Positions 1 to 64,000 of a stretch of DNA of 64,000 nt are shown one piece after another (position 1 is the stretch's first letter; each line of letters starts with the position of its first letter). The stretch comes from Actinomycetota bacterium (GTDB lineage: Bacteria > Actinomycetota > Thermoleophilia > Solirubrobacterales > 70-9). The notes below the pieces were generated by a model. It ran no database searches, had not been told where the DNA came from, and saw only the letters and a list, made by a program, of their open reading frames with translations. The DNA is taken from assembly GCA_018268675.1 (NCBI GenBank), contig JAFDWB010000084.1, forward strand, positions 124,001-188,000. The letters are read 5' to 3'. The translations under genes were made by a program, and so were the position numbers.

Positions 1-116
1 GTGCCGCAGATGGCGAGGACGAGCCCGCCGAGCTCCCGCCGGCCGCTGAACCGGGCCACCGCGTAGCCGCCGACGAGGCCCGTCGCGACCATCGCCGAGG
101 TGGGAGGCGTCGGCAT
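1..116 (-). CDS. N-terminal fragment of a small membrane protein (runs off the window)
   Basis: An open minus-strand frame starts with ATG at 114-116 and runs off the left edge. It begins MPTPPTSAMVATGLVGGYAV and continues with a short hydrophobic stretch and an arginine-rich loop (RFSGRRELGG), followed by the start of a second hydrophobic stretch. That is typical of a small integral membrane protein. A second in-frame ATG, at the MVATGL residues, is an equally possible start. Only 38 codons are visible, so no family can be assigned. The divergent HD-domain gene starts 40 bp away. Confidence 0.4.
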   Translation of the reverse strand, partial: MPTPPTSAMVATGLVGGYAVARFSGRRELGGLVLAICG

Positions 117-155
117 CTCGCCATCCTCGCAGAACCGGAGCGCTAGCCTGGGCCG

Positions 156-758
156 ATGCCCGCGCCGAGCCGCGACGAAGCCTGGGAGCTCTTCTGCGAG
201 TGGACCGAGTCCGAGTCCCTGCGCCGGCACGTGCTCGGGGTCGAAGCGGCGATGCGCGCCTACGCCGAGCGCTACGGCGAGGACGAGGAACTGTGGGCGG
301 CGACCGGCATCCTCCACGACCTCGACTACGAGCGGCACCCGGACCTCGAGACCGGACACCCGCGCGTCGCGATCGCCCTCTTCGAGGAGCGGGGCTACCC
401 GCCGGAGCTGATCGACGCGGTCGCCGGGCATGCGCCCTACCTCGGGGTGCCGCGCGAGTCGCGGCTGTCGCGGACGCTCTTCGCGGTCGACGAGCTGACC
501 GGGTTCGTCGCCGCGGTGGCGCTGGTCCGGCCGACCGGGATCGCCGGCATGACCCCCAAGTCGGTGAAGAAGAAGATGAAGCAGCCGAGCTTCGCCGCCG
601 CGGTCAGCCGGGACGACATGCGGGACGGCGCCGCCGAGCTCGGCGAGGACTTCGACGCCCACCTCGCCTTCGTGATCGCGGCGCTCGAGGCGCGGGCCGC
701 CGAGCTCGGCCTGACCGGTGAAGGCGCGCCGACCGATGGCGCCGCCGCCGGGGCATAG
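156..758 (+). CDS. HD-domain phosphohydrolase-like protein
   Basis: A 200-residue soluble protein with the HD metal-dependent phosphohydrolase pattern. It has an early histidine (RRHVLGVEAAM, about residue 24), the signature ILHDLDYE near residues 51-58, a later histidine (DAVAGHAPY) and a downstream aspartate (FAVDELTGFV). Compact single-domain HD proteins of this size are common and mostly uncharacterised; some act on nucleotides. The substrate cannot be told from sequence. Glutamate codons are mostly GAG (about 18 of 22), the normal pattern for cytoplasmic genes here. The start ATG at 156 gives a protein beginning MPAPSRDEAW; no strong ribosome-binding site is obvious. Confidence 0.85.
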   Translation: MPAPSRDEAWELFCEWTESESLRRHVLGVEAAMRAYAERYGEDEELWAATGILHDLDYERHPDLETGHPRVAIALFEERGYPPELIDAVAGHAPYLGVPRESRLSRTLFAVDELTGFVAAVALVRPTGIAGMTPKSVKKKMKQPSFAAAVSRDDMRDGAAELGEDFDAHLAFVIAALEARAAELGLTGEGAPTDGAAAGA

Positions 759-767
759 GATCACGGC

Positions 768-1004
768 GTGGCCCTCTACAACATCACCGTTCGCGCCCAG
801 TTCACCGAGCGCACGATCGACCAGCTCACCGAGGCCGGCGTCTACTTCATCCAGGGAGCCGTGGACGAGGAAGGCACGAGCCGCCGCCGTCACCACCTGC
901 GCGTGCAGGCCGACAACTGCGACGACGCGGTGGAACGCGCCCGCAAGGATGTCGAAGACGCGGGCGGCGACGGCACGTTCGTCGACTGCGGCGGCCCCGT
1001 CTAG
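768..1004 (+). CDS. Small conserved-looking soluble protein, function unknown
   Basis: A 78-residue protein with a GTG start 9 bp after the HD gene's stop, so probably co-transcribed with it. The sequence (MALYNITVRAQFTERTIDQL, then a segment with a basic RRRHH cluster, ending CGGPV) is soluble. It has an alternating strand-helix-strand character, reminiscent of small ferredoxin-like or dodecin-like folds, but no named family is recognised. There is no signal peptide or membrane segment. Confidence 0.6.
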   Translation: MALYNITVRAQFTERTIDQLTEAGVYFIQGAVDEEGTSRRRHHLRVQADNCDDAVERARKDVEDAGGDGTFVDCGGPV

Positions 1005-1076
1005 CGCCGCGCAACCCCGCGTGCGTCGCGCCCCGGCTCGGCGCATCGGCTTGACCCGGCGTGGGTTAATAGGTGC

Positions 1077-1655
1077 ATGGCCTTCCGCCGACCCGGTCGC
1101 CGTGCGCTGATCGCCACCCTGACGGTGATCGCCGCGCTGCTGCCGGTCTCCTCGATCGCCGCCGTCTCGGCGCTCGGCGACGCGCCCGCGGGCGGCGGCA
1201 ACAGCGGCGCGGGCCCGGCGATCGTCGGCTTCTCCCCCCACCGGGGGCCGATCGGCGGCGGCACGGTCGTCCACATCAGCGGCGGTGGCTTCATCGACGT
1301 GACCGGAGTCTCCTTCGGCGCCCACAAGGCGCGCTCCTACAAGGTCAGATCGGACAACGTGATCGACGCGGTGGCGCCGCGGGTGCCGCACGGGGGGAAG
1401 GTCCGCATCCACGTCGCGGCCTCGGGCGGGGCCGCGGGCAGCAACGCGTCCTTCGCCTTCGTCGGCTGCCACGTCCCGAGGCTGAAGCACGACCGGGTCG
1501 GCGAGGCGCGCCGCGCGCTCGCCGCGGCCGGCTGTGCGGTCGGCCAGATCAGTCGGGTGCGGGGCGCCCACGGGCCGCTGCGGGTGATCGCGGTCAACCC
1601 ACACCCCGGCACCTGGCTCGAACCAGGCGCGTCGGTGCGCCTGCGCGTGCGCTGA
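1077..1655 (+). CDS. Exported protein with IPT/TIG and PASTA-like domains
   Basis: A 192-residue exported protein. Residues 1-30 form a signal sequence (basic RRPGRR, hydrophobic core, SIAAVSA). Residues about 45-120 read as an IPT/TIG immunoglobulin-like domain: IVGFSPHRGPIGGGTVVHIS followed by GGGF and VSFG motifs is the classic start. Residues about 122-192 resemble a PASTA domain (VPRLKHDRVGEARRALAAAG, then the closing PGTWLEPGASVRLRVR). IPT and PASTA modules are found in extracellular proteins and often bind glycans or muropeptide-like ligands. The protein has no catalytic domain, so a cell-surface binding role is the likely inference. Confidence 0.8.
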   Translation: MAFRRPGRRALIATLTVIAALLPVSSIAAVSALGDAPAGGGNSGAGPAIVGFSPHRGPIGGGTVVHISGGGFIDVTGVSFGAHKARSYKVRSDNVIDAVAPRVPHGGKVRIHVAASGGAAGSNASFAFVGCHVPRLKHDRVGEARRALAAAGCAVGQISRVRGAHGPLRVIAVNPHPGTWLEPGASVRLRVR

Positions 1656-1808
1656 GCGCGCCCCTCCGTGCGCCGTCCGGCGCCCGAGGAATGGATGAGG
1701 ACCGCTGTTTGGTGCCCGGTGGACCGGGTACGGGGCGTCGGAGGAGAGACCTCGGCCCCTGCCGCGGCGCGGCAGGCGGATGACTCCCGTCAGAAGGAGG
1801 CCTTACCC

Positions 1809-1883
1809 GTGACCATCGTCTGGATCCTCATCGTCATCATCCTCGTCCTGCTCGTGATCGGGCTCGCCCGGCGGGTGCTCTGA
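1809..1883 (+). CDS. 24-residue single-pass membrane peptide
   Basis: A very short gene preceded by a strong ribosome-binding site (AGAAGGAGG at 1791-1799) and starting with GTG at 1809. The product MTIVWILIVIILVLLVIGLA plus RRVL is essentially one transmembrane helix with a basic C-terminal tail, so it should sit with its C-terminus on the cytoplasmic side. Tiny hydrophobic proteins of this type are frequent in actinobacteria and have no assigned function. The next gene, a DUF6458-like membrane protein, starts only 5 bp downstream, so the two are probably translated together. Confidence 0.7.
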   Translation: MTIVWILIVIILVLLVIGLARRVL

Positions 1884-1888
1884 GCCCG

Positions 1889-2131
1889 ATGACCTTCGCG
1901 GGCAGCCTCTTCCTGATCGCCGTCGGCGCGATCCTGCGGTTCGCCACGCACATCCACCTGGAAGGAATCGACCTGCAGACCGTCGGGGTCATCCTGATGA
2001 TCGTCGGCGCGGTCGGGTTCGTCATCGCCCTCTGGAAGTGGGCGGTGTGGTCGCGGCGCTCGCGCCGGCCCGAGACGGGCACCGACCGGCCCGGCCCGCC
2101 GCCGAGCGAGTACCACAACCCTTACCGCTGA
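1889..2131 (+). CDS. DUF6458-like small membrane protein
   Basis: An 80-residue protein with two transmembrane helices. Helix one is in MTFAGSLFLIAVGAILRFAT and helix two in TVGVILMIVGAVGFVIALWK. A cytoplasmic arginine-rich, proline-rich tail follows, ending EYHNPYR. The 'GSLFLIAVGAILRFA ... G(V/I)DLxTVGVILMIVGAVG' pattern is the one I associate with DUF6458, a widespread actinobacterial family without known function. It lies 5 bp after a 24-residue membrane peptide gene and probably shares its transcript. Confidence 0.75.
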   Translation: MTFAGSLFLIAVGAILRFATHIHLEGIDLQTVGVILMIVGAVGFVIALWKWAVWSRRSRRPETGTDRPGPPPSEYHNPYR

Positions 2132-2222
2132 GGCGAAGCCGCGGCGCATTTTTACCGGCGCTTCACTTCTGGCCAAGGAATCAGCGCCACCCTCGGTTCG
2201 AGTACAACGAGAGGAGGACGCA

Positions 2223-2435
2223 ATGACTCAGATTCTGGTCGTGACCGAGGCGTCGGGCGCCGAGGGCAAGGTCGTCTACAGCGAGAGCGTCGGCTCCGTG
2301 CATCTCGAAGGACGCGCGGGAGCCCAGCTGGTCGAGCGGCTGCGCTGGGCGGTCGGCGACGCCCAGGTCGCCGAGCACCGGGCCCGGCTGCGCGCCGCGA
2401 CGCGCCCGGGAACGAAGCACCCCGCCGCGGCCTAG
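2223..2435 (+). CDS. Small soluble protein, function unknown
   Basis: A 70-residue protein starting ATG at 2223 after a good ribosome-binding site (GAGAGGAGG at 2210-2218). The sequence MTQILVVTEASGAEGKVVYS, then SVHLEGRAGAQLVERLRWAV, suggests a small alpha/beta fold with an alanine- and arginine-rich C-terminal helix. I do not recognise a family. Coding is supported by the ribosome-binding site and by GC-rich third positions. Confidence 0.6.
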   Translation: MTQILVVTEASGAEGKVVYSESVGSVHLEGRAGAQLVERLRWAVGDAQVAEHRARLRAATRPGTKHPAAA

Positions 2436-2463
2436 GGCCGCCAACTGCCGCACCGAGATATTC

Positions 2464-2482
2464 GCGTCACGTATAGTGACGC
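2464..2482 (+). promoter_or_regulatory. Inverted-repeat operator overlapping a -10 box for the TetR gene
   Basis: The sequence GCGTCAC-GTATA-GTGACGC is a perfect 7-bp inverted repeat with a 5-bp centre, ending 3 bp before the ATG of the TetR gene. A -10-like hexamer TATAGT (2472-2477) sits inside it, only 8 bp from the start codon, so transcription would begin at or next to the ATG. This is the expected layout for autorepression by a TetR-family protein. It also implies a leaderless message. Confidence 0.6.
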
Positions 2483-2485
2483 TAA

Positions 2486-3085
2486 ATGCCGGTGCGCAAG
2501 TACACGCAGACGCGGCGCGCGGACGCGACCGAGCGGACCCGGGCGACGATTCTCGACGCCGCCCAGGCGCTCTTCCGCGCCGACCCGCAGCTCGACCCCT
2601 CGCTCGACGCGGTCGCCGCCCGGGCCGGGGTCAGCACCCGCACCGTGATCCGCCAGTTCGGCTCCAAGGAGGGGGTGATGGAAGCGGCGATCGCGGCGGG
2701 GGTGGCGGAGACCGAGGCGACGCGGCGCGCCGAGCCCGGCGACACGGAGGGTGCCGTGCGCGCGATCGTCGCCCACTACGAGGAGATGGGCGACGAAGTG
2801 ATGCGGTGGCTGGCCCTGGCGGAGCGGCTGCCGGTCGTCCGCCGGGTCACCGAGCGCGGCACCGAAGCCCACCTGGAGTGGGTCGAGGCGGTCTTCGCGC
2901 CCGACCTCGCGCCCCTCCCGCGCGGTGCGCGCCGCGCCCGCCGCGCCGCCCTGGCGACCGCCACCGACGTCTACGTCTGGCACCTGCTGCGCCGCCGCGA
3001 AGGGCTCGGCCGCGAGGCGACCGTGGGCGCGATGCTGGCGCTGGTCGAAGGGGCGCGCGCCGGCGTCGGGGAGCGCCGACGATGA
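2486..3085 (+). CDS. TetR-family transcriptional regulator
   Basis: A 199-residue regulator. Residues about 15-60 are a TetR helix-turn-helix (RTRATILDAAQALFR ... VAARAGVSTRTVIRQFGSKE), with the recognition helix in STRTVIRQFG. The remaining ~140 residues form an all-helical ligand-binding domain with many arginines. The start codon lies 3 bp after a perfect inverted repeat, pointing to autoregulation. The stop codon overlaps the ATG of the downstream glycosyltransferase (ATGA), so both are translated from one message and the regulator may control glycosylation or efflux-type detoxification. The ligand is unknown. Confidence 0.88.
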   Translation: MPVRKYTQTRRADATERTRATILDAAQALFRADPQLDPSLDAVAARAGVSTRTVIRQFGSKEGVMEAAIAAGVAETEATRRAEPGDTEGAVRAIVAHYEEMGDEVMRWLALAERLPVVRRVTERGTEAHLEWVEAVFAPDLAPLPRGARRARRAALATATDVYVWHLLRRREGLGREATVGAMLALVEGARAGVGERRR

Positions 3086-4287
3086 AGGTCCTCGCCTACA
3101 CCTCGCCCGCCCGCGGCCACCTCAACCCGATGATGGGCCCGCTGCTGGAGCTCCGCCGGCGCGGCGCCGAGGTCCACGTCCGCACCCTCTTCCCCGCGGT
3201 CGAGTCGGTCCGCGCCGCCGGCCTCGAGGCCGAGCCGCTCGACCCCGCGATCGAGGCGCTCCGCCACGACGACCACCGCGCCCGCAACCAGATCCAGTCC
3301 GGCGCCCGCTCCTTCGCCACCTTCAAGGCGCGCGCGCCGCTCGAGGTGCCCGACTTCGAGGCCGCCCTCGACGCGGTCCGCCCCGACCTCGCCCTCGTCG
3401 ACTGCACCACCTACGGCGCCAAGGCGGTGGCCGAGCGCCGCGGGCTCCCGTGGGCCGAGTCGCAGCCGTTCCTGCTCCAGGAAAGCGCGCCCGGGGTGCC
3501 GCCCGCGGGGCTCGGGCTGCGGCCGAAGGGCGGGCCGCTCGGAGCGCTCCGCGACCGGCCGCTCAACCTCGTCGCCTCCCGCTTCGACGTCCGTGCGCGC
3601 CTGCCGCCGGTGAACGCCGGGCGGGCCGCAGCGGGCCTCCCGCGCCTCGCCACCGTCGCCGAGTCGGTCCACCGCGCGCCGCTCACTCTCTACTTCACCG
3701 CGGAGCCGTTCGACTATCCGCGCCCGCTGCACCCGAGCGTGCGGATGGTCGGGCCGGGGCTCTGGAACCCGCCCGGCGTGGCGCCGGTCGAGCTGCCCAC
3801 GGGCGAGCGCCCACTCGTCCTCGTCGCCTGCTCCTCGGAGTTCCAGGACGACGGCGCGATCGCTGCCGCCGCCCTCGCCGGCCTCCGCGACCACCGCCTC
3901 GTCGTCACCACCGCCGGGGTCGACCCGACGGGCCTCGGCGACCCCGGCGACGCTCTCGTCGCCCGCTTCCTCCCCCACGCCGAGATCCTTCCCCACGCCG
4001 ACGTCGTCGTCTGCCACGGCGGCATGGGCGTGACCCAAAAGGCCCTCTCCTTCGGCGTCCCGGTCTGCGTCGTCCCCTGGGGCCGCGACCAGCTCGACGT
4101 CGCCGCCCACGTGGTCGAGGCCGAGGCCGGCACCCGCGTCCCCCGCCGCAAGCTCTCCCCCACCACCCTCGCCGCCGCCGTCGAGGCCGCCCGTGCCTGC
4201 CGCCCCGGCGCCGCCCGCGTCAAGGCGGGCTTCGAGGCGACCGGCGGGGAGCGAACCGCCGCCGACGCCCTCGAGGCGTTGGTCTGA
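3082..4287 (+). CDS. GT1-type (UGT/MGT-like) glycosyltransferase
   Basis: A 401-residue GT-B fold glycosyltransferase. The N-terminal motif SPARGHLNPMMGPLLELRRR (residues 8-27) is typical of the acceptor-binding Rossmann domain. The C-terminal nucleotide-sugar site is seen in PHADVVVCHGGMGVTQKALS followed by FGVPVCVVPWGRDQ near residues 305-340, the equivalent of the HCG/HGG donor motif and the terminal DQ. Family members transfer sugars from NDP-sugars to lipids, macrolides or other small molecules. Start ATG overlaps the stop of the TetR gene by four bases, so this is the likely regulated target. No membrane segment is visible. Confidence 0.85.
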   Translation: MKVLAYTSPARGHLNPMMGPLLELRRRGAEVHVRTLFPAVESVRAAGLEAEPLDPAIEALRHDDHRARNQIQSGARSFATFKARAPLEVPDFEAALDAVRPDLALVDCTTYGAKAVAERRGLPWAESQPFLLQESAPGVPPAGLGLRPKGGPLGALRDRPLNLVASRFDVRARLPPVNAGRAAAGLPRLATVAESVHRAPLTLYFTAEPFDYPRPLHPSVRMVGPGLWNPPGVAPVELPTGERPLVLVACSSEFQDDGAIAAAALAGLRDHRLVVTTAGVDPTGLGDPGDALVARFLPHAEILPHADVVVCHGGMGVTQKALSFGVPVCVVPWGRDQLDVAAHVVEAEAGTRVPRRKLSPTTLAAAVEAARACRPGAARVKAGFEATGGERTAADALEALV

Positions 4288-4336
4288 TCCGGCCAGCCGC
4301 CGCCCGACGGCGCCGGATCGGGGGTGCCCCGGCCTT

Positions 4337-4379
4337 GCGGTGTTCCTTACTTGCACATATGGCAAGTAAGGAACACCGC
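4337..4379. terminator. 18-bp perfect hairpin between convergent genes
   Basis: GCGGTGTTCCTTACTTGC (4337-4354) is repeated as its exact reverse complement at 4362-4379 around a 7-base loop (ACATATG). It lies between the convergent glycosyltransferase and acyl-CoA ligase genes, the expected place for a bidirectional transcription terminator. There is no U-tract, which is common in high-GC actinobacteria. The core TGTTCCTTA recurs in another hairpin at 15960-16010. Confidence 0.75.
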
Positions 4380-4465
4380 TGGGGCCGCCCCCCGGTGGAC
4401 CCCCCGCGCGCGCCCCGGGCCGGCGCGGGGCGACAGCCGGACCGGGCGCTACCCCCGCCCCATCC

Positions 4466-6082
4466 CTACGGCCGCTCGAGCAAGCCCGCGGCCTCGTCGG
4501 CGATCGCCGTCTCGCGGACGCGGAAATGCATCTTCTTGCCGGTCGCGGTCATCGGCAGGGAGTCGACCAGGCGGTAGGCGCGGGGGCGCTTGTAGTCGGC
4601 GAGCATCGAGTGGGCGCGGCAGTGGGCGTCGAGGTCGGCGACGGTCAGGCCCGCCCCGCCGTCCGCGCCCACGACGTAGGCGACGATCAGCTCGCCCCAG
4701 CGCTCGTCGGGAAGGCCGACCACGCAGGAGTCGACGACGGCCGGGTGCTCGTTCAGCACCTCCTCGACCTGCACCGGGTGGACGTTCTCGCCGCCCGAGA
4801 TCAGCATGTCGTCGCCGCGGCCGACGATCGTCACGAACCCCTCCGCGTCCCAGGTCGCGAGGTCGCCGGTGTGGAACCAGCCGTCGCGGAAGCGCGCCGC
4901 CTGCTCCGCCGGGTTGTTGACGTAGGCGTACCCCGCCTTCGGGGTGCGGACGACGACCTCGCCGACCTCCGCCCCGTCGCGCGCCACCGGGTCGGCGGGG
5001 TCGGCCCCGTCACCGTCGCTGCGGGCGACAACCACGTCGTCGTCGGTGCAGGCGCGCCCCGCCGAGCCGGCGTGCGCGGGGAGGTCGGCCGGGCGCAGGA
5101 AGGTGTTCCAGAACGACTCGGTGGTGCCGTAGCCGTTGAAGATCCGCGGCGTCAACACCTCCTGGTAGAGGAGACAGGCCTCGCGCTCGAGCGGCGCCCC
5201 CATCGTCACGATCCCGCGCAGGGCGGCGAGGTCGCGGGGCGCCCGCCGCTGCTCCTCCGCCAGCATCGCGAGGTTGGTCGGCGCCCCGACCAGGAAGGTG
5301 AGCCCGCGCCGCTCGACCAGGTCGAGGACCGTCGCCGGGTCGAAGGCGCGCAGCGAGATCGCCGCGGCGCCGACGTAGAAGACCGGGTTCGGCCCGCCCG
5401 AGTAAAGGCCGCCGCGGTGGAACCACGGGGTCATGTTGAGGGTGCGGTCGTCGGGCGCCAGCGGGAAATGCATGATCACGTCGTGGGCGCTCATCACCTC
5501 GGCCAGGTCGCCGAGCGAGACGCCCTTCGGCAGCCCGGTCGTCCCCGAGGTGTAGAGGCGGGTCGTCTCCGCGTAGATGCCGCGGTCGGGGAACGGCGGC
5601 GGCGCGGCGTCGGTGGCGAGCAGCTCCTCGAAGCCCTCGCCGACCACCGCGGTCCAGCCGGGGCTGTGCGACGCGAGGCCGAGCGCCTCGCGCGCCTGCC
5701 CGCCGAGCGCGGCGTCGAAGATGAACGCGGCCGGGCGCGAGTCCCCGATGACGTGCGCGGTTTCGCCCGCGGAGAGACGGAAGTTGATCGGCGTCGCGAT
5801 CGCCCCGAGGCGCATCGCCGCCAGCCAGGTGAGCGCGAACTCGGGCCCGTTGAAGAGCTGGAAGACGACCGTCTCGCCGGGCCGCACCCCGCGCGCCGCC
5901 AGCTCTCCGGCGAGGCCCTCGACGTCCCGCCAAAGCTCCGCGTAGGTCCAGGTGCGCTCGCCCTCCCCCTCCCCCAGAGCGAGCCGATCGGCGAACCGCG
6001 AGGCGTTCCGCGCGACCCCGGCGAGGTAGCCGAAATCGCGCTCGAAGACGCGGCGGCAGCTGCTGGGGTCGTACTCGTACAC
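4466..6082 (-). CDS. AMP-forming acyl-CoA synthetase (ANL superfamily)
   Basis: A 538-residue adenylate-forming ligase that activates a carboxylic acid to its CoA thioester via acyl-AMP. Motifs in order: P-loop TRLYTSGTTGLPKGVS (about residue 170), the aryl/acyl-binding region FNGYGTTESFWN, the TGD motif in DGWFHTGDLATWD, a hinge VGRGDDMLISGGENVHPVQV, and the C-terminal catalytic lysine in MTATGKKMHF. The GTG start at 6082 follows an AGGAGGA ribosome-binding site, and the first residues (MYEYDPSSCRRVFERDFGYL) match the usual family start. The frame is open for about 300 bases further upstream but without a comparable start. A fatty- or aromatic-acid substrate is likely; the exact one is not visible. 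Confidence 0.9.
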   Translation of the reverse strand: MYEYDPSSCRRVFERDFGYLAGVARNASRFADRLALGEGEGERTWTYAELWRDVEGLAGELAARGVRPGETVVFQLFNGPEFALTWLAAMRLGAIATPINFRLSAGETAHVIGDSRPAAFIFDAALGGQAREALGLASHSPGWTAVVGEGFEELLATDAAPPPFPDRGIYAETTRLYTSGTTGLPKGVSLGDLAEVMSAHDVIMHFPLAPDDRTLNMTPWFHRGGLYSGGPNPVFYVGAAAISLRAFDPATVLDLVERRGLTFLVGAPTNLAMLAEEQRRAPRDLAALRGIVTMGAPLEREACLLYQEVLTPRIFNGYGTTESFWNTFLRPADLPAHAGSAGRACTDDDVVVARSDGDGADPADPVARDGAEVGEVVVRTPKAGYAYVNNPAEQAARFRDGWFHTGDLATWDAEGFVTIVGRGDDMLISGGENVHPVQVEEVLNEHPAVVDSCVVGLPDERWGELIVAYVVGADGGAGLTVADLDAHCRAHSMLADYKRPRAYRLVDSLPMTATGKKMHFRVRETAIADEAAGLLERP

Positions 6083-6179
6083 GGCGTTCCTCCTCGCGGC
6101 GCACTCTATTCGGCTCCCCGCGCTGAACCCGGCCCGCGCGCGCCGCGTATCCCCGACACCAACCCGAGGAGGTACGAAA

Positions 6180-6767
6180 GTGAGATTGACGCCCAAGAAG
6201 ACGACGTTCGCGCTTGCCCTGGCGGCGGTGATCGGGGCGCTGGTGATCGCCGGCTGCGGCGGCGGCGGCGAAAGCACCACGACGACGGAAGCAGCCAGCT
6301 CCGGCGGCGGCGAAGGCACCCCCGCGAAGGCGGAAGGCACGAGCTCGAGCGGGACGATCGGCACCGCCTCGATCGGCGGCCTCGGCACGGTGCTCGTCGA
6401 CTCGAAGGGGATGACCGTCTACGAGTTCACGGTCGACAGCGGCACGACGTCCAACTGCTACGGCAGCTGCGAATCGCTCTGGCCACCGGTCATCGCGAAG
6501 GGCAAGCCGACCGCGGGCAAAGGGGCGATGTCCTCGGCCCTTGGCACCACCAAGCGCAAAGACGGCACGATCCAGGTGACCTATAACGGCCACCCGCTCT
6601 ACACCTACGCGGCGGACTCCGCGCCGGGCGAAGCGAACGGCAACGAAATCGAAGGCACCTGGTTCGTCCTCAACTCGCAGGGAGCGGCGGTGAAAGGGAA
6701 AGCGACCGGCGAAACCGAATCCAAGTCCGGGTCCGAAGAAAGCTCCGGGGGCTACGGCGGCTACTGA
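6180..6767 (+). CDS. Lipoprotein with COG4315-type repeats
   Basis: A 195-residue lipoprotein. A basic start (MRLTPKK), hydrophobic core and lipobox VIAGC (cysteine at residue 24) direct it to the outer face of the membrane. A Ser/Thr/Gly-rich linker follows. The body contains the pattern LVDSKGMTVYEF ... CYGSCESLWPPV ... GHPLYTYAADSAPGE, found in the COG4315 'predicted lipoprotein with conserved repeats' family. Function is unknown; haem or redox roles have been suggested for relatives. The GTG start at 6180 is preceded by GAGGAGGT. Glutamates are encoded by GAA in 12 of 13 cases, unlike cytoplasmic neighbours. Confidence 0.85.
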   Translation: MRLTPKKTTFALALAAVIGALVIAGCGGGGESTTTTEAASSGGGEGTPAKAEGTSSSGTIGTASIGGLGTVLVDSKGMTVYEFTVDSGTTSNCYGSCESLWPPVIAKGKPTAGKGAMSSALGTTKRKDGTIQVTYNGHPLYTYAADSAPGEANGNEIEGTWFVLNSQGAAVKGKATGETESKSGSEESSGGYGGY

Positions 6768-6782
6768 GAGTCCCCGCCACGA

Positions 6783-6826
6783 CGCGTTCGCACTTCCCGT
6801 ATCCGGGACGGGACAGTGCGAACGCG
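6783..6826. terminator. Extended hairpin terminator between convergent genes
   Basis: CGCGTTCGCACT (6783-6794) pairs with its exact reverse complement at 6815-6826. The interior TCCCG/CGGGA (6795-6799 with 6809-6813) extends the stem past a one-base bulge. It lies 15 bp after the stop of the COG4315 lipoprotein gene and 17 bp before the end of the convergent SHOCT gene, so it probably terminates both. Confidence 0.8.
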
Positions 6827-6842
6827 CCTCCGGGCCCGAGCC

Positions 6843-7145
6843 CTAGCGGCTCCCGGCGCGCCCTTTCTCGAGCGCCGCCCGGCGCGACCCGTACTCCTCG
6901 GCGTCGATCTCGCCCTCGGCGAAGCGCCGGTCGAGGACCTCCAGCGCGTCGACCGGGCCGCCCCAGCCGCGGCGACCGTGGTGCGGGCCGTACCCCGCTC
7001 CCCAGCCGCAGCCCCACCAGCCGAGGCGGCGGAAGGCGAAGAAGATGAGGAAGAAGAACAGGAACCAGCCGATCGGGATGAGGACGACCCACCAGCCGGG
7101 CCCGTGCCAGTCGGCGGTGGGGATCAGGGCGGTGAGCAGGGACAT
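6843..7145 (-). CDS. Membrane-anchored SHOCT-domain protein
   Basis: A 100-residue protein. Residues about 15-45 are one strongly hydrophobic helix (GWWVVLIPIGWFLFFFLIFF). A glycine/tryptophan-rich linker follows (GWWGCGWGAGYG). Residues about 65-97 match the SHOCT short C-terminal domain (DALEVLDRRFAEGEIDAEEY, then GSRRAALEK). SHOCT domains are small two-helix modules found at the C-terminus of many bacterial membrane proteins and are thought to mediate oligomerisation. The ATG at 7145 is preceded by TTAGGAGG at a good distance. Confidence 0.85.
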   Translation of the reverse strand: MSLLTALIPTADWHGPGWWVVLIPIGWFLFFFLIFFAFRRLGWWGCGWGAGYGPHHGRRGWGGPVDALEVLDRRFAEGEIDAEEYGSRRAALEKGRAGSR

Positions 7146-7226
7146 CAGGGACCTCCTAAGTTGCTTATGACTTCAATTGAATGTATCAGTCATTGAACTG
7201 CTAGGAGATATGAGGCGCGCGAAGAC
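7146..7226 (-). promoter_or_regulatory. AT-rich promoter/operator region upstream of the SHOCT gene
   Basis: This 81-bp gap is markedly more AT-rich than its surroundings. It contains the perfect palindrome TTCAATTGAA (7172-7181) and a further ATTGAA half-site at 7192-7197, i.e. repeated TTCAAT/ATTGAA elements about 20 bp apart. That is a plausible dimeric-repressor site for the SHOCT gene. No cognate regulator can be named. Confidence 0.4.
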
Positions 7227-9932
7227 CTACTCCTCGCGCAGGGTCTGGCCCAGCGGCAGGCGCCGCAGCGAGACCGCGGCGGCGGCCATCGCCAGCAGCG
7301 CCCCGGCGAGCGCCCCGGCCCCGAGCAGGGCGATGAACCCCCAGGGGACCGCGAGCGAGTCCGGCGGCGGATCGAAGACGTGCTGGAGCATCGCCACCAG
7401 CATTTCCGCCATCAGCCAGCCGAGCCCGGCCGCCAGGATCAGCGCCCCGCCGAGGACGGCGAGCGCCTCGGTCCGCACGAAGGCGCCGATGTCGCGCAGC
7501 GAGGCGCCGAGCGCCGCCATCGTCGCGAACTCGTGCCGGCGCTCCTCGACCACGAGGCTGACGAAGAGCCACATCGCCGCCGCCGCGAGCAGGATCGCGA
7601 AGGCCTCCTCGAGCCGGCTGATCCCGGTCAGGTCGACGGTCGTGATCGAGCTGACCGTCTGCACCGTCTGCTGGTCGATGTTCTTGACCGACACGCCGTA
7701 GCCCTTCGTCGCCGCCGCCACCCGCGCGCCCACCGCGGTCGGGCCTTCCGAGGTCGCGGCGAAGACGGTGTTCGGCCCGCCGCCGTGGTCGGCCGCGGCG
7801 AGGTAGGAGAGGTTGGCGACCATGAAGGAGTCGCGCGGCGCCGAGGGGAACTCCTGCACCACGCCGACCACGTGGAACGGCACCACGTGGAAGTGCCCGG
7901 TCTGGTGGTCGAGCACCCGCAGCCGCAGCAGGTCCCCTTCCTTCAGCGAGTAGTCGAGGATCGTCTCCTGGGAGACGAGGATACCGCTCGGGTTTTCCCG
8001 CAGCCGCTGCATCATCGTCGCGGCCCCGCCGCCGAGGAAGTAGGAGTCGCGCAGCGTCGTCGCGGCGCCGATCTTCGCCGGTTCGATGCCGAAGATGTCC
8101 TGCAGGTCGGGGCCGACGTAGGCGTAGGAGTGGTCGACCGCCGAGGTCGCCGCGACGCCGGGGACGGCGGCGATCTTCCCGGTCAGGCCCTTCGCCGCGA
8201 CCACCCCGGGCGGCGCCTGCGCGGTGACGTCGGCGCCGAGGGTGAGCTGCGCGTCAACCCCCGCCTGCTGGTCGTAGGTGCGCGCGAAGACGCCCATGCT
8301 GACCCCGAACGCGAGCAGCAGCCCGACGAAGATCAGCCCGCGGTTGATCGCCGCGGCGCGCCGCGAGGCGCTCGCCAGCAGGAATCGGCGCCGTCCGCTG
8401 CCGCCCGCGGCGCCGCCGAGGAGGCGCGCCGTCCAGCCGAAGATCCGCCCGCGCAGCCGCACCAGCAGCAGCGTCGCGCCGATCCAGAGCAGCGCCGGGG
8501 CGAAGAACATGTATATGGAGAGCGAGAGGGTCGGGTTCGAGTCGGGGCTGACGACGGCAGCGAAGCCGGTGCTCGCGGTCAGCCAGAAGACGAGGCCGCT
8601 GAGCGCCAGGCAGAGCAGGTCGAGGTAGAGCCGCTGCCACAGCGGCTTCCCGGCGCGCCCGGCGCCGCGCCGTCCGGAGGCGACGGTTTCCGAGAGCGAG
8701 CGCAGCCCGGTGCCGAGCCGGGCGACGAAGCCGCCGAGGATCGCCAGCGCGATGCAGACGCCGACCACCACCGCGCCGCGCCCGACGGTGAGGCCGACCG
8801 ACCCTTCGACCACGGTCGCCACGGCCAGGAAGGCGACCCCGGCGCCGACCGCCCCCGCGACCACGCCGACGACCGCCGCTTCGACCGCCGCCATGCCGAG
8901 CAGCGAGCGTCGGCCGGCGCCGCGGGCCCGCACCAGGGCGAGCTCGCGGCGGTCGCGGTCGACCGTGCCGAGCGCCGCCAGATAGGCGAGCCCGAGCGCC
9001 AGCAGCGCCCCCGGGACGGCGAGCAGGATGAAGAGCGCCTCCGCGTAGAGCGCGTCCCCAGCCGCCGCTTCGAGGCCAGCCGAGAGGTTGTCGACGAAGC
9101 GGATCTGGCCGGTGAGGTTGCGTTCGATCGCGTTGCGGATCTGCCCCGCCTTGGTGAAGGCCTGGCTCGGGGTCGAGCCTTCGAACGCGGCGCGGTCGAG
9201 CTGCGCCTGCACCTGCCACTGCGTCCCGGTCGCCGCCCCCGGCACCGCGGCGGCGCCGGCGCTCGAGCCGCGCAGGGTCGGCAGCGCCCGGCCGACCGTG
9301 CGGGCGAAGGTCCCGGTCGAGAGGATCGCGACGTTGGCGGGCGGCTGCGCGGGCGCCGGGCCGGCGAGCGGGTTGAGCGGCTGGAAGAGGACGTCGGCCG
9401 AGGAGACGATCGCCACCCCGCCGACCTTGAAGCGCTGCGCCGCGCCACCGCCGAGGTGGAGCACCACGGTGTCGCCGATGCGGGCGCGCAGGGTCGCCGC
9501 CAGCTGCTGGTCGAGCACGATCTGGCCGGGGCGGAGGCCACCGTGGAGGAAGCGGAACGTTTCGACGTGTTCGAGGTAGTTCGGCGGCACCGCGAGGATC
9601 GAGCCCGAGCCCGACGCGGTCGCCCCTTCGACCCCGTGGTGGCCGATCCCGGTGAACGGCGCGGTCGCCACCGCCGAGGCCTGGGCGACGTCGGGTTCGC
9701 CGGCGATCCGCGTCGCCAGGCGCTGCGCCTGCGGGTAGCCGGCCACCGGCCCCTGCAGGTCGAGCGGCACGCTCCGGGTCGCCGCCGCGGTCATCGTCCG
9801 CAGCGAGTGGCCGATGAAGAGGATCATCGCCCCGAGCAGGGCGACGGCGACGGCCAGCACCAGCCCCTGGGTCAGGGTGTTCCCCGGGCGCCGGCGCAGC
9901 CGCGCGAGGCCGAGCTGCAGCGCCGCGCTCAT
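7227..9932 (-). CDS. FtsX-type ABC transporter permease, large
   Basis: A 901-residue integral membrane protein with two FtsX-like units. An N-terminal helix (LTQGLVLAVAVALLGAMILF) is followed by a long extracytoplasmic domain (roughly residues 50-300). Further transmembrane groups lie near residues 315-440 and 460-510, with a second helix plus extracytoplasmic domain around 530-750. Three C-terminal helices (IALLGAGALAGALLAMAAAA) complete it. This resembles the MacB/LolCE/FtsX class of mechanotransmitting exporters. ATG at 9932 overlaps the stop of the upstream ATPase by four bases. It is the last gene of an operon with two ATPases and a lipoprotein, so a lipoprotein/peptide extrusion or envelope-stress role is likely. 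Confidence 0.88.
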   Translation of the reverse strand: MSAALQLGLARLRRRPGNTLTQGLVLAVAVALLGAMILFIGHSLRTMTAAATRSVPLDLQGPVAGYPQAQRLATRIAGEPDVAQASAVATAPFTGIGHHGVEGATASGSGSILAVPPNYLEHVETFRFLHGGLRPGQIVLDQQLAATLRARIGDTVVLHLGGGAAQRFKVGGVAIVSSADVLFQPLNPLAGPAPAQPPANVAILSTGTFARTVGRALPTLRGSSAGAAAVPGAATGTQWQVQAQLDRAAFEGSTPSQAFTKAGQIRNAIERNLTGQIRFVDNLSAGLEAAAGDALYAEALFILLAVPGALLALGLAYLAALGTVDRDRRELALVRARGAGRRSLLGMAAVEAAVVGVVAGAVGAGVAFLAVATVVEGSVGLTVGRGAVVVGVCIALAILGGFVARLGTGLRSLSETVASGRRGAGRAGKPLWQRLYLDLLCLALSGLVFWLTASTGFAAVVSPDSNPTLSLSIYMFFAPALLWIGATLLLVRLRGRIFGWTARLLGGAAGGSGRRRFLLASASRRAAAINRGLIFVGLLLAFGVSMGVFARTYDQQAGVDAQLTLGADVTAQAPPGVVAAKGLTGKIAAVPGVAATSAVDHSYAYVGPDLQDIFGIEPAKIGAATTLRDSYFLGGGAATMMQRLRENPSGILVSQETILDYSLKEGDLLRLRVLDHQTGHFHVVPFHVVGVVQEFPSAPRDSFMVANLSYLAAADHGGGPNTVFAATSEGPTAVGARVAAATKGYGVSVKNIDQQTVQTVSSITTVDLTGISRLEEAFAILLAAAAMWLFVSLVVEERRHEFATMAALGASLRDIGAFVRTEALAVLGGALILAAGLGWLMAEMLVAMLQHVFDPPPDSLAVPWGFIALLGAGALAGALLAMAAAAVSLRRLPLGQTLREE

Positions 9933-10626
9933 CCCGCCGCCCCGGTGACGCGGCCGTCGGCGAGCTCGACCTGGCGCTCGCAACGGGCGGCGACGCCCGG
10001 GTCGTGGGTGGCGACGACCAGGGCGAAGCCGAAGCGCTCGCGGAGCGCCCAGAGCAGGTCGAGGACGCGGGTCGCGGTGTCGGAGTCGAGGTGGCCGGTG
10101 GGCTCGTCACAGAGCAGCAGCTCGGGCATCTGGGCGAGCGAGCGGGCCAGGGCGACGCGCTGCGCCTCGCCGCCGGAAAGCTCGCCGGGGAGCGCCTCGC
10201 CCTTGCCGTCGAGGCCTACCAGCGCCAGCAGCTCGGCCGGCTCCAGGCGCGGCGTGAGGCCGGCGCGCCCGGCGAGCCAGGCGGTGAAGGCGACGTTCTC
10301 GAGCGCGGTCAGGTTGGGCAGCAGGTTGGAGCCCTGGAAGACGTAGGCGATCCCCGCCGCGCGCGCCTCGCCGCGGGCGGCGACGTCGAGCAGCGCCAAC
10401 GAGCGCCCCTTCCAGATCACCTCACCCTCGCTCGGCACCAGCAGGCCACCGAGCAGGTGCAGGAGCGTCGTCTTGCCCGAGCCCGAGGGCCCGCGCAGGG
10501 CGAGTGCCTCCCCCGCCCCGACCGTCAGGTCGACCCCTTCGAGGGCGCTCACCCGCGCCGCGCCGCTGCCGTAGCGGACGGCGACGCCGCGGCAGGCGGA
10601 GAGCGCCTCGGTCGCGACCGTCGCGC

Positions 10627-10630
<4 letters not shown>
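9929..10630 (-). CDS. ABC transporter ATP-binding protein (LolD/MacB type), second of two
   Basis: A 233-residue ATPase with Walker A (LRGPSGSGKTTLLHLLGG, around residue 45), Q-loop (VFQGSNLLPNLTALENV), signature LSGGEAQRVALARSLA, Walker B with catalytic glutamate (LLLCDEPTGHLD) and H-loop (VVATHDPGVA). The LxxxDEPTGxLD form is typical of ATPases paired with FtsX-like permeases. Four-base overlaps on both sides (ATGA) tie it to the neighbouring ATPase and permease. Confidence 0.93.
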
Positions 10631-11336
<706 letters not shown>

Positions 11337-11346
<10 letters not shown>

Positions 11347-11921
11347 TCGAAGCTTTCGCTGATCAGCCGGTAGGCGTCGACGTTGTCGACCCCTTCGGGG
11401 GTGCTGAGTTCGAGCACCGCGACCTTGCCGCCGTGTTCGTATTCATAGACATCGACCATCAGCTTCACGGTCTTGCCGGTGACCGGGTCGGGCGCGCTCC
11501 GCCGGGCCAGCGTCCGTTTTTCCCCCGGCTTCAGCGTCGCCTTGCCGGGGTGGACGACGACGTGGATGACGTTGCCCTTTTCGCGGAAGGTGACGTCGTT
11601 GCCGCTGCCCGTCCTCGCCCAGCCGGCCGGGTACTTGATCGTGTAGCCCGCAGCGCTGTTGGTGTAGTCGAGGAATTCCTGGTTGTCCGGGATGTCGCCG
11701 GTGGCCAGAGATTCCGCCTCGGTCGGGGTCACCGCGCCGCCGGTGCCGCCGGCTTCCGCCCCGGCGGGAGCACCTTCCGCCCCAGCCTTCTGAGTCGTCT
11801 GCGACGCCGGTTCGCTCCCGGTCGTCGCCGGGCTTTCGGCGCTGCTGCCGGAGCCGCAGCCCGCCACCAGGGCCCCCAGGGCGACCAGGCCCACGATCGC
11901 CATCGACAGTCTCTTGCTCAC
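11337..11921 (-). CDS. Lipoprotein of the ABC exporter operon
   Basis: A 194-residue lipoprotein. The GTG at 11921 is preferred because GGGAGG lies 5 bp upstream; an ATG at 11945 would add eight residues. The leader MSKRLSMAIVGLVALGALVA precedes lipobox LVAGC. Then come a Ser/Ala/Gly/Glu linker and a globular domain (QEFLDYTNSAAGYTIKYPAG, W, later ESFEWR) resembling the PsbP/LpqN-like domains of bacterial lipoproteins. It begins the operon with two ATPases and an FtsX permease and may be their extracytoplasmic partner. Glutamate is GAA in 14 of 15 codons. Confidence 0.8.
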
Positions 11922-11995
11922 TTTCGCCTCCCTTGCGCTCGCCATCGGCGGGAGGTCTACGGGCGCCAGGTGAACTGAGCGTTAGGTCTTAGAAC

Positions 11996-13246
11996 CTAGG
12001 TCGGCAGCGAGAGCCAGGTGTCGGCGCCCCCGGCCGGCGCGTTGCCGGCGCCGGCGCTGCCGCCGTGGGCCTCGGCGACCGCCCGCACGATGGCGAGGCC
12101 GAGGCCGGTCCCGCCGCCGCCGTCGCCCGGCGCCGCCTGGCTGAAGCGGTCGAAGGCGTGCGGGAGGAAGTCGGGCGGGAAGCCGGGCCCGGAGTCGGTC
12201 ACGTGGAGCTCGACCGCACCCGGCCGGCGGATCGCGGCGAGGGTCACCGGCGGGGCGCCGTGGGCGAGGGCGTTGTCGACGAGATTGCCGAGCGCCCGCT
12301 CGAGCCGCGTACGGTCGCCGTCGACCGTGATCGCGGCGTCGGCGGGCGCCCCGCCGACCCCGACCTCCTCGGCCGGGTAGCGGCCCGCGACCGCGGCCAG
12401 CAGCGCGCCGACGTCGATCTCCTCGCGGCCCAAGGTGAGGCGATCGCGGTCGGCACGGGCGAGCGTGAGGAGGTCCTCGCTCAGGGTCGACAGCCGGTCG
12501 GTGTCGCCGATCGCGGCGTCGAGAGCGGCGTCGAGCTCCTCCCCGCCGGGCCGCTCGCGGCGCATCAGCTCGAGCTCCATCCTCAGCATCGTCAGCGGCG
12601 TGCGCAGCTCGTGGCTGGCGTCGGCGACGAAGGTGCGCTCGCGGCGCAGGCCCTCCTCGAGGCGGACCAGCATCCGGTCGACCGGTCGCAGCGCGGCGCC
12701 GATCACCACCCAGCCCGCCAGCGCGGCGAGGGCCAGCGCGATCGGGCCGCCGATCAGGAGCAGCGTGCGGACGTTGGAGAGCGCCTCGTTGCGCTGCTCG
12801 AGCGCGGCGGCGACGGCGACGATATAGCGGTGGGTGCCGACCGTGACCGGCGCCGCGACGACCCGCACCGCCCCCAGCTCGGGCTGACCCGACTGCAGGT
12901 CGACGGTGCCGCCGTCCTGGGCCAGGTGCGCCAGCTCGGCGCCGCCGAGGATCGGTTCGTCGCCGAGGCCCTCGCGGGCGCCGACCGCGGTGCCGCTGCC
13001 GGGCAGGATGATCTGGACAAAGCCTCCGCCCTCACCACCGCGGGTCACCGCGCGGGTGATCGCGGCGGCCCCGCCGTTGCCTTCTTCGAGGTGGGTCGAG
13101 ACGAGCTCCAGGCGCGCCTCGAGCGACTGGTCGATCCGGTTGTCGAGTTCGGTCCGCAGCCGCAGGTAGAGGAAGAGCGCGGTCGCGATCAGCACCGCGG
13201 CGATCGCGACGGTGAAGACGAGGGTGAGCTTCAGCCGGACCGGCAG
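11996..13246 (-). CDS. Sensor histidine kinase (OmpR-partner type)
   Basis: A 416-residue kinase if it starts at a CTG at 13246 (MPVRLKLTLVFTVAIAAVLI), 7 bp after the response-regulator stop and just behind GTGAGGGA. A GTG at 13195 is the first conventional start but would cut the first transmembrane helix. Domains: helix 1 (residues about 7-28), a periplasmic sensor of ~120 residues, helix 2 (LLLIGGPIALALAALAGWVV), HAMP, dimerisation/phosphoacceptor H-box FVADASHELRTPLTMLRMEL, N-box LVDNALAHG, G1 DSGPGFPP, G2 GGTGLGLAIVRAVAEAHGG. It phosphorylates the adjacent regulator. The signal is unknown. Confidence 0.9.
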   Translation of the reverse strand: MPVRLKLTLVFTVAIAAVLIATALFLYLRLRTELDNRIDQSLEARLELVSTHLEEGNGGAAAITRAVTRGGEGGGFVQIILPGSGTAVGAREGLGDEPILGGAELAHLAQDGGTVDLQSGQPELGAVRVVAAPVTVGTHRYIVAVAAALEQRNEALSNVRTLLLIGGPIALALAALAGWVVIGAALRPVDRMLVRLEEGLRRERTFVADASHELRTPLTMLRMELELMRRERPGGEELDAALDAAIGDTDRLSTLSEDLLTLARADRDRLTLGREEIDVGALLAAVAGRYPAEEVGVGGAPADAAITVDGDRTRLERALGNLVDNALAHGAPPVTLAAIRRPGAVELHVTDSGPGFPPDFLPHAFDRFSQAAPGDGGGGTGLGLAIVRAVAEAHGGSAGAGNAPAGGADTWLSLPT

Positions 13247-13253
13247 CGGTCCC

Positions 13254-13934
13254 TCACCTGCCGTCGTCGGAGCGCAGCCGGTAGCCGACCCCGCGGATCG
13301 TCTCGATGCTGCCGGTGCCGAAGGGGCGGTCGATCCGGTCGCGCAGCTGGTGGATGTGGACGGCGATCACGTTGGAGCGGTTCTCGTAGCCGTTGTCCCA
13401 GGCGCCTTCGAGCAGCTCGAGCCGGTCGAGGACCACGTCGGGGTTGCGCATGAAGATCTCGAGCAGGGCGAAGCCCTTGGTCGAGACCTCGATCTCGGTG
13501 TCCCCGCGCCAGACCTTGCGGGTGGCGGGGTCGATCCGCAGCGTCCCGACCTCCAGGGTCGGCGGCCGGCGCACCTCGCCGCGGCGGGCCAGCGCCCGCA
13601 GGCGGGCGAGCAGTTCCTCGAGCTCGAAGGGCTTGGCGACGTAGTCGTCGGCGCCGCCGTCGAGGCCGGCGATCCGGTCGGGCAGCGAGTCGCGCGCGGT
13701 CAGCACCAGGATCGGGGTGGTGATGCCGTCCTCGCGCAGGCGGCGGCAGGTCTCGAAGCCGTCGATGCCGGGCAGCATCACGTCCATCACGATCGCGTCG
13801 TAGGGGGTCGACGCCGCCATCCAGAGCGCGTCTTCGCCTTTGACCGCGACGTCGGCGGCCTCGCCCGCGCTGCGCAGCGCCCGCCTCAGGAGCCCTGCAA
13901 GGCGGACCTGGTCCTCGACCACGAGCACGCGCAT
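13254..13934 (-). CDS. OmpR/PhoB-family response regulator
   Basis: A 226-residue regulator. The receiver domain (residues 1-115) has the acidic pair ED at 7-8, phosphoacceptor aspartate in IVMDVMLPGIDG (D51) and the conserved lysine in DDYVAKPFELEEL. The C-terminal winged helix (about 128-222) has TKGFALLEIFMRNPDVVLDR, RSNVIAVHIHQLRDRI and IETIRGVGYRL. It is transcribed directly ahead of the histidine kinase with a 7-bp gap. The nearby lipoprotein/ABC exporter operon downstream is a plausible target, as for Bce/Mac-type systems. Confidence 0.93.
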   Translation of the reverse strand: MRVLVVEDQVRLAGLLRRALRSAGEAADVAVKGEDALWMAASTPYDAIVMDVMLPGIDGFETCRRLREDGITTPILVLTARDSLPDRIAGLDGGADDYVAKPFELEELLARLRALARRGEVRRPPTLEVGTLRIDPATRKVWRGDTEIEVSTKGFALLEIFMRNPDVVLDRLELLEGAWDNGYENRSNVIAVHIHQLRDRIDRPFGTGSIETIRGVGYRLRSDDGR

Positions 13935-14030
13935 GGTTCGAGGGTGGTCGGCGCGGATGAGTGTCGGATGAGAGCGCCGGAGGTCCGGCCGGACGGCTCC
14001 GCCTGCCTGCCGCCCGGCTCCGGACCGGAC

Positions 14031-14375
14031 CTATTCGGTCTGCCCGCCCGCTTCATGTTCGGCGTTCGGGTTGCCGGGCTCGTCGGCGTGGCCGCCGGGC
14101 CCGTCGTTGCCCGGCACCTCGGAGCCGGCCTCCGACCCGGCGCCGTCGGCGGTCTCCGTGTCGGCCTTGCCGTGCCCGCCGTCCGCCGTCTCGGCGTCAC
14201 CCTTCTGGGCATTCGCCCCGTCCACCGTCTCGGCATCGGCCTTCTGGGTGACCGCCGGCGTCGGCTTCGCCTGCACCGGCGCCGCGCCCACGGCGGAGAT
14301 GGCCGTGCCGCCGATCCCGACCGCGGCCAAGAACCCGCCCATCATCGCGATTCTCCTTGCTTTCTCGAACATCAC
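14031..14375 (-). CDS. Small exported acidic repeat protein
   Basis: A 114-residue protein with a signal-like N-terminus (FEKARRIAMMGGFLAAVGIG, then GTAISAVGAAPVQA with a likely cleavage after AQA-type residues). The mature part is acidic and low-complexity: the unit (K)(A/G)D(A/T)ETxDG occurs three to four times (KADAETVDG, KGDAETADG, KADTETADG) before a Gly/Pro/Glu-rich tail. No enzyme motif is seen. It lies 97 bp upstream of the two-component system in the same direction and could be its first gene. Glutamate codons are mixed (about three GAA to six GAG), so it does not follow the strong GAA rule of the lipoproteins. Confidence 0.6.
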   Translation of the reverse strand: MMFEKARRIAMMGGFLAAVGIGGTAISAVGAAPVQAKPTPAVTQKADAETVDGANAQKGDAETADGGHGKADTETADGAGSEAGSEVPGNDGPGGHADEPGNPNAEHEAGGQTE

Positions 14376-14462
14376 GACTCCTTTCGTCGCTATCGATGGA
14401 GAGGCGAGCGTGGAGAGGCCAGGTGAACTGCCGGTTACGCCCGCCGATCGACCCGCCGCAGG

Positions 14463-14510
14463 TTGATGGGCCGAAAACCCCTCCTATAGGGCAGGTTTTC
14501 GGCCCATCAA
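14463..14510. terminator. 17-bp perfect hairpin at the end of the GT87-type gene
   Basis: TTGATGGGCCGAAAACC (14463-14479) is followed after 14 bases by its exact reverse complement at 14494-14510. The right arm contains the TGA stop codon of the minus-strand GT87-type glycosyltransferase gene (14507-14509), so the hairpin starts at the stop codon itself. The A/T-rich stem base resembles an intrinsic terminator without a long U-tract. Confidence 0.75.
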
Positions 14511-15721
14511 CTTCGGGGCATGGGGAAGGCGCGCGAAGTGCGCGCGGATGCGGAGGCGCGTTCTCGCTGGAGGAACACGGCGGTGGTGAGGAGGAACGCG
14601 GCCCCGCACCACACGTAGGCGTCGGCCGCCAGGACGCTGCCGAGCGGGCCCCAGGTCGAGGGGAGGGCCGCGGCGGCGGAGAAGACGGTGGCGGTGAGGA
14701 GCGCGGCCAGCCCGATCCCGGGGGAGCGGCGGCGCCAGGCGGCGACGACGAGGAGCACGAGCAGGGGGACCGCCCAGATCCAGTGGTGGGTCCAGGAGAT
14801 CGGCGAGACGAGCAGGCCGGTGATGCCGCAGCAGACGGCGCCGGCCAGCCGGTGGCCGCGGCGGTGCGCCCAGACCGCCACCGCGAGGCCGCCGATCGCG
14901 GTGAGCGCGGCCGCGGCGTACCACCACCCGTGGCCCTGGCCCGCCCCGGCCAGCCGCGCGACCACCCCGGCCAGCGACTGGTCGGCGAGGTCGACCGCGT
15001 TGCCGACCCGCCGCGAACGCAAGAACACGCCGCCCAGCCAGAACGCCCGCGAGTCCGTGGGCAGCAGGAGGAAGCCGGCCGCGACGGTGACGGCGAAGGT
15101 GCCGAGCGCGACCGCCGCGGCGCGCACCCGCCGGGTCGCGGCCAGGTAGACGACGAAGATCAGCGGCGTCAGCTTGATCGCCGCCGCCAAGCCCACGCCG
15201 ACCCCCTGGAAACGCCCGCCGTCGCGCTTTCGCAGGACGTCGGAGGCGACCAGCGCGGTGACGATCAGGTCGGTCTCCCCGAGGTGGAAGGTGAGCACGA
15301 CCGGCACGGTCAACAGCGCCAGGGCCGCCACCGCGACGACCAGATCCAGGCGCCGACGCACCCCCGCCGCACCGAGCGAGAGCGCGCTCAGCGCCACCAA
15401 CGCGCAGACGCTGGCGACGCTGATCGCGATCTTCAGATAGATCGCACTCGATTCGCCGGCGAGCCCGAAGAGCGCCCCGTCCAGTGGCGGGTAGGTGAAG
15501 TGGTACGGCGCCGACTGGGCGTACAGGGCCGCCCCCCGCGCCACCTCGACCCCGGCCCAGTGGTAGACGCTCACGTCCCAGAGCGGCCAGTGGGCACCCG
15601 GTTCCGGCAGCCTCGACCACAGATAGGTGGTCAGCGCCACCAGCCCGGCGAGCGCGACGATCGCCCGGGCCCCATCATCACCGGAGGCCCAGGCGACACC
15701 CTTGGACAGACGCCGGCCCAT
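14507..15721 (-). CDS. GT87-like (DUF2029) polytopic membrane glycosyltransferase
   Basis: A 404-residue protein with about ten hydrophobic segments. It has the hallmarks of the GT87/DUF2029 polyprenol-phosphate-mannose-dependent mannosyltransferases. An acidic loop lies after the first helix (LPEPGAHWPLWDVSVYHWAG), a YPPLDGALFG motif about residue 80, the helix start FHLGETDLIVTALV, KLTPLIFVVYLAATRR and WTHHWIWAVPLL. Family members add mannose to lipoglycans on the outer face of the membrane. ATG at 15721 was chosen because the first helix follows it; the frame is open further upstream but is Pro/His-rich and unlike coding sequence. It probably acts alone; no neighbour shares the pathway. 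Confidence 0.82.
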   Translation of the reverse strand: MGRRLSKGVAWASGDDGARAIVALAGLVALTTYLWSRLPEPGAHWPLWDVSVYHWAGVEVARGAALYAQSAPYHFTYPPLDGALFGLAGESSAIYLKIAISVASVCALVALSALSLGAAGVRRRLDLVVAVAALALLTVPVVLTFHLGETDLIVTALVASDVLRKRDGGRFQGVGVGLAAAIKLTPLIFVVYLAATRRVRAAAVALGTFAVTVAAGFLLLPTDSRAFWLGGVFLRSRRVGNAVDLADQSLAGVVARLAGAGQGHGWWYAAAALTAIGGLAVAVWAHRRGHRLAGAVCCGITGLLVSPISWTHHWIWAVPLLVLLVVAAWRRRSPGIGLAALLTATVFSAAAALPSTWGPLGSVLAADAYVWCGAAFLLTTAVFLQRERASASARTSRAFPMPRS

Positions 15722-16240
15722 GGCGCCAGTTGAGCCGATGCGGATTAAGGGCGGATGATGAGCCGAGGGACGGTGCGGGTCCGGGGCCGGGGCGGCCGTC
15801 CGAGATGCGTGAGGGAGCGGGCACAGGGACGGCACGAAGTCGGACTTCCGTGACCGTCCCTCACCGAGAGGAGCGCCCGGGAGGCCCGCGATCGAGGCCC
15901 CAAGCGTCTGAGGAAAGCGGGAGGAACTGTGACGACCCCCCCATCCCTCGGCCCGACCTCCTCCAGCTGTTCCTTATGGTCGATATACCGGCATAAGGAA
16001 CAGCTGGAGGGAGGGTGCCCTCCTGTGACTCCCCGCGCCCCCGCCCCTCTCCCACAGACCCGGTCGTCTCGGCCACGGCCACAGCCCGCCAGGGTCGTGG
16101 ACGAGACGGCCCGTCCCTTCCCGGGCGCCAATCAGCCGTGCGGCCGTCGGCTCGGCGGCGGCGACAGCGCCGCGAGGGCGGGCCTCCGCACTTCGAGGCC
16201 GCACCCTCACCGCCGCCGTGGACGGCTACGTCACCTCACC
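15722..16240. other. 519-bp intergenic stretch without a convincing gene
   Basis: Open frames here overlap one another on both strands and have arginine/proline-rich, low-quality translations, so none is called. The only structured element is the 19-bp hairpin at 15960-16010. The stretch should contain the promoter of the GT87-type gene near 15722-15850. Confidence 0.5.
15960..16010. terminator. 19-bp perfect hairpin
   Basis: CCTCCAGCTGTTCCTTATG (15960-15978) pairs with its exact reverse complement at 15992-16010 around a 13-base loop. It lies about 230 bp beyond the 3' end of the exported beta-helix-like gene and upstream of the GT87-type gene. A terminator is the simplest reading. The core TGTTCCTTA is shared with the hairpin at 4337-4379. 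Confidence 0.6.
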
Positions 16241-16963
16241 TCAGAGGCCGGCGCACTGTCCGATCTTCTGGCCGCCGACGGTGTTCGTCGCGCCTTCGGA
16301 GTCGCCGACCTGTGGGGCCGGGGTGTTGCCCGAGCAGATCAGGTTGCCCTTGATCATGTTGGTCACGATCTCGCTCGAGTCGATACCCGGCGGGATGGTC
16401 GGGTCCGCCGCGGCGTTGTTGGTGACGATCACGTTGCCGCCGACTTCGTCGCGGATGATCCCGAACCACAGGCCCGACCAGCCCTGGACGATCAGGTTGC
16501 CGCCGATCGTGTCGTCTTTGATCGGCAGGTTGCGGCCCGGGTCTCCACCGCCGCTGACGATCAGGTTGCCCTTCACGGTCATCGCACCGAGGTAGAGCGA
16601 CGCGGCGCCGTTGCCGATCACGTTCCCGCCGACCATCGCGCTCGTGTGCGGGCCCGGTGCATAGCTACCGAGGCCGACGACACCGCCTCGCCCGACCAGC
16701 ACGTTGCCCGTGACGTTGACCGTGGCCGGTGCCATCGCGTGGTCGTTGAGGACGGCCCCCGGAGCGACCGTCAGGTTCCCGTTGATCGTGACAGTCCCTT
16801 CACCGAACGTGCAGTTCCCGGTGACCGTCACCGCGCCGTACGTACCCGCGGGGATCGTTCCTTCGGCGCAGACGCTCGTCCCCCGCGCATCCGCCGACGA
16901 CGTCCCGGCAACGACGGCGAGAACGAACGCCGACAGACCGACCAAAAGCCGCCACTTCTTCAT
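16241..16963 (-). CDS. Exported protein with repeated beta-helix-like units
   Basis: A 240-residue exported protein with a clear signal peptide (MKKWRLLVGLSAFVLAVVAG, TSSADA, cleavage about residue 26). The mature part is built from short repeats of the type V(x)GN(L/V)xV, for example VTINGNLTVAPGA, VNVTGNVLVGRGG, MTVKGNLIVSGGG, IGGNLIVQG, VGGNVIVTNN. This is the pattern expected of a right-handed beta-helix similar to bactofilin or polymer-forming domains. Four cysteines (two near the start, two near the end) could form disulphides. The ATG at 16963 is preceded by GGAGGG. A surface or matrix role is likely; no enzymatic site is seen. Glutamate is GAA in 4 of 5 codons. Confidence 0.72.
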   Translation of the reverse strand: MKKWRLLVGLSAFVLAVVAGTSSADARGTSVCAEGTIPAGTYGAVTVTGNCTFGEGTVTINGNLTVAPGAVLNDHAMAPATVNVTGNVLVGRGGVVGLGSYAPGPHTSAMVGGNVIGNGAASLYLGAMTVKGNLIVSGGGDPGRNLPIKDDTIGGNLIVQGWSGLWFGIIRDEVGGNVIVTNNAAADPTIPPGIDSSEIVTNMIKGNLICSGNTPAPQVGDSEGATNTVGGQKIGQCAGL

Positions 16964-17028
16964 CTCTATCCCTCCAGAGTCGACCGCAAGACCTCTGACG
17001 ACCCGCCCGTTCGGGTCGTCGCGCGACT

Positions 17029-18258
17029 CTATTGGGAGGCGCGATCCCGAGCTAGCGAATTTTCGAGTTTTCTCCTGGTACCGGGGGTGGCGCCCGCCGA
17101 CGGCCAGCGCAGCGCGCCGGGCAAACGCCGCTCCCAGCGGATCGAGGGCACCGCGCTGCGGGTGACGAGCTCCTTGTAGAGAGCGGCGCGACGGCCGACG
17201 AGGACCTTCTCCTTCGGCCGGTCGGCGCGGTCGACCCACTGGATCAGCCCGTCCCGACGGCCCAACGAGAGCGGCTGGTGGATGTAGCCGAAGTCGAACG
17301 GCGACGGGTCCTCCCCGCGCAGCGCGGCGAGCGCGGTGTCGGCGGCGTGGGCGCCGGAGGGCATGCCCGCCTGGCAGGTCATCCGGTAGCGAGCGCCGTT
17401 CGGGAAGGAGGGGATGGCGGCCGCGTCGCCGGCGCCGATCACGTTGCCGTGGGCGACCGAGCGCAGGGTCGCGTCGACCGCGAGCAGGCCCCGCGAGTCG
17501 ACCGGCAGCCCGCTGTCCCGCGCCAGCGGCCGGGCGGCGAAGCCGCCGCACCAGACCGTGAGATCGACGGCGAGCTCCGCGCCGCCCGCGAGGACCAGGG
17601 CGCCGGCCGCGACCGCGCTCACCGCCTCTTCCTCGACCAGCTCCACCCCGAGCCGCGCCAGCCGTCGCCGCAGCTCCTCGCCGCCGCGCCCGGAGAGGCC
17701 GCGGCCGACCCGCCCGGCCGAGTGGAGCGAGACGCGCAGGTCCGGCCGCGCCCCGGCGATCTCGCTCACCGCCTCGATGCCGGTGAAGCCGGCCCCGCAG
17801 ACCGCCACCCGGGCGCCGCCGGGAAGCGTCGCGAGCGCCTCGCGGAGCCGCAGCGCGGCGGCCGGGTCGGCAAGCGAGTGAGCGTGCTCGGCGACGCCCG
17901 GGACCGCGGCGAGGTCGACGGTGCTGCCGACCGCGATCACCACCTGGTCGAACGGGACCTCGGCGGTCCTCCCGCCGCGCTCCACCACGACCGAGCCGCG
18001 CTCCGGATCGACGGCGGTCGCGCGCCCGCGCACGTTCTCCACCCGCCTGCCGGTGAGCCGCGCCAGGTCGAAGCTCCGCACCCGCCCGCCGGTCGCGAGC
18101 TGGTGCAGCCGCAGCCGCTGGACCAGCTCGGGGCGCGGGTCGAGGAGGGTCACGGCGGCCCGGCGCCGCGCCCGCCCGGCGAGCCGCACCGCCGCCAGCG
18201 CCCCCGCATACCCACCGCCGATCACGACGATCCGCTGCCTCGAAGAACTCTCACTCAT
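17029..18258 (-). CDS. FAD-dependent NADH dehydrogenase-like oxidoreductase
   Basis: A 409-residue pyridine-nucleotide-disulphide-type oxidoreductase. The FAD site is RIVVIGGGYAGALAAVRLAG (residues about 10-30). The NAD(P) site is ARVAVCGAGFTGIEAVSEIA near residue 150, and the second FAD motif is HGNVIGAGDAAAIPSFPNG. Similar to type II NADH dehydrogenases that pass electrons to quinone. ATG at 18258 is preferred over 18261 because AGGAGG lies 5 bp upstream. A near-perfect ECF41-type promoter sits upstream and an ECF41 sigma gene is the next gene, so it is the sigma factor's probable target. ECF41 neighbours are typically such carboxymuconolactone decarboxylase, oxidoreductase or epimerase genes. 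Confidence 0.88.
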   Translation of the reverse strand: MSESSSRQRIVVIGGGYAGALAAVRLAGRARRRAAVTLLDPRPELVQRLRLHQLATGGRVRSFDLARLTGRRVENVRGRATAVDPERGSVVVERGGRTAEVPFDQVVIAVGSTVDLAAVPGVAEHAHSLADPAAALRLREALATLPGGARVAVCGAGFTGIEAVSEIAGARPDLRVSLHSAGRVGRGLSGRGGEELRRRLARLGVELVEEEAVSAVAAGALVLAGGAELAVDLTVWCGGFAARPLARDSGLPVDSRGLLAVDATLRSVAHGNVIGAGDAAAIPSFPNGARYRMTCQAGMPSGAHAADTALAALRGEDPSPFDFGYIHQPLSLGRRDGLIQWVDRADRPKEKVLVGRRAALYKELVTRSAVPSIRWERRLPGALRWPSAGATPGTRRKLENSLARDRASQ

Positions 18259-18292
18259 CATCGCCTCCTGACGGTTGCCTTTCACCGGGGAT

Positions 18293-18319
18293 GACGAGCG
18301 GCCGCGCCGCCGTGTTACA
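18293..18319 (-). promoter_or_regulatory. ECF41-type sigma promoter of the FAD oxidoreductase gene
   Basis: On the minus strand TGTAACA (18319-18313), a 16-bp spacer and CGTC (18296-18293) match the ECF41 promoter consensus as I recall it (TGTCACA-N16-CGTC) in all but one base. The start codon lies 35 bp downstream with a ribosome-binding site between. Its position between the oxidoreductase and the ECF41 gene supports the assignment. Confidence 0.75.
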
Positions 18320-18337
18320 GCGCCCGCCGAATCGCGC

Positions 18338-19264
18338 TCAGGACCGGCGCCGGGCCAGCAGCGCGTTGATGTCGGCGAGCGGCCCGAGGTGGCGGAGCTT
18401 CTCCGGGTTGGCGACCGAGCGCACCGCCTGCACCTGGCCGTCCAGCACGTCGAGCGCGACGACGTTGATCAGCGCGCCGTCGCGGTCGAGGAACCGGGCG
18501 CCCGGCTGCCCGTTGACCCAGGTCGGCTCGAGCCGGGTGCCCAGCCCGGCGGCGACCCGGAACAGGCCGACCAGCGCCTTCGCGACGCGCTCGCGGCCGT
18601 GCAGCGGCACGCCCAGCGCAGGGGCCTTGCCGCCGCCGTCCCCGTACATCACCGCGTCGGCCGCCAACAGCTCGAGCAGCGCCTCGGAGTCGCCCTCCTG
18701 CGCCGCGGCGAAGAAGCGGGCGACGATCTCCTCGCGCTCGCGCCGCGAGGCCTCGAAGCGCGGCCGCCCCTGCTCCACCTGCCGGCGCGCTCGCAGCGCC
18801 AGCTGCCGGCAGTTCTCCGGCGTCCGTTCGACCACCTCGCCGATCGTCGCGTAGTCGTAGTCGAACGCCTCACGCAGGAGGAAGACCGCCCGCTCGAGCG
18901 GCGAGAGGCTCTCGAGCAGGACCAGGAACGCCATCGAGATCGAATCCGCCCGCTCCGCCTCGCCGGCGACATCGGCGTCCTCGTCGACCAGGAGCGGCTC
19001 GGGCAGCCAGGCGCCGACGTAGTCCTCGCGCTGCCGCCGCGCCGACTTCAGCCGGTCGATGCTGAGCCGGGTCGCGATCGTCGTCAGCAGCGCGCCCGGC
19101 TCGCGCACGTCGTCGGGATCGACCCGCTGGAATCGGACGAAGGAGTCCTGCACCACTTCCTCCGCTTCGCCGACGCTGCCGAGCATCCGGTACGCGATCC
19201 CGAACAGCCGGTCCGCTTCAGCTCGGAACAGCTCCTCGAGCCGGCGCTTTCGATCCGCGGGCAT
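18338..19264 (-). CDS. ECF41-type RNA polymerase sigma factor with SnoaL-like C-terminal domain
   Basis: A 308-residue ECF sigma factor, longer than classical ECFs because of a C-terminal extension. Region 2 (residues about 8-75: LFGIAYRMLGSVGEAEEVVQ ... RLSIDRLKSAR) and region 4 (about 110-165: LLESLSPLERAVFLLREAFD, with YDYATIGEVVERTPENCRQL) are followed by a SnoaL-like domain (about 175-290). Diagnostic ECF41 motifs are present: WLPEPL in the linker, DGGGK in the extension (YGDGGGKAPA) and NPEKLRHL near the end. In ECF41 proteins the extension acts as a built-in regulator in place of a separate anti-sigma. The adjacent oxidoreductase gene has the matching promoter. Confidence 0.93.
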   Translation of the reverse strand: MPADRKRRLEELFRAEADRLFGIAYRMLGSVGEAEEVVQDSFVRFQRVDPDDVREPGALLTTIATRLSIDRLKSARRQREDYVGAWLPEPLLVDEDADVAGEAERADSISMAFLVLLESLSPLERAVFLLREAFDYDYATIGEVVERTPENCRQLALRARRQVEQGRPRFEASRREREEIVARFFAAAQEGDSEALLELLAADAVMYGDGGGKAPALGVPLHGRERVAKALVGLFRVAAGLGTRLEPTWVNGQPGARFLDRDGALINVVALDVLDGQVQAVRSVANPEKLRHLGPLADINALLARRRS

Positions 19265-19325
19265 GGTGCGTTCGGTCTACCCCTATTTCGAACTCGCGAA
19301 CGCCGAGATCTGAGATCCTGCGCCG

Positions 19326-21215
19326 GTGCTGGTGGGGCGCGACCGTGAGCTGGCTGGGATCGAGGCGGAGCTGGCGCTGCCGGACCGGGTCGCCGCCGTC
19401 TACGTGCACGGTCCCGCCGGGATCGGCAAGACGACGCTGCTGCGCGCGGCGAGCGGGCGGGCGGCGGCGGGCGGTCACGAGCTCGTCTGGATCGACGGCC
19501 GCGACATCGCCCCGGTTCCCGACCAGTTGGAGGACGCGCTCGGCGCGCCCCCGGCAGGCGGGCGGCGGCTGGTCGTCCTCGACAGCTTTGAGCGGGTCGA
19601 GGCGCTCGGCGGGTACCTGCGCCGGGTCCTCCTCCCCGCGCTGCCGGCGGGGGCCGCGGTCCTGATCGCCTCCCGCCGCTCGCCGGGGCCGGAGTGGGCC
19701 GCGCGCGAGGGGGCGGGCTTCAGCTCGCTGGCGCTGGCGCCGCTCGACCCGGAGGCGTCGAGCGAGGTGCTCCGCCGCCACGGCCTCGCCGCCGACGCCG
19801 CCGCCAAGGCCCGCGACTGGGCGCACGGCAACCCGCTGGCACTGGAGCTCGCCGCCGCCTCCGCCCGCAGCGATCCGGGAGCGGCCGCGGCGGGCGCGAG
19901 TCTCGACGAGGACCTGGTCGCGCGCCTGGTCGCCGAGCGCCTCCAGGGCCCGCACCTGGCGACCCTCGCCACCGCCGCGATCGCGCGGGTGACGACTCCA
20001 GACCTCCTCGCCGACGCGCTGCTCGGCGGCGATCCGGAGGCCGAGTGGGAGTGGCTCCGCGGCCGCGACTCGGTCGAGCCCCGCGGCCTCGGCGTCGCCC
20101 CGCACGATCTGGTCCGCGAGGCGATCCGCGCCTGCCTGCGGCGCGACCACCCGCTGGTCGAACGCGAGCTGCGCCGCCGCGTCGCCGACCATCTGTACGC
20201 GATCGGGACCGGCCCGGCGGGGCCGCTGGCGGTGACCGACCTGGCCGAACTCGCCGACAGCCCGGCGCTCCACTGGGGCTTCTCCTGGCGCGCGTCGGCG
20301 CGGCTGCGGGTCGACGGCCTGCGCGCCGGGGACCTGGAGGCGGTCGACCGCGCCGTCGCCGGGCATCGGCACGCCGCCGTCTGGGAGGGATCGCGGACGC
20401 TGCTCGAGGCGGCGCCCGACCACGCCACGGTCGCCCGCGACCGCGACGAGCGGCTCTGCGGCCTCACGCTCTCGCTCACTCCCGGGACGGCGCCGGCGGC
20501 GGCCCAGGGGGACCCGATCCTTGCCCCACGCCTAGCCCACGCCCGCCGCCTCGATCGCCCCGACACGGTGGTCTGGCGCGACATGATCGGCGTCACCGCG
20601 GATCGCGACCCGGACCTCTTCGGCCTGCTCGGGATGGCGGGCCTCCTCGCCGCGACCTCGGGCAGCCCGCGCTACGGCTACCTGCCGATCAACCCGGCGC
20701 TGCCCGGCGCCCGCGACTTCGCCGCCGCCGGCGGCGCCGTCCACGTCCCTGAGCTCGACGCCCGCGTCGGCGCGGAGACGATCGAGTGCCACATCGTCGA
20801 CTGGGGGCCGGGCGGCGTCCTCGCCGCGCTCCACGCCCACGTCTACCGCGAGCTCGGCCTGGCGGTGCCGCCGCGCCCGCCCGCCGCGCGCGCGGTCTCG
20901 GTGGCGACGGTGCGGGAGGCGTTCCGCAATCTCGGCGTCCCCGCCGACCTGGCGCGGAGCCCGCTGGCCGCCGGTGAGACCGTCGCCGCGCGCTCCGACT
21001 CCGCCCGCGCCGCCCTCACCGAGGCGGTCGACCGCGCCTTCGGCGACACCCCCGGCGACCAGCTGACGCAGACCGTGCTGCGCCGCGGGTACCTCGAACG
21101 CACGGCGACCCAGGAGGCCGTCGCCGCATCCCTGCACCTCAGCCGCGCCGCCTACTTTCGTCGGCTGCGGCGCGGCTGCGAGCGGGTCGCCGCGTACCTC
21201 TCGGCGCGCGGCTGA
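19326..21215 (+). CDS. STAND-like AAA+ ATPase, possible regulator
   Basis: A 629-residue protein. Residues 1-200 are an ATPase domain: VGRDRELAGIEAELALPDRV, Walker A YVHGPAGIGKTTLLRAASG, Walker B RRLVVLDSFER, and a sensor-like HGNPLALELAAA, as in LuxR-type MalT/STAND proteins. The middle (about 300-520) is unusual, with GNAT-like features such as RYGYLPINPALPGAR and HIVDWGPGGVLAALHAHVYR. The C-terminus (about 545-625) has a helix-turn-helix-like segment (TATQEAVAASLHLSRAAYFR) instead of a standard LuxR domain. GTG at 19326 is used because VGRDREL follows directly. Function is probably ligand-responsive regulation; the input is unknown. Confidence 0.78.
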   Translation: MLVGRDRELAGIEAELALPDRVAAVYVHGPAGIGKTTLLRAASGRAAAGGHELVWIDGRDIAPVPDQLEDALGAPPAGGRRLVVLDSFERVEALGGYLRRVLLPALPAGAAVLIASRRSPGPEWAAREGAGFSSLALAPLDPEASSEVLRRHGLAADAAAKARDWAHGNPLALELAAASARSDPGAAAAGASLDEDLVARLVAERLQGPHLATLATAAIARVTTPDLLADALLGGDPEAEWEWLRGRDSVEPRGLGVAPHDLVREAIRACLRRDHPLVERELRRRVADHLYAIGTGPAGPLAVTDLAELADSPALHWGFSWRASARLRVDGLRAGDLEAVDRAVAGHRHAAVWEGSRTLLEAAPDHATVARDRDERLCGLTLSLTPGTAPAAAQGDPILAPRLAHARRLDRPDTVVWRDMIGVTADRDPDLFGLLGMAGLLAATSGSPRYGYLPINPALPGARDFAAAGGAVHVPELDARVGAETIECHIVDWGPGGVLAALHAHVYRELGLAVPPRPPAARAVSVATVREAFRNLGVPADLARSPLAAGETVAARSDSARAALTEAVDRAFGDTPGDQLTQTVLRRGYLERTATQEAVAASLHLSRAAYFRRLRRGCERVAAYLSARG

Positions 21216-21224
21216 GGCAGCCTC

Positions 21225-21563
21225 TCAGCCGGCCGCACCCCAGACGAGCAGGGACTGTGGATCGTCGGGGTCGATCTTGACCGCGACCGTCGCCCCTTGT
21301 TCGACGCCCTTCAGCGTCACCTCGTGCATCGACTGGCTGGTCGCCACCTGGTAATCGTCGCCGCCGGCCGGGTGGACGGTCAGCTGGAAGTCGATCTGGT
21401 GGCCGCCGCCGAGCTGCGAGCCGACCTCCTCCATCGAGTCGACGGTGGCGGTCGCGTCGACGCCGGAGGCGTTGATCTTCTGGATCTTGTCGCGTTCCTT
21501 CATCTGGCCGCCGGGGTTGACCGCCTGCTTCGCGGTCCCCTTGACCTTGTCCAGGAATCCCAT
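21225..21563 (-). CDS. Small soluble protein, function unknown
   Basis: A 112-residue protein beginning MGFLDKVKGTAKQAVNPGGQ. An amphipathic N-terminal segment precedes a beta-rich domain (GVDATATVDSMEEVGSQLGG, later HEVTLKGVEQGATVAVKIDP and PQSLLVWG). ATG at 21563 is preceded by AAGGAG at the right spacing; a GTG two codons earlier is less likely. No signal peptide. The C-terminal part resembles small OB- or SH3-like domains, but no family is named. Confidence 0.65.
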   Translation of the reverse strand: MGFLDKVKGTAKQAVNPGGQMKERDKIQKINASGVDATATVDSMEEVGSQLGGGHQIDFQLTVHPAGGDDYQVATSQSMHEVTLKGVEQGATVAVKIDPDDPQSLLVWGAAG

Positions 21564-21589
21564 CGTCACTCCTTGCCGCGACCGGTGCC

Positions 21590-21955
21590 CTACGGGGTCG
21601 CTTCTTCGATCTGCTTATTGACTTCTTCCATCACTTCTTTCGATTTCTTCTTGCCTTCTTCGATGCCCTTCTTCGCCTTGGCGCCGGCTTCCGCGACGAT
21701 TTCTTCCGCCGACTTGTTGGCGGCCTTCGAGCTCGCCCCGTTTTCCTTGCCGGCTTCCTTCAGCGCCTTCTGCGCCTGCTTGGTGGATTCGTTGACGATC
21801 TTTTCGGCCATTTCATTGCCCTTTTCGATCTGCTTTTCCACCGTGCTCTGGACTTCGCTGCTGTTGCTGCCGCAACCGGCGAGCACCCCGCCCCCGAGCG
21901 CCACCACCGCCACGAACGCGGCCGCCTTCGAGCCGACCTGACCGAACCGATTCAT
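21590..21955 (-). CDS. Lysine/glutamate-rich helical lipoprotein
   Basis: A 121-residue lipoprotein with leader MNRFGQVGSKAAAFVAVVAL and lipobox VLAGC at about residues 24-28. The mature part (about 90 residues) is almost wholly charged helix (VEKQIEKGNEMAEKIV, KKGIEEGKKKSKEVMEEVNK) and should form a long helix or coiled coil projecting from the membrane. All 18 glutamate codons are GAA although lysines remain almost all AAG, which is striking in this GC-rich genome. Function unknown; a spacer or scaffold role at the envelope is possible. Confidence 0.75.
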   Translation of the reverse strand: MNRFGQVGSKAAAFVAVVALGGGVLAGCGSNSSEVQSTVEKQIEKGNEMAEKIVNESTKQAQKALKEAGKENGASSKAANKSAEEIVAEAGAKAKKGIEEGKKKSKEVMEEVNKQIEEATP

Positions 21956-22123
21956 CTCTTGTTTCTCTCCCCCGCTGGGTAGACAGTTCCCGACCGCAGT
22001 CGGCGTGCGCGGGCGAAAGTAGTCGACCCCAAACCTCCGCGACCGAAGAACGCGACCAATACGCGACCGCGCGCTGGACGGCTGGTCGATACCCGGACAC
22101 CGTGGAGGGGGAGCCCGGGAGGT

Positions 22124-22798
22124 TCAGACCCTGCCGAGATCCCTGATCTTGATCCATTCGATCTTCACGACCTGACTTGGGCGTTCGCCTTTGGTGCCCA
22201 GAGCGTCGATCCGTTCGACCGTGCTCATGCCTGCGCTGACATGGCCGAGGATCGCGTATTCGTCCGCGATAAGCCGGCCCTCCGATCCGGCGACGACGAA
22301 GAAGACGCTTCCCGCCCGCCCTGGCGGATCTGCAAGCCGCTTGGCCATGGCCACCGTGCCCAGGTGGAAACGGAAGTGCCTCGGCGGCGGCTCGGTGGTC
22401 GAGTAGCCGGGGCCACCGGTGCCCGCCTCTCGCGGGTCGCCGCCCTGGATCACGAAGTTCGGAACGACGCGGTAGAAGTCCAAACCGCGATAGAAGCCGG
22501 ACCGGGCCAGGTAGACGAAGGAGTTGACGGTGATCGGCGCCCGCCGGGCATCGAGCCGGATCTGAAAGCGCCCGCAGTTGGTCTTGACGATCGCGACCAG
22601 TCGATCGCTGCGGGTGATCGTCTGCGGCGGGCGACGCAGGTGCGCGGACCGCGGCGGTGACGCATGCGTCACCAAACAGGCTCCGATCGTCACTTCGGCC
22701 GGCGATGACCCGCCGCGCGCGACGGTGGTCGAGATAGTCAGCACGCCGATCAGCGCCAACACAGTAAGCACAGAAAGCACGTTACCCCGTCGGATCAA
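22124..22798 (-). CDS. Exported/membrane-anchored cyclophilin-type peptidyl-prolyl isomerase
   Basis: A 224-residue protein. An N-terminal hydrophobic anchor or signal (NVLSVLTVLALIGVLTISTT) precedes a cyclophilin domain (about 75-215). Motifs include VNSFVYLARSGFYRGLDFYR followed by VVPNFVIQGGDP (active-site arginine and the FxxQGGD signature), GTVAMAKRL, SVFFVVAG and YAILGHVSAGMSTVERID. Cyclophilins catalyse cis-trans isomerisation of prolyl bonds; this one would assist folding of exported proteins. It stands next to a decayed solute-binding-protein gene. Confidence 0.9.
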   Translation of the reverse strand: MIRRGNVLSVLTVLALIGVLTISTTVARGGSSPAEVTIGACLVTHASPPRSAHLRRPPQTITRSDRLVAIVKTNCGRFQIRLDARRAPITVNSFVYLARSGFYRGLDFYRVVPNFVIQGGDPREAGTGGPGYSTTEPPPRHFRFHLGTVAMAKRLADPPGRAGSVFFVVAGSEGRLIADEYAILGHVSAGMSTVERIDALGTKGERPSQVVKIEWIKIRDLGRV

Positions 22799-24395
22799 TT
22801 CGACCCCCGACGCGAAGGTAGGTCAGGTCGACCCCGAAGCCTGGATTCGAGACCACCGTGCTGAGATCGATCCGTTTCGAGACGAAGAGCGGCATGGAGT
22901 TGTTGCCGATCGGGACCCACGGGGCGAGCGCCATGTAGGTCCGGTCCAGCGCAGCGTAGCGGGCTTCCGGCGTCGTCGGGCCGCGCGCATCGCCAGGCGG
23001 TCGATCACCTGCCTCGGACCGGGGACGAAGAATCGCGACAGTAGCCACTGAGGCCGGCGTTGGGAACCGCCTGCCCGGGGCCTTCGATCAAGGCGAAATA
23101 GTGTTCTCGTTCGAAGAACTCCAGGTTGACGGTGAACCCGAGTTCGTGGAGGACCGTGGCGAAGTAGACGTTGAACTCAAGCGGCGTGATTTCGCCGCGT
23201 TCGGCGTAGGTCCAGAGGGTGATTTTGCAGACCGACGGGTTCACAGCGGCGATCAGCCGTCACGCCTTGGCCATGTCATGGGGGTAGGGAGTCGACTTCC
23301 TGTATCCCGGCAGGTCGGGCGGGAGGATCTGTTGCGTCGGTGACAGCTGACCACCGGAGAGCTGGCTGAAAATGTTGCGGTCCACCGCGTAGTTGACGGC
23401 GCGCCGGACCCGAACGTCGTTGAAGGGGGCTTCGAGGTGTTCAGCCAGAAGTATTCGGTGCCGGCGGTGGGCTCGAGGCGAACGCGAGACGGGAACCGGT
23501 GCCGCAAGGAAAGGTAGGTGGGACCAGACATTTCTCGGGAGATCCAGTCGAGCTTTCTCTTTTCGACCTCCCGGATCGCTCGTGCTTCACTGTGGATCCC
23601 CTTGACCTTGATCGTGTCGAGGTGGCCGCTCGGGATCAGCGGCATCAAGCTGCTGTTGCCTGATCGCCAGGCGGGATTGCGCTCGTAGGTCCAGCCGCGC
23701 CGCGTCGATCGGTGATGACTTAGGGACCCGTCGCCGGAGGCGGATCGAAGGTTTGGTTGCGGACCGGGGTGCCCGGCGGCACCGGGGCCACCCACGTCAT
23801 CGCCAGCTTGCCGGAGAAGGACCGTGCCGGCCTGACGAGTCGGATCACCATCCGCCCCGCCCGGTCGTCGGTGGTGATCCCCGAAACGTCTCCGCACCCT
23901 GCCCCCTCGAACCTCGTGGCGCCGACGATGTCGTCATAGACGTCTTCCGGTCCCGAGAACCCACCTGACGAACCGATGCGGAACAGCCGTTCGACCGCGA
24001 ACTTGAAATCCGAGGCCTTGACGGCCTCGCCGTCCGAATACCGCAAGCCCCTCCGCAGGTAGAGCGTGTACATGCCGCCGTGGTCGGTGATCCGTGGCAA
24101 GCTCCGGGCGACGCCGGGGATGTCCTGACTGCCCGCCCTACCACTTGCGTGCCTGTAGGTGAGCAACGGGATGTAGGTGTCGTAGACCACGTTCAGGCCG
24201 TAGTTGCTCCAGGCCACTCGAGGGTCGAGATCGAGACGCCAGGTGTACGCACCCGTGACGGTTGACCCACCAGCCCCGTTCGGGCCCTGTTCACGCCTCT
24301 GCGAGGGCTTGCCCGCCGTGCCCGCGTCCGTCCTGCCGATCAGGAGGACGACCGACGCGATGACGACAACGAGCCAATTCCGGCGTAGTAGGTGA
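22785..24395 (-). pseudogene. Decayed family-5 (peptide/oligopeptide-type) solute-binding protein gene
   Basis: Minus-strand fragments in several frames together spell an extracellular solute-binding protein family 5. They are a hydrophobic leader (NWLVVVIASVVLLIGRTDAG near 24370) without a start codon, DPRVAWSNYGLNVVYDTYIP and TLYLRRGLRYSDGEAVKASD near 24000-24230, then ERNPAWRSGNSSLMPLIPSG near 23650. Next are the family motif NDVRVRRAVNYAVDRN near 23380-23430, LHELGFTVNLEFFEREHYFA near 23100, and a C-terminal piece near 22800-22950. Frame changes are needed near 23730, 23420, 23255 and 23030. The intact gene would have encoded about 530 residues, the usual size for the importer's binding subunit. 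No permease or ATPase genes remain beside it. Confidence 0.8.
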
Positions 24396-24480
24396 GAACG
24401 TGGTCACGACCACTCAAGATAGTTGACTGATTGGAACTTGCCAAGTCGCTGAGTCCAGATTGGCACTAGAAATCAGCGGC

Positions 24481-24702
24481 TCACATTCGCGACCGTACTA
24501 CGCCCCTCAGCATCAGAAGCACCATCACGATCAGCCCCAGACGGGCCAACGTGGAGCACACCGCCACGACGTGATATGCGATTTGCACCAGCAGATTGCT
24601 GCGCCCAGAATTTCGATCGACGGTTCCGACGCCTCCTGACAGTGGCAAAAGGACGAACGTCGCGACCAGAACGAATAGGAAGAGGTCCTCCTGCGCAACC
24701 AA
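24481..24702 (-). CDS. Small membrane protein, possible member of an immunity-like array
   Basis: A 73-residue protein with two to three hydrophobic segments (DLFLFVLVATFVLLPLSGGV and AVCSTLARLGLIVMVLLMLR). No family is recognised. It is the most distal of three small membrane-protein genes behind the RHS-repeat gene, all in DNA of lower GC. The start ATG at 24702 lacks a strong ribosome-binding site, so a different start or a decayed gene is possible. Confidence 0.45.
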   Translation of the reverse strand: MVAQEDLFLFVLVATFVLLPLSGGVGTVDRNSGRSNLLVQIAYHVVAVCSTLARLGLIVMVLLMLRGVVRSRM

Positions 24703-24719
24703 GACATAGGGACATGCGT

Positions 24720-25233
24720 TTAGGCCACTCTCCGTATTCGCAGCGGAGACAGGGCCTCTTCAATCCTATAAACGACCGCTGGGAATCCAGCCACAAGTTT
24801 TCGCTCGGCAACGATGAGATGGATAGACACGGGGGTGCGGGGCATCGGTCCAAAGCAGTACCTGCGGGTGTCCTTCATAGCTAACGCGCCTATGACGAGA
24901 ACCGCCTGCAGCGACAGGCCAAATCGAGGCATTGAATACCAGCGGCGAAAAGACAACCGAGGCTGCCCAGAACATCAGCAGAAACCACCCAAACGACCTC
25001 CGGACAGCTAGCAATAGTACGGCGAGTACCGTGAGGTCAGGTCCGATAAGGGCGACCGGATGGAACGAAGCGGTGAAGGGTTGGACGAAATGGCAGACGT
25101 TGGCCACCACGCTCGCGAGCACCACCGCACCCAAGGGGTCCTCGTCGAGCCTTCGTCCGGGTCGATTTGTAGCGTCCAGGTCATGTACCAGGGGTAGGAT
25201 GGCAGCAGCGGTACTCATGCCGCGTACTGTCAA
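24720..25233 (-). pseudogene. Frameshifted paralogue of the small membrane protein behind the RHS gene
   Basis: Two overlapping minus-strand frames each carry half of one membrane protein. The first half (start near 25218-25233) has GAVVLASVVANVCHFVQPFT, then HPVALIGPDLTVLAVLLLAV and FLLMFWAASVVFSP. The second half has FGLSLQAVLVIGALAMKDTR followed by RYCFGP and a short tail. Joined near 24950 they give a four-helix protein with the same layout as the intact neighbour at 25322-25660 (a 'HP' entry, then FG, VLVIG, and a TRR(Y/F)xFG-type end). A frameshift is therefore likely, although a real sequencing error cannot be excluded. Confidence 0.55.
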
Positions 25234-25321
25234 CGCGACAGGAGTCGCCTCTCACTAACCACGCGTCTCCCATGATCCGCGTGAGCACGCAGAGTCATCG
25301 TCATTGGCCGAGCGATCGACC

Positions 25322-25660
25322 TCAATAAGAGGACTTGGCCACCTCGGCCGAGCCGAAGAAACGACGAGTGCTCGGAAGCAGCAACAGTCCGATGACCATC
25401 AACGTCACTAGATCACCGAACCAATCTATCCCTTCAATGTAAAGACCAATTACAAAAAAGACGACGAAAAGAAGAAGCGTGCCAATCCATACCCAGCGGA
25501 ATCCATATAGTAATGCGGCATTCCAAATGAGGATCACGACAATCGCGAATATCGCCGGAGTCGGATGAATAGAACCCCGTAGAACCCGAACCACCGTATC
25601 GACAGTACTCAAGAATACATAGACCCACAGCGTCAGCGGTGCCGAGAATGCCTTTGCCAT
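25322..25660 (-). CDS. Four-helix membrane protein, candidate immunity protein for the RHS toxin
   Basis: A 112-residue integral membrane protein with four hydrophobic helices: SAPLTLWVYVFLSTVDTVVR, IFAIVVILIWNAALLYGFRW, IGTLLLFVVFFVIGLYIEGI and FGDLVTLMVIGLLLLPSTRR, then the end FFGSAEVAKSSY. AGGAGGT lies 7 bp before the ATG at 25660. It starts only 40 bp after the stop of the RHS-repeat gene, in the same direction and in AT-richer DNA, the standard position of an immunity gene behind a polymorphic toxin. A membrane immunity protein would fit a tip acting on membranes. A frameshifted paralogue follows. No database family is recognised, so the role is inference from position. Confidence 0.65.
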   Translation of the reverse strand: MAKAFSAPLTLWVYVFLSTVDTVVRVLRGSIHPTPAIFAIVVILIWNAALLYGFRWVWIGTLLLFVVFFVIGLYIEGIDWFGDLVTLMVIGLLLLPSTRRFFGSAEVAKSSY

Positions 25661-25699
25661 ACACACGACCTCCTGCGATTCCTGCGAACCCAGCGCGTC

Positions 25700-28600
25700 T
25701 CAGGGAAGCGCCCCGACGGCGCATTGAACGGCTGAGTATAACGCCGAGGTCACAACGCCTGCGGCTTTTTCTGCCTTGGTGCCGCCCGCTCGTAGATCGG
25801 TGGTTTCCACCCAGGCTTCGGTCGCGTTTTTTGCGCATCCGAGAATCGATTGATTCGAGTATCCACCAACGCCAGCCCAGGTTTCTAAGAATTCATGAGC
25901 TTCATGCACGGTTGGCGCGGAATGCTGGACGAGAAAGCTCACTATCTCACCCGCGATGTGTTCGACTGGATCGGTGCCGTGGGTACTACCGTGTGGCCAC
26001 CCAACCCGACATGCCACTGCGGTGCACGTTCTAGATCTCACCACCGGCGTGGAAAGATGGTGTTCGTGCGCTATGCGCCGCGTCTGCCTCTGAACGCGTC
26101 GAATGGCTCGCCCGAGCGCCGTTGCATTTTCCGCACATGCTTCGTTGCCCTTTCCATACCTTACGCAGGGTCTTTCGCCGCCGAGATCGAACCCATTTAC
26201 AGGGTCTTGGTTCGCATAATCGTAGGCATTCGCTGAGCCTCCTCGTACGGCATCCGGCGTCAGGAAGCGGCCGAGCTGCGGGATGTAGCTACGTGCCCCC
26301 ATCTGGATCACAGCGGTTGGGAGTTCGGTTCGCCGTGACTTACCACCAAGCCATCCGTACCTCCCTACGCTCGCGGTTTCCGGTTCGCCGAATTCGGAGA
26401 AGCGCGAGGTCGAGAGAAGCGCGGTTGCGGTCGGGCTCGAGCTCGCCGCTGCCACGATGTCGCCGTGATGGTCGGTCAGCCTGAAGGTCGTGGTGCCGTT
26501 GCTTTCCTGAACTGCGGCGAGTTCCCCGCCGATACCGGGGACATTGCGGGTCCACGTCGCGCCGTGTTCGGTCCATGCCGGGGAGTCGCCAGGTCCGTCG
26601 TAGTGGAAGATTTCGGAGCCCGCGACGCCCCCCGCCTGTTGACGCAGGCGCTGCCGACCGGTCGCGTCGATGGCGAAGGAGTTGGTGACGCCGCCCTGGG
26701 ACTGCGCCGCGACCATTTCGTTGGCGAAGTAGCTCGTGGTGAGCGCTTTGCCGCCGGCGAATTCCGCGGGCAGGTTCGTGATGCGACCCCAGGCGTCGTA
26801 GGTCGGTCCGGTCGGCCCCATGAGCCGGTCGGCTTCGTCGTATTCGTATTTCTGGGTGGTGCCACCGGAGGTCGCGCAGGCCCCACCGATCCCGGGGGAG
26901 CGCGTCGTCTTCGTCAGCCGGTTGGAGTCCGCGTCATAGGTGTAGGCACGGCTCGTGCACTGGCCGCCGGTGGGCGTTTCCTGGGCTTCGGTCAGCCGTC
27001 CCGACTTGTCGTAGGTATAGAGGTGGTTCACGAGGGTGCTGTTGTCGGCCAGGATCCTGCCTTCGATCGAGTGTTCGAGGCTTTCGGAGTACCAGGTGCA
27101 GCTTTCGCCGCAGCTGCTGGTCTTGGTGTAGGCGAGGCTGGTCGGTTCGCCAGCCGGGTTGTAGCCCGTCTTTGCGGTCAGGCCATTAGGGAGGCCCTGT
27201 TCGACCAGGCTCCCGTTGGCGTCATAGGCCGCGGTGAAGGTGCCGACCCCCGAGACTTCCGTGCTGGTCAGGGCGCCCGACGTTTCGTCGTAATGGTAGG
27301 TTTGCGCCCCCTTGGCGTCGGAGACGGTCGCCAGCCCGCCATAGGCGTCGTAGGTAATTTCAGTCTGGTTCCCGTCGGCGTCTTCGTATTCCACCGGCCG
27401 CCCCAGGCTGTCGTAGGTCGTGGTCGTCGCCCGAGCGTTGAAACCGGCGTCGAGGTTCCACTTCTTGATCTGGTTGCGGTTCTTGTCGGCGACGAAGGCG
27501 ATGCCGGTCGAGGTGATCGCGACGCCTTTCGGTTCGGAGAAGCTTTCCCCGCCGGTGCCCGAGCCGAAGCTCCGCAGGTAGGTGCCCGACGGGCCGAACT
27601 CCTCCTCGCGGTTGTTGTTGGTGTCGGAGACCACGATGTTGCCCGACGGGGCGACGGCGATCCCCGACGGCGCCCGGAACTGTCCCGCCCCGGTCCCGTA
27701 TCCGCCGACCGAGCGGATGAAGTTGCCTTCCCTGTCGTACTCGCGGACTTCGCTCACCGGTTCTTCCTCGGTGAACCAGACATTGCCGTGGGAGTCGACG
27801 GCGACCCCCTCCGGCCCGGCGGTCGAGGGCAGGGTGCCGGAGACGTTGCGGACGAAGCGTTCGGATTCGCTCGAGACCGAGCGCCGGAACTCGGCGACCC
27901 TGGGGCCGCCGTTGTCGGTGACCCAGATCTTCCCGCCGGGGGCGATCGCGACGCCGTCGGGCCGGACGAATTCGGTCCCCTGGGATTTACCGGTCGCTTT
28001 GGTGCCGAACTTCTGCAGGAATTTCCCTTCCGGGTTGAACTCCTGGATCCGGCAGTTGCCGCTGTCGGCCACCCAGATGTTGCCGGCCGGGTCGATCGCG
28101 ATCCCCCAGGGGTTGGTGAATTCCCCGTTGCCGGTTCCGGCTTTGCCGAAGGCGAGGAGGAATTTCCCGGATTCGCTGAACTCCTCGATCCGACTGTTCA
28201 GGCGATCGACGACCCAGACGTCGCCCTTGTTGTCGACCGCGACGCCGCGGGGGCCGTTCAGCTGGCCTTCGCCCGATCCCGGTGCGCCGATCGTGCTCGC
28301 GTATTTCGGCGTGCTCGTCGCGCATTCGCCTTCGCAGACGAAGCGCTGCTGTTCGGGCAGGCCGAGGGTCGGGCTGTAGAGGGTTTCGGTCTTCGGGACT
28401 TCTTCGCCGCCACCTTCGATCTTGGTCGACACCTGGCGACCCGCTTCGTCGTATCCGATGAGCGTCTTACGGGTCTTTCCAGCTTCTTCTTTGCCGCCGG
28501 GGCTTTCGATGACCTGGGTCGGCTCGTCCAGATTGTTGTAGGAGAGGAACTTCTTGACGGGCAGTTCCGGCCGACCCGTGCCGCTCGTCTGTTTGGCTGG

Positions 28601-31600
28601 GAGAATCTTGCATGGGAGGTTCGCGTACCGCGGTGCCATTTGACATTCCCCAGGTTCGGTGAGGACACCGCCTGCTTCGTAGTAGACGGTCCTCGTATCC
28701 CCCGCCGTCCCTCCCCCGGCGCCTTTGGGCTGGCGCGTTTCTTCCACCTGCCCCAAGGCGTTGTATTTCGTGACGGTGCGGATGTTGAGCCCGCCCGGGT
28801 CGACGACCGTTTCTTCGGGCTTCCGCAGCGCCCAGTTGTAGTGGGTTTCGGTGACCCGCGGTTCGAGTTCGCCTTCGGTGCCCGGCACGACCGCGGCCAC
28901 GGTTTCCTTGGTCGGGAGATAGGCGGGCGGAGACCCGGCGGGTCTTCCCGTTTCCCCTTCGTCGTAGCTCGTGACCGTGTGCCGTCTCGCGGAGACGACT
29001 TCGCCGGATGCGGTCCGCACTTCGTGGAGCGGACCCCACGATTCGAGCAGCTCGGTGCCGGCGGCGTTGTAGATCGAGTGGGAGTCGAGTTCGTGGGAGC
29101 GGGCGATCGGTTCCGGCGCCTGGAGCGCGGCGAGCCGGTTCCGAGCGCCCAGTTCGCGCACGACGTTCCCATGCACGTTGGTTTCGGTGGTGGTGATCGA
29201 CGCCCCCGAGACGCCGGGAGGCGAGGGCGACGAGGTGTTGACCTCATGGCCTTCGGGATCCATGTAGTGGACGGTCGCGCCCGTATATTCGTGTGGCGGA
29301 TATGAGGAAGGGACGTGGTTCGGCGGGAAGATCGCCGTCGCGTCGACCGGCAGGTCCGTCTGGCCCCATCTCGCGATGCTTTCGGGGCTCATGTCATACG
29401 GAGCCCCCGAACCGCTGACCGGCACTTCGTAGGCGAGCGTCGTGGTCGCCCCCGCGCGGCCGACGGACTTCAGCTTCCTCGTGCTCCCGGCAGAGGAGCT
29501 TTCCGGTGGGAGGTAGGAGAATTCCCAGGGGGTCTGGCCCGGAGGAGTGAGGGAACTCAGTCGGTATGAGCTTTCTTCGTACGTGTATTTCTCGGTCAGT
29601 CCCGTTCGCGGATCGGTCTCCGAGGTAAGCACGGATTCCGCTTGGCCGGTGAAGCCTTTGGGGATGTTTTCGTATTTGTACTGCGCCACGGGCTGGCCGA
29701 CCCCGTTGCCGGACGGTCCGAAGTATTCGATCGATCTCAGCACCGTCGGACACATTTCTCCCGTTGGTTGCCCGTTGTTCCATTCGACCCAGCAAAAGAG
29801 TCCTCCGCCTCCTTCGAAGGAGCCGTTGGAATAGTTGAACTTCAACATCCGGCAACCGGGCGTTTTTTGCGCTTCGTCGGGGCACGTCACGGACGACGGT
29901 GCGATCTCCGCCGCGAGACGCTGGCCTTTCCCGCCCGCTTCCGTTTCATAGATCATCCGCATGCTCCGGGCGTTCGCCTGATAGGAGATGTAGCGCGGCA
30001 TCCAGACCCTTCCTTGCGTCGCCGAGACTTCCCCGCCTCCGGTGAAGATCGTGTGGGTGCCGTTCGGATAGGCCAGGACGATGTTGTTCCCTTCCTTGTG
30101 CAGGACCAGTTCCCTCGCCCATTCGGGGGAGACATAGCGTTCTCCGGAGATTTCGAACGGCACGCTGGCCCCTTCGTTGTCGAAGAGTTCGATCCAGGCT
30201 TCCCTGGGCTGCGCTTGTTCTTCGACCCACGATTCGCAGCGCAGGATGGTGCATTCTTCTTTCTTCGGGCAGGCGATCTGGACTTCGACCAGTTCGAATT
30301 CTCCTGGCCCTACTTCTTTTTCGTGTTCTTCCCAGCAGTAGTCCGCGATGACGGCCGGGTGGGCCGGGATCACCTTTTCTTCGACCCGGGTCCAGGCCTG
30401 GGCTTCCGCTTCGGATTCGAGCGGCGACGCAGGCTGCCATGCGCCCCCCATGACCAACGAGAAGCCGGGCAGGCTCTTGTCGATGGTGGAGTTGAAGGTC
30501 CGCGTGAATTCGAGATTGGCTTCGTACCCTGGGACCGGGATCGAGACGTCCGTCCGGCTGAGGCTGAAGGCGCCGGTGAGGAGATCGACCGAGGCCGGGC
30601 CGACCGATTCGGTCGCGTCGGTGGAGACGCGATTCGCGTTGTAGCGCGAGACAAATTCGGTCGGCACCGGGACGCTCGCCCCGGCGACTTTTTCGCCCCC
30701 GTCGTAGACGGCCCGGAACTGGATTTCCTTTTCCGGATATCCCGCTTCTTCGAAGACGGGACAGCCCCGCACCTTCAGATAGACCGGGGCGCTGTGGCCA
30801 GGGTGACTCCTCGCCGGCAGCGGCCAGGACACCTGTCGACCCTTCCCGTCGATCGTGCAGCCGACCGGGACCGTCTTGAAGACCTTTGCTCCCGGCAGCT
30901 CCATCTGGAAGGTCACGCCGGTGACGCCTTCCGCGGCTTTGCCTTCGGGGTTCGGGCCCCATTCCGCCTCGAGCGTGTAGTAGCTCGCCGTCTTCTTGCC
31001 GACTTCGGGGTAGACCAGCTTCTCGGCGGACTGTGGCGCCGGAGGATAGGGGACGGTCTTGAACCTCCACGTGGCAGGCGTCTGGTCGGCCACACCGGAT
31101 TTGTCGACGGCCGCGACGGTGAACGTGTGCCAGGCGTCCGTGAAGTGAGCGGGGAGTTTGTAGGGGGAGGCGCAGACGGTCGGCGGTGCCCCGTCGAGCG
31201 AGCATCTGAAAGTCGCGCCTTCGACCGGCGCCCCTGCCCTGGTCGCCTTGAAGGCGATCGTCGAGAGTCCGATCGTTTCGTAGCTCGGATGGGGTGAGGT
31301 GAAGCTCGTCTGCGGCGGCCCTTGCCCGAATTCGACTTCGAGCGTTTCGGTCGTCACGTTCCCGACTGCGTCAGTAGCCACCACTTCGACTTCGTGCGGG
31401 CCGAGGGAGTATTCGGAGGCCTTCAGGGTCCAGGTGCCGGAGAACCGGCAGTTTTCCGTTTTGCAGGCCGGGCTCCAGGGCGCTTCGTTCGCCATCGTGA
31501 TCTTTTTGCCGTCGACCTTCACTTCGACCTTGGAGACACCGGACTGCGGGTCGGCGGCGGTGCCGTCGGTGGCATTGATCGTGAGCGGGTATTCGGCCTG

Positions 31601-33676
31601 GGCGGTACCGAGTTTTTCCTGTTCGGTCAGCGCACCGGAGAGGGAGATTTCGGGGCCCGTGTTGTCGACCTTCACCGAGACGGTCCTTGAGGCCGTGTGT
31701 CCTTCGGCCCAGAGGGGATCCCCGGCCACGACTTCGAGGATGTCTTCGCCGGTCGGAAGTTCCTGCGGCACGAACTTCAGCGACGGAGCGCCGGTTTCGC
31801 TCGACCTGACCACCCGCGGGCAGGGGGAGGCATTGGTCCCCGTGCAGCCGAAGGCCGCACCCCATCCGTGGTGCAGCGGGACTTCCCCGGGCAGGCCGAT
31901 CCCCGCCGACCAGACCCCGAGGCCGGTGTCTTCGAAGCCGTAACCGATCGTCGCGGACGCGCCCGTGAGCCAGCCGGCCGGCGGGGTGAGTTCGAGGATC
32001 CGCGGGGCTTCGAGGTCGTCGACCTCGATCGTGGAGGAGCCGATGAAGGTGTCGCGATACTTGGCCTGCGATTCGTATTCGTAGGTGACGAGGTTCTCGT
32101 CTGCACCCTTGATCGCAGGATTCGAGGAGGGATTGTTGACAAGCACGTTCCCCCAGTTCGCGAGTTCGCCTTCCCCGCCGTAATGCACCCAGGTGCTGCC
32201 GGCCCAGCCGACCGACGGATCGATCAGGCCGATCACCATCGCCGGATAGTTGGCGTAGTTGCCGAAAGGGAGGAAGAGGACGCCTTCAGCCATCCAGTAG
32301 GCCACGAACGTGGTCGGTGGTTCGTGGTATTTGGCCACGTCCTGCGCGTAGCGGGGCACCCAGTAGGACCAGTCGGTGTGCGTGCCCGAGTAGGCGGGTC
32401 CCGAGTAGCCCGAGGTGAGGTCGAGGCCGCCGTAATGACTCGGGTCCCATTGGGCCCCGAACACGGGCTGATAGGAGGGGGTGGTCGTGCTGCCACCCCA
32501 GCCGGGATAGCCTTCACCGCATCCCGACCAGCACCAGTGTTCGACGATGTAGTTGGGATCGACGAGGACGGGGTAGACGGTCGACGGCCCGGGGGAGATC
32601 GCGACCTTCAGCTGGTCGCCTTCGACCTGCATCGTGACCGGCACCGGGGTCCCGGCCGCGTCGGTCGCCTTGGGTGGCGGCACGACGAGCATCGCCTGCC
32701 CCCCCTTCACGACCTCGGCGCCGCCGCCACGACCGGGTTCGAGCGTCGCCCCCGCGGGCAGGGAGAGACGGTAGGTCGTCTCCTGTGGGGCTTCGGCGCT
32801 CCGGACGGAGGTCATCGTCTCGACCCCGGTCGGGGTCGGGGCGACGACGAGGTCCGTGTTTTCGGCGACGTTAGGGTAGAACGCGTACCGTTCCCCGACG
32901 TTCGTCGGCGTGCTTTCCCCCGCCGCCTGCGGGAGTTCGATCTGCACCGGGCCCGCCGAGATGCCTTCGCCCAGGTGGGCCGGGATAGACAGTTCCGTCA
33001 ACGGGTTCTTGGGCTCCAGTTCCCCGCCGGAGCCTCCCGGGCTCTGCAGCGTGAGGTCGACGGGTTCCTGTTCGCCGTGTTCGTTTTCCCGGCGGAGCGG
33101 CAGCGTCGATTCGACCAGGACCGGCTGGTCGGCCGGGATGCCGTCCTGCGCGCCGCCCGCCGCGGGTCCCTTCGCGGCTGCTCCGGCCGGTTCGGGAAGC
33201 CTCGACGCGGGGATCACCGCGGCGTGTTCGGAGAGGAACCGCCTCGGTTCGAGTTCGTCGAAGATCCCGGCCGGGGCTTCGAGCTCGGAGGAGAACACGC
33301 CTTCGGTGAGTTCGAGCGCCTCTACCCGGGTGAGGTCCCGGTGGGGAAGTTCTTCGGCGACCCGCAGGTCGGTTTCAGGGCCCGGCACGGGGAATGCGCC
33401 ACCCGAGGATTCGAGCAGCTGTTTGGTCTGCTGGGCCGTCGGCAGCCCGGGGGGCGCTTCCCCGGCGGCGGACGCCTGGTCGCCCCGCGCGGCGCTCGGA
33501 CCGAGCCACATGGCGAGACCGACGATCAGGATGAGCACGAGGAGGCCGGTCAGGAGCGTCGCCGCCGACGCTGGCCGGCCGACCACCCCACCCGAGGGAC
33601 GGGCAGGACCGTCACCTGGGACTCGACGACGACCACGTTCAAGCTTCGAGGTCCCGACCCGGCCACTCTTCTTCAT
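25700..33676 (-). CDS. Giant RHS-repeat polymorphic-toxin-like protein with an embedded NHL propeller
   Basis: A 2658-residue protein with one N-terminal membrane anchor/signal (residues about 40-60, LLTGLLVLILIVGLAMWLGP). Residues 70-900 hold beta-rich and Ig-like segments, including PYKLPAHFTDAWHTFTVAAV. Residues about 1040-1780 are RHS/YD-shell sequence (SRTDVSIPVPGYEANLEFTR onward). Residues about 1795-2080 hold about six NHL units (GPRGVAVDNKGDVWVVDRLN, NPWGIAIDPAGNIWVADSGN, and so on). RHS/YD repeats resume (YTYDKSGRLTEA, YTYDADSNRLTKT) and the conserved core ends near residue 2490 (QLGRFLTPDAVRGGSANAYD, YANQDPVNGFDLGG). The last ~160 residues have no recognised family and end in a hydrophobic alanine-rich helix. 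Early glutamates are GAA about 14 to 2. Likely a surface protein delivering a C-terminal toxin. Confidence 0.88.
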   Translation of the reverse strand: MKKSGRVGTSKLERGRRRVPGDGPARPSGGVVGRPASAATLLTGLLVLILIVGLAMWLGPSAARGDQASAAGEAPPGLPTAQQTKQLLESSGGAFPVPGPETDLRVAEELPHRDLTRVEALELTEGVFSSELEAPAGIFDELEPRRFLSEHAAVIPASRLPEPAGAAAKGPAAGGAQDGIPADQPVLVESTLPLRRENEHGEQEPVDLTLQSPGGSGGELEPKNPLTELSIPAHLGEGISAGPVQIELPQAAGESTPTNVGERYAFYPNVAENTDLVVAPTPTGVETMTSVRSAEAPQETTYRLSLPAGATLEPGRGGGAEVVKGGQAMLVVPPPKATDAAGTPVPVTMQVEGDQLKVAISPGPSTVYPVLVDPNYIVEHWCWSGCGEGYPGWGGSTTTPSYQPVFGAQWDPSHYGGLDLTSGYSGPAYSGTHTDWSYWVPRYAQDVAKYHEPPTTFVAYWMAEGVLFLPFGNYANYPAMVIGLIDPSVGWAGSTWVHYGGEGELANWGNVLVNNPSSNPAIKGADENLVTYEYESQAKYRDTFIGSSTIEVDDLEAPRILELTPPAGWLTGASATIGYGFEDTGLGVWSAGIGLPGEVPLHHGWGAAFGCTGTNASPCPRVVRSSETGAPSLKFVPQELPTGEDILEVVAGDPLWAEGHTASRTVSVKVDNTGPEISLSGALTEQEKLGTAQAEYPLTINATDGTAADPQSGVSKVEVKVDGKKITMANEAPWSPACKTENCRFSGTWTLKASEYSLGPHEVEVVATDAVGNVTTETLEVEFGQGPPQTSFTSPHPSYETIGLSTIAFKATRAGAPVEGATFRCSLDGAPPTVCASPYKLPAHFTDAWHTFTVAAVDKSGVADQTPATWRFKTVPYPPAPQSAEKLVYPEVGKKTASYYTLEAEWGPNPEGKAAEGVTGVTFQMELPGAKVFKTVPVGCTIDGKGRQVSWPLPARSHPGHSAPVYLKVRGCPVFEEAGYPEKEIQFRAVYDGGEKVAGASVPVPTEFVSRYNANRVSTDATESVGPASVDLLTGAFSLSRTDVSIPVPGYEANLEFTRTFNSTIDKSLPGFSLVMGGAWQPASPLESEAEAQAWTRVEEKVIPAHPAVIADYCWEEHEKEVGPGEFELVEVQIACPKKEECTILRCESWVEEQAQPREAWIELFDNEGASVPFEISGERYVSPEWARELVLHKEGNNIVLAYPNGTHTIFTGGGEVSATQGRVWMPRYISYQANARSMRMIYETEAGGKGQRLAAEIAPSSVTCPDEAQKTPGCRMLKFNYSNGSFEGGGGLFCWVEWNNGQPTGEMCPTVLRSIEYFGPSGNGVGQPVAQYKYENIPKGFTGQAESVLTSETDPRTGLTEKYTYEESSYRLSSLTPPGQTPWEFSYLPPESSSAGSTRKLKSVGRAGATTTLAYEVPVSGSGAPYDMSPESIARWGQTDLPVDATAIFPPNHVPSSYPPHEYTGATVHYMDPEGHEVNTSSPSPPGVSGASITTTETNVHGNVVRELGARNRLAALQAPEPIARSHELDSHSIYNAAGTELLESWGPLHEVRTASGEVVSARRHTVTSYDEGETGRPAGSPPAYLPTKETVAAVVPGTEGELEPRVTETHYNWALRKPEETVVDPGGLNIRTVTKYNALGQVEETRQPKGAGGGTAGDTRTVYYEAGGVLTEPGECQMAPRYANLPCKILPAKQTSGTGRPELPVKKFLSYNNLDEPTQVIESPGGKEEAGKTRKTLIGYDEAGRQVSTKIEGGGEEVPKTETLYSPTLGLPEQQRFVCEGECATSTPKYASTIGAPGSGEGQLNGPRGVAVDNKGDVWVVDRLNSRIEEFSESGKFLLAFGKAGTGNGEFTNPWGIAIDPAGNIWVADSGNCRIQEFNPEGKFLQKFGTKATGKSQGTEFVRPDGVAIAPGGKIWVTDNGGPRVAEFRRSVSSESERFVRNVSGTLPSTAGPEGVAVDSHGNVWFTEEEPVSEVREYDREGNFIRSVGGYGTGAGQFRAPSGIAVAPSGNIVVSDTNNNREEEFGPSGTYLRSFGSGTGGESFSEPKGVAITSTGIAFVADKNRNQIKKWNLDAGFNARATTTTYDSLGRPVEYEDADGNQTEITYDAYGGLATVSDAKGAQTYHYDETSGALTSTEVSGVGTFTAAYDANGSLVEQGLPNGLTAKTGYNPAGEPTSLAYTKTSSCGESCTWYSESLEHSIEGRILADNSTLVNHLYTYDKSGRLTEAQETPTGGQCTSRAYTYDADSNRLTKTTRSPGIGGACATSGGTTQKYEYDEADRLMGPTGPTYDAWGRITNLPAEFAGGKALTTSYFANEMVAAQSQGGVTNSFAIDATGRQRLRQQAGGVAGSEIFHYDGPGDSPAWTEHGATWTRNVPGIGGELAAVQESNGTTTFRLTDHHGDIVAAASSSPTATALLSTSRFSEFGEPETASVGRYGWLGGKSRRTELPTAVIQMGARSYIPQLGRFLTPDAVRGGSANAYDYANQDPVNGFDLGGERPCVRYGKGNEACAENATALGRAIRRVQRQTRRIAHEHHLSTPVVRSRTCTAVACRVGWPHGSTHGTDPVEHIAGEIVSFLVQHSAPTVHEAHEFLETWAGVGGYSNQSILGCAKNATEAWVETTDLRAGGTKAEKAAGVVTSALYSAVQCAVGALP

Positions 33677-33865
33677 CGACTCTCCCGCTCGACGGCCGTC
33701 TCGGTGGGACGCCCCTGCGGCTTACCCGAGCACAGCCCAATTTACAGCGGGGACTCTGACGTACCGGACGGCTATCTGGCAATACCTAAAATTCTGAGCG
33801 GTTCCGTGCCTCTGGACGTCTGACCGATAGCCGGCGCATCTCCCTTCGACCACTAGGTTCCCCTT
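33677..33865. other. Divergent promoter region between the RHS gene and the MFS gene
   Basis: A 189-bp gap with divergent transcription on both sides. It becomes AT-richer around 33740-33800 (for example TACCTAAAATTCTGAG), consistent with promoters, but no consensus -35/-10 pair is clear enough to call. Confidence 0.4.
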
Positions 33866-35137
33866 GTGCCAAAGCTACCCGAGAGCCTGCAGGTCCTTCG
33901 GCGCCGCGAGTTTCGCCTGTTGTTCACCGCCCAGTTCGTCTCGGTGCTCGGCGATCGCATGGTCGCGGTGGCGCTCGCGTTCGCGGTGCTGCAGATCGGC
34001 GGGACGCCGGCGGAGGTGGGGATCGTCCTCGCGGCGCGGATCTTGCCTTCCTCGGTCTGCGCTCTGGTAGGCGGCGCGGTGGCCGACCGGGTCTCGCGGC
34101 GGGCGGTGATGGTCGCCTCGGACCTGGTGCGGGTGGTGAGCCAGGGGGCGATGGCGGGGCTGTTGATCGGGGGCGTGGCGCAGGTGTGGACGCTTGCGGT
34201 CCTGGCCGGGGTCGGCGGGGCGGCGAGCGGGTTCTTCGGGCCGGCGTCGGTCGGGCTGATCGCCGAGGTGCTCCCGCCTGATCAATTGCAGCCCGCGAAC
34301 GCGCTGCGCTCGAGCGGATCCTCGGCCGGGGAAATCCTCGGTCCGCTGCTGGCGGGCGTGCTGGTGGCCAGCGCCGGCGCGGGCTGGGCGATCGCCGCCG
34401 ACGCGGTCACCTTCGCGCTGAGCGCCGCCTGCCTGCTGATGCTGCGCCTCCCGCGCCGGGTCGGGAGCGGGTCGAGCTCCTTCCTCGCCGACCTCCGCGA
34501 GGGCTGGGCCATCTTCTCCGCCCACACCTGGGTCTGGACGTGCGTCACCTACTTCGCGGCGGCGAACCTGTTCTGGGGCGCGTGGAGCTCGCTCGGCCCG
34601 GTGGTCGCCGACCGCGACCTCGGCGGGGCCGCGGTGTGGGGCACGATCCTCGCCGCGGCGGGCGCCGGGGCGCTCCTCGGCAGCCTGCTCGCCACCCAGG
34701 TGCGGCCCGCCCGGCCGCTGGTCTTCGTCGCGCTGAGCGAGGCCCTCTTCGCCCTCCCCCTCGGGTTCCTCGCCGCCACCTCGGCGGTGCCGCTCCTGCT
34801 GCTGGCGGCGCTCCTCTCGGGGGTCGGCCTGATGCTCGGCATGTCGGTCTGGGAATCGACCCTGCAGCGGCGGGTCCCGGCGGAGTCGCTCTCCCGCGTC
34901 AGCTCCTTCGACTGGTTCGGCTCGTTCCTCTTCTACCCGGTCGGGCTCGCGATCTGGGGGCCGGTGTCCGCGGCGATCGGCATCCACACCGCGCTCTGGC
35001 TGGCGTTCGGGCTCTTCCTCCTCACGATCCTCGGCCTGCTCGCCGTGCCCGCGGTCCGCCGCCTCACCTGGTCCCCGGGCACGATCGCCGAGCCGCCGCG
35101 CCACACGACCGCGGCCGACGCGCCCTGGCCGGACTGA
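33866..35137 (+). CDS. MFS transporter (MFS_3 / enterobactin-exporter-like)
   Basis: A 423-residue membrane protein with 11-12 helices. The N-terminus ESLQVLRRREFRLLFTAQFV, then SVLGDRM, and the loop-2 motif GGAVADRVSRRAVMVASDLV (the MFS G-x-x-x-D-R-x-x-R signature) identify it. The middle motif SVGLIAEVLPPDQLQPANAL and GSLFLFYPVGLAIWG-like C-terminal helices are typical of the MFS_3 group, which export siderophores, drugs or other small molecules. GTG at 33866 is the likely start. It converges with korB with only 12 bp between stops. Confidence 0.88.
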   Translation: MPKLPESLQVLRRREFRLLFTAQFVSVLGDRMVAVALAFAVLQIGGTPAEVGIVLAARILPSSVCALVGGAVADRVSRRAVMVASDLVRVVSQGAMAGLLIGGVAQVWTLAVLAGVGGAASGFFGPASVGLIAEVLPPDQLQPANALRSSGSSAGEILGPLLAGVLVASAGAGWAIAADAVTFALSAACLLMLRLPRRVGSGSSSFLADLREGWAIFSAHTWVWTCVTYFAAANLFWGAWSSLGPVVADRDLGGAAVWGTILAAAGAGALLGSLLATQVRPARPLVFVALSEALFALPLGFLAATSAVPLLLLAALLSGVGLMLGMSVWESTLQRRVPAESLSRVSSFDWFGSFLFYPVGLAIWGPVSAAIGIHTALWLAFGLFLLTILGLLAVPAVRRLTWSPGTIAEPPRHTTAADAPWPD

Positions 35138-35149
35138 CCCGCGGGCCGC

Positions 35150-36187
35150 TCAGACGACCCAGGTGTCGCCGTCGCGCAGCAGCGCGTCGACGTCGGCGAG
35201 GCTCGCGGCGGCGTGGGCGCTCTGCAGGGCGGCCTGGCGCTCGGAGCCGTAGACGGCGCGGTCGACATCACGGAAGACGCCGATCGGGGTCGGCCCGGTG
35301 GGGCTCTCTGCGAGGCGGGCGAGCGCGGTCGCGTGGCTGGGATCGGCGACGTGGGCGTCGTGGACGACCAGGCCGCGCTCGCCGGCATCGCTCACCTCGA
35401 TCACCTCGAGGCCGCCGTCGCCGGAGCGCACGACGCCCTTCTCGAGGTCCTCGCCGAACCGGATCGGCTGCCCGTGCTCGAGCCGGATCTGGTTGTGGGC
35501 GCCGGCCTTGCCGCGAACCGCGTCGAAGGCCCCGTCGTTGAAGACGTTGCAGTTCTGGTAGATCTCGACGAACGACGCCCCGGGGTGTTCGGCGGCGGCC
35601 CGGAGGGTGTCGCGCACGTGCTGCTTCTCGACGTCGATCGTGCGGGCGACGAAGGAGGCGTCGGCGCCGAGCGCCAGCGCCAGCGGGTTGAAGGGGTGAT
35701 CTTCGGACCCGAACGGGGTCGACTTGGTGACCTTGCCGGTCTCCGAGGTCGGCGAGTACTGGCCCTTCGTCAGCCCGTAGATCTGGTTGTTGAAGAGCAG
35801 GATCTTGATCGGCACGTTGCGGCGCAGGGCGTGGATCAGGTGGTTGCCCCCGATCGAGAGCGAGTCGCCGTCGCCGGTCACCACCCAGACGGAGAGGTCG
35901 GGCCGGCTGGTCGCGATCCCGGTCGCCAGCGCCGGCGCCCGGCCGTGGATGCCGTGCATGCCGTAGGTGTCCATGTAGTAGACGAAGCGCCCGGCGCAGC
36001 CGATCCCGGAGATGAAGACCGTCTTGTGCGGCGGCACCCCGAGTTCGGGCAGCAGCGTCTGGACCGAGTTGAGGATCGCGTAGTCGCCGCAGCCCGGGCA
36101 CCAGCGGGTTTCCTGGCCCGACTGGAAGTCGGCCTTGGTCAGGGTCGCGGCCCCGCCGCCGTTCGCCTCGTGTCCGTTCTCGCTCAT
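35150..36187 (-). CDS. korB: 2-oxoacid:ferredoxin oxidoreductase, beta subunit
   Basis: A 345-residue TPP-binding subunit. It has the N-terminal cysteine motif RWCPGCGDYAILNSVQ, a third cysteine in SGIGCAGRFVYY, the HGIHGRAPALATGI segment and the TPP/Mg motif VVTGDGDSLSIGGNHLIHAL with RRNVPIKILLFNN. A later NCNVFNDGAF motif completes the pattern. With the fused alpha/gamma subunit it oxidatively decarboxylates 2-oxoglutarate (or a related 2-oxoacid) to the acyl-CoA, reducing ferredoxin. The ATG overlaps the korA stop by four bases, so the two are translationally coupled. No delta (ferredoxin-like) subunit gene is adjacent. Confidence 0.95.
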   Translation of the reverse strand: MSENGHEANGGGAATLTKADFQSGQETRWCPGCGDYAILNSVQTLLPELGVPPHKTVFISGIGCAGRFVYYMDTYGMHGIHGRAPALATGIATSRPDLSVWVVTGDGDSLSIGGNHLIHALRRNVPIKILLFNNQIYGLTKGQYSPTSETGKVTKSTPFGSEDHPFNPLALALGADASFVARTIDVEKQHVRDTLRAAAEHPGASFVEIYQNCNVFNDGAFDAVRGKAGAHNQIRLEHGQPIRFGEDLEKGVVRSGDGGLEVIEVSDAGERGLVVHDAHVADPSHATALARLAESPTGPTPIGVFRDVDRAVYGSERQAALQSAHAAASLADVDALLRDGDTWVV

Positions 36188-38028
36188 GCCTCTCCCAACG
36201 TGTCGAGGATCGCCTGCTCGAGCTCCTCGGCGAGGATCGGCAGGCCCTCGACCTTGTTGTAGCCGACGGCGTCGACCAGGAACTTGTCGCGGATCAGGCT
36301 CAGCAGCTGCCCGGTGTTCACCTCCGGCACCAGCACCCGCGGGAAGGCGCGCACGACCTCGCCGGTATTGGTCGGCATCGGTTCGAGGTGGCGCAGGTGG
36401 GCGGTCGCGATCGGGATGCCGCGCGCCCGCGCCCGGCGCGCCGCGGCGCCGATCACGCCCGAGGTCGAGCCCCAGCCGAGCAGCAGCAGCTCCGCCCCCT
36501 CGTCGGCGTCGACCACCAGCGGCGGCAGCTCCTCGGCCAGCTTCTCGAGCTTCTCCGCCCGCAGCCTCGTCATCAGCGCGTGGTTCTCGGGCGAGTAGGA
36601 GACCTTGCCCGAGCCGTGCTCCTTCTCGAGGCCGCCGAGCCGGTGCTGCAGGCCCTCCGATCCGGGGATCGCCCAGGGCCGGGCGCCACGGGAGTCGCGC
36701 AGGTAGGGGAGGAACTCGTCGCCCGCGTTGGGCCCGATGGCGAAGTCGGGGTCGATCTCCGGCAGCGCCTCGACGTCGGGGAGACGCCAGGGCTCGGAGG
36801 AGTTCGAGAGGAAGGTGTCGGAGAGGATGATCACCGGGGTCCGGTAGCGGATCGCGATCCGCACCGCCTCGACCGCGGTGCCGAAGCAGTCGGCGGGGGT
36901 CGCCGGCGCCAGCACCGGCAGCGGCGACTCGCCGTGGCGGCCGTAGATCGCCATCAGCAGGTCGGACTGTTCGGTTTTGGTCGGCAGCCCGGTCGATGGG
37001 CCGGAGCGCTGGACGTCGACGATCACCATCGGCAGCTCGACCATCTGCGCGAGCGCGATCGTCTCCGCCTTCAGGTCCATGCCCGGGCCGCTGGTCGCGG
37101 TCACCCCGAGCTTGCCACCGAAGGAGGCGCCGAGCGCCATGTTGGCGGCGGCGAGCTCGTCCTCGGCCTGCACGGTGTGGACGCCGAAGCGGTCGTGACG
37201 GGCGAGGTGGTGGAGCAGTTCGGAGGCCGGGGTGATCGGGTAGCCGGCGTAGAAGAGCTGCAGGCCGCTGCGGATGCTGGCCGCGGTCAGCCCCATCGCC
37301 AGGGCGTTGGCGCCGTTGATGTTGCGGTAGGTGCCAGGCTCGAGCGGCGCCGGGGCGACCTCGATCGGCGTGGCGGCGATCTCGGCCGTGTCGCCGAAGT
37401 TGTACCCGGCCTTGAAGGCGGCGATGTTGCCCGCGAGGATCGCCGGGCGCTTGGCGAATTTGGCCTCGAGCCAGGCGATCGTCTCCTTCTTCGGTCGCCC
37501 GTACATCCACGAGATCAGGCCGAGCGCGAAGAGGTTCTTGGTCCGCTGCGCCTCGGCCGGTTTCAGCCCCTCGATGCCCTCGGTCGCGCGCGTGGTCAGC
37601 GTCGTCATCGGCACCTTGAAGACCTGGTAGTCATCGACCGTGCCGTCCTCGAGCGGGTTCTCCGCGTACCCCGCCTTGCGCAGGTTGGCGGCGGTGAAGG
37701 CGTCCTCGTTGACGATCAGCGTGCCGCCGGCCTGCAGCGCCCCGAGGTGAGCTTTCACCGCCGCCGGGTTCATCGCCACCAGCGTGTTCGGGTGGTCGCC
37801 CGGGGTGAGGATGTCGCGCGAGGCGAAGTGGATCTGGAAGGCCGAGACGCCGCCGGGCGTCCCCGCCGGAGCACGGATCTCGGCCGGGAAGTCGGGCAGC
37901 GTCGACAGATCGTTGCCGACGTGCGCGGTGGCCGCCGTGAACCGATCCCCGACCAACTGCATGCCATCACCCGAATCTCCCGCAAAGCGGACGATTACGG
38001 TCTCGGGCTTCTTCGACATCGTGGCCAT
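36184..38028 (-). CDS. korA: 2-oxoacid:ferredoxin oxidoreductase, fused gamma-alpha subunit
   Basis: A 614-residue protein with the gamma domain first (residues about 10-190: VIVRFAGDSGDGMQLVGDRF, IRAPAGTPGGVSAFQIHFAS) and the alpha domain after (about 220-610: INGANALAMGLTAASIRSGL, YAGYPITPASELLHHLARHD, VQAEDELAAANMALGASFGG and SGPGMDLKAE). Fused gamma-alpha KorA is the form used by actinobacterial 2-oxoglutarate:ferredoxin oxidoreductases. ATG at 38028 is taken; an internal ATG at MSKKPE (38019) is an alternative. It forms an operon with korB and supplies reduced ferredoxin and succinyl-CoA. Confidence 0.95.
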   Translation of the reverse strand: MATMSKKPETVIVRFAGDSGDGMQLVGDRFTAATAHVGNDLSTLPDFPAEIRAPAGTPGGVSAFQIHFASRDILTPGDHPNTLVAMNPAAVKAHLGALQAGGTLIVNEDAFTAANLRKAGYAENPLEDGTVDDYQVFKVPMTTLTTRATEGIEGLKPAEAQRTKNLFALGLISWMYGRPKKETIAWLEAKFAKRPAILAGNIAAFKAGYNFGDTAEIAATPIEVAPAPLEPGTYRNINGANALAMGLTAASIRSGLQLFYAGYPITPASELLHHLARHDRFGVHTVQAEDELAAANMALGASFGGKLGVTATSGPGMDLKAETIALAQMVELPMVIVDVQRSGPSTGLPTKTEQSDLLMAIYGRHGESPLPVLAPATPADCFGTAVEAVRIAIRYRTPVIILSDTFLSNSSEPWRLPDVEALPEIDPDFAIGPNAGDEFLPYLRDSRGARPWAIPGSEGLQHRLGGLEKEHGSGKVSYSPENHALMTRLRAEKLEKLAEELPPLVVDADEGAELLLLGWGSTSGVIGAAARRARARGIPIATAHLRHLEPMPTNTGEVVRAFPRVLVPEVNTGQLLSLIRDKFLVDAVGYNKVEGLPILAEELEQAILDTLGEA

Positions 38029-38155
38029 GCTGCGTGTACAAACTGAAACGTACTTGTTAACGGCCCAGTTGTCGAAGATCGGACTGGATTAGTTTGGGTA
38101 CTGGCTTCAGCACTTGCTCTAGGCTTCCGAGACCGACCGACGAAGGGATGTGGCG

Positions 38156-38719
38156 ATGCGGAAGCTGATCTACGGCATGAACCTGACGCTGGATGGCTAC
38201 ATCGCCGCCCCCGGCGACGACCTCGGGTGGAGCGGGCCGAGCGAGGAGCTGTTTCAGTGGTGGCTCGATCAGGAGCTGGCGATCGGCCTGTTGCTGTACG
38301 GGCGCAAGCTGTGGGAGGCGATGAGCTCCCACTGGCCGACCGGCGACCAGCGGCCCGATGCCACCCCGGCGGAAATCGAGTTCGCGCGGAACTGGCGTGA
38401 CACGCCGAAGGTGGTGTTCTCCTCCGTGATCGAGAAGGTCGACTGGAATACCCGCCTGGTCGACGGCGACGCGGTCGCGGAGATCACCCGGCTGAAGGCC
38501 GAGGACGGCGAGCCGATGCGGGTCGGCGGCGCGACGCTTGCCGGGGCGGCCATGCGGGCGGGGCTGATCGACGAGTACACGATCGTCACCCATCCGGTCA
38601 TCGTGGGCGGCGGCACGCCGTTCTTCACCGCGCCGGAGCGCTGGGTGAACCTGGACCTGGTGGAGACGCGAAGGTTTCCCGGCGGGGTGACCATGGCCAG
38701 GTACGAGACGAGCCGCTGA
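38156..38719 (+). CDS. Dihydrofolate-reductase-family / RibD C-terminal-like protein
   Basis: A 187-residue protein. The start MRKLIYGMNLTLDGYIAAPG, then LGWSGPSEELF, LLYGRKLWEAMSSHWPT and the closing TIVTHPVIVGGGTPFF, RRFPGGVTMARYE-type segments match the DHFR/RibD C-terminal superfamily (YwjB/YyaP-like). Members bind NADPH and reduce pterin or riboflavin-precursor-like substrates, but most small stand-alone versions are uncharacterised. ATG at 38156 is used; a GTG two codons earlier is possible. Confidence 0.85.
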   Translation: MRKLIYGMNLTLDGYIAAPGDDLGWSGPSEELFQWWLDQELAIGLLLYGRKLWEAMSSHWPTGDQRPDATPAEIEFARNWRDTPKVVFSSVIEKVDWNTRLVDGDAVAEITRLKAEDGEPMRVGGATLAGAAMRAGLIDEYTIVTHPVIVGGGTPFFTAPERWVNLDLVETRRFPGGVTMARYETSR

Positions 38720-38788
38720 GCGTCTGAGGGAGCCGCGGCATGGCCGGGGGCCAGCTCGAGTTGATCCCTGCGCTTGCGACGCCCCGGC

Positions 38789-39349
38789 TCACGCCCCGGG
38801 CGCGACCGGCACCTTCGGATTCGGCTTCAGCTTGAAGGCAAGCGGCGTCTTGGTGGTGCAGCTGCCGCCCTTCGCGCTGACCGTCCCTTCGATCGTCGTC
38901 GCGCCGACGACGGTCCCAGTGATCTTCACCTTCAAGGTGAAGGCCTTCGCGGTCGAACCCAGGATGTTCGTTTCGCGCTGGGTGAGGTGGGCGGTGAACC
39001 CGTAGGTGCCGCCCTTCATGGTGAGCGCGGTTGCCGGGAAGCCGAAGATGAGGAAGGGCGTTTCGTGGAATCCCGGTTGCTTCTTCGCCTTCGGGCACTC
39101 GATCGAGCCGCCGCTGATCGCGTACTGACTGCCGATCGCCGCCCCGCCTTCTTCGATCGAGCGGCCGTCGGGGCTCGTCACCAAGGTCAGCGAGAACTTC
39201 GCCCGGTGCTTGGTCGGCGGCGTGGTAAAGGCCTTGCCGCCCGTGGGCAGGGTCGCGGCCACCGCGACGGCGGCGAGCGCCAGCGCCGCGAGCGCGGTGA
39301 AAGCGACAACGCGGCGCACCAATCGAAGGCGTGAGCCCGAACCGAACAC
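38789..39349 (-). CDS. Exported protein, function unknown
   Basis: A 186-residue exported protein. GTG at 39349 follows AGGAGG at 7 bp and gives a good signal sequence (RLRLVRRVVAFTALAALALA, AVAVAATLP). The mature part is beta-rich (KFSLTLVTSPDGRSIEEGGA, AFTLKVKITGTVVGATTIEG) with two cysteines. I recognise no family; such proteins of ~150 mature residues are common in this group. Glutamate codons are GAA in 5 of 6 cases. Confidence 0.65.
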   Translation of the reverse strand: MFGSGSRLRLVRRVVAFTALAALALAAVAVAATLPTGGKAFTTPPTKHRAKFSLTLVTSPDGRSIEEGGAAIGSQYAISGGSIECPKAKKQPGFHETPFLIFGFPATALTMKGGTYGFTAHLTQRETNILGSTAKAFTLKVKITGTVVGATTIEGTVSAKGGSCTTKTPLAFKLKPNPKVPVAPGA

Positions 39350-39630
39350 GAAAGGTCCTCCTTGCTCGAGCGCGTCCTCCCCAGGATCGGCCTCACTTCT
39401 ACGCGGGACGTGCGCGAGCCTCCCAGACCGCGACCCCTCGGTCAACCACCGGGGGAGGTCGCCGGCCTGGCCCAGCGCGAAGCGGGAGCGACGGGACTCG
39501 AACCCGCCAAAGAAACCCGATTGAGATCCGAGGGTAGGACCGCCGCCTTCCTGAGGCCGACACTCGTTTGCGCGGGTGCACCGGTCGTCTGTTTTCAGGC
39601 GTTACCCCGGAATTGAAAGCGACTGCCTTG
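39350..39630. other. Left boundary region of the putative island
   Basis: This 281-bp gap contains the 27-bp tRNA-Asp 3'-end repeat at 39481-39507 and otherwise no gene. The remaining 5' half of a tRNA is absent: no matching acceptor strand is found within 100 bp on either side. Confidence 0.5.
39481..39507 (-). repeat. tRNA-Asp 3'-end fragment, candidate left attachment site
   Basis: These 27 bases are identical, in the same orientation, to 59488-59514. Read on the minus strand they form the T-arm GCGGGTTCGAGTCCCGT and the acceptor 3' strand CGCTCCC of a tRNA. The sequence upstream does not continue as tRNA, so this is a fragment and not a gene. Such fragments mark integration at a tRNA 3' end. 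Confidence 0.7.
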
Positions 39631-41028
39631 CTAGCTCTCGGTGAGTGCGACCGCCTGCATGTTGACGAAGGCGCGGATGCCGAATTCGCCCCCGAGCTCC
39701 CGCCCGATGCCGCTCCGCTTCACCCCGCCGAAGGGGATCCGCGGGTCCGAGGCGGTCATCGCGTTGACGAACACCATGCCCGCTTCGATGTCGGCGCTGA
39801 GCTTCTCGGCGCGCTCCAGGTCTTCGGTCCAGAGGCTCGAGCCGAGCCCGAACTCCGATTCGTTCGCCAGCTCGATCGCCGCCGCCTCGTCGGGCACGCG
39901 GACGACCGCGGCGACCGGGCCGAAGGTCTCTTCGCGCAGCACCGAGGCGTCGGAGTCGGCGGTGGCGCTGACCACGGTCGCCTCGTACCAGGCGCCCGGT
40001 TCGTCGGGGGCCTTGCCGCCGGTGAGGATGCGGGCGCCGGCCGACTCGGAGGCGCGGACGATCCCGGCGAGCTCGTCGCGCAGATCCTCTCGCGCCATCG
40101 GACCGAGCTGGGTCTCGGGATCGGTCGGTGCGCCGCGGCGCAGGCTCTTCGCCGCCGCGGCGAAGCGCTCCTCGAACTCCTCGGCGATCGACTCGACGAC
40201 GATGAAGCGCTTGGCGGCGATGCAGCTCTGGCCGGTGTTCTGGAAGCGCGCGGTGACGGCCGTCGCGACCGCCTTCTCGAGGTTCGCGTCGCCGAGCACG
40301 ATGAAGGGGTCGGAGCCGCCGAGCTCGAGCACGGCCGGCTTGATCGCCCGCCCGGCCGCTTCGCCGACCGAGACGCCGGCGGCGTCGGAGCCGGTCAATG
40401 AGACGCCGGCGATCCGCCGGTCGCCGATCAGCTCCGACGCTTTGCGCCCCGAGACGACGATCGTCTTGAAGACGCCCGGCGCCGCGCCGGCCCGCTCGAA
40501 GGCCTGCTCCAGCAGGAGGCCGCAGCCGGTCACGTTGGAGGCGTGCTTCAGCACGAAGGGGTTGCCCGCCGAGACGATCGGCGCCGCCGCCCGCATCGCC
40601 TGCCAGAGCGGGTAGTTCCAGGGCATGATCGCGAGGATCGGCCCGAGCGGCCGCTTGTGGACGGAGACCCGGCGGCCCTCGCCGGCGTCGATCGGTTCCG
40701 GCGCCAGGTAGCCCTCGCCGTGCGCGGCGTAGTGCTCCGCCGCCCAGGCGCACTTCTCCACTTCGGCCTCGGCTTCGGTGATCGGCTTGCCCATCTCGCG
40801 GCTGACCGTGTTCGCCAGCTCGTCCTTCATCGCCCGCAGCTCGCGGGCGACGCCGTTCAGCAGCTCCGCGCGCGCCGCCCAAGGCGCCCGCCGGTACTCC
40901 CGGAAGGCGCCGTGCGCCAGGTCCAGGGCGGCGTCGATCTGACCCTCGGAGAAGACCTCGTAGGTGCCGACTATCTCGTTGTTGGCAGGATCGATCGACT
41001 CGACCACGGCGCCTGCGGTTTGGCTCAT
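39631..41028 (-). CDS. NAD(P)-dependent aldehyde dehydrogenase (succinate-semialdehyde-DH-like)
   Basis: A 465-residue ALDH. It contains the NAD-binding MPWNYPLWQAMRAAAPIVSA region with LKHASN, LTGSDAAGVSVG, catalytic base LELGGSDPFIV, nucleophile FQNTGQSCIAAKRFIV (Cys about residue 268), DPETQLGPMA, EETFGPVAAV and C-terminal PFGGVKRSGIGRELG. The 'QNTGQSC' form is typical of the succinate-semialdehyde dehydrogenase branch. It oxidises an aldehyde to the acid. It is the last gene of the long minus-strand catabolic run and probably acts on an aldehyde released by the upstream lyase. Confidence 0.93.
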   Translation of the reverse strand: MSQTAGAVVESIDPANNEIVGTYEVFSEGQIDAALDLAHGAFREYRRAPWAARAELLNGVARELRAMKDELANTVSREMGKPITEAEAEVEKCAWAAEHYAAHGEGYLAPEPIDAGEGRRVSVHKRPLGPILAIMPWNYPLWQAMRAAAPIVSAGNPFVLKHASNVTGCGLLLEQAFERAGAAPGVFKTIVVSGRKASELIGDRRIAGVSLTGSDAAGVSVGEAAGRAIKPAVLELGGSDPFIVLGDANLEKAVATAVTARFQNTGQSCIAAKRFIVVESIAEEFEERFAAAAKSLRRGAPTDPETQLGPMAREDLRDELAGIVRASESAGARILTGGKAPDEPGAWYEATVVSATADSDASVLREETFGPVAAVVRVPDEAAAIELANESEFGLGSSLWTEDLERAEKLSADIEAGMVFVNAMTASDPRIPFGGVKRSGIGRELGGEFGIRAFVNMQAVALTES

Positions 41029-41060
41029 CGCTCATCCTCCTGACGTAGTGACTGGACGGG

Positions 41061-41405
41061 TCAACGGCTTCGTCCGACCCGCCGAAATAGCCTCAGCGTT
41101 ACCGGTAGGTCGGGAGGGACGCGGCGCAATGCCTGCCGGGCACTGCGCTCCGCCTCTTCCTCCAGTTCGGCGTTCAGCCAATCGATGGAGAACGGACTCA
41201 GGTAGGTCCAGGCGCTCGCCTCCGAGATGAGGATCGCGATGGTCAACCGAGCGCGCGACTGTTCAGCCACCCGCACGGCCCGATCGATCGCGACGGGATC
41301 CGAGTCTGCGGCGAGCATCACGACCACCTCCCCGTCAGTCGCGGTGCTGATCTCCGGATCCTCCATGTGGCCGCTCGAGATCCAGGAGAGGACCCGCACA
41401 CCCAC
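41061..41405 (-). CDS. Small Usp-like protein
   Basis: A 114-residue protein (GEVVVMLAADSDPVAIDRAV, RVAEQSRARLTIAILISEAS) resembling the first part of a universal-stress-protein alpha/beta fold. The usual C-terminal nucleotide-binding GSxGxxG loop is not present. The frame opens at a GTG at 41405, 3 bp after the acetoacetyl-CoA synthetase stop; an ATG at 41366 is an alternative. It lies inside the catabolic run, so co-expression is likely, but a role in the pathway is unclear. Confidence 0.6.
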   Translation of the reverse strand: MGVRVLSWISSGHMEDPEISTATDGEVVVMLAADSDPVAIDRAVRVAEQSRARLTIAILISEASAWTYLSPFSIDWLNAELEEEAERSARQALRRVPPDLPVTLRLFRRVGRSR

Positions 41406-41408
41406 ACC

Positions 41409-43385
41409 TCAGGCGCCCGCTGCCGTAGACCCCGCTACCAGCTCGACGAAGTAGTCGAGGGCCTCGGGGTTGGCGAGGCTGTCGCGACTGACGACCTCCT
41501 CGGGGTCGGCGCCCATCAGGATCCGCTTCACCGGCACCTCGACCACCTTGCCGGAGAGGGTGCGGGGGACCGCGGCGATCGCGGTGACGTCGTCGGGGAC
41601 GTGGCGGGGGGAGCAGCGCTCGCGGATCGCCCGGGCCAGGGTCTTGCGCAGCTCCTCGTCCAGCTCGGCCCCCTCGCGCAGGACGACGAACAGCTCGATC
41701 ACCCCGTCGGTCCCCTCCTTCGGCAGGTCCACCACGAGGGCGTCGAGGACCTCCGGGGACCCGAGCACCGCCCGGTAGATCTCGGCGGTGCCGATGCGGA
41801 TGCCGCCGCGGTTGATGGTCGAGTCCGAGCGGCCGTGGATGATCGCCGTGCCCCGCTCGGTGATCTCGATCCAGTCGCCGTGGCGCCAGGTCCCGGGGAA
41901 CATCTCGAAGTAGGACTCGCGGTAGCGCGAGCCGTCGGGGTCGCCCCAGAGGAAGAGCGGCATCGAGGGCATCGGCTCGGTGATCACCAGCTCGCCGACC
42001 TCGCCGATGTGCGGCCGGCCCTCGGGGTCCCAGGACTCCACCTTCGCCCCCAGGCAGCGGGCCTGCAGCTCGCCGCGGTAGACCGGCAGCGTCGGCACGC
42101 CGCCGACGAAGGCGGTGCAGAGGTCGGTCCCGCCGGAGGTCGAGAAGAGCCACGTCTCCGCGCCGAGGTGCTCGTAGATCCAGTCGAAGCCCTCCGGCGC
42201 GAGCGGGCTGCCGGTCGAGCCGACCGAGCGCAGCCGGGAGAGGTCACGGCCGTTCCGCGGCTCCTCGCCGGCCTTCATGCAGGCCGAGATGTAGGCGGCG
42301 GAGGTGCCGAAGATCGTGATCTTCGCCCGCTCGGCCAGGTCCCACAGCGCGCCCATGTCGGGGAAGCCGGGGTTGCCGTCGTAGAGGACGATCGCCGCCT
42401 CGGTGAGCAGGCCGGAGACGATGAAGTTCCACATCATCCAGCCGGTCGTCGTGAACCAGAAGAGCCGGTCGCCCCTCTTCGCGTCGGTGTGGAGGTGCAT
42501 CACCTTCAGCTGCTCGACCAGGATCCCGCCCTGCCCCTGGACGATCGCCTTGGGAAGGCCGGTCGTCCCCGAGGAGTAGAGGACCCAGAGCGGGTGGTCG
42601 AAGGGGACGCGCTCGAAGGTGAGTGGAGAGCCTTCGCCGCGGGAGAGGAGATCCGACCACAGGATCGAGCCGTCCATGGTCGCCTCCGGGTCCAGGTAGG
42701 GGAGGAGCACCGTGTGCTCGAGGCTCGGCATCGCCTCCTGCAGCCGGCGGACGATCGGCCGGCGGTCGAAGTCCTTGCCGCCGTAGCGGTAGCCGTCGAC
42801 CGCGATCAGGACCTTGGGCTCGATCTGGGCGAAGCGGTCGATCAGCGAGCCGGCGCCGAAGTCGGGTGAGGCGCTCGACCAGATGGCGCCGATCGAGGCG
42901 ACGGCGAGGAAGGCGGCCGTCGCCTCGGCGATGTTCGGCAGGTAGGCGACGACGCGGTCGCCCTTCTCGACCCCCAGCGAGCGCAGGCCGCCCGCGACCG
43001 CGGCGACCTGGCGCCGCAGCTCCCCCCAGGTGATCTCGGCGAGCCCGCGCAGCTCGGAGGCGTGCAGGACCGCGACCTCGGCGTCCTCCTTGCCGGCGAA
43101 GGCGCGCTCGGCCCAGTTGACGCGGATCCCCGGGAACCACTCGGCGCCGGGCATCTCGCGGGAGGCGAGCGCCGGCCCGCGCTCGCCGTCGAACTGGACG
43201 CCGAAGTAGTCGACGATCGAGTTCCAGAAGCCCTCGAGGTCGTCGACCGACCACTGCCAGAGGTCCGGGTAGGTGGCGAACGGACCAAGCCCCCACTTGG
43301 CTTCTAGCCATCGGGTGTACTCGTTGATATTTGCCCCGGCGACCGTGTCAGAGGAAGGTCGGTACATGAGTTCGCCGCCGGTCAC
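41409..43385 (-). CDS. Acetoacetyl-CoA synthetase-like acyl-CoA ligase
   Basis: A 658-residue ANL ligase with the length and N-terminal cap typical of acetoacetate-CoA ligase (WSVDDLEGFWNSIVDYFGVQ, then WFPGIRVNWAERAF). Motifs: P-loop VLYSSGTTGLPKAIVQGQGG, the family-typical SPLAPEGFDWIYEHL and STSGGTDLCTAF, PVYRGELQARCLG, DWIEITERGTAIIHGRSDST and NRGGIRIGTAEIYRAV, and a C-terminal lysine in PRTLSGKVVEVPVKRIL. It converts a short beta-keto or related acid to the CoA ester. The GTG start abuts the upstream stop codon; an ATG at 43367 is an alternative. Its place in the run suggests that pathway carbon is released as acetoacetate or a similar acid. Confidence 0.9.
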   Translation of the reverse strand: MTGGELMYRPSSDTVAGANINEYTRWLEAKWGLGPFATYPDLWQWSVDDLEGFWNSIVDYFGVQFDGERGPALASREMPGAEWFPGIRVNWAERAFAGKEDAEVAVLHASELRGLAEITWGELRRQVAAVAGGLRSLGVEKGDRVVAYLPNIAEATAAFLAVASIGAIWSSASPDFGAGSLIDRFAQIEPKVLIAVDGYRYGGKDFDRRPIVRRLQEAMPSLEHTVLLPYLDPEATMDGSILWSDLLSRGEGSPLTFERVPFDHPLWVLYSSGTTGLPKAIVQGQGGILVEQLKVMHLHTDAKRGDRLFWFTTTGWMMWNFIVSGLLTEAAIVLYDGNPGFPDMGALWDLAERAKITIFGTSAAYISACMKAGEEPRNGRDLSRLRSVGSTGSPLAPEGFDWIYEHLGAETWLFSTSGGTDLCTAFVGGVPTLPVYRGELQARCLGAKVESWDPEGRPHIGEVGELVITEPMPSMPLFLWGDPDGSRYRESYFEMFPGTWRHGDWIEITERGTAIIHGRSDSTINRGGIRIGTAEIYRAVLGSPEVLDALVVDLPKEGTDGVIELFVVLREGAELDEELRKTLARAIRERCSPRHVPDDVTAIAAVPRTLSGKVVEVPVKRILMGADPEEVVSRDSLANPEALDYFVELVAGSTAAGA

Positions 43386-44381
43386 CTAGCTCACGAACTG
43401 TTTGCCGAAGAGCAGGTCAATCTCCCGTCCGAAGCCTTCGGCGACGGCCACCTGGACGATCGCGTCCGCCGCGACCAGATCCTGCGCGGCGGTGCCGACC
43501 GACTTGAATACGGTCAGCCCCTCGGCGGGGACCGGCCGCGAATCGGCACCGTCCGCCCACAGAGATGACAACGACCGCACTCTCGACTCGTGCCAATCGC
43601 CGGACCTACGGGCAGCGATCAAGTCGCCGGACTCCTCGGTCGAGTCCATCGTGTCGAGGACGACCAACTCCGCCCGCCCGAACGCCTTCTCGTCGAGCTC
43701 CCGCAACGAGGGCATCGTCGAGCCGATCGAATCCACGTGGGCACTCGCGGGCAGCCACTCGGCCTGGACAGCCACGGCTTCGCGGCCCATGCCGGTGTTG
43801 GTCGCGGCAAGCACCAGCGGCGCGTCGGCCGCCTCCTCGCCGGAATCGACCGCGACGATCTCGATTCCCAGTTTCCTCGCCATCTCCGCGGCGAAGCGCT
43901 CCCGTCGTTCGCGGTTCGGACTGAAGACCCTCGCTTCCCGGATCTCCGCCACGGCGCAGATCGCCTCCAAGTTGGTGCGGGCCTCCAGTCCCGATCCGAT
44001 CACCCCGATCCGCTCGGCGGACCGATGGCCCGCGATCGCCCGGTGCGCCATCGCGGTCACCGCACCGGTGCGAATCGCGGTCAGATGGCTCGCATCGAGC
44101 AGCACCCGGAGCTCACCGGACTCGATCGACCAGAGCCCGATCAGGTAGCGGACGTCGCTGGCGCGACTGGTGTTGAACACCTTGAGGCCCATCAGGTCGA
44201 GCGACTCGATCACCGCCGGCATGACCCGGAAGAACCCTTTCGGGGAGAAGGGCAGGTTCACCCGCGGCACGGTCTCGATGCCGCCCGCGGACTCGATCGC
44301 CATCGCCTTTTCGAGGTTGCCGATGATCGTCGGCATGTCCGCCGCCGAGCGGACCTCGTCGTTGTCGAGGATCAGCGTCAT
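43386..44381 (-). CDS. Ornithine cyclodeaminase / mu-crystallin family dehydrogenase
   Basis: A 331-residue NAD(P)-dependent protein: LPFSPKGFFRVMPAVIESLD, the substrate-loop KVFNTSRASDVRYLIGLWSI, LTAIRTGAVTAMAHRAIAG, the Rossmann motif IGVIGSGLEARTNLEAICAV, VFSPNRERRERFA and a late VHDSIGSTMP-like segment (AHVDSIGSTMPSLRELDEKA). Family members reduce cyclic imines, deaminate ornithine or alanine, or reduce ketimines. It starts 3 bp after the stop of the upstream lyase gene. In this cluster it may reduce an imine or keto-acid intermediate, which hints at a nitrogen-containing substrate. Confidence 0.9.
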   Translation of the reverse strand: MTLILDNDEVRSAADMPTIIGNLEKAMAIESAGGIETVPRVNLPFSPKGFFRVMPAVIESLDLMGLKVFNTSRASDVRYLIGLWSIESGELRVLLDASHLTAIRTGAVTAMAHRAIAGHRSAERIGVIGSGLEARTNLEAICAVAEIREARVFSPNRERRERFAAEMARKLGIEIVAVDSGEEAADAPLVLAATNTGMGREAVAVQAEWLPASAHVDSIGSTMPSLRELDEKAFGRAELVVLDTMDSTEESGDLIAARRSGDWHESRVRSLSSLWADGADSRPVPAEGLTVFKSVGTAAQDLVAADAIVQVAVAEGFGREIDLLFGKQFVS

Positions 44382-44384
44382 CCG

Positions 44385-45413
44385 CTAGGCCGGGTTGCGC
44401 CCGACGAAGAAGTCGGCGTCGGGATCGCCCGGGCTGCCGAGGCCGCAGCCCTGCAGCGCCGCCCGGAAAGAGCGCATCTGTTCCTCGCTCAGGCGGCCGC
44501 TGAGGGCGCTGCGGATCGGGCCGCCGTTGTAGCCGTTCAGCCACCCCTGGTATTTCCACAGCATCCGCGGCACCACGGCGGTGCCCGCGACCGCCACGCC
44601 CATGATCCGCATGTTCGCCTGGCGCGCCGGCTGCACCGACCAGTAGAGGTCCATCGCCTCCTCGTACTCGGCCTCGCCGCCGTGCAGCAGCTCGAAGATG
44701 CGGGGCACCGTCGACCCCGAGTACTCGTAGTTGGAGGTGCCGAGGAACTGCATCCCGTAGGTCTTCACCCAGGCCGGGGCGTTCATCTCGAAGGGGTCGG
44801 TGACGACCACCTCGTCGTTGAACATCTCGAACACCTGAGAGAGCCCGGCGACTCCCGGCGAGCCGATCTCGTTCTTGATCGCGACGACGTTCGGGCAGTC
44901 GTCGACGAGCCGGCGGATCAGCCGTGGGTCGAACGTGCTCGGGTGCAGCCGGCCGAAGTTCCAGAGGTGGATCGCGAAGACGAACATCCCCAGCGAGGTC
45001 GAGCCGGCGAGGCCCGTGTAGTAGTCGTAGATCTCGTCCTCGCTGGTCGGGTAGAAGCCGATCGGGAAGGACGGCAGGACGACGTCGACGCCGGCGCTCT
45101 CGGCGTACCGGATCAGGTCGACGTTGCGCTCCAGGGTCGGCTCCGAGGCCTGCAGGATGGTGAGCAGCTCGCCGTCGGCCTCGGCGACCGCGACGTCGAT
45201 GAACTCGCGCATCTCCGCGTCGGTGGTGCCGGTCTCGCCGACCAGCAGGATCCCGGCGAAGCCGTCGGCCTTCTCCTTGCGCACGTCGTGGCGGATCGCC
45301 TCGAGGTTCAGGCCGGAGTAATCGGCGGTCACCGTCGGGGCGACGCATCCCGCCGCCCCGCGGAGATGCTCCTTCGCCCACTCGCGGGCCTCACCCTTCG
45401 CGTAGCGTGCCAT
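44385..45413 (-). CDS. Dihydrodipicolinate-synthase/N-acetylneuraminate-lyase family protein
   Basis: A 342-residue (beta/alpha)8 lyase. GCVAPTVTADYSGLNLEAIR, GILLVGETGTTDAEMREFID (the G-x-x-GE-x-x-x-L-like motif), VVLPSFPIGFYPTSEDEIYD and the Schiff-base lysine in PNVVAIKNEIGSPGVAGLSQ (about residue 170) identify the class I aldolase family. The wider family includes hydratase-aldolases that split ring-cleavage products into pyruvate and an aldehyde. The dioxygenase and monooxygenase genes immediately upstream and the aldehyde dehydrogenase downstream make that role likely. Confidence 0.9.
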   Translation of the reverse strand: MARYAKGEAREWAKEHLRGAAGCVAPTVTADYSGLNLEAIRHDVRKEKADGFAGILLVGETGTTDAEMREFIDVAVAEADGELLTILQASEPTLERNVDLIRYAESAGVDVVLPSFPIGFYPTSEDEIYDYYTGLAGSTSLGMFVFAIHLWNFGRLHPSTFDPRLIRRLVDDCPNVVAIKNEIGSPGVAGLSQVFEMFNDEVVVTDPFEMNAPAWVKTYGMQFLGTSNYEYSGSTVPRIFELLHGGEAEYEEAMDLYWSVQPARQANMRIMGVAVAGTAVVPRMLWKYQGWLNGYNGGPIRSALSGRLSEEQMRSFRAALQGCGLGSPGDPDADFFVGRNPA

Positions 45414-45422
45414 CGCCGGACC

Positions 45423-46406
45423 TCAGGACGCGGCCGCGACGCCGGCCGCGGCCCGGTCCGCGGGCGGCGCGGGATCGGGCGGAAAGGCCTCGAACAAGGA
45501 GGCCGGCATCGGGTTGTTGACGAACATCTCGACCCCGCCCTGGTCGGCCGACCACTTGCGCGGCTCCCAGTCGGGCTGGTAGTTGCGGTAGCCGCCGGAG
45601 AAGACCTCGACCCGATGGCCGCCCGGCTCGCGCACGTAGAGGAAGGTGTTTTCGCCGTGCCCGTGGCGCGCCGGCCCCCACTCCACCGGGTTGCCGGACT
45701 CGCGCAGGATGTCGGCGGCGCGATGGACCTCGGCAGGCGAGTCGAGCCAGAAGGCGAAGTGGTGGGACAGCCCCGGCGGCGCCTGGGGCACGCCGACGAA
45801 GGCGATGTCGTGGGCCTGCTCGTTGCTGCTCACCTCGGCGAAAGCGACTTCCTCGCCGTCAGGCGCCATCGCGTACTCCATGAAACGCGAGCCGAGGGCA
45901 TCGCGGAAGAGGCCGACGTCCTCCATGATCTTCGGCGTGACGAAGGTGACGTGGTCGATCTGCCGGGCGGCGACGCCGACCGGCGCGAACCGCTGGACCC
46001 GGATCGGCAGGGTCGAGCGCCCCGCCTCGTCGGCCTCGTAGCGGTCGACCTCCCAGAACACCTCGTGGGCGATCCCGCCGGGCGTGCGGAAGCGGTAGGC
46101 CCGGCCGTGCCCGCGCACCGGCTCGCGCCAGCCCTCGCCGGCGCCGGCTCCCTCGAGCGCCGCGGCGGCCGACCCGAGCGCCTCCTCGCCCGCGGCGCGC
46201 CAGCCGACGTGCAGCACCTGGGGCGCCGCCGCCTCGGTGACGACGAGGCTGTGGTGGAAGTGGTCCCCCCAGCCGCGCAGGTAGACGGACTCTCCGTCGC
46301 GCTCCGTCTCATAGAGGCCGAAGACGTCGGTGAAGAACGTCGCCGACTCCTCCGGGCAGGGGCTCCCGAGCTCGACGTGGGCTAGTTGTGACAGCAGTCC
46401 GAACAC
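45423..46406 (-). CDS. Two-domain VOC protein, extradiol-dioxygenase-like
   Basis: A 327-residue protein with two vicinal-oxygen-chelate modules (about residues 5-135 and 150-280). First-half metal-ligand candidates are in LLSQLAHVELGSPCPEESAT. In the second half, ARQIDHVTFVTP, LSHHFAFWLDSPAEVHRAAD and GHRVEVFSGGYRNYQPDWEP supply the H-H-E triad expected in type I extradiol dioxygenases. GTG at 46406 is chosen because GGAGG precedes it at 7 bp. It probably cleaves a catechol-type ring produced by the upstream flavin monooxygenase. A non-dioxygenase VOC function is possible. Confidence 0.85.
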   Translation of the reverse strand: MFGLLSQLAHVELGSPCPEESATFFTDVFGLYETERDGESVYLRGWGDHFHHSLVVTEAAAPQVLHVGWRAAGEEALGSAAAALEGAGAGEGWREPVRGHGRAYRFRTPGGIAHEVFWEVDRYEADEAGRSTLPIRVQRFAPVGVAARQIDHVTFVTPKIMEDVGLFRDALGSRFMEYAMAPDGEEVAFAEVSSNEQAHDIAFVGVPQAPPGLSHHFAFWLDSPAEVHRAADILRESGNPVEWGPARHGHGENTFLYVREPGGHRVEVFSGGYRNYQPDWEPRKWSADQGGVEMFVNNPMPASLFEAFPPDPAPPADRAAAGVAAAS

Positions 46407-46440
46407 TGGGGTTCCTCCATCGATAGGTGGTGCGACTTGG

Positions 46441-47571
46441 TCAAAATTCTTGGGCGAGGACGGCGACCGAACTGCCCATCGCCTCGGTGAACCGGGAGCC
46501 GTCGGCGTCGGCGGGGTCCATCTGCAGGGCACTCAGCCGGGCCGAGGCCTCGACGACGAATTCGCAGCGCCCGAAGCGGCGCTCCGAGTAGCGCTCGAGG
46601 CCGACGTCGATCGAGTCGGCCCGCGCCAGCTCCTCGGCGAGCGCGATCGAGTCCTCCAGGCACATCGCGCCGCCGGAGGCCAGCTGCGGGGTGGTCGTGT
46701 GGGCGGCGTCGCCGATCACCACCACCCGGCCGCGGTAGGTCGGCGCCGGGAGGAGCAGGGTCTCCATCGGGCGGTAGTCGACCTTGGCCGGATCCTCGAT
46801 CTGGTCCCGCAGTTCCCCGGCCATACCCGAGAGGTGGGTGAGGTGGCCGCGCATCAGCCCCGGCAGATCCTCCTGCGCCGGCCGCTCGGCCGAGGCCGCC
46901 GGGACGTCGCAGTACATGTAGAGCGAGTCCACGCCGATCAGCGTCAGCCCCGAGGCGGCCGGGCCGACGAAGTAGAACGCCGCGTCGGCCTCCGCCGGGC
47001 GCGGCAGGACCGCCCGGAACACCCCCTGTCGGCGGAAGACCGGCTCGATCTCGCCGACCAGCGCCGCGCGGGTCGCCGAGCGGAAGCCGTCGGCGGCGAC
47101 GAGGAGGTCATAGATCCCCTCCTCGCCGTCGCTCAGCGTCACCCTGACCCCGTCCGGGCCGTTCTCGAAATCGGCGACGAAGGCGCCGAGCTTCACCTCG
47201 ACTCCCTGCTCGTCGGCGTACTCGCCGAGGATCCGGTGCAGTTCCGGCCGCGTCATGCCGAGCATGCCGGGGAGGCCGGGTTCGGGCGGCGGCAGCGGGA
47301 TCACCTCGACCACTTCCGAATCCGGGGCGCAGATGCGGAATTCATCGACCCCGACGCCGTTCTCGAAGCAGCGCTCGAGGACGCCCATCCGGTTGAGCGC
47401 CCGCAGCGCCGGACCCATCAGGGTGATCCCGCTGCCGAGCGCGTGCCAGACCGGCTCGCGCTCGACGATCTTCGTCTCGAACCCGCGCCGGGCGAGCTCG
47501 ATCGCTGCCGAGGCGCCTGAGATGCCGCCTCCCACGACCAGGGCGTTGCGCTGCTCAGACATGCTTCTCAT
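46441..47571 (-). CDS. FAD-dependent aromatic-ring monooxygenase (PHBH-type)
   Basis: A 376-residue flavoprotein hydroxylase. It has FAD motif ALVVGGGISGASAAIELARR, the second motif LLVAADGFRSATRAALVG (DG motif) and the third FAD motif GRVVVIGDAAHTTTPQLASG with GAMCLEDSIALAEEL. This is the layout of class A monooxygenases that use NAD(P)H and O2 to hydroxylate aromatic compounds. ATG at 47571 follows GAGGGAAGGGA; an internal ATG at MSEQRN (47562) is an alternative. It sits between the transporter's binding protein and the VOC dioxygenase, consistent with the first oxidation of an imported aromatic substrate. Confidence 0.9.
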   Translation of the reverse strand: MRSMSEQRNALVVGGGISGASAAIELARRGFETKIVEREPVWHALGSGITLMGPALRALNRMGVLERCFENGVGVDEFRICAPDSEVVEVIPLPPPEPGLPGMLGMTRPELHRILGEYADEQGVEVKLGAFVADFENGPDGVRVTLSDGEEGIYDLLVAADGFRSATRAALVGEIEPVFRRQGVFRAVLPRPAEADAAFYFVGPAASGLTLIGVDSLYMYCDVPAASAERPAQEDLPGLMRGHLTHLSGMAGELRDQIEDPAKVDYRPMETLLLPAPTYRGRVVVIGDAAHTTTPQLASGGAMCLEDSIALAEELARADSIDVGLERYSERRFGRCEFVVEASARLSALQMDPADADGSRFTEAMGSSVAVLAQEF

Positions 47572-47580
47572 TCCCTTCCC

Positions 47581-48774
47581 TCAGCATTCTTCCGACTGGC
47601 CGGGGCCGCATTCCAGCTGCTTCGGCGTCAGCCCTTCGTACAGGACGCCGGTCGAGATAGCTTCGTCGATGTTGCCCGGGGAGAGGTTGATGAAAGGCAG
47701 TTCGACCACCGGCGCTTCCGGTTTCACGCCGGCCATGATCGCCAGCGTCCATTCGGTGATCAGTTCGCCCGACCGGTAGAAGGCCGGCAAGGTCGCCGAG
47801 ACGATTTCGCCCGACCGGATCGCTTCCACTTCCGACTTCACGTTCGGGCCGACGCCGTTGGTCGGCACACTTTCGAGGCCGGCCGACTGCAGCGCCCGCT
47901 CGACGCCGGAGACCAGCGAGGTCGAGTTGGTGAGCACGGCGTCGACGTTCGGGTGGGCGGCCAGCCCGTCCTCCATCGCCGACTGCGCTTCCGCCGGGTT
48001 GAAGGCCGGGAAGTTCTTTTCGTAGACCAGCTTGACCTTGGGGAACTTCTTCAAGGCCTTCATCGCGCCCTGGACGTAGAAGATGTTGGGGGCACTGCCT
48101 TCGCCGCCGAAGAGGCCGAAGATTTCGCCTTCCCGGCCGATCGCTTCGAGGAGTTCGGTCGTCCCGACTTCCGCTTCGACCACCGAGTTGCTGAGCAGCC
48201 CGAAGTCGAGTTCTTCGGATTCCGGCGGGATCAGGTCGGCGGTCACCGTGATCCCGGCTTCCTTCGCCGCCTTGATCTGGGCGTTCAGCGCCCGCGGCGA
48301 GGCGGGCAGCATCATGATCGCTTCGAAGCCCTGGCCGATCGCGGTTTCGAACTGGCTCACCTGTTTGGGGACGTTGGCGTAGCCACCCGCGTCGAAGACG
48401 GTGAGGTCGACGCCGTACTTTTCGGCGCCCGCTTCGACGCCTTCGATGATCGCCCGCTGCAGCGGCACGACGGTTTCCGGCATCAGGAACGCGATCCGCG
48501 TGCCCGGCTTGGGTTCCTTGAACTTGGGCGGGGCGAAGGAGTCGTAGTCGGGGAACCCGGCGGCCTTCGCCGCCTTGGTATCCACCGCGGCCGTTTCGGA
48601 GCCCTTTTCGGCGCCGGTTTCCGGCTTCGCCGAGCCTTCGCTCTGGGTCGCGGTCGTCGAAGACGAGCTGCCGCTTCCCGACGACCCGCAGGCCGCCAGT
48701 CCCAGGGCGGCGATGAGCGCCACGGCGCCGGCTAGAAGCCAGGTGCGCACGGACCCTCGTTTAGACTGCTTCAT
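47581..48774 (-). CDS. Ribose-type ABC importer substrate-binding lipoprotein
   Basis: A 397-residue lipoprotein: leader RTWLLAGAVALIAALGLAAC with lipobox LAAC (cysteine about residue 30), a Ser/Thr/Glu linker, then a periplasmic-binding-protein-like I fold. Evidence includes GTRIAFLMPETVVPLQRAII, EGVEAGAEKYGVDLTVFDAG, GFEAIMMLPASPRALNAQIK and NVDAVLTNSTSLVSGVERAL, as in RbsB-type proteins. It captures the substrate for the adjacent permease and ATPase. The ATG overlaps the ATPase stop by four bases. Glutamate codons are about 38 GAA to 2 GAG, in strong contrast to the overlapping ATPase gene. Confidence 0.9.
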   Translation of the reverse strand: MKQSKRGSVRTWLLAGAVALIAALGLAACGSSGSGSSSSTTATQSEGSAKPETGAEKGSETAAVDTKAAKAAGFPDYDSFAPPKFKEPKPGTRIAFLMPETVVPLQRAIIEGVEAGAEKYGVDLTVFDAGGYANVPKQVSQFETAIGQGFEAIMMLPASPRALNAQIKAAKEAGITVTADLIPPESEELDFGLLSNSVVEAEVGTTELLEAIGREGEIFGLFGGEGSAPNIFYVQGAMKALKKFPKVKLVYEKNFPAFNPAEAQSAMEDGLAAHPNVDAVLTNSTSLVSGVERALQSAGLESVPTNGVGPNVKSEVEAIRSGEIVSATLPAFYRSGELITEWTLAIMAGVKPEAPVVELPFINLSPGNIDEAISTGVLYEGLTPKQLECGPGQSEEC

Positions 48775-50318
48775 TTCTGTTCTCCTCCTTGGTTGAACTG
48801 GGCGCGGACGAGACTGCTCTCGTCCAGGCCCTCCCTGGTGAGCTCGGCGACCACCGTTCCGCGCCAGAGGACGACGACGCGGTCGCAGATCGTGACCAGC
48901 TCACGAAGGTCGCTGGCGGCCCAGATGACGGCGCCGCCGGACTCGCAGAGGCGGGCGACGAGGTCGTAGATCGACTCGCGGCCGGCGACGTCGATGCCCG
49001 CGGTCGGGTCCTCGCAGACGACGACCCGGGGGTCGTTGGCGAGCACCCGCGCGAACAGCGCCTTCTGCTGATTGCCGCCGCTTAGCGTGGTGATCGGCGC
49101 CCGGGCGACGGCCGGGTCGACCTTGCATTCCTCCATCCGGCGGCGGGTCGAGACGGCGATCTGGCGACGGCGGAGGAACCCGCCGCGACTGTGCCGCGGG
49201 AGCGCCGACAGGGCGACCGTTTCGGCCACGTCGGAGTTGGGCACGACGCCGCGCCGGGCGCGGTCGCCGGCCAGGTACCCGATCCCGTCGCGGGCGGCAG
49301 CGCGGGGGCTGCGGCTGCGCAGCGCCCGCCCGTCCAGGCTGATCGTCCCGGCGGCGACCTTGCGGGCGCCGGCGATCGCCTCGAGCAGCTCCGACGCGCC
49401 CGAGTCGGGGAGGCCGGCGACGCCGAGGACCTCACCGGTCCGGACCTCGAGGTCGATGTCGCGGAAGGCGCCGTGGGCGTCGACCAGGCCCGCGGTGCGG
49501 AGCAGCTTCGTGCCACCGGTGACCCCGGCCAGCCGGCGGCGCTCGGCGGCGAGCTGCTGATCGTGGACGGCGACGCCTTCGCCGGCGATCAGCTCGACGA
49601 GGTCGGCCTCGGCCACCGCCGGCGACCGTTCGGCGACGACCTCGCCGTCGCGCATCACGGTGATCCAGTCGACGATCTCGGCCAGCTCCTGAAGCCGGTG
49701 GGTGACGTAGAGCAGCGAGGTGCCGCGCTCCCGCAGCCGGCCGATGACCTCCATCAGGTAGCCGGCCTCGAGCGGAGTCAGCGCCGCGGTCGGCTCGTCG
49801 AGGATCAGCAGGTGCGGGTCGCGCGAGACCGCGCGGGCGATCGAGACCAGCTGGCGGTGCGCGAGGCTCATCCCCTCGACCGTCTGGTCGGCCCGGCCCT
49901 CGAGCCCGACCAGCTCCAGGGCGGCGCGGGCGCGCCGCGCGCCGCGGGTCAACCAGCCGACGCCTCGGGCGCTGCGCTCGTCGCCGAGTTCGACGTTCTG
50001 GGCGACGGTCAGGTTGGGGACGAGCTGGTCGTGCTGGTGGACGGTCGCGATGCCGAGCTCGATCGCCGTGCGCGGCGAGCGGATTGCGACGGTGCGACCG
50101 TCGACCTGCAAGCTGCCGGCATCGGGTTGCACGGCGCCGCAGATGACGTTGATCAAGGTCGACTTGCCCGCGCCGTTGGCGCCGACCAGCGCCCGCGCCT
50201 CGCCCTTGGCGACCCGAAGCGAGACGCCGCGCAGCGCCCGGATCCCGCGGAAGGACTTCTCGATCCCGCAGGCTTCGACCGCGGTCGCGGCGGCCGTCGC
50301 CGGAGCGGCGGCACTCAT
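48771..50318 (-). CDS. Ribose-type ABC importer ATPase with two ATP-binding domains
   Basis: A 515-residue tandem ATPase of the RbsA/XylG/AraG class. The first half has Walker A VGANGAGKSTLINVICGA, the degenerate signature MSLAHRQLVSIARAVSRDPH and Walker B LLILDEPTAALTPLEAGYL. The second half has a degenerate P-loop (GVAGLPDSGASELLEAI), GIGYLAGDRARRGVVPNSDV, signature TLSGGNQQKALFARVLANDP and Walker B VVVCEDPTAGIDVAGRESI. A weak second P-loop is normal in this class. Four-base overlaps link it to both the permease and the binding protein. Confidence 0.93.
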   Translation of the reverse strand: MSAAAPATAAATAVEACGIEKSFRGIRALRGVSLRVAKGEARALVGANGAGKSTLINVICGAVQPDAGSLQVDGRTVAIRSPRTAIELGIATVHQHDQLVPNLTVAQNVELGDERSARGVGWLTRGARRARAALELVGLEGRADQTVEGMSLAHRQLVSIARAVSRDPHLLILDEPTAALTPLEAGYLMEVIGRLRERGTSLLYVTHRLQELAEIVDWITVMRDGEVVAERSPAVAEADLVELIAGEGVAVHDQQLAAERRRLAGVTGGTKLLRTAGLVDAHGAFRDIDLEVRTGEVLGVAGLPDSGASELLEAIAGARKVAAGTISLDGRALRSRSPRAAARDGIGYLAGDRARRGVVPNSDVAETVALSALPRHSRGGFLRRRQIAVSTRRRMEECKVDPAVARAPITTLSGGNQQKALFARVLANDPRVVVCEDPTAGIDVAGRESIYDLVARLCESGGAVIWAASDLRELVTICDRVVVLWRGTVVAELTREGLDESSLVRAQFNQGGEQK

Positions 50319-51343
50319 CCTCTCCCCCAACCGAGCTGGGCCGCCGCCCGCTGGAAGCCGATCGCGAAGATGATCAGGCCACCGCTGACGATGTACTGCC
50401 AATCGCCGTTCAGCCCGAGCAGGTCGATCCCGTTGGAGATCACGCCGAGGACGACGGCCCCCAGCGCGACGCCGACCACCGTCCCCCGGCCGGTCCCGAA
50501 ACCGACCCCGCCGATGAAGGCCGCGGCGTAGGCGGAAAGCATGATCGTCGAGCCGAGCGTCGCTTCCCCCGAGCCGGTGCGCGAGGAGAGCAGGATGCCG
50601 GCGACGCCGGCGAAGGTGCCGCCGATCGCGTAGGCGGTCAGCTTCACCGGCCGGGTCGGCACGCCCGCCAACCAGGCGGCCTGCTCGTTGCCGCCGACCG
50701 AGTAGATATAGCGGCCGAGCGAGAAGCGGCGCAGGAGAAGGTGACCGAGGACGAGGCAGACGAGCGCCGCGACGACCAGGGTCGGGACCGGGCCGATCTT
50801 CGACGCGGCGAGGTCGCCGTAGCCGGGGTTGTCGACGATGATCGGCCCGTTCGGCGAGAGCAGCAGCGCCACGCCGAGCAGCGCCTGCCCCATCGCCAGC
50901 GTGACCACGATCGGCGAGAGGCCGCAGACGGCGACGAGCCCCCCGTTGACCACCCCGACCGCGGTCGCGGCGAGGACGGCGATCAGGAAGGCCTCCGCCG
51001 GCGACATGCTCGCGGCCAGCCGCGCCGCGATCACCGCGGCCAGCCCGATCACGCCCGCGATCGAGAGGTCGATGCCGCCGACGAGGAGGACGAAGAGGAC
51101 GCCGACGCAGAGGACGGCGAGGGCGCTGGTCTGGCGGCCGACGTTCTGCAGGTTGAATTCGGTGGCGAAGTTGGAGGAGGCGAGGCTGAGCGCGCCGGCC
51201 AGGATCAGGAGGACGACGAAGACCAGCGACTCGGGACCGCCGAAGGCTGCCCGCAGGCGCTCCCGGAGCGTCCGGGCGGCCGACGGGTCCTCGGCGCCCG
51301 CCGCGCCGAGCCCCGGCGGCCGACTCTCCGCGACAGCACTCAT
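50315..51343 (-). CDS. Ribose-type ABC importer permease
   Basis: A 342-residue permease of the RbsC/XylH class with about ten helices: SLVFVVLLILAGALSLASSN, VGRQTSALAVLCVGVLFVLL, the conserved GGIDLSIAGVIGLAAVIAA motif, SPIVVTLAMGQALLGVALLL, YIYSVGGNEQAAWLAGVPTR and GGVGFGTGRGTVVGVALGAV. ATG at 51343 is chosen as first start before the hydrophobic core. It is the first gene of the minus-strand catabolic run and lies downstream of a good promoter at 51444-51472. Confidence 0.93.
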   Translation of the reverse strand: MSAVAESRPPGLGAAGAEDPSAARTLRERLRAAFGGPESLVFVVLLILAGALSLASSNFATEFNLQNVGRQTSALAVLCVGVLFVLLVGGIDLSIAGVIGLAAVIAARLAASMSPAEAFLIAVLAATAVGVVNGGLVAVCGLSPIVVTLAMGQALLGVALLLSPNGPIIVDNPGYGDLAASKIGPVPTLVVAALVCLVLGHLLLRRFSLGRYIYSVGGNEQAAWLAGVPTRPVKLTAYAIGGTFAGVAGILLSSRTGSGEATLGSTIMLSAYAAAFIGGVGFGTGRGTVVGVALGAVVLGVISNGIDLLGLNGDWQYIVSGGLIIFAIGFQRAAAQLGWGRG

Positions 51344-51443
51344 GCGCGGCCTTCTCGGCACGCGACTCCCACCTCGAACGGCAGCCCGTTGGACACCCGT
51401 AGCTCCTTCCGTAACCCATTCCCATGACTGCAAGGTCGCGGGG

Positions 51444-51472
51444 AACGTATAAGACGCTTATTTGTATGTCAA
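51444..51472 (-). promoter_or_regulatory. Promoter of the transporter/catabolic operon with possible regulator box
   Basis: On the minus strand TTGACA (51472-51467), a 17-bp spacer and TACGTT (51449-51444) make a good housekeeping promoter in an AT-rich patch. The -35 region reads TTGACATACAAATAA, closely resembling the -35 region of the divergent cyclase promoter (TTGCATCCAAATTA). This may be the operator of the adjacent GntR regulator. Confidence 0.6.
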
Positions 51473-51599
51473 CCCACTGTTGGATACTTTATGCCGGTAA
51501 GAAGTTCAAGCAATGGGACGCACCAAACATCTCCCCTGGAGCGGCACACAGGCCACCGCGCCCGGGTGGACGGCGAGGCACGACGGCGAGGGACTCGCG

Positions 51600-52436
51600 C
51601 TAGCGCTTCGAGGGATCGGGCAGCCGGTCGGTGCCCGCGAACTTCTTCAGCACCGCGCGCAGCGCGAGCAGTTCGGCCTGCGCGTCGGCGCGATGGACGA
51701 TGTCGCCGACGGTGCCCGCGTAGTGAAGCGCGAGCTGCCGCGAGGCCTCCTCGCCGTCTCCCCCTTCGGCCGCGTCGAGCAGGCGTTGGTGCTCGGCGAC
51801 GCGCAAGAGCCACGGCGGCGGATCGGCGAGTTCGTAGAAGCGTCGGTAGCGCCCGGCGTGATCCCAGAGCTGCCTGATCGTCTGCGCCGACCGGCGGCCG
51901 GCCCGACCGGTCAGCTTCATGTGGAATTCGCGGTGCGGCGCCTCCCATCCTTGGTGGTCCCGCTCGGCCTCGAAGTACTCCATCTGGGCCTTCAGGCCGC
52001 GGAGTTCGGCGATCTCGGCGGGCGCGAGGTCGGGCACGGTGATCAGGGCCGCGCTGCACTCGAGCGCGATCCGCATCACGTAGAGGTCCTCGACGTCGTC
52101 CAAGGTGAACTCGGCGACGCGGACATTGCGGTTGGGCTCGGTGATGATCAGGCCCTCGCTCTGCAGGAGGCGCAGGGCCTCGCGCAACGGCGTCCGCCCG
52201 GCGTCCAAGAGCTGCGCCAGTTCGACCTGCGACATCGAGGTCCCGGGGGCGATCTCGCCGCGCAGGATCTGGTCGCGCAGTTCGTCGTGGACGCGGGTGA
52301 CGCGGTGCCCGTCCCGCACCCGACGCTCGCTCGGCTTCTCCTCGCTCGCGCTGCCAGGGGTCATCGTCCCGATTATCGGGGACGATGGCGGCGTCATCGC
52401 CTGGCGTTTGGGTGGGGTCTGACGGTTAGAAGACAC
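51600..52436 (-). CDS. GntR-family (FadR/FCD-type) transcriptional regulator
   Basis: A regulator of up to 278 residues. The N-terminal winged helix is seen in VHDELRDQILRGEIAPGTSM, SQVELAQLLDAGRTPLREAL and LQSEGLIITEPNRNVRVAEF. The C-terminal FCD helical domain has DDVEDLYVMRIALECSAALI, FHMKLTGRAGRRSAQTIRQL and H-containing LHYAGTVGDIVHRADAQ; the Asp/His residues are the usual metal/ligand-binding set. The GTG at 52436 is the furthest start; ATGs at 52397 and 52364 are possible, and the last follows a palindrome CCCGAT-A-ATCGGG at 52368-52380. It sits between the transporter operon and the divergent cyclase gene and is the obvious controller of the cluster. Confidence 0.88.
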   Translation of the reverse strand: MSSNRQTPPKRQAMTPPSSPIIGTMTPGSASEEKPSERRVRDGHRVTRVHDELRDQILRGEIAPGTSMSQVELAQLLDAGRTPLREALRLLQSEGLIITEPNRNVRVAEFTLDDVEDLYVMRIALECSAALITVPDLAPAEIAELRGLKAQMEYFEAERDHQGWEAPHREFHMKLTGRAGRRSAQTIRQLWDHAGRYRRFYELADPPPWLLRVAEHQRLLDAAEGGDGEEASRQLALHYAGTVGDIVHRADAQAELLALRAVLKKFAGTDRLPDPSKR

Positions 52437-52437
52437 T

Positions 52438-52467
52438 TTGCATCCAAATTACTATGTTGCCTATAAT
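52438..52467 (+). promoter_or_regulatory. Promoter of the cyclase gene, leaderless message expected
   Basis: TTGCAT (52438-52443), an 18-bp spacer and a perfect TATAAT (52462-52467) form a housekeeping-type promoter. The ATG at 52477 lies only 9 bp after the -10 box, so the transcript would start at or within a few bases of the start codon. The -35 region (TTGCATCCAAATTA) is similar to those of the transporter operon and the P450 gene. Confidence 0.7.
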
Positions 52468-52476
52468 AGCCGTCGT

Positions 52477-53283
52477 ATGAGTGAGCGCGAACGGATCGAT
52501 TTCGCCGGCAAGACCTTCGAGGTCTACGACCTCAGCCAGGTCCTTTCCAACGACACCTCGGCCTTCGAGCCCAACCCGCACTCGATCGCCTACACGACCC
52601 ACGCCGAGTCGGCGGCGAAAGAGCCGTTCGGCGTCCCGGCCGGGACCTGGCCCGACGGCGAGGCCTGGTCGATCGAGTCGGTGACGCTGACCACCCACTC
52701 CGGCACCCACGTCGACGCTCCCTACCACTACTCCTCGCGGACGAGCGCCGGCGCCCCGGCCCGGACGATCGAGGGACTGCCCTTCAGCTGGGTCATGGGG
52801 GACGCGTTCCTGCTCGAGATGATGGACGTCGACCCGGCCGCCGGGATCACCGCCGCGGACGTGCGGCGGGAGCTCGGGCGGATCGGCTACGAGCCGAAGC
52901 AGAACGACATCGCGCTGATCCGCACCGACATATCCGAGCGTTTCGGCGAACCCGGCTACGAGACGCTGCACCCCGGCATGCGCCGCGACGCGACCGCGTT
53001 CCTGGTCGAGCACGGGGTGCGGCTGATCGGCATCGACGCCTGGGGGCTCGACCGGCCGATGCGCTTCATGGTCGCCGACATCGAGGCGGGCGATCCAGAC
53101 CAGCTCTGGGAGTCCCACAAGTACGGGGCCGAGCACGAGTACGCCCAGATCGAGAAGCTCCGCGACCTCGCCTCGCTGCCGCGCCCGCACGGCTTCCAGG
53201 TGCTGGCGCTGCCGGTCGCGGTCGAGGGCGCGGGCGCCGGCTGGGCGCGGGTGGTGGCGCTGGTCGAGGTGATCGCGGACTGA
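52477..53283 (+). CDS. Cyclase-family metal-dependent hydrolase (kynurenine-formamidase-like)
   Basis: A 268-residue protein with the diagnostic metal-binding motif LTTHSGTHVDAPYHYSSR (HxGTHxDxPxH, about residue 73). Further family features are a helix around GFPF-like GLPFSWVMGDAFLLEMMDV, NDIALIRTDISERFG, and VRLIGIDAWGLDRPMRF. Members hydrolyse amides or lactams such as N-formylkynurenine or isatin. ATG at 52477 is chosen because of the promoter immediately before it. Its stop overlaps the start of the FAH-family gene (TGATG), so the two work together, probably on a ring-opened or amide intermediate. Confidence 0.88.
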   Translation: MSERERIDFAGKTFEVYDLSQVLSNDTSAFEPNPHSIAYTTHAESAAKEPFGVPAGTWPDGEAWSIESVTLTTHSGTHVDAPYHYSSRTSAGAPARTIEGLPFSWVMGDAFLLEMMDVDPAAGITAADVRRELGRIGYEPKQNDIALIRTDISERFGEPGYETLHPGMRRDATAFLVEHGVRLIGIDAWGLDRPMRFMVADIEAGDPDQLWESHKYGAEHEYAQIEKLRDLASLPRPHGFQVLALPVAVEGAGAGWARVVALVEVIAD

Positions 53284-54215
53284 TGCGCTGGGGGACCTAT
53301 CGCTCCCCGGCGGACGACACCGAGCGGGTCGGCCTGCTGGTCGACGGCCGGCTGCATGGACTCGGCGCCGGCCGGGCGCTAGTCGATCTGATCGCGGGCG
53401 GGCCCGGGCCGCTCGAGGAGGCGGCGGCGGAGGCCCGATCGGCGCCGGCCGAGGTGGTCGAGCCGACCTCGGTCGAGCTCCTGGCGCCGATCCCGCGGCC
53501 GCCTTCGGTCCGCGACTTCATGGCCTTCGAGAACCACTACGTCGACACGCGACGGGCGCTCGACCTCGAGGTCGAGCCGGTGTTCTACGAGCAGCCCTGC
53601 TTCTACTTCTCCAATCCGGCCGCGATCGTCGGGCCGCGCACCGACGTGCGCTCGGCGCCGGGCACCGCGCAGTTCGACTTCGAGCTCGAGATCGGCGTCG
53701 TGATCGGACGGCCCGGGTCGGACCTCGCGCTCGCCGAGGCGGAGCCTCACATCGCCGGCTACACGATCCTCTGCGACTGGAGCGCCCGCGACCTGCAGGC
53801 CAAGGAGGGCCCCTTCGGGACCGGCCCGGCGAAGGGCAAGGACACGGCGACCAGCCTCGGCCCGTGGCTGGTCACTCCGGAGGAGCTCGAGCCCTTCCGG
53901 GCCGAGCGCGGCTTCGACCTCGCGATGACGGCGTCGGTCAACGGCGAGCCCTACAGCGCCGGCAAGTGGAGCTCGATCTACTGGACGATCCCGCAGCTGC
54001 TGGTCTTCGCCTCGCGCGGCACCGAACTGCGCAGCGGCGACGTGATCGGCACCGGCACTGTCGGCACCGGCTCGATCCTCGAGCTCTCCGCCGTCCACGG
54101 GGCCGAGCGTTACCCCTGGCTCGCCGCCGGCGACGAGGTCCGGCTCTCGGTCGCCCACCTGGGCGCGGTCGAGGCGACGGTCCTCCCCGCCGCCCCGCTC
54201 CGGCCGCTCGCCTAG
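53283..54215 (+). CDS. Fumarylacetoacetate-hydrolase family protein
   Basis: A 310-residue FAH-family enzyme: LAPIPRPPSVRDFMAFENHY, the metal-binding acidic motif FDFELEIGVVIGRPG (two glutamates), ILCDWSARDLQAKEGPFGTG (Asp ligand), and LLVFASRGTELRSGDVIGTG with TVGTG. Such enzymes hydrolyse C-C bonds or decarboxylate/isomerise ring-fission products of aromatic catabolism. ATG overlaps the cyclase stop by one base. The gene converges with the P450 gene, whose stop overlaps its own by four bases. Confidence 0.9.
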   Translation: MRWGTYRSPADDTERVGLLVDGRLHGLGAGRALVDLIAGGPGPLEEAAAEARSAPAEVVEPTSVELLAPIPRPPSVRDFMAFENHYVDTRRALDLEVEPVFYEQPCFYFSNPAAIVGPRTDVRSAPGTAQFDFELEIGVVIGRPGSDLALAEAEPHIAGYTILCDWSARDLQAKEGPFGTGPAKGKDTATSLGPWLVTPEELEPFRAERGFDLAMTASVNGEPYSAGKWSSIYWTIPQLLVFASRGTELRSGDVIGTGTVGTGSILELSAVHGAERYPWLAAGDEVRLSVAHLGAVEATVLPAAPLRPLA

Positions 54216-55393
54216 GAGACCGACACCGGCAGGCTCTTCAGCCCGCGCACGGTGTTGTTCAGTTGGCGCACCGGCTCCCCCTCGATCTCGATCGCGGTCA
54301 CCCGCTCGACCAGGGAGGCGAAGATCGCCTCGATCTCGAGGCGCGCGAGCGCCGCGCCGGCGCAGCGGTGCACCCCGAACCCGAGGCCGAGGTGGTCGAT
54401 CGGATTGCGGGCGACGTCGAAGACGTCGGCGTCGTCCCACTTGCGCTCGTCGCGGTTGGCCGACCCGTAGACGGCCAGGACCCGGTCGCCGGCGGGAACC
54501 GTCTGTCCTTCGATCTCCTGATCGTCGGTGGCGGTGCGGGCGAACATCTGGACCGGGCTGTCGTAGCGGAGGATCTCGTTGCCGAGGCTGCGGATCAGCG
54601 ACGGGTCGGCCTTCAGCACCTGCCACTGGTCGGGATGTTCGGCGAGCAGCTGGACGCCGGTGCCGATCGCGTTGATCGTCGTGTCCATGCCGGCGGCGAC
54701 GTAGCCGCCCATCAGCGGGATGCACGACTCGGGGTCGATCTCGCCGCGGTCGGCGGCTTCGTAGACGGCGAGGCCCATGCTGCCCGGCGCCAGCCGGTCG
54801 CGGGTGGCCACTTCGCCGACGTAGGCCCACATCTCGCCGATCTTCGGCATCGCCTCTGCGGTGCGGGGATTGTCCGGACCGAACCCGTCGAAGACCGCAT
54901 TGCCCCAGTCGAGGAGCTTCTCCCGTCCTTCGTCCGGCAGGCCGATCAGGTCGGCTACGACCGAAATCGGGAAGAAGGCAGCCAGGTCCTGGACGGCGTC
55001 GAAGTCGCCTCGCTCGACCAGCGTGGCGACGAGTGCGTCGGCCTGCGTCGAGATCTGCCCGGTCAGCTTGGCGATCGCGCCTGGGGACAAGCGCTCGCTC
55101 AGGACCTTTCGCAACTGCGTGTGGTGGGGCGGATCGGAAGCCACGATCGAGCCGGCGTTGGCCGCATTCATCGCCTCGTTCATTGCGACCCCCTTCTCGG
55201 AGGTAAACCGCTCCCAATCCCGCAGAACCTCCCGAACTCCCTGGAACCGCGTCACCGCCCAGGCCTGGTTCTTCTCCAGGTAGACCGCCGGGCCCGCGTC
55301 CCGTAATTCCCTATATCGCCCGTACGGGTCGCGGACGGAGTCGTCGCTAAACAGATCGACTTCCGACGACGGTCCAGTCGCGGTGATTGCCAT
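54212..55393 (-). CDS. Cytochrome P450
   Basis: A 393-residue soluble bacterial P450. The I-helix oxygen-binding motif is YVAAGMDTTINAIGTGVQLL (A-G-x-D-T). The K-helix ExxR is in LGNEILRYDSPVQMFARTAT. The haem motif is FGFGVHRCAGAALARLEIEA with the cysteine thiolate near residue 346. P450s hydroxylate or demethylate hydrophobic substrates using electrons from a ferredoxin, but no ferredoxin or reductase gene is adjacent. Its promoter box resembles those of the catabolic operon, so it may do the first oxidation or O-demethylation of the same compound. Confidence 0.95.
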   Translation of the reverse strand: MAITATGPSSEVDLFSDDSVRDPYGRYRELRDAGPAVYLEKNQAWAVTRFQGVREVLRDWERFTSEKGVAMNEAMNAANAGSIVASDPPHHTQLRKVLSERLSPGAIAKLTGQISTQADALVATLVERGDFDAVQDLAAFFPISVVADLIGLPDEGREKLLDWGNAVFDGFGPDNPRTAEAMPKIGEMWAYVGEVATRDRLAPGSMGLAVYEAADRGEIDPESCIPLMGGYVAAGMDTTINAIGTGVQLLAEHPDQWQVLKADPSLIRSLGNEILRYDSPVQMFARTATDDQEIEGQTVPAGDRVLAVYGSANRDERKWDDADVFDVARNPIDHLGLGFGVHRCAGAALARLEIEAIFASLVERVTAIEIEGEPVRQLNNTVRGLKSLPVSVS

Positions 55394-55444
55394 CTCTCCT
55401 CCTCTTCTTCGGCCGAGCGCCGACAGTGCGTTGAACCCAGACTA

Positions 55445-55472
55445 AGAATACAAGGTGCTCAGTTATATGCAA
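55445..55472 (-). promoter_or_regulatory. Promoter of the P450 gene
   Basis: On the minus strand TTGCAT (55472-55467), a 16-bp spacer and TATTCT (55450-55445) resemble a housekeeping promoter in an AT-rich patch about 50 bp before the P450 start. The -35 region TTGCATATAACTGA partly resembles those of the cyclase and transporter promoters. Confidence 0.5.
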
Positions 55473-55830
55473 ATGTCCTACATCGATCGTCAGGGCATAG
55501 GCGGCGGCCTTCCCCCGTGCAATTGTCGGATTTGTCACACAAGGGGGACCACTTTCACGATTTCTCCATCTCTTAGGTAGATGGGCCGACTCCACGACAT
55601 CGACGAATCAGGGGGCCAGTTCGCGTCCTCGCGCCCCTGTCAGGGCAGAAGGCAATGACCGAACCGAAGCATCGAGACCCCGACCACGGTCGGCCCGACC
55701 GGACCCCGCGCAAGCGCCTAAGCACGTTTGTAGCCATCCCGGCCGCGCCGAGATACCACCTCCTCATGCTCCTTCGCGCCGACCCGGACCTTGCCGTTCG
55801 CCCCGAACCCGAACGGCAAACCGGGAGGGC

Positions 55831-55860
55831 GGAGATCCCGCGCCCGGACGCGGGATCTCC
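55831..55860. terminator. 12-bp perfect GC-rich hairpin
   Basis: GGAGATCCCGCG (55831-55842) pairs exactly with 55849-55860 around a 6-base loop. It lies in the gene-free stretch ahead of the mobility genes. A terminator or an element end is possible; no gene ends nearby. Confidence 0.45.
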
Positions 55861-56151
55861 TCGTCCGGGCCGCGCCCGACTCTCTACCCCATCGGTTGCA
55901 CTGCTGATGACGACGGATCGCTCTCCATCGTCGTTCTCTCGCCACAGGGCTCGCACCGCACCGCCCTCGCTGCCCGCTATCGCCTCCGCGCTGGCTACAC
56001 GGCGCTTCTCCGGTCACCACGGCGCCACCGGCACGGCGACCTCCTGCCGCCGCGCGATCTGCGCCCCGGCACCCCACCGACATCATCATGCGACGAACAG
56101 CGCCGCGCCCACGGACACGCCGCCGACCACGCGGCCGGCGAAGGGGACGGG

Positions 56152-57780
56152 ATGGTGAGCGGCGCGAGGGCGGCGAGGCGCGGCCCTGCGCCCTCGCGGG
56201 CGAAGACGCCGGCGCTGTCGGACCTCGACCTGCGCATCCTCTCGCTGCTCTCCCGCCACCGGGTGATGACCCAGAGCCAGCTCGCGGCGGTCAGTCCCGA
56301 GACGCCGATCCGCACCCTGAGATATCGCTGCTCTCGACTCGCCCGACAGGGTCTGCTCGGCCGGACCCGTCCCTACCGCGAACGCGGCTCGGCGCCGAAT
56401 CATCTCTGGCCGACCCGCAAGGGAGAGGCGACCGCCTGCGGCGGACCACCGCCTCGGGGCGGCGAGCGGCGGGAGCCCAACCCGCTCTTCCTCGCCCACG
56501 CCGCCGGTCTCACCGAAGTCTGGGTGGCGCTGGAGACGACCCTGCCGGATGGCGCACGGCTCGCGCGGTTCGAGCGCGAGGCCGGCGCCCGCGAGCCGTT
56601 CACCGTTCCGGCGACCCGCCGGGAACGCGCCATCGCCCCCGACGCCCTCATCGAGATCGTCGATGCCGACGAGCAGCCGCTCCTCGCCTTCGTCGAGCTC
56701 GACATGGGGACGATGTCGCACCGGCGCCTGCGGCAGAAGGCATCGGGCTACGGCGACTACGCGAAGGCCGAGGCGTGGCGCGAGCGCCATGCCTTCTGCC
56801 CCGCCCTCCTCTTCATCACCACCACCGAGGCGCGCGCCCACTCGTTCCTCACCGCGATGCGCAAGGAGACCGGCAAGGACTCCTTTCTCCTCACCTGCGC
56901 CTGCGACCTGGCGCGGCGACTCGACCGGATCGCCGACCGACCTCGCTGGCTGCCAGATCCCGAGAAGGACCACGCCGTTGACCTGCTCACCGTCCTGCAC
57001 GAGGCGAGGCGGCCCTTTGACGAGGAGCGCGAGCGCGAGGAGGCAGAGCACCGGAAGGAAGAGGCGGAGCGTGAGCGGCTGGCGTCGGACCCCGAGGCGC
57101 TCCGCGAGCACCTGCGCCGCTGGTGGGGGAGCGAGCCACGGCTCAGCGATCTGGACGAGGCGAGCGCCGGCGCCCTCGCGATCACGCTCGGGCGCAAGGA
57201 TCCTATGGCGGAGCCGGAGCGCCGGGCGCTGCTCGCGCTCGGCGCGATGCTCGGGGACCCGCTCCGGCCGCTGTCGCCGGAAGAGGAGCCGACAGCGAGA
57301 CAGCGTCGCGCTTTCGCCGACCTCGCCGAGCATCACAGGGACGAGCAGCTCGCCCGGATCGCCAGCCTGGCCCTGCGCCACGGCGAGGGGCCGGCGCTCC
57401 GCCGGGTGCGGCAACAGGTCACGGCTGGAGACCTCCTACCTCACTCGGAGATCTCCTGGCTCGAGCAGAAGGCGGTCGATGACGAGCGCTCGCGCGAGGA
57501 GCAGGAGCGCCTCGCCTCCGCCTATCTCACCTGGCGCGAAGGGGAGGCGAGGCGGCTGGCCAAGGCCCAGGGGATCGTCGCCCGGCTCGGCTCCCGACCG
57601 GAGGACTTCCTCGACGATGTCGACCGTCGCTCGCTCCGGCTCTGCCGGCGGTGTGGGGAGATCGCCTACCCCGACCCGGGACGGGCGCGGGGCGAGCGCA
57701 GACGCCCTGACGTCGCCTTCCGCTGTCACTTCTGCGGCGCCACGGCCCTCGCCGAGATCGACAGCGAGGCCCGGCCGTGA
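56152..57780 (+). CDS. Replication-relaxation family protein of a mobile element
   Basis: A 542-residue protein. An N-terminal winged helix (ALSDLDLRILSLLSRHRVMT, QSQLAAVSPETPIRTLRYRC) precedes a nuclease-like region (GLTEVWVALETTLPDGARLA, PDALIEIVDADEQPLLAFVE, LDMGTMSHRRLRQKASGYGD). This matches the Replic_Relax family found on actinobacterial integrative and conjugative elements and plasmids, where it is thought to act in replication or transfer initiation. A charged helical region follows (about 290-470). The C-terminus has a CxxC...CxxC zinc-finger-like module (LCRRCGEIAYPD and FRCHFCGAT). It overlaps a small gene and is followed by the serine recombinase. Confidence 0.82.
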   Translation: MVSGARAARRGPAPSRAKTPALSDLDLRILSLLSRHRVMTQSQLAAVSPETPIRTLRYRCSRLARQGLLGRTRPYRERGSAPNHLWPTRKGEATACGGPPPRGGERREPNPLFLAHAAGLTEVWVALETTLPDGARLARFEREAGAREPFTVPATRRERAIAPDALIEIVDADEQPLLAFVELDMGTMSHRRLRQKASGYGDYAKAEAWRERHAFCPALLFITTTEARAHSFLTAMRKETGKDSFLLTCACDLARRLDRIADRPRWLPDPEKDHAVDLLTVLHEARRPFDEEREREEAEHRKEEAERERLASDPEALREHLRRWWGSEPRLSDLDEASAGALAITLGRKDPMAEPERRALLALGAMLGDPLRPLSPEEEPTARQRRAFADLAEHHRDEQLARIASLALRHGEGPALRRVRQQVTAGDLLPHSEISWLEQKAVDDERSREEQERLASAYLTWREGEARRLAKAQGIVARLGSRPEDFLDDVDRRSLRLCRRCGEIAYPDPGRARGERRRPDVAFRCHFCGATALAEIDSEARP

Positions 57781-58025
57781 TCTCGATGAGCGGCGGCGCG
57801 AGGTCGCGCCGGGCCGGTCACGAGCCCTTGAGATCCTCGGCTCCCCGAGCTAGACGTATGGATGCAGCCGCGCGGGCCCGGATGCCGGACGCGCGGCGAC
57901 GGAACGGACGAGAAGGAGGCGGAGATGGCGAAGAGGGCGGGCTGCATCCAGAGGTCGAGGCGTTCGCAGCCTGGTTCTGCGACTGGTGGCTACGACGCGG
58001 GAGGGGAGATGACGGAGGCGACTGA
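57777..58025 (+). CDS. Small protein between relaxase-like and recombinase genes, uncertain
   Basis: An 82-residue frame starting at a GTG that overlaps the stop of the replication-relaxation gene (GTGA) and ending 17 bp inside the serine recombinase. The first half is Arg/Ala-rich and may be untranslated. The C-terminal part (GGLHPEVEAFAAWFCDWWLR) looks like a real amphipathic helix. The close packing favours a real small gene, but no family is recognised. Confidence 0.4.
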   Translation: MISMSGGARSRRAGHEPLRSSAPRARRMDAAARARMPDARRRNGREGGGDGEEGGLHPEVEAFAAWFCDWWLRRGRGDDGGD

Positions 58026-59550
58026 GGCCCGGCGGCCCCGGGCCGCCGCATACGTGCGCGAGTCGACCGAGGAGCAGGGACAGGGCTTTTCACCCGACGC
58101 CCAGCGCGAGGCGATCCGCCGCTTCGCCGAGGAGAACGACCTCGACCTGGTCGCCGAGTATTCGGACTTCCACTCCGGCTGGAAGAAGGCCGACGCCCGG
58201 CCCCATTTCCAGCGGCTGATGGCCGACGCCGCCGAGCGACGCTTCGAGGTTGTCCTCGTCTACCACACCTCCCGATTCGCCCGGAACCAGGCCGAGTCGC
58301 GCCGCTACAAGCAGCTCCTGCGGGAGCGGCTCGGCATCCGGGTGGTCTCCGTCACCCAGCCGATGGGCGAGGACCCGACCGATCCCTCCGCCTTCCTCGC
58401 CGAGTCGATCCACGAGATGTTCGACGAGTACTACTCGGTCTCGCTCTCCTTCTGGACCCGCACCGGCCTGCGCGAGAAGGCGCGCCAGGGTCACCTCGTC
58501 GGCAATCTTCCCTGGGGATACTGTCGCGACCCGGACTCGGGCATCGCCGTCCGCGACCCGGAGCGGGCGCCGCTGGTGCGCGAGCTGTTCGAGCGCTATG
58601 CGACCGGGCAGGAGTCCGACCGATCGACGGCCGCCTGGCTGAACGCCAAGGGCGCCCGCACCAACCGCGGCCGGGCCTTCGGCAAGGACACCGTCCGCGA
58701 CATGCTGCTGAACTCCGCCTACTGCGGCTATATCGGCGGCCTACGGAGCAAGGACCGCTCGATCAGGGGGCTGCACGAGCCGCTCGTCTCCGAGGAGCTC
58801 TTCGACCGGGTCCAGGAGGTACGGTCCTGGCGGACCCGGGTGGTCAAGCCGGGTCGGCCGTCCGAGGATTACCTCCTGCGAAAGCTCCTTTACTGCGAGC
58901 GCTGCGGCGCGCGGATGCACGGCAACAGGGGATCCACCGGGAGGATCCGCCGCTACCACTGCTCGACGCGGCGCCACGGCGAGGGCTGCGATCAGCCTCT
59001 GGCCCACGCCGAGCCGCTGGAGGAGCAGATCGTCGACTGGCTGCGCGGCTTCCAGCCCGACGCCGAACTGCGGACCGTCGTCCTCGCCACGCTGCGAGAA
59101 GCGGCGGCGCAGGCAAATGGGGGCGCCTCCCGGCGGCGCGACCTCGACGGCCAACTGGAGCGACTGCGCGACCTCTACGTGATGGGCGACGTGACGAAGG
59201 ACGAATACACGCTGCGGCGGCAATCCCTGGAGGAAGAGCTCGAGCGGATCGGCCCGCCTCTCGATCCGCAACTCGACCGGGCAGAGGCGGTCCTCCGGGA
59301 CTTCTCCAAGTTCTGGGACGCCGAGCCCAAGGCCGCCGAGCGCCGCAAGCTGATCGCCTCGCTGTTCGACCGCGTATGGGAGGACGAAGGGAAAATCGTC
59401 GCCGTCAAACCGCGCGAGCCCTTCCTGCGCTACTTCAAGGCCTCCGAGGACCTGGCTCGGGCCGGGAGCACCGAGGCAGGTTTCAATAGCGGGAGCGACG
59501 GGACTCGAACCCGCGACCTCCGGCGTGACAGGAGCCCCAATGGATCGTAG
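58009..59550 (+). CDS. Large serine recombinase / site-specific integrase
   Basis: A 513-residue large serine recombinase. The resolvase domain (residues about 10-150) begins RAAAYVRESTEEQGQGFSPD with the catalytic serine in YVRES, followed by the SRFARNQAESRRYKQLL helix. The recombinase domain (about 185-290) has GNLPWGYCRDPDSG and AWLNAKGARTNRGRAFGKDT. The zinc-ribbon domain has LLYCERCGARMHG and CSTRRHGEGCDQ, then a coiled-coil-like helix (about 400-470). ATG at 58009 follows GAGGGGAG. The last ~20 residues (SGSDGTRTRDLRRDR) are translated from the tRNA-Asp 3' fragment, so the gene's end overlaps the right attachment site. It is the likely integrase of the 20-kb island. Confidence 0.9.
   Translation: MTEATEARRPRAAAYVRESTEEQGQGFSPDAQREAIRRFAEENDLDLVAEYSDFHSGWKKADARPHFQRLMADAAERRFEVVLVYHTSRFARNQAESRRYKQLLRERLGIRVVSVTQPMGEDPTDPSAFLAESIHEMFDEYYSVSLSFWTRTGLREKARQGHLVGNLPWGYCRDPDSGIAVRDPERAPLVRELFERYATGQESDRSTAAWLNAKGARTNRGRAFGKDTVRDMLLNSAYCGYIGGLRSKDRSIRGLHEPLVSEELFDRVQEVRSWRTRVVKPGRPSEDYLLRKLLYCERCGARMHGNRGSTGRIRRYHCSTRRHGEGCDQPLAHAEPLEEQIVDWLRGFQPDAELRTVVLATLREAAAQANGGASRRRDLDGQLERLRDLYVMGDVTKDEYTLRRQSLEEELERIGPPLDPQLDRAEAVLRDFSKFWDAEPKAAERRKLIASLFDRVWEDEGKIVAVKPREPFLRYFKASEDLARAGSTEAGFNSGSDGTRTRDLRRDRSPNGS
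59488..59531 (-). repeat. tRNA-Asp 3'-half fragment, candidate right attachment site
   Basis: On the minus strand this reads CTGTCAC (a tRNA-Asp anticodon loop, anticodon GTC), then the 3' anticodon stem, variable loop, T-arm and acceptor strand, ending CGCTCCCG. The 5' side of the anticodon stem does not pair and the 5' half is missing, so it is an attachment-site copy and not a tRNA gene. Bases 59488-59514 are identical to 39481-39507. Confidence 0.75.
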
Positions 59551-59568
59551 ATCCGCTTCCTGAAGCGG
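59542..59568. terminator. Tandem small hairpins after the serine recombinase
   Basis: GGATC-GTA-GATCC (59542-59554) is followed at once by CCGCTTC-CT-GAAGCGG (59553-59568) and a short T-run. It starts at the recombinase stop codon (59548-59550) and could terminate that transcript or be part of the integration site. Confidence 0.5.
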
Positions 59569-59731
59569 TTTGAGGATCGGCGAAGGACGGTTTCGATAGG
59601 CCCCGGTGAGCGAGCGATGTGCCCCACGTTGGGGCCCAGACGCCGCGCCGCATGAGGGACCCGGTGCAAGGCGGCCTCTGGTTGGCCAATTAGATGGAAC
59701 GGGTCCTTCCAGCCGACAGGAGGTAGTCCAG

Positions 59732-61042
59732 ATGCAGGCCGATCGAAACCACGAAGGCGAGAAAGGCTCACTGCAGGTCCGCGCCTACAAAGGCCGCCCC
59801 TTCTACGAAGCAAGGTGGCGCGACATCCACCGCACCCAACATCGTCGGCGCCTCGGCCGGGCCTGGGTGGAGCTCGACGAGGACGGGAAGTGGGTGCCGA
59901 GAAGAGGGCGAGCGCGGGACGGCTGCCTCGACCGCCGCCGCGCCTATCCACTGATGGCGCAGGTGATCGCCGAACATGAAGATCGCGTCCGCCGCGAAGT
60001 ACCCGAACGACGCGAGGCGCTCTTCGAGGACGCCGCGGAGGCCTGGCTCTCCCACCTGCGGACCGAGAGACGGGCGAAGCCCTCGACGCTGCGCAACTAC
60101 GGGATCCTCCTGGCGAGGCCAAGCGGCTCGCGCCGTCAGCGAGGGGCGCGGATCATGGGGACCTTCGGCGGTCGGCGTCTGTTCGGCATCGCCACCAAGG
60201 ACGTGCGCCAGTTCCTCTCACGGCTAGACCACGAGGACCTCTCGCCGCGCACGGTGAACATCCACCGTCAGGTCCTCCACGCGATCTTCGAGTACGCGCG
60301 GCGCGAAGAGACCTTCGGGCTGCCGGAGAACCCGGTGGCGAGAACGAGCAAGCGCCCGGAGGACGAGACCGGTCCGATCGAGACCTTCGAGCCGGACGAG
60401 ATCCGGGCGATCGCGGCGGCGGCGAGAGCGGGGCGACATCGTCGCCGCACCGGCTACCGGCACTCGGTCTACTCGCTCGACACCGAGCGGGAGTGGCAGC
60501 GGATCAACGACCAGGACGCATCGCTCTTCATCGTCGCGGCGATGACCGGGCTGCGCCTCGGCGAGCTGGGTGCACTGCGCTGGCGGGACGTGAATCTCGA
60601 CGCCAGGTTCCTGAACGTATCGCGGTCGATCTCGGCCGGAGAGGAGACGAGCACGAAGTCACGGCGCTCCCGGGTGGTGCCGCTGGCGACACAGGCGGTC
60701 GAGGAGCTCGAGCACCTACGCTCCCGCCTGCACTTCCTCGGTCGCGATGACCACGTGTTCTGCCGTCCCGATGGCGGCCCGCTCGATCGCACCGCGGTCC
60801 GCCGCCGCTTCGTCCGGGCTCAGGAGGCCGTGGGGCTGCGGGTCCGGAGGTTTCACGACCTGCGCCACACCTTCGGCAGTCTTGCGATCAGGCGCTTCGA
60901 CCTGGTCGCGGTGAAGGAGATGATGGGCCACTCGAAGCTGACGACGACCGAGCGCTACCTGCACTCGCGTCCGCGCCCCACCGACGCGGCGACCCTCACC
61001 GCGATCTTCTCCGAAGGAGAAGAGGAGCAGAAAGCGGCTTAG
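59732..61042 (+). CDS. Tyrosine recombinase / phage-type integrase
   Basis: A 436-residue integrase. Residues 1-60 form an arm-binding-like start (QVRAYKGRPFYEARWRDIHR). The core-binding SAM-like domain spans about 95-200 (FEDAAEAWLSHLRTERRAKP, LSPRTVNIHRQVLHAIFEYA). The catalytic domain (about 230-420) has arginine I in MTGLRLGELGALRWRDV, a lysine in STKSRRSRVVPLA, the HxxR box RRFHDLRHTFGSLAIR, GHSK and the nucleophile in TTERYLHSR, so all residues are present. ATG at 59732 follows AGGAGGT at 7 bp. It begins 200 bp from a tRNA-Asp fragment, the usual integrase/att arrangement. Confidence 0.93.
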   Translation: MQADRNHEGEKGSLQVRAYKGRPFYEARWRDIHRTQHRRRLGRAWVELDEDGKWVPRRGRARDGCLDRRRAYPLMAQVIAEHEDRVRREVPERREALFEDAAEAWLSHLRTERRAKPSTLRNYGILLARPSGSRRQRGARIMGTFGGRRLFGIATKDVRQFLSRLDHEDLSPRTVNIHRQVLHAIFEYARREETFGLPENPVARTSKRPEDETGPIETFEPDEIRAIAAAARAGRHRRRTGYRHSVYSLDTEREWQRINDQDASLFIVAAMTGLRLGELGALRWRDVNLDARFLNVSRSISAGEETSTKSRRSRVVPLATQAVEELEHLRSRLHFLGRDDHVFCRPDGGPLDRTAVRRRFVRAQEAVGLRVRRFHDLRHTFGSLAIRRFDLVAVKEMMGHSKLTTTERYLHSRPRPTDAATLTAIFSEGEEEQKAA

Positions 61043-61236
61043 TCGTCCTCGAAGAGGGAGGTCAGGTACTCGTCGAGGAGCGACCTCGGCGAGTACCAGA
61101 GCTTCCCGATCTTGCGCGCCGGGATCACTCCCCGCCGCATGTACTCGAGCGCGGTCGTGCGGCGGATGCGGAGGATCTCGGCGACCTCGTCGGGGGTGAG
61201 CAGTTCGTCACGGGTGAATCGGAGCGGGCCATGCAT
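61039..61236 (-). CDS. Excisionase-like helix-turn-helix protein
   Basis: A 65-residue MerR/BldC-like DNA-binding protein (DELLTPDEVAEILRIRRTTA, LEYMRRGVIPARKIGKLWYS), typical of excisionases and small phage-type regulators. The stop codons of this gene and the integrase overlap by four bases in convergent orientation, which is unusual: excisionase genes mostly precede and run with the integrase. It would bias the neighbouring tyrosine integrase towards excision. Confidence 0.85.
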   Translation of the reverse strand: MHGPLRFTRDELLTPDEVAEILRIRRTTALEYMRRGVIPARKIGKLWYSPRSLLDEYLTSLFEDD

Positions 61237-61242
61237 CAGGCC

Positions 61243-61505
61243 CTATCGACGATACGCCCGCCCACGCGGCCGCACGGCCAGCACGTCGATGACCTTCTCT
61301 TCGGTGTGGCGGTCGAAGATCACCGCCGCCACTCCCCCACTCGTAGGCGCCAGAGCCGCTCGGGACCCTGCAGCCGTTTGACGTCGCCGTCCGGAAGCTA
61401 GCCGATGGCGGCGGCGATCCTCTGCCGATCCTTGCGGCCCAGCCCGCGCAGCGACTTGATGGCGGCCGGCCGTACCTCGATCCGCCAGGCGCCGGGGTCA
61501 GCCAG
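61243..61505 (-). pseudogene. Inactivated RelE/ParE-family toxin
   Basis: The minus strand reads WRIEVRPAAIKSLRGLGRKD, RQRIAAAIG, then a TAG stop (61398-61400), LPDGDVKRLQGPERLWRLRV, a frame change after GEWR, and IFDRHTEEKVIDVLAVRPRG to a stop at 61243. Joined, this is a near full-length RelE/ParE-type ribonuclease toxin of about 85 residues. The in-frame stop and the frameshift indicate a dead gene. Its first codon (CTG at 61505) overlaps the end of the antitoxin-like frame, as in an intact operon. Confidence 0.75.
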
Positions 61506-61623
61506 CGTTCAGCTCCCCCTCGACCTCAGACCATGCGGTGCCCGGCTCCTCCCGCGACTGGCTAATCGCCAGGCGGTCCTCAGGCAGCGCGTCGACGAGG
61601 CGATGAAGCTCGGTCTTGGTCAT
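61498..61623 (-). pseudogene. Truncated antitoxin partner of the RelE-type toxin
   Basis: A 41-residue frame (MTKTELHRLVDALPEDRLAI, then EEPGTAWSEVEGELNAG) with the start typical of short antitoxins encoded ahead of RelE-type toxins. It is shorter than usual (about 60-80 residues), consistent with decay along with the toxin frame it overlaps. Confidence 0.5.
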
Positions 61624-62712
61624 GGCCTGAAGGTAGCACCGAGGCCGCCTCCGACGCCGCACTTCTTGACCAAGGGCACCACCTACCGCTGGCCCCGCTA
61701 ACTCGGGGTCTCGCCATCCCAGGGCTTGCTTGAGAAAGAGCCTCATGTGGATGCCCGAGAACGCCTCTTACGTAGAGCCACGCCCGAGAACAGCTGCATG
61801 TCGAGTCAGCGGACGGGCGGTGGAACGGACCTTGACGGCGCACCGACAACATCGGGTGTGTTGGCGGGCCCTTGTCCTGTCCACTGAGAACGACTAGGAG
61901 CCGAAGCCCTCCCGCATCTGTTCCTCCTCGGGAAGGGTGGGGCTCGGCAACGGCCTCGTCAGCCTCCTCTTCGCCGTGGCGATCGTCCTGATCGTCCGGC
62001 ATCGGGCGCGGACCGGAAGGGACACGCCGATCGACCAGTTCGGCGAGGGGCACCTGATGGTCAAGGCGGGCGGAGCGGGCGGACGCCCGGCTCTACGCCG
62101 CCAAGCGGCCGACCTCTGCCCCTACTAGAGGGTTTTCGGGTTTCTACGGATGGCGGAAACAAGGCCGCGCGAGATTCTCCGCGGATCAACTTCAGGGTAG
62201 AACGATGGTCGGAGAGCGGCTGGGAACTGACGGCCGGTGCGCTGGGCGCCGACGATGCCCGCCAAGCGGTCGCACGGGGCGCCCATGACGCCGGTCTCTA
62301 CCGCGCCCGCCCAATCGGAGGCCAAGGCCCGGAGGAGCATTTCGTCCTCCCGGACTGGGGACCGCCGGAGCCGGTCGAGCCAGGGCTCCCTCGACGCTGA
62401 CCGCATCCGCCCGGAGACTGGGGCGGCGCCCCCGGCCCCCAATGTGGACCTTGTCGCAGTGCCGGCCCGATCGGTCGGGTCTGACCTCGAGGTCCCGATC
62501 ACGCTGACGATGCGCACCCGAATCGGTCGGGAGCGTCCGAAGTGTCATGTCGCACTCCCAGGACCCCGCGAGGTTTGGGCGATAGGTCCCAACTCCGACA
62601 GGCTGGCGAAGAACGAAACTCCTTAATCCCGGTCCGGATTTGCTAGTTTCTTCCGGAGTTTTTACATCCGGGCTGTGATTTAGCTCGACGCGACCACAGG
62701 AGGACGAGAGAC
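61624..62712. other. 1.1-kb stretch between mobility genes and the reductase
   Basis: No confident gene. Besides the weak 63-residue frame at 61937, a plus-strand frame without a start codon (about 62130-62400) translates to protein-like sequence (RVERWSESGWELTAGALGAD, then EEHFVLPDWGPPEPVEPGLP) and may be the remnant of a lost gene. The last 80 bp (62630-62700) are AT-richer and contain repeated TCCGG motifs, the likely promoter area of the reductase gene. Confidence 0.4.
61937..62128 (+). CDS. Possible 63-residue membrane protein
   Basis: A GTG start (61937) gives MGLGNGLVSLLFAVAIVLIV, one clear transmembrane helix followed by a basic segment (RHRARTGRD) and a glycine-rich tail. A weak purine-rich GGGAAGG lies upstream. 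It could be a real small membrane protein or chance. The opposite strand is also open but reads as low-complexity acidic sequence. Confidence 0.3.
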   Translation: MGLGNGLVSLLFAVAIVLIVRHRARTGRDTPIDQFGEGHLMVKAGGAGGRPALRRQAADLCPY

Positions 62713-64000
62713 TTGGAGTCAGGCACGATCACCGGCAGCAGCGCGGCGGAGATCCTCGAGGGGTTCGACGTCGATCGAGACAAGCAGCAGACCGGCAAGG
62801 GCGCGCCCGGTTCGCGCGAGAACCCGGAGGTCTACGAGAACGTCCCCGGCCATGTGATCCCGATCCTCGCCGACGAGTTCGACGACTTCGGCGCCAACGC
62901 GGGGCGCTTCCTCGCCGGCGACGAGGGCGAGGACACCTTCATCCCCTTCCGCCTCAAACAGGGCGTCTACGGCCAGCGCCAGCCCGGCGTGCAGATGATC
63001 CGGGTGAAGCTGCCCTTCGGCGGCGTCTCCCCCGAGCAGATGGAGGCCTTCGCCGCCGGGATCGAACGCTGGGTGCCGCTGAACAAGGGCCACATCACCA
63101 CCCGCCAGAACATCCAGATGCACCACGTGCCGCTCGCCCATGCGGCGGAGCTGATCCGCGAACTGGGTGACGCCGGCCTCTCCTCGCGCGAGGGGTGCGG
63201 CAATACGGTCCGCAACGTCACCGCCGACCCGCTCGCCGGGGTCGCCGTCGACGAGGTGTTCGACCCGACGCCCTACGCGGGCGCCTACGTCCGTTTCTTC
63301 GTCCGCCATCCGGTCACCCAGGCGATGCCGCGCAAGTGGAAGACCGCCTTCTCCGCCTCGCCCGCCGACCGGGCGATCGTCCCGATCCACGACATCGGCT
63401 TCCTGCCGGTGATCCGCGACGGTCGGCGCGGCTTTGAGGTCTGGGTCGGCGGCGGCACCGCGATCATGCCGCGCGTCGCCCACAAGATCTTCGACTTCGT
63501 CGGCGCCGACGACGGCGAGTACCTGAAGGTCACCGAGGCGATCGTGCGGATCTTCGACCGCCAGGACTGGCTGCGCAAGAACCGGGCGCGGGCCCGGATC
63601 AAGGTGCTGCTCGACAAAATCGGCCCGGAGGCCTTCCGGGTCCTGGTCGACGAGGAGCTGGCGCGGCCGTGGACCGGCGAGCGCGACCACGCCGCCGAGC
63701 TGGCGCGCCTGCGCTTCGACGACGACGAGGAGGCGCGTGCCCCCCAGCGGCCCTTCGTCGCGGCCGAGCCGGGCGAGGATCGCGCCGCCTTCGAGACCTT
63801 CGTCGCCCGCAACGTCGAGGCGCAGCGGCAGGAGGGCTTCAACGCGGTCACCGTGCGGGTCGTCCGCGGCGATCTCACGCCGGACCAGTTCCGCGGCCTG
63901 GCCGCGATCATGCGCGGATTCTGCGGCGGCAACGCCCGCACCTCGGTCGAGCAGAACCTGGTCCTCCGCTGGGTCCGCGACGAGAGCCTCTACGACCTCT
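62713..64000 (+). CDS. Ferredoxin-dependent nitrite/sulfite reductase (3' end beyond window)
   Basis: An open frame of at least 429 codons starting with TTG at 62713 behind AGGAGG (9 bp). No ATG or GTG fits before FDVDRDKQQTGKGAPGSREN. Features of the sirohaem nitrite/sulfite reductase family are DTFIPFRLKQGVYGQRQPGV, IRVKLPFGGVSPEQMEAFAA, LNKGHITTRQNIQMHHVPLA, the CGNTVRNVTADPLAGVAVDE motif, IHDIGFLPVI, and the start of the second half (FNAVTVRVVRGDLTPDQFRG). The 4Fe-4S cysteine motifs expected later are outside the window. It reduces sulfite to sulfide or nitrite to ammonia; korAB-type enzymes could supply its ferredoxin. Confidence 0.9.
   Translation, partial: MESGTITGSSAAEILEGFDVDRDKQQTGKGAPGSRENPEVYENVPGHVIPILADEFDDFGANAGRFLAGDEGEDTFIPFRLKQGVYGQRQPGVQMIRVKLPFGGVSPEQMEAFAAGIERWVPLNKGHITTRQNIQMHHVPLAHAAELIRELGDAGLSSREGCGNTVRNVTADPLAGVAVDEVFDPTPYAGAYVRFFVRHPVTQAMPRKWKTAFSASPADRAIVPIHDIGFLPVIRDGRRGFEVWVGGGTAIMPRVAHKIFDFVGADDGEYLKVTEAIVRIFDRQDWLRKNRARARIKVLLDKIGPEAFRVLVDEELARPWTGERDHAAELARLRFDDDEEARAPQRPFVAAEPGEDRAAFETFVARNVEAQRQEGFNAVTVRVVRGDLTPDQFRGLAAIMRGFCGGNARTSVEQNLVLRWVRDESLYDL

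What the first reader, a model, noticed from the sequence alone, without database searches (positions are those of the whole stretch)
39481..59531. A 20-kb putative catabolic island bounded by direct repeats of a tRNA-Asp 3' end
Bases 39481-39507 and 59488-59514 are identical, in the same orientation, and correspond to the T-arm and acceptor strand of tRNA-Asp. The right copy extends to the anticodon loop. Neither is part of a complete tRNA. Between them lie the whole importer/oxidation cluster, a replication-relaxation protein and a serine recombinase whose reading frame runs into the right repeat. This looks like an integrative element carrying a catabolic pathway. The fragments' orientation predicts the intact tRNA-Asp gene to the right of the window.
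Basis: partly seen in the sequence, partly recalled or inferred. Interest (0 to 1): 0.75.

Follow-up and report, generated by a model that had tools for sequence, protein, structure and literature searches.

The report
tRNA-Asp islands that split their recombinase
The 20-kb stretch is a real mobile island that inserted at the end of a tRNA-Asp gene and carries a degradation pathway; it belongs to a newly recognised family of islands whose insertion enzyme gene is cut in two by the act of inserting, which suggests a built-in switch that can be tested.

Summary
Confirmed and extended. The 27-bp repeats at 39481-39507 and 59488-59514 are exact and not chance. The predicted intact tRNA-Asp lies to the right, at contig position 270645-270719. 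The 20-kb unit (A) has a sibling (B, 32 kb) on the same contig: shared 4-kb right module (Replic_Relax plus large serine recombinase, 86.8% nt) and left end, different catabolic cargo. Two same-genus genomes have only ~3.7 kb where this genome has ~145-150 kb, so A is one unit of a stack; a tyrosine-integrase island with nitrate-respiration genes lies between A and B. Relatives in Thermoleophilia end at tRNA-Asp too; two carry defence systems (Iet, Lamassu) instead. New point: joining right to left end, as in the excised circle, makes the recombinase frame read through the repeat into the left arm and end in a conserved (I/V)EIRx-stop tail. In 26 of 35 left ends the stop falls 0-1 residues after EIR (about 1 expected). 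Integration therefore splits the recombinase gene and replaces its C-terminus with antisense-tRNA code. Serine-recombinase targeting of tRNA genes is rare; the split tail is, as far as I found, undescribed. Current mobility and any effect of the tail are untested.

The parts
39481..39507 (-). Left end (L1): 27-bp core = tRNA-Asp 3' end (tRNA sense on - strand); minimal 13-bp core shared by the whole family is 39483-39495 (CGGGAGCGACGGG)
   Evidence: 13-bp core from G156, G155, G177 and L142 ends
39508..39537 (+). Left arm: codes QRNP-IEIRG-stop, the recombinase C-terminus used when the element is circular; orphaned in the integrated state
39631..41028 (-). Aldehyde dehydrogenase (cargo)
   Evidence: Pfam Aldedh 5e-130
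41409..43385 (-). Acetoacetate-CoA ligase (cargo)
   Evidence: TIGR01217 823.9 bits, above cut-off 520.9
43386..44381 (-). Ornithine cyclodeaminase/mu-crystallin family protein (cargo)
44385..45413 (-). DHDPS-family aldolase/lyase (cargo)
45423..46406 (-). Extradiol (catechol 2,3-dioxygenase-like) dioxygenase (cargo)
   Evidence: TIGR03211 246.7 bits, below cut-off 320
46441..47562 (-). FAD-dependent monooxygenase (cargo)
47581..48750 (-). ABC importer substrate-binding protein (cargo)
48771..50318 (-). ABC importer ATPase (cargo)
50315..51343 (-). ABC importer permease (cargo)
51600..52436 (-). GntR/FCD regulator (cargo)
52438..53283 (+). Cyclase-family hydrolase (cargo)
53283..54215 (+). Fumarylacetoacetate hydrolase family protein (cargo)
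54212..55393 (-). Cytochrome P450 (cargo)
56152..57780 (+). Replication-relaxation protein (PF13814), part of the right-end module
   Evidence: module 55522-59532 is 86.8% identical in element B
58009..59550 (+). Large serine recombinase (Resolvase + Recombinase + zinc ribbon); integrated-form tail DLRRDRSPNGS comes from the tRNA fragment and beyond
59488..59532 (-). Right end (R1): 45-bp tRNA-Asp 3' half; first 27 bp are the core of element A, right edge in the anticodon loop is best read as the left end of the neighbouring tyrosine-integrase element
59732..61042 (+). Tyrosine integrase of the neighbouring element C (not part of A)
   Evidence: same fragment-200 bp-integrase layout in G046:C4

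Best explanation
Window 39481-59514 is an integrative element (A, 20,034 bp). A large serine recombinase inserts it at the 3' end of the tRNA-Asp gene, within a conserved 13-bp core (CGGGAGCGACGGG) near the tRNA 3' end; the element's copy of the sequence restores the tRNA. Cargo sits between a constant right module (Replic_Relax + recombinase) and a short constant left end and differs from element to element. Repeated insertion at the same tRNA, together with a tyrosine-integrase element that uses the same tRNA, built the stack of about 145-150 kb. The recombinase gene spans the attachment site: in the circle it ends in ...(I/V)EIRx-stop; integration leaves that tail code at the far left end and gives the gene a new 3' end read from antisense tRNA. 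Shown from sequence: ends, sibling, intact tRNA, island-free relatives, family, in-frame conserved tail. Inferred: recombinase chemistry, exact crossover, order of insertions, present-day mobility, any regulatory effect of the tail, the pathway's substrate (probably an aromatic compound by meta-cleavage).
For: Exact repeats and intact tRNA-Asp on the predicted side. Sibling B with 4,017-bp right module at 86.8% and left end at 84.6%, interiors different. Two same-genus genomes colinear on both sides with only 3.6-3.8 kb between the flanks. Order-wide relatives of the recombinase lie at tRNA-Asp. In six elements with both ends known the EIR motif is in frame when the ends are joined, despite different spacings. 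Two natural uninterrupted junctions read in frame into IEIR (L142; G156 left junction). Motif search: hits in 18 of 232 order genomes, reversed control pattern none (again). Stop 0-1 residues after EIR in 26 of 35, expected 1.1, other frames 0 and 1. Cargo swaps: Iet and Lamassu in relatives.
Against: No excised circle, no read data and no experiment. No relative shows an exact empty site for A alone: the sequence left of L1 was not found next to a tRNA-Asp elsewhere; the island-free comparison is for the whole stack. Base composition of A is unremarkable. The one natural uninterrupted recombinase-plus-tail found nearly whole (L142) is frameshifted. The 35 left ends are related, so the binomial figure overstates independence.
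Confidence: 0.9

Rival explanations
1. The IEIR motif in the left arm is only a DNA-binding half-site of attP; its reading frame is incidental.
For: It lies next to the crossover, where serine integrases bind about 25 bp on each side (established knowledge); the DNA itself is conserved.
Against: In the first ten arms differences fall at third codon positions except one conservative I to V; stop codon at a fixed codon distance in 26 of 35 with all three stop codons used; in frame 6 of 6 although core-to-motif spacing is 37 to 42 nt. It may be both.
Confidence: 0.12
2. One large element of about 107 kb runs from L1 to the intact tRNA, and R1 and L2 are internal relics.
For: All four repeats are in the same orientation on one contig.
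Against: A and B each have a complete pair of ends, and the middle segment has its own tyrosine integrase next to a tRNA fragment cut at the anticodon loop, a layout seen separately in G046.
Confidence: 0.06
3. A was inserted as proposed but is now immobile, fixed by its neighbours.
For: Its right repeat is only a 45-bp tRNA fragment; many relatives are decayed remnants of 1-10 kb.
Against: Recombinase frame is open with its motifs intact, both 27-bp cores are identical, and the orphan tail code is preserved.
Confidence: 0.35
4. The repeats are debris of tRNA duplications and the catabolic genes are resident chromosome.
For: tRNA fragments are common in this family's genomes.
Against: Island-free colinear relatives, sibling element with the same ends, reciprocal end structure with the recombinase tail.
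Confidence: 0.02

Closest known systems
Dehalococcoides ssrA genomic islands (McMurdie et al. 2011, PMC3146451)
   Same: Tandem islands with respiratory/catabolic cargo at one small-RNA gene, bounded by short direct repeats; CcrB-like large serine recombinase whose 3' end overlaps the attachment site. The authors noted that its stop codon is unclear and that it may be fully functional only on the circular element.
   Different: Target is tmRNA, not tRNA-Asp; module has a second small serine recombinase (DsiA), ParB, Mom and others, absent here; no conserved circle-form tail was reported there.
Mycobacterium AICEs with serine recombinase in tRNA-Leu (Ghinet et al. 2011, PMC3218068)
   Same: Actinobacterial element, serine recombinase, tRNA target; the paper calls this combination rare.
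   Different: AICEs carry replication and TraB-type conjugation genes; no conjugation gene in element A. Different tRNA.
Filamentous phage phiRSM (PMC3816273)
   Same: Serine recombinase, 13-nt core identical to a tRNA 3' end in reverse orientation.
   Different: Phage with a small resolvase-type enzyme; attP lies between two ORFs, not inside the recombinase gene.
Mycobacteriophage BPs integration-dependent immunity (PMC4557955)
   Same: Attachment site inside a reading frame, so integration changes a protein's C-terminus.
   Different: The altered protein is the repressor; enzyme is a tyrosine integrase (own knowledge); it is a phage.
SCC elements with CcrA/CcrB recombinases
   Same: Large serine recombinase; best NCBIfam profile for our protein is CcrB (4.8e-32).
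   Different: Score 111 against a cut-off of 900; target and gene content differ.

Membership tests
tRNA-integrated genomic island (Islander definition, PMC4383910) | Intact tRNA gene and displaced tRNA fragment in the same orientation flank the island | tested here: met
   (via B for the intact tRNA; A lies between two fragments of the same stack)
tRNA-integrated genomic island (Islander definition, PMC4383910) | Integrase of the tyrosine family inside the island | tested here: not met
   A and B carry a serine recombinase; the only tyrosine integrase of the stack is outside A and B
Large serine recombinase | Resolvase, Recombinase and zinc-ribbon domains in order | tested here: met
   (1.4e-26, 2.9e-18, 3.4e-12)
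AICE / ICE | Conjugation genes (TraB/FtsK-type or relaxase plus type IV secretion) | tested here: not met
   No such domain among the 15 proteins of A
Integrative mobilizable element | Relaxase or origin of transfer | tested here: inconclusive
   Only the Replic_Relax protein; weak PHROG match to replication initiation by nicking, 2e-12
Dehalococcoides-type ssrA island | Insertion at ssrA with DsiB + DsiA + ParB + Mom module | tested here: not met
   Target is tRNA-Asp; module is Replic_Relax + one recombinase. Works like it, is not a member.
Proposed new family (tRNA-Asp split-recombinase elements) | Core CGGGAGCGACGGG at both ends, left arm coding (I/V)EIRx-stop in frame with the recombinase at the right end | tested here: met
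Prophage / viral element | Structural or packaging genes; relatives in virus collections | tested here: not met
   No phage structural domain in A; no relative in IMG/VR; best phage hits about 30-35% identity

The most novel reading that the evidence does not exclude
Integration works as its own switch: the recombinase made from the circle (EIRx tail) and the one made after insertion (antisense-tRNA tail) differ in activity, so splitting the gene at the tRNA sets the direction of the reaction or silences the enzyme, and insertion of a further copy in tandem restores the original C-terminus.
Probability: 0.3. Interest if true: 0.8.

Novelty: new variant of a known kind. Interest (0 to 1): 0.62.

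Why it matters
Serine recombinases are reported to target tRNA genes only rarely, and one database paper states they are not known to. Here is a family across Thermoleophilia that does so repeatedly at one tRNA and carries catabolic or defence cargo. The split tail bears on a question left open in 2011 for the Dehalococcoides islands, namely where the recombinase gene really ends and whether it is whole only on the circle, and it makes that directly testable. The left-end motif also gives a precise way to delimit such islands, and tRNA-targeting serine integrases are of use as insertion tools.

Tried and rejected
tblastx between the stack and the relatives gave grouped noise and was ignored. 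Base composition does not mark A as foreign; only the middle and the left part of the stack deviate. An exact empty site for A alone was sought with its left flank and not found. The right end of the middle element was sought in relatives; only short flank matches at left ends were seen, so its right boundary is not settled. Relatives in IMG/VR: none. Plasmids and phages: only distant hits. Considered and rejected: prophage, AICE, SCC. Replic_Relax as a universal part was rejected: found in A, B, G155 and G177 but not in G082. L142 as an excised circle was rejected: no terminal repeat, frameshifted recombinase.
Full report
Observation. There is no tRNA in the window. The window is C82:124001-188000 of a 4.2-Mb, 95-contig assembly. 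I rebuilt contig C82 (353,980 bp) from stretches. It holds one tRNA, an intact tRNA-Asp, at complement 270645-270719, on the predicted side. In the family search no second full-length tRNA-Asp match was listed for this genome. The 27-mer is found exactly at 163481, 183488 and 270644 and with one mismatch at 238598; the next best match has 7 mismatches.

A sibling element. Region A (163481-183514, window 39481-59514) and region B (238598-270670) share 4,017 bp at the right end (86.8%, window 55522-59532: Replic_Relax, serine recombinase, tRNA end) and 65 bp at the left end (84.6%), while the interiors differ apart from some homologous genes. The two recombinases are 93% identical. B ends at the intact tRNA. 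This is the signature of two insertions of related elements at one attachment site.

Island-free relatives. In two same-genus genomes (G033, G041) the genes on both sides of our stack are colinear with C82 over tens of kilobases, and only 3.6-3.8 kb separates the left flank from tRNA-Asp. By nucleotide match the shared left flank reaches C82 120,724, with one further short match at 125,886-126,033. So about 145-150 kb, including the window from about position 2,034 on, is extra DNA at the 3' side of tRNA-Asp in this genome.

What lies between A and B. A tyrosine integrase starts about 200 bp right of the R1 fragment and is the only one in the stack. G046 has a homolog (65%) in the same layout beside a 44-bp tRNA-Asp fragment. 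Many genomes of the family have 43-53-bp tRNA-Asp fragments cut at or near the anticodon loop. R1 is therefore best read as the right end of A fused to the left end of a tyrosine-integrase element C that carries nitrate/nitrite genes (NarG/NarH, nitrite or sulfite reductase, chlorite dismutase family, glutamate synthase). Its right boundary is not settled.

Cargo. A: catechol 2,3-dioxygenase-like enzyme, FAD monooxygenase, aldehyde dehydrogenase, FAH-family hydrolase, DHDPS-family lyase, acetoacetate-CoA ligase (above curated cut-off), importer, regulator, P450. From known pathways this fits meta-cleavage of an aromatic compound; the substrate is not known. B: molybdenum hydroxylase, Rieske oxygenase, extradiol dioxygenase, hydantoinase and others. 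A and B both have ALDH, DHDPS-like, OCD and extradiol dioxygenase genes.

The family. Recombinase relatives at E below 1e-80 were found in 6 of 232 genomes of the order (own genome included), 8 of 399 of a class sample and only in the class within a phylum sample. Named records are Solirubrobacterales and Actinomycetota MAGs and Patulibacter medicamentivorans I11. Those in G045, G082, G155, G156, G177 and G234 lie beside an intact tRNA-Asp. Sizes with both ends: 4.8 kb (G156), 5.9 kb (G234), 6.4 kb (G082), 9.3 kb (G155), 11.5 kb (G177), 20 and 32 kb (A, B). G082 carries IetA/IetS and G177 carries LmuA/LmuB (Lamassu) by PADLOC profiles. The end sequences shrink the shared core to 13 bp, CGGGAGCGACGGG; to its right the left ends of G156, G155 and G177 and the natural junction in L142 depart from the tRNA sequence.

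The split recombinase gene. In the integrated state of A, B, G177, G156 and G234 the recombinase frame runs into the tRNA and ends in antisense-tRNA code such as DLRRDRPAL. When the right end is joined to the left end, as in the excised circle, the frame passes the core and ends in: A QRNP-IEIRG, B ERNLG-IEIRE, G082 VTPR-IEIRL, G177 VEIRV, G234 IEIR, all followed by a stop; G156 has IEIR in frame but runs on. G082 reads the core in another frame than the rest and still arrives at IEIRL-stop. Motif spacing from the core is 37, 39, 41 or 42 nt, yet it is in frame in 6 of 6. Base differences in the four motif codons of the first ten arms are at third positions, save one I to V. Natural uninterrupted forms exist: L142 reads SGSDGASTRERHHIEIRC-stop (recombinase frameshifted further up), and the G156 left junction is contiguous with an upstream recombinase remnant in frame.

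Independent test. The pattern core-15 to 32 nt-TYGAGATYCG was sought without using the stop codon. It hits 18 of 232 genomes of the order and 21 of 399 of the class sample; the reversed control pattern hits none. Of 35 distinct hits, 26 have a stop 0 or 1 residues after EIR; 1.1 expected at the local stop frequency of 1.6% per codon; the other two frames give 0 and 1. The copies are related, so the formal probability (6e-32) should not be taken literally. Further hits lie a short way left of tRNA-Asp in the expected orientation in G086, G059, G080, G047 and G359.

Reading. The left arm is the detached 3' end of the recombinase gene. This ties L1 and R1 together as two halves of one attachment site and is the strongest evidence for the boundaries. 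Its upkeep suggests that selection has seen the circular or tandem state. That the tail swap matters for activity is a hypothesis.

Literature. Serine-recombinase integration into tRNA genes is called rare (PMC3218068); [quoted passage not shown] The ssrA islands of Dehalococcoides are the nearest analogue, and there the unclear stop codon and possible function on the circle only were noted as open (PMC3146451). Attachment sites within other genes that change a C-terminus are known from phages (PMC4557955). My literature search was limited to open-licence papers, so earlier description of this family cannot be excluded.

Limits.

Noticed in passing
window 59533-64000 and on to C82:238597: Tyrosine-integrase element C with nitrate/nitrite and nitrogen-assimilation genes (NarG, NarH, nitrite/sulfite reductase, hemerythrin ScdA, chlorite dismutase family, haem-copper oxidase/NO-reductase-like subunit, glutamate synthase), later transaldolase, MetE and ATP synthase subunit a; tetranucleotide usage departs from the core.
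   Followed up: partly
window 2034-39480 (C82:126034-163480): About 37 kb left of element A is also absent between the flanks in G033 and G041 and has deviating tetranucleotide usage, but no tRNA fragment or integrase marks its left edge; probably an older eroded insertion.
   Followed up: partly
L103, L104, L107, L102, L100: Many genomes of the family hold 43-53-bp tRNA-Asp fragments cut near the anticodon loop; three (L102, L104, L107) share the sequence to their right, pointing to a further family of tyrosine-type elements at the same tRNA.
   Followed up: partly
L204/L205 (G086:C1 near 5,570,000) and L208 (G080:C1): A distant serine recombinase (about 27% identity) whose reading frame runs into or up to a tRNA-Met gene, so the recombinase/tRNA overlap may exist for other tRNAs.
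   Followed up: partly
L144:5855-7438, L145:10001-11605: Candidate-phyla recombinases (about 34% identity) whose frames run into tRNA-His and tRNA-Arg genes.
   Followed up: partly
L162 (G234), L213 (G154), L221 (G359): Three or four cores in one locus: further stacks of elements at tRNA-Asp.
   Followed up: no
L099:9597-10350 (G042:C159): A 0.7-kb remnant with both serine-element ends, left arm coding IEIRL-stop, beside an XdhC gene like that of element B.
   Followed up: no
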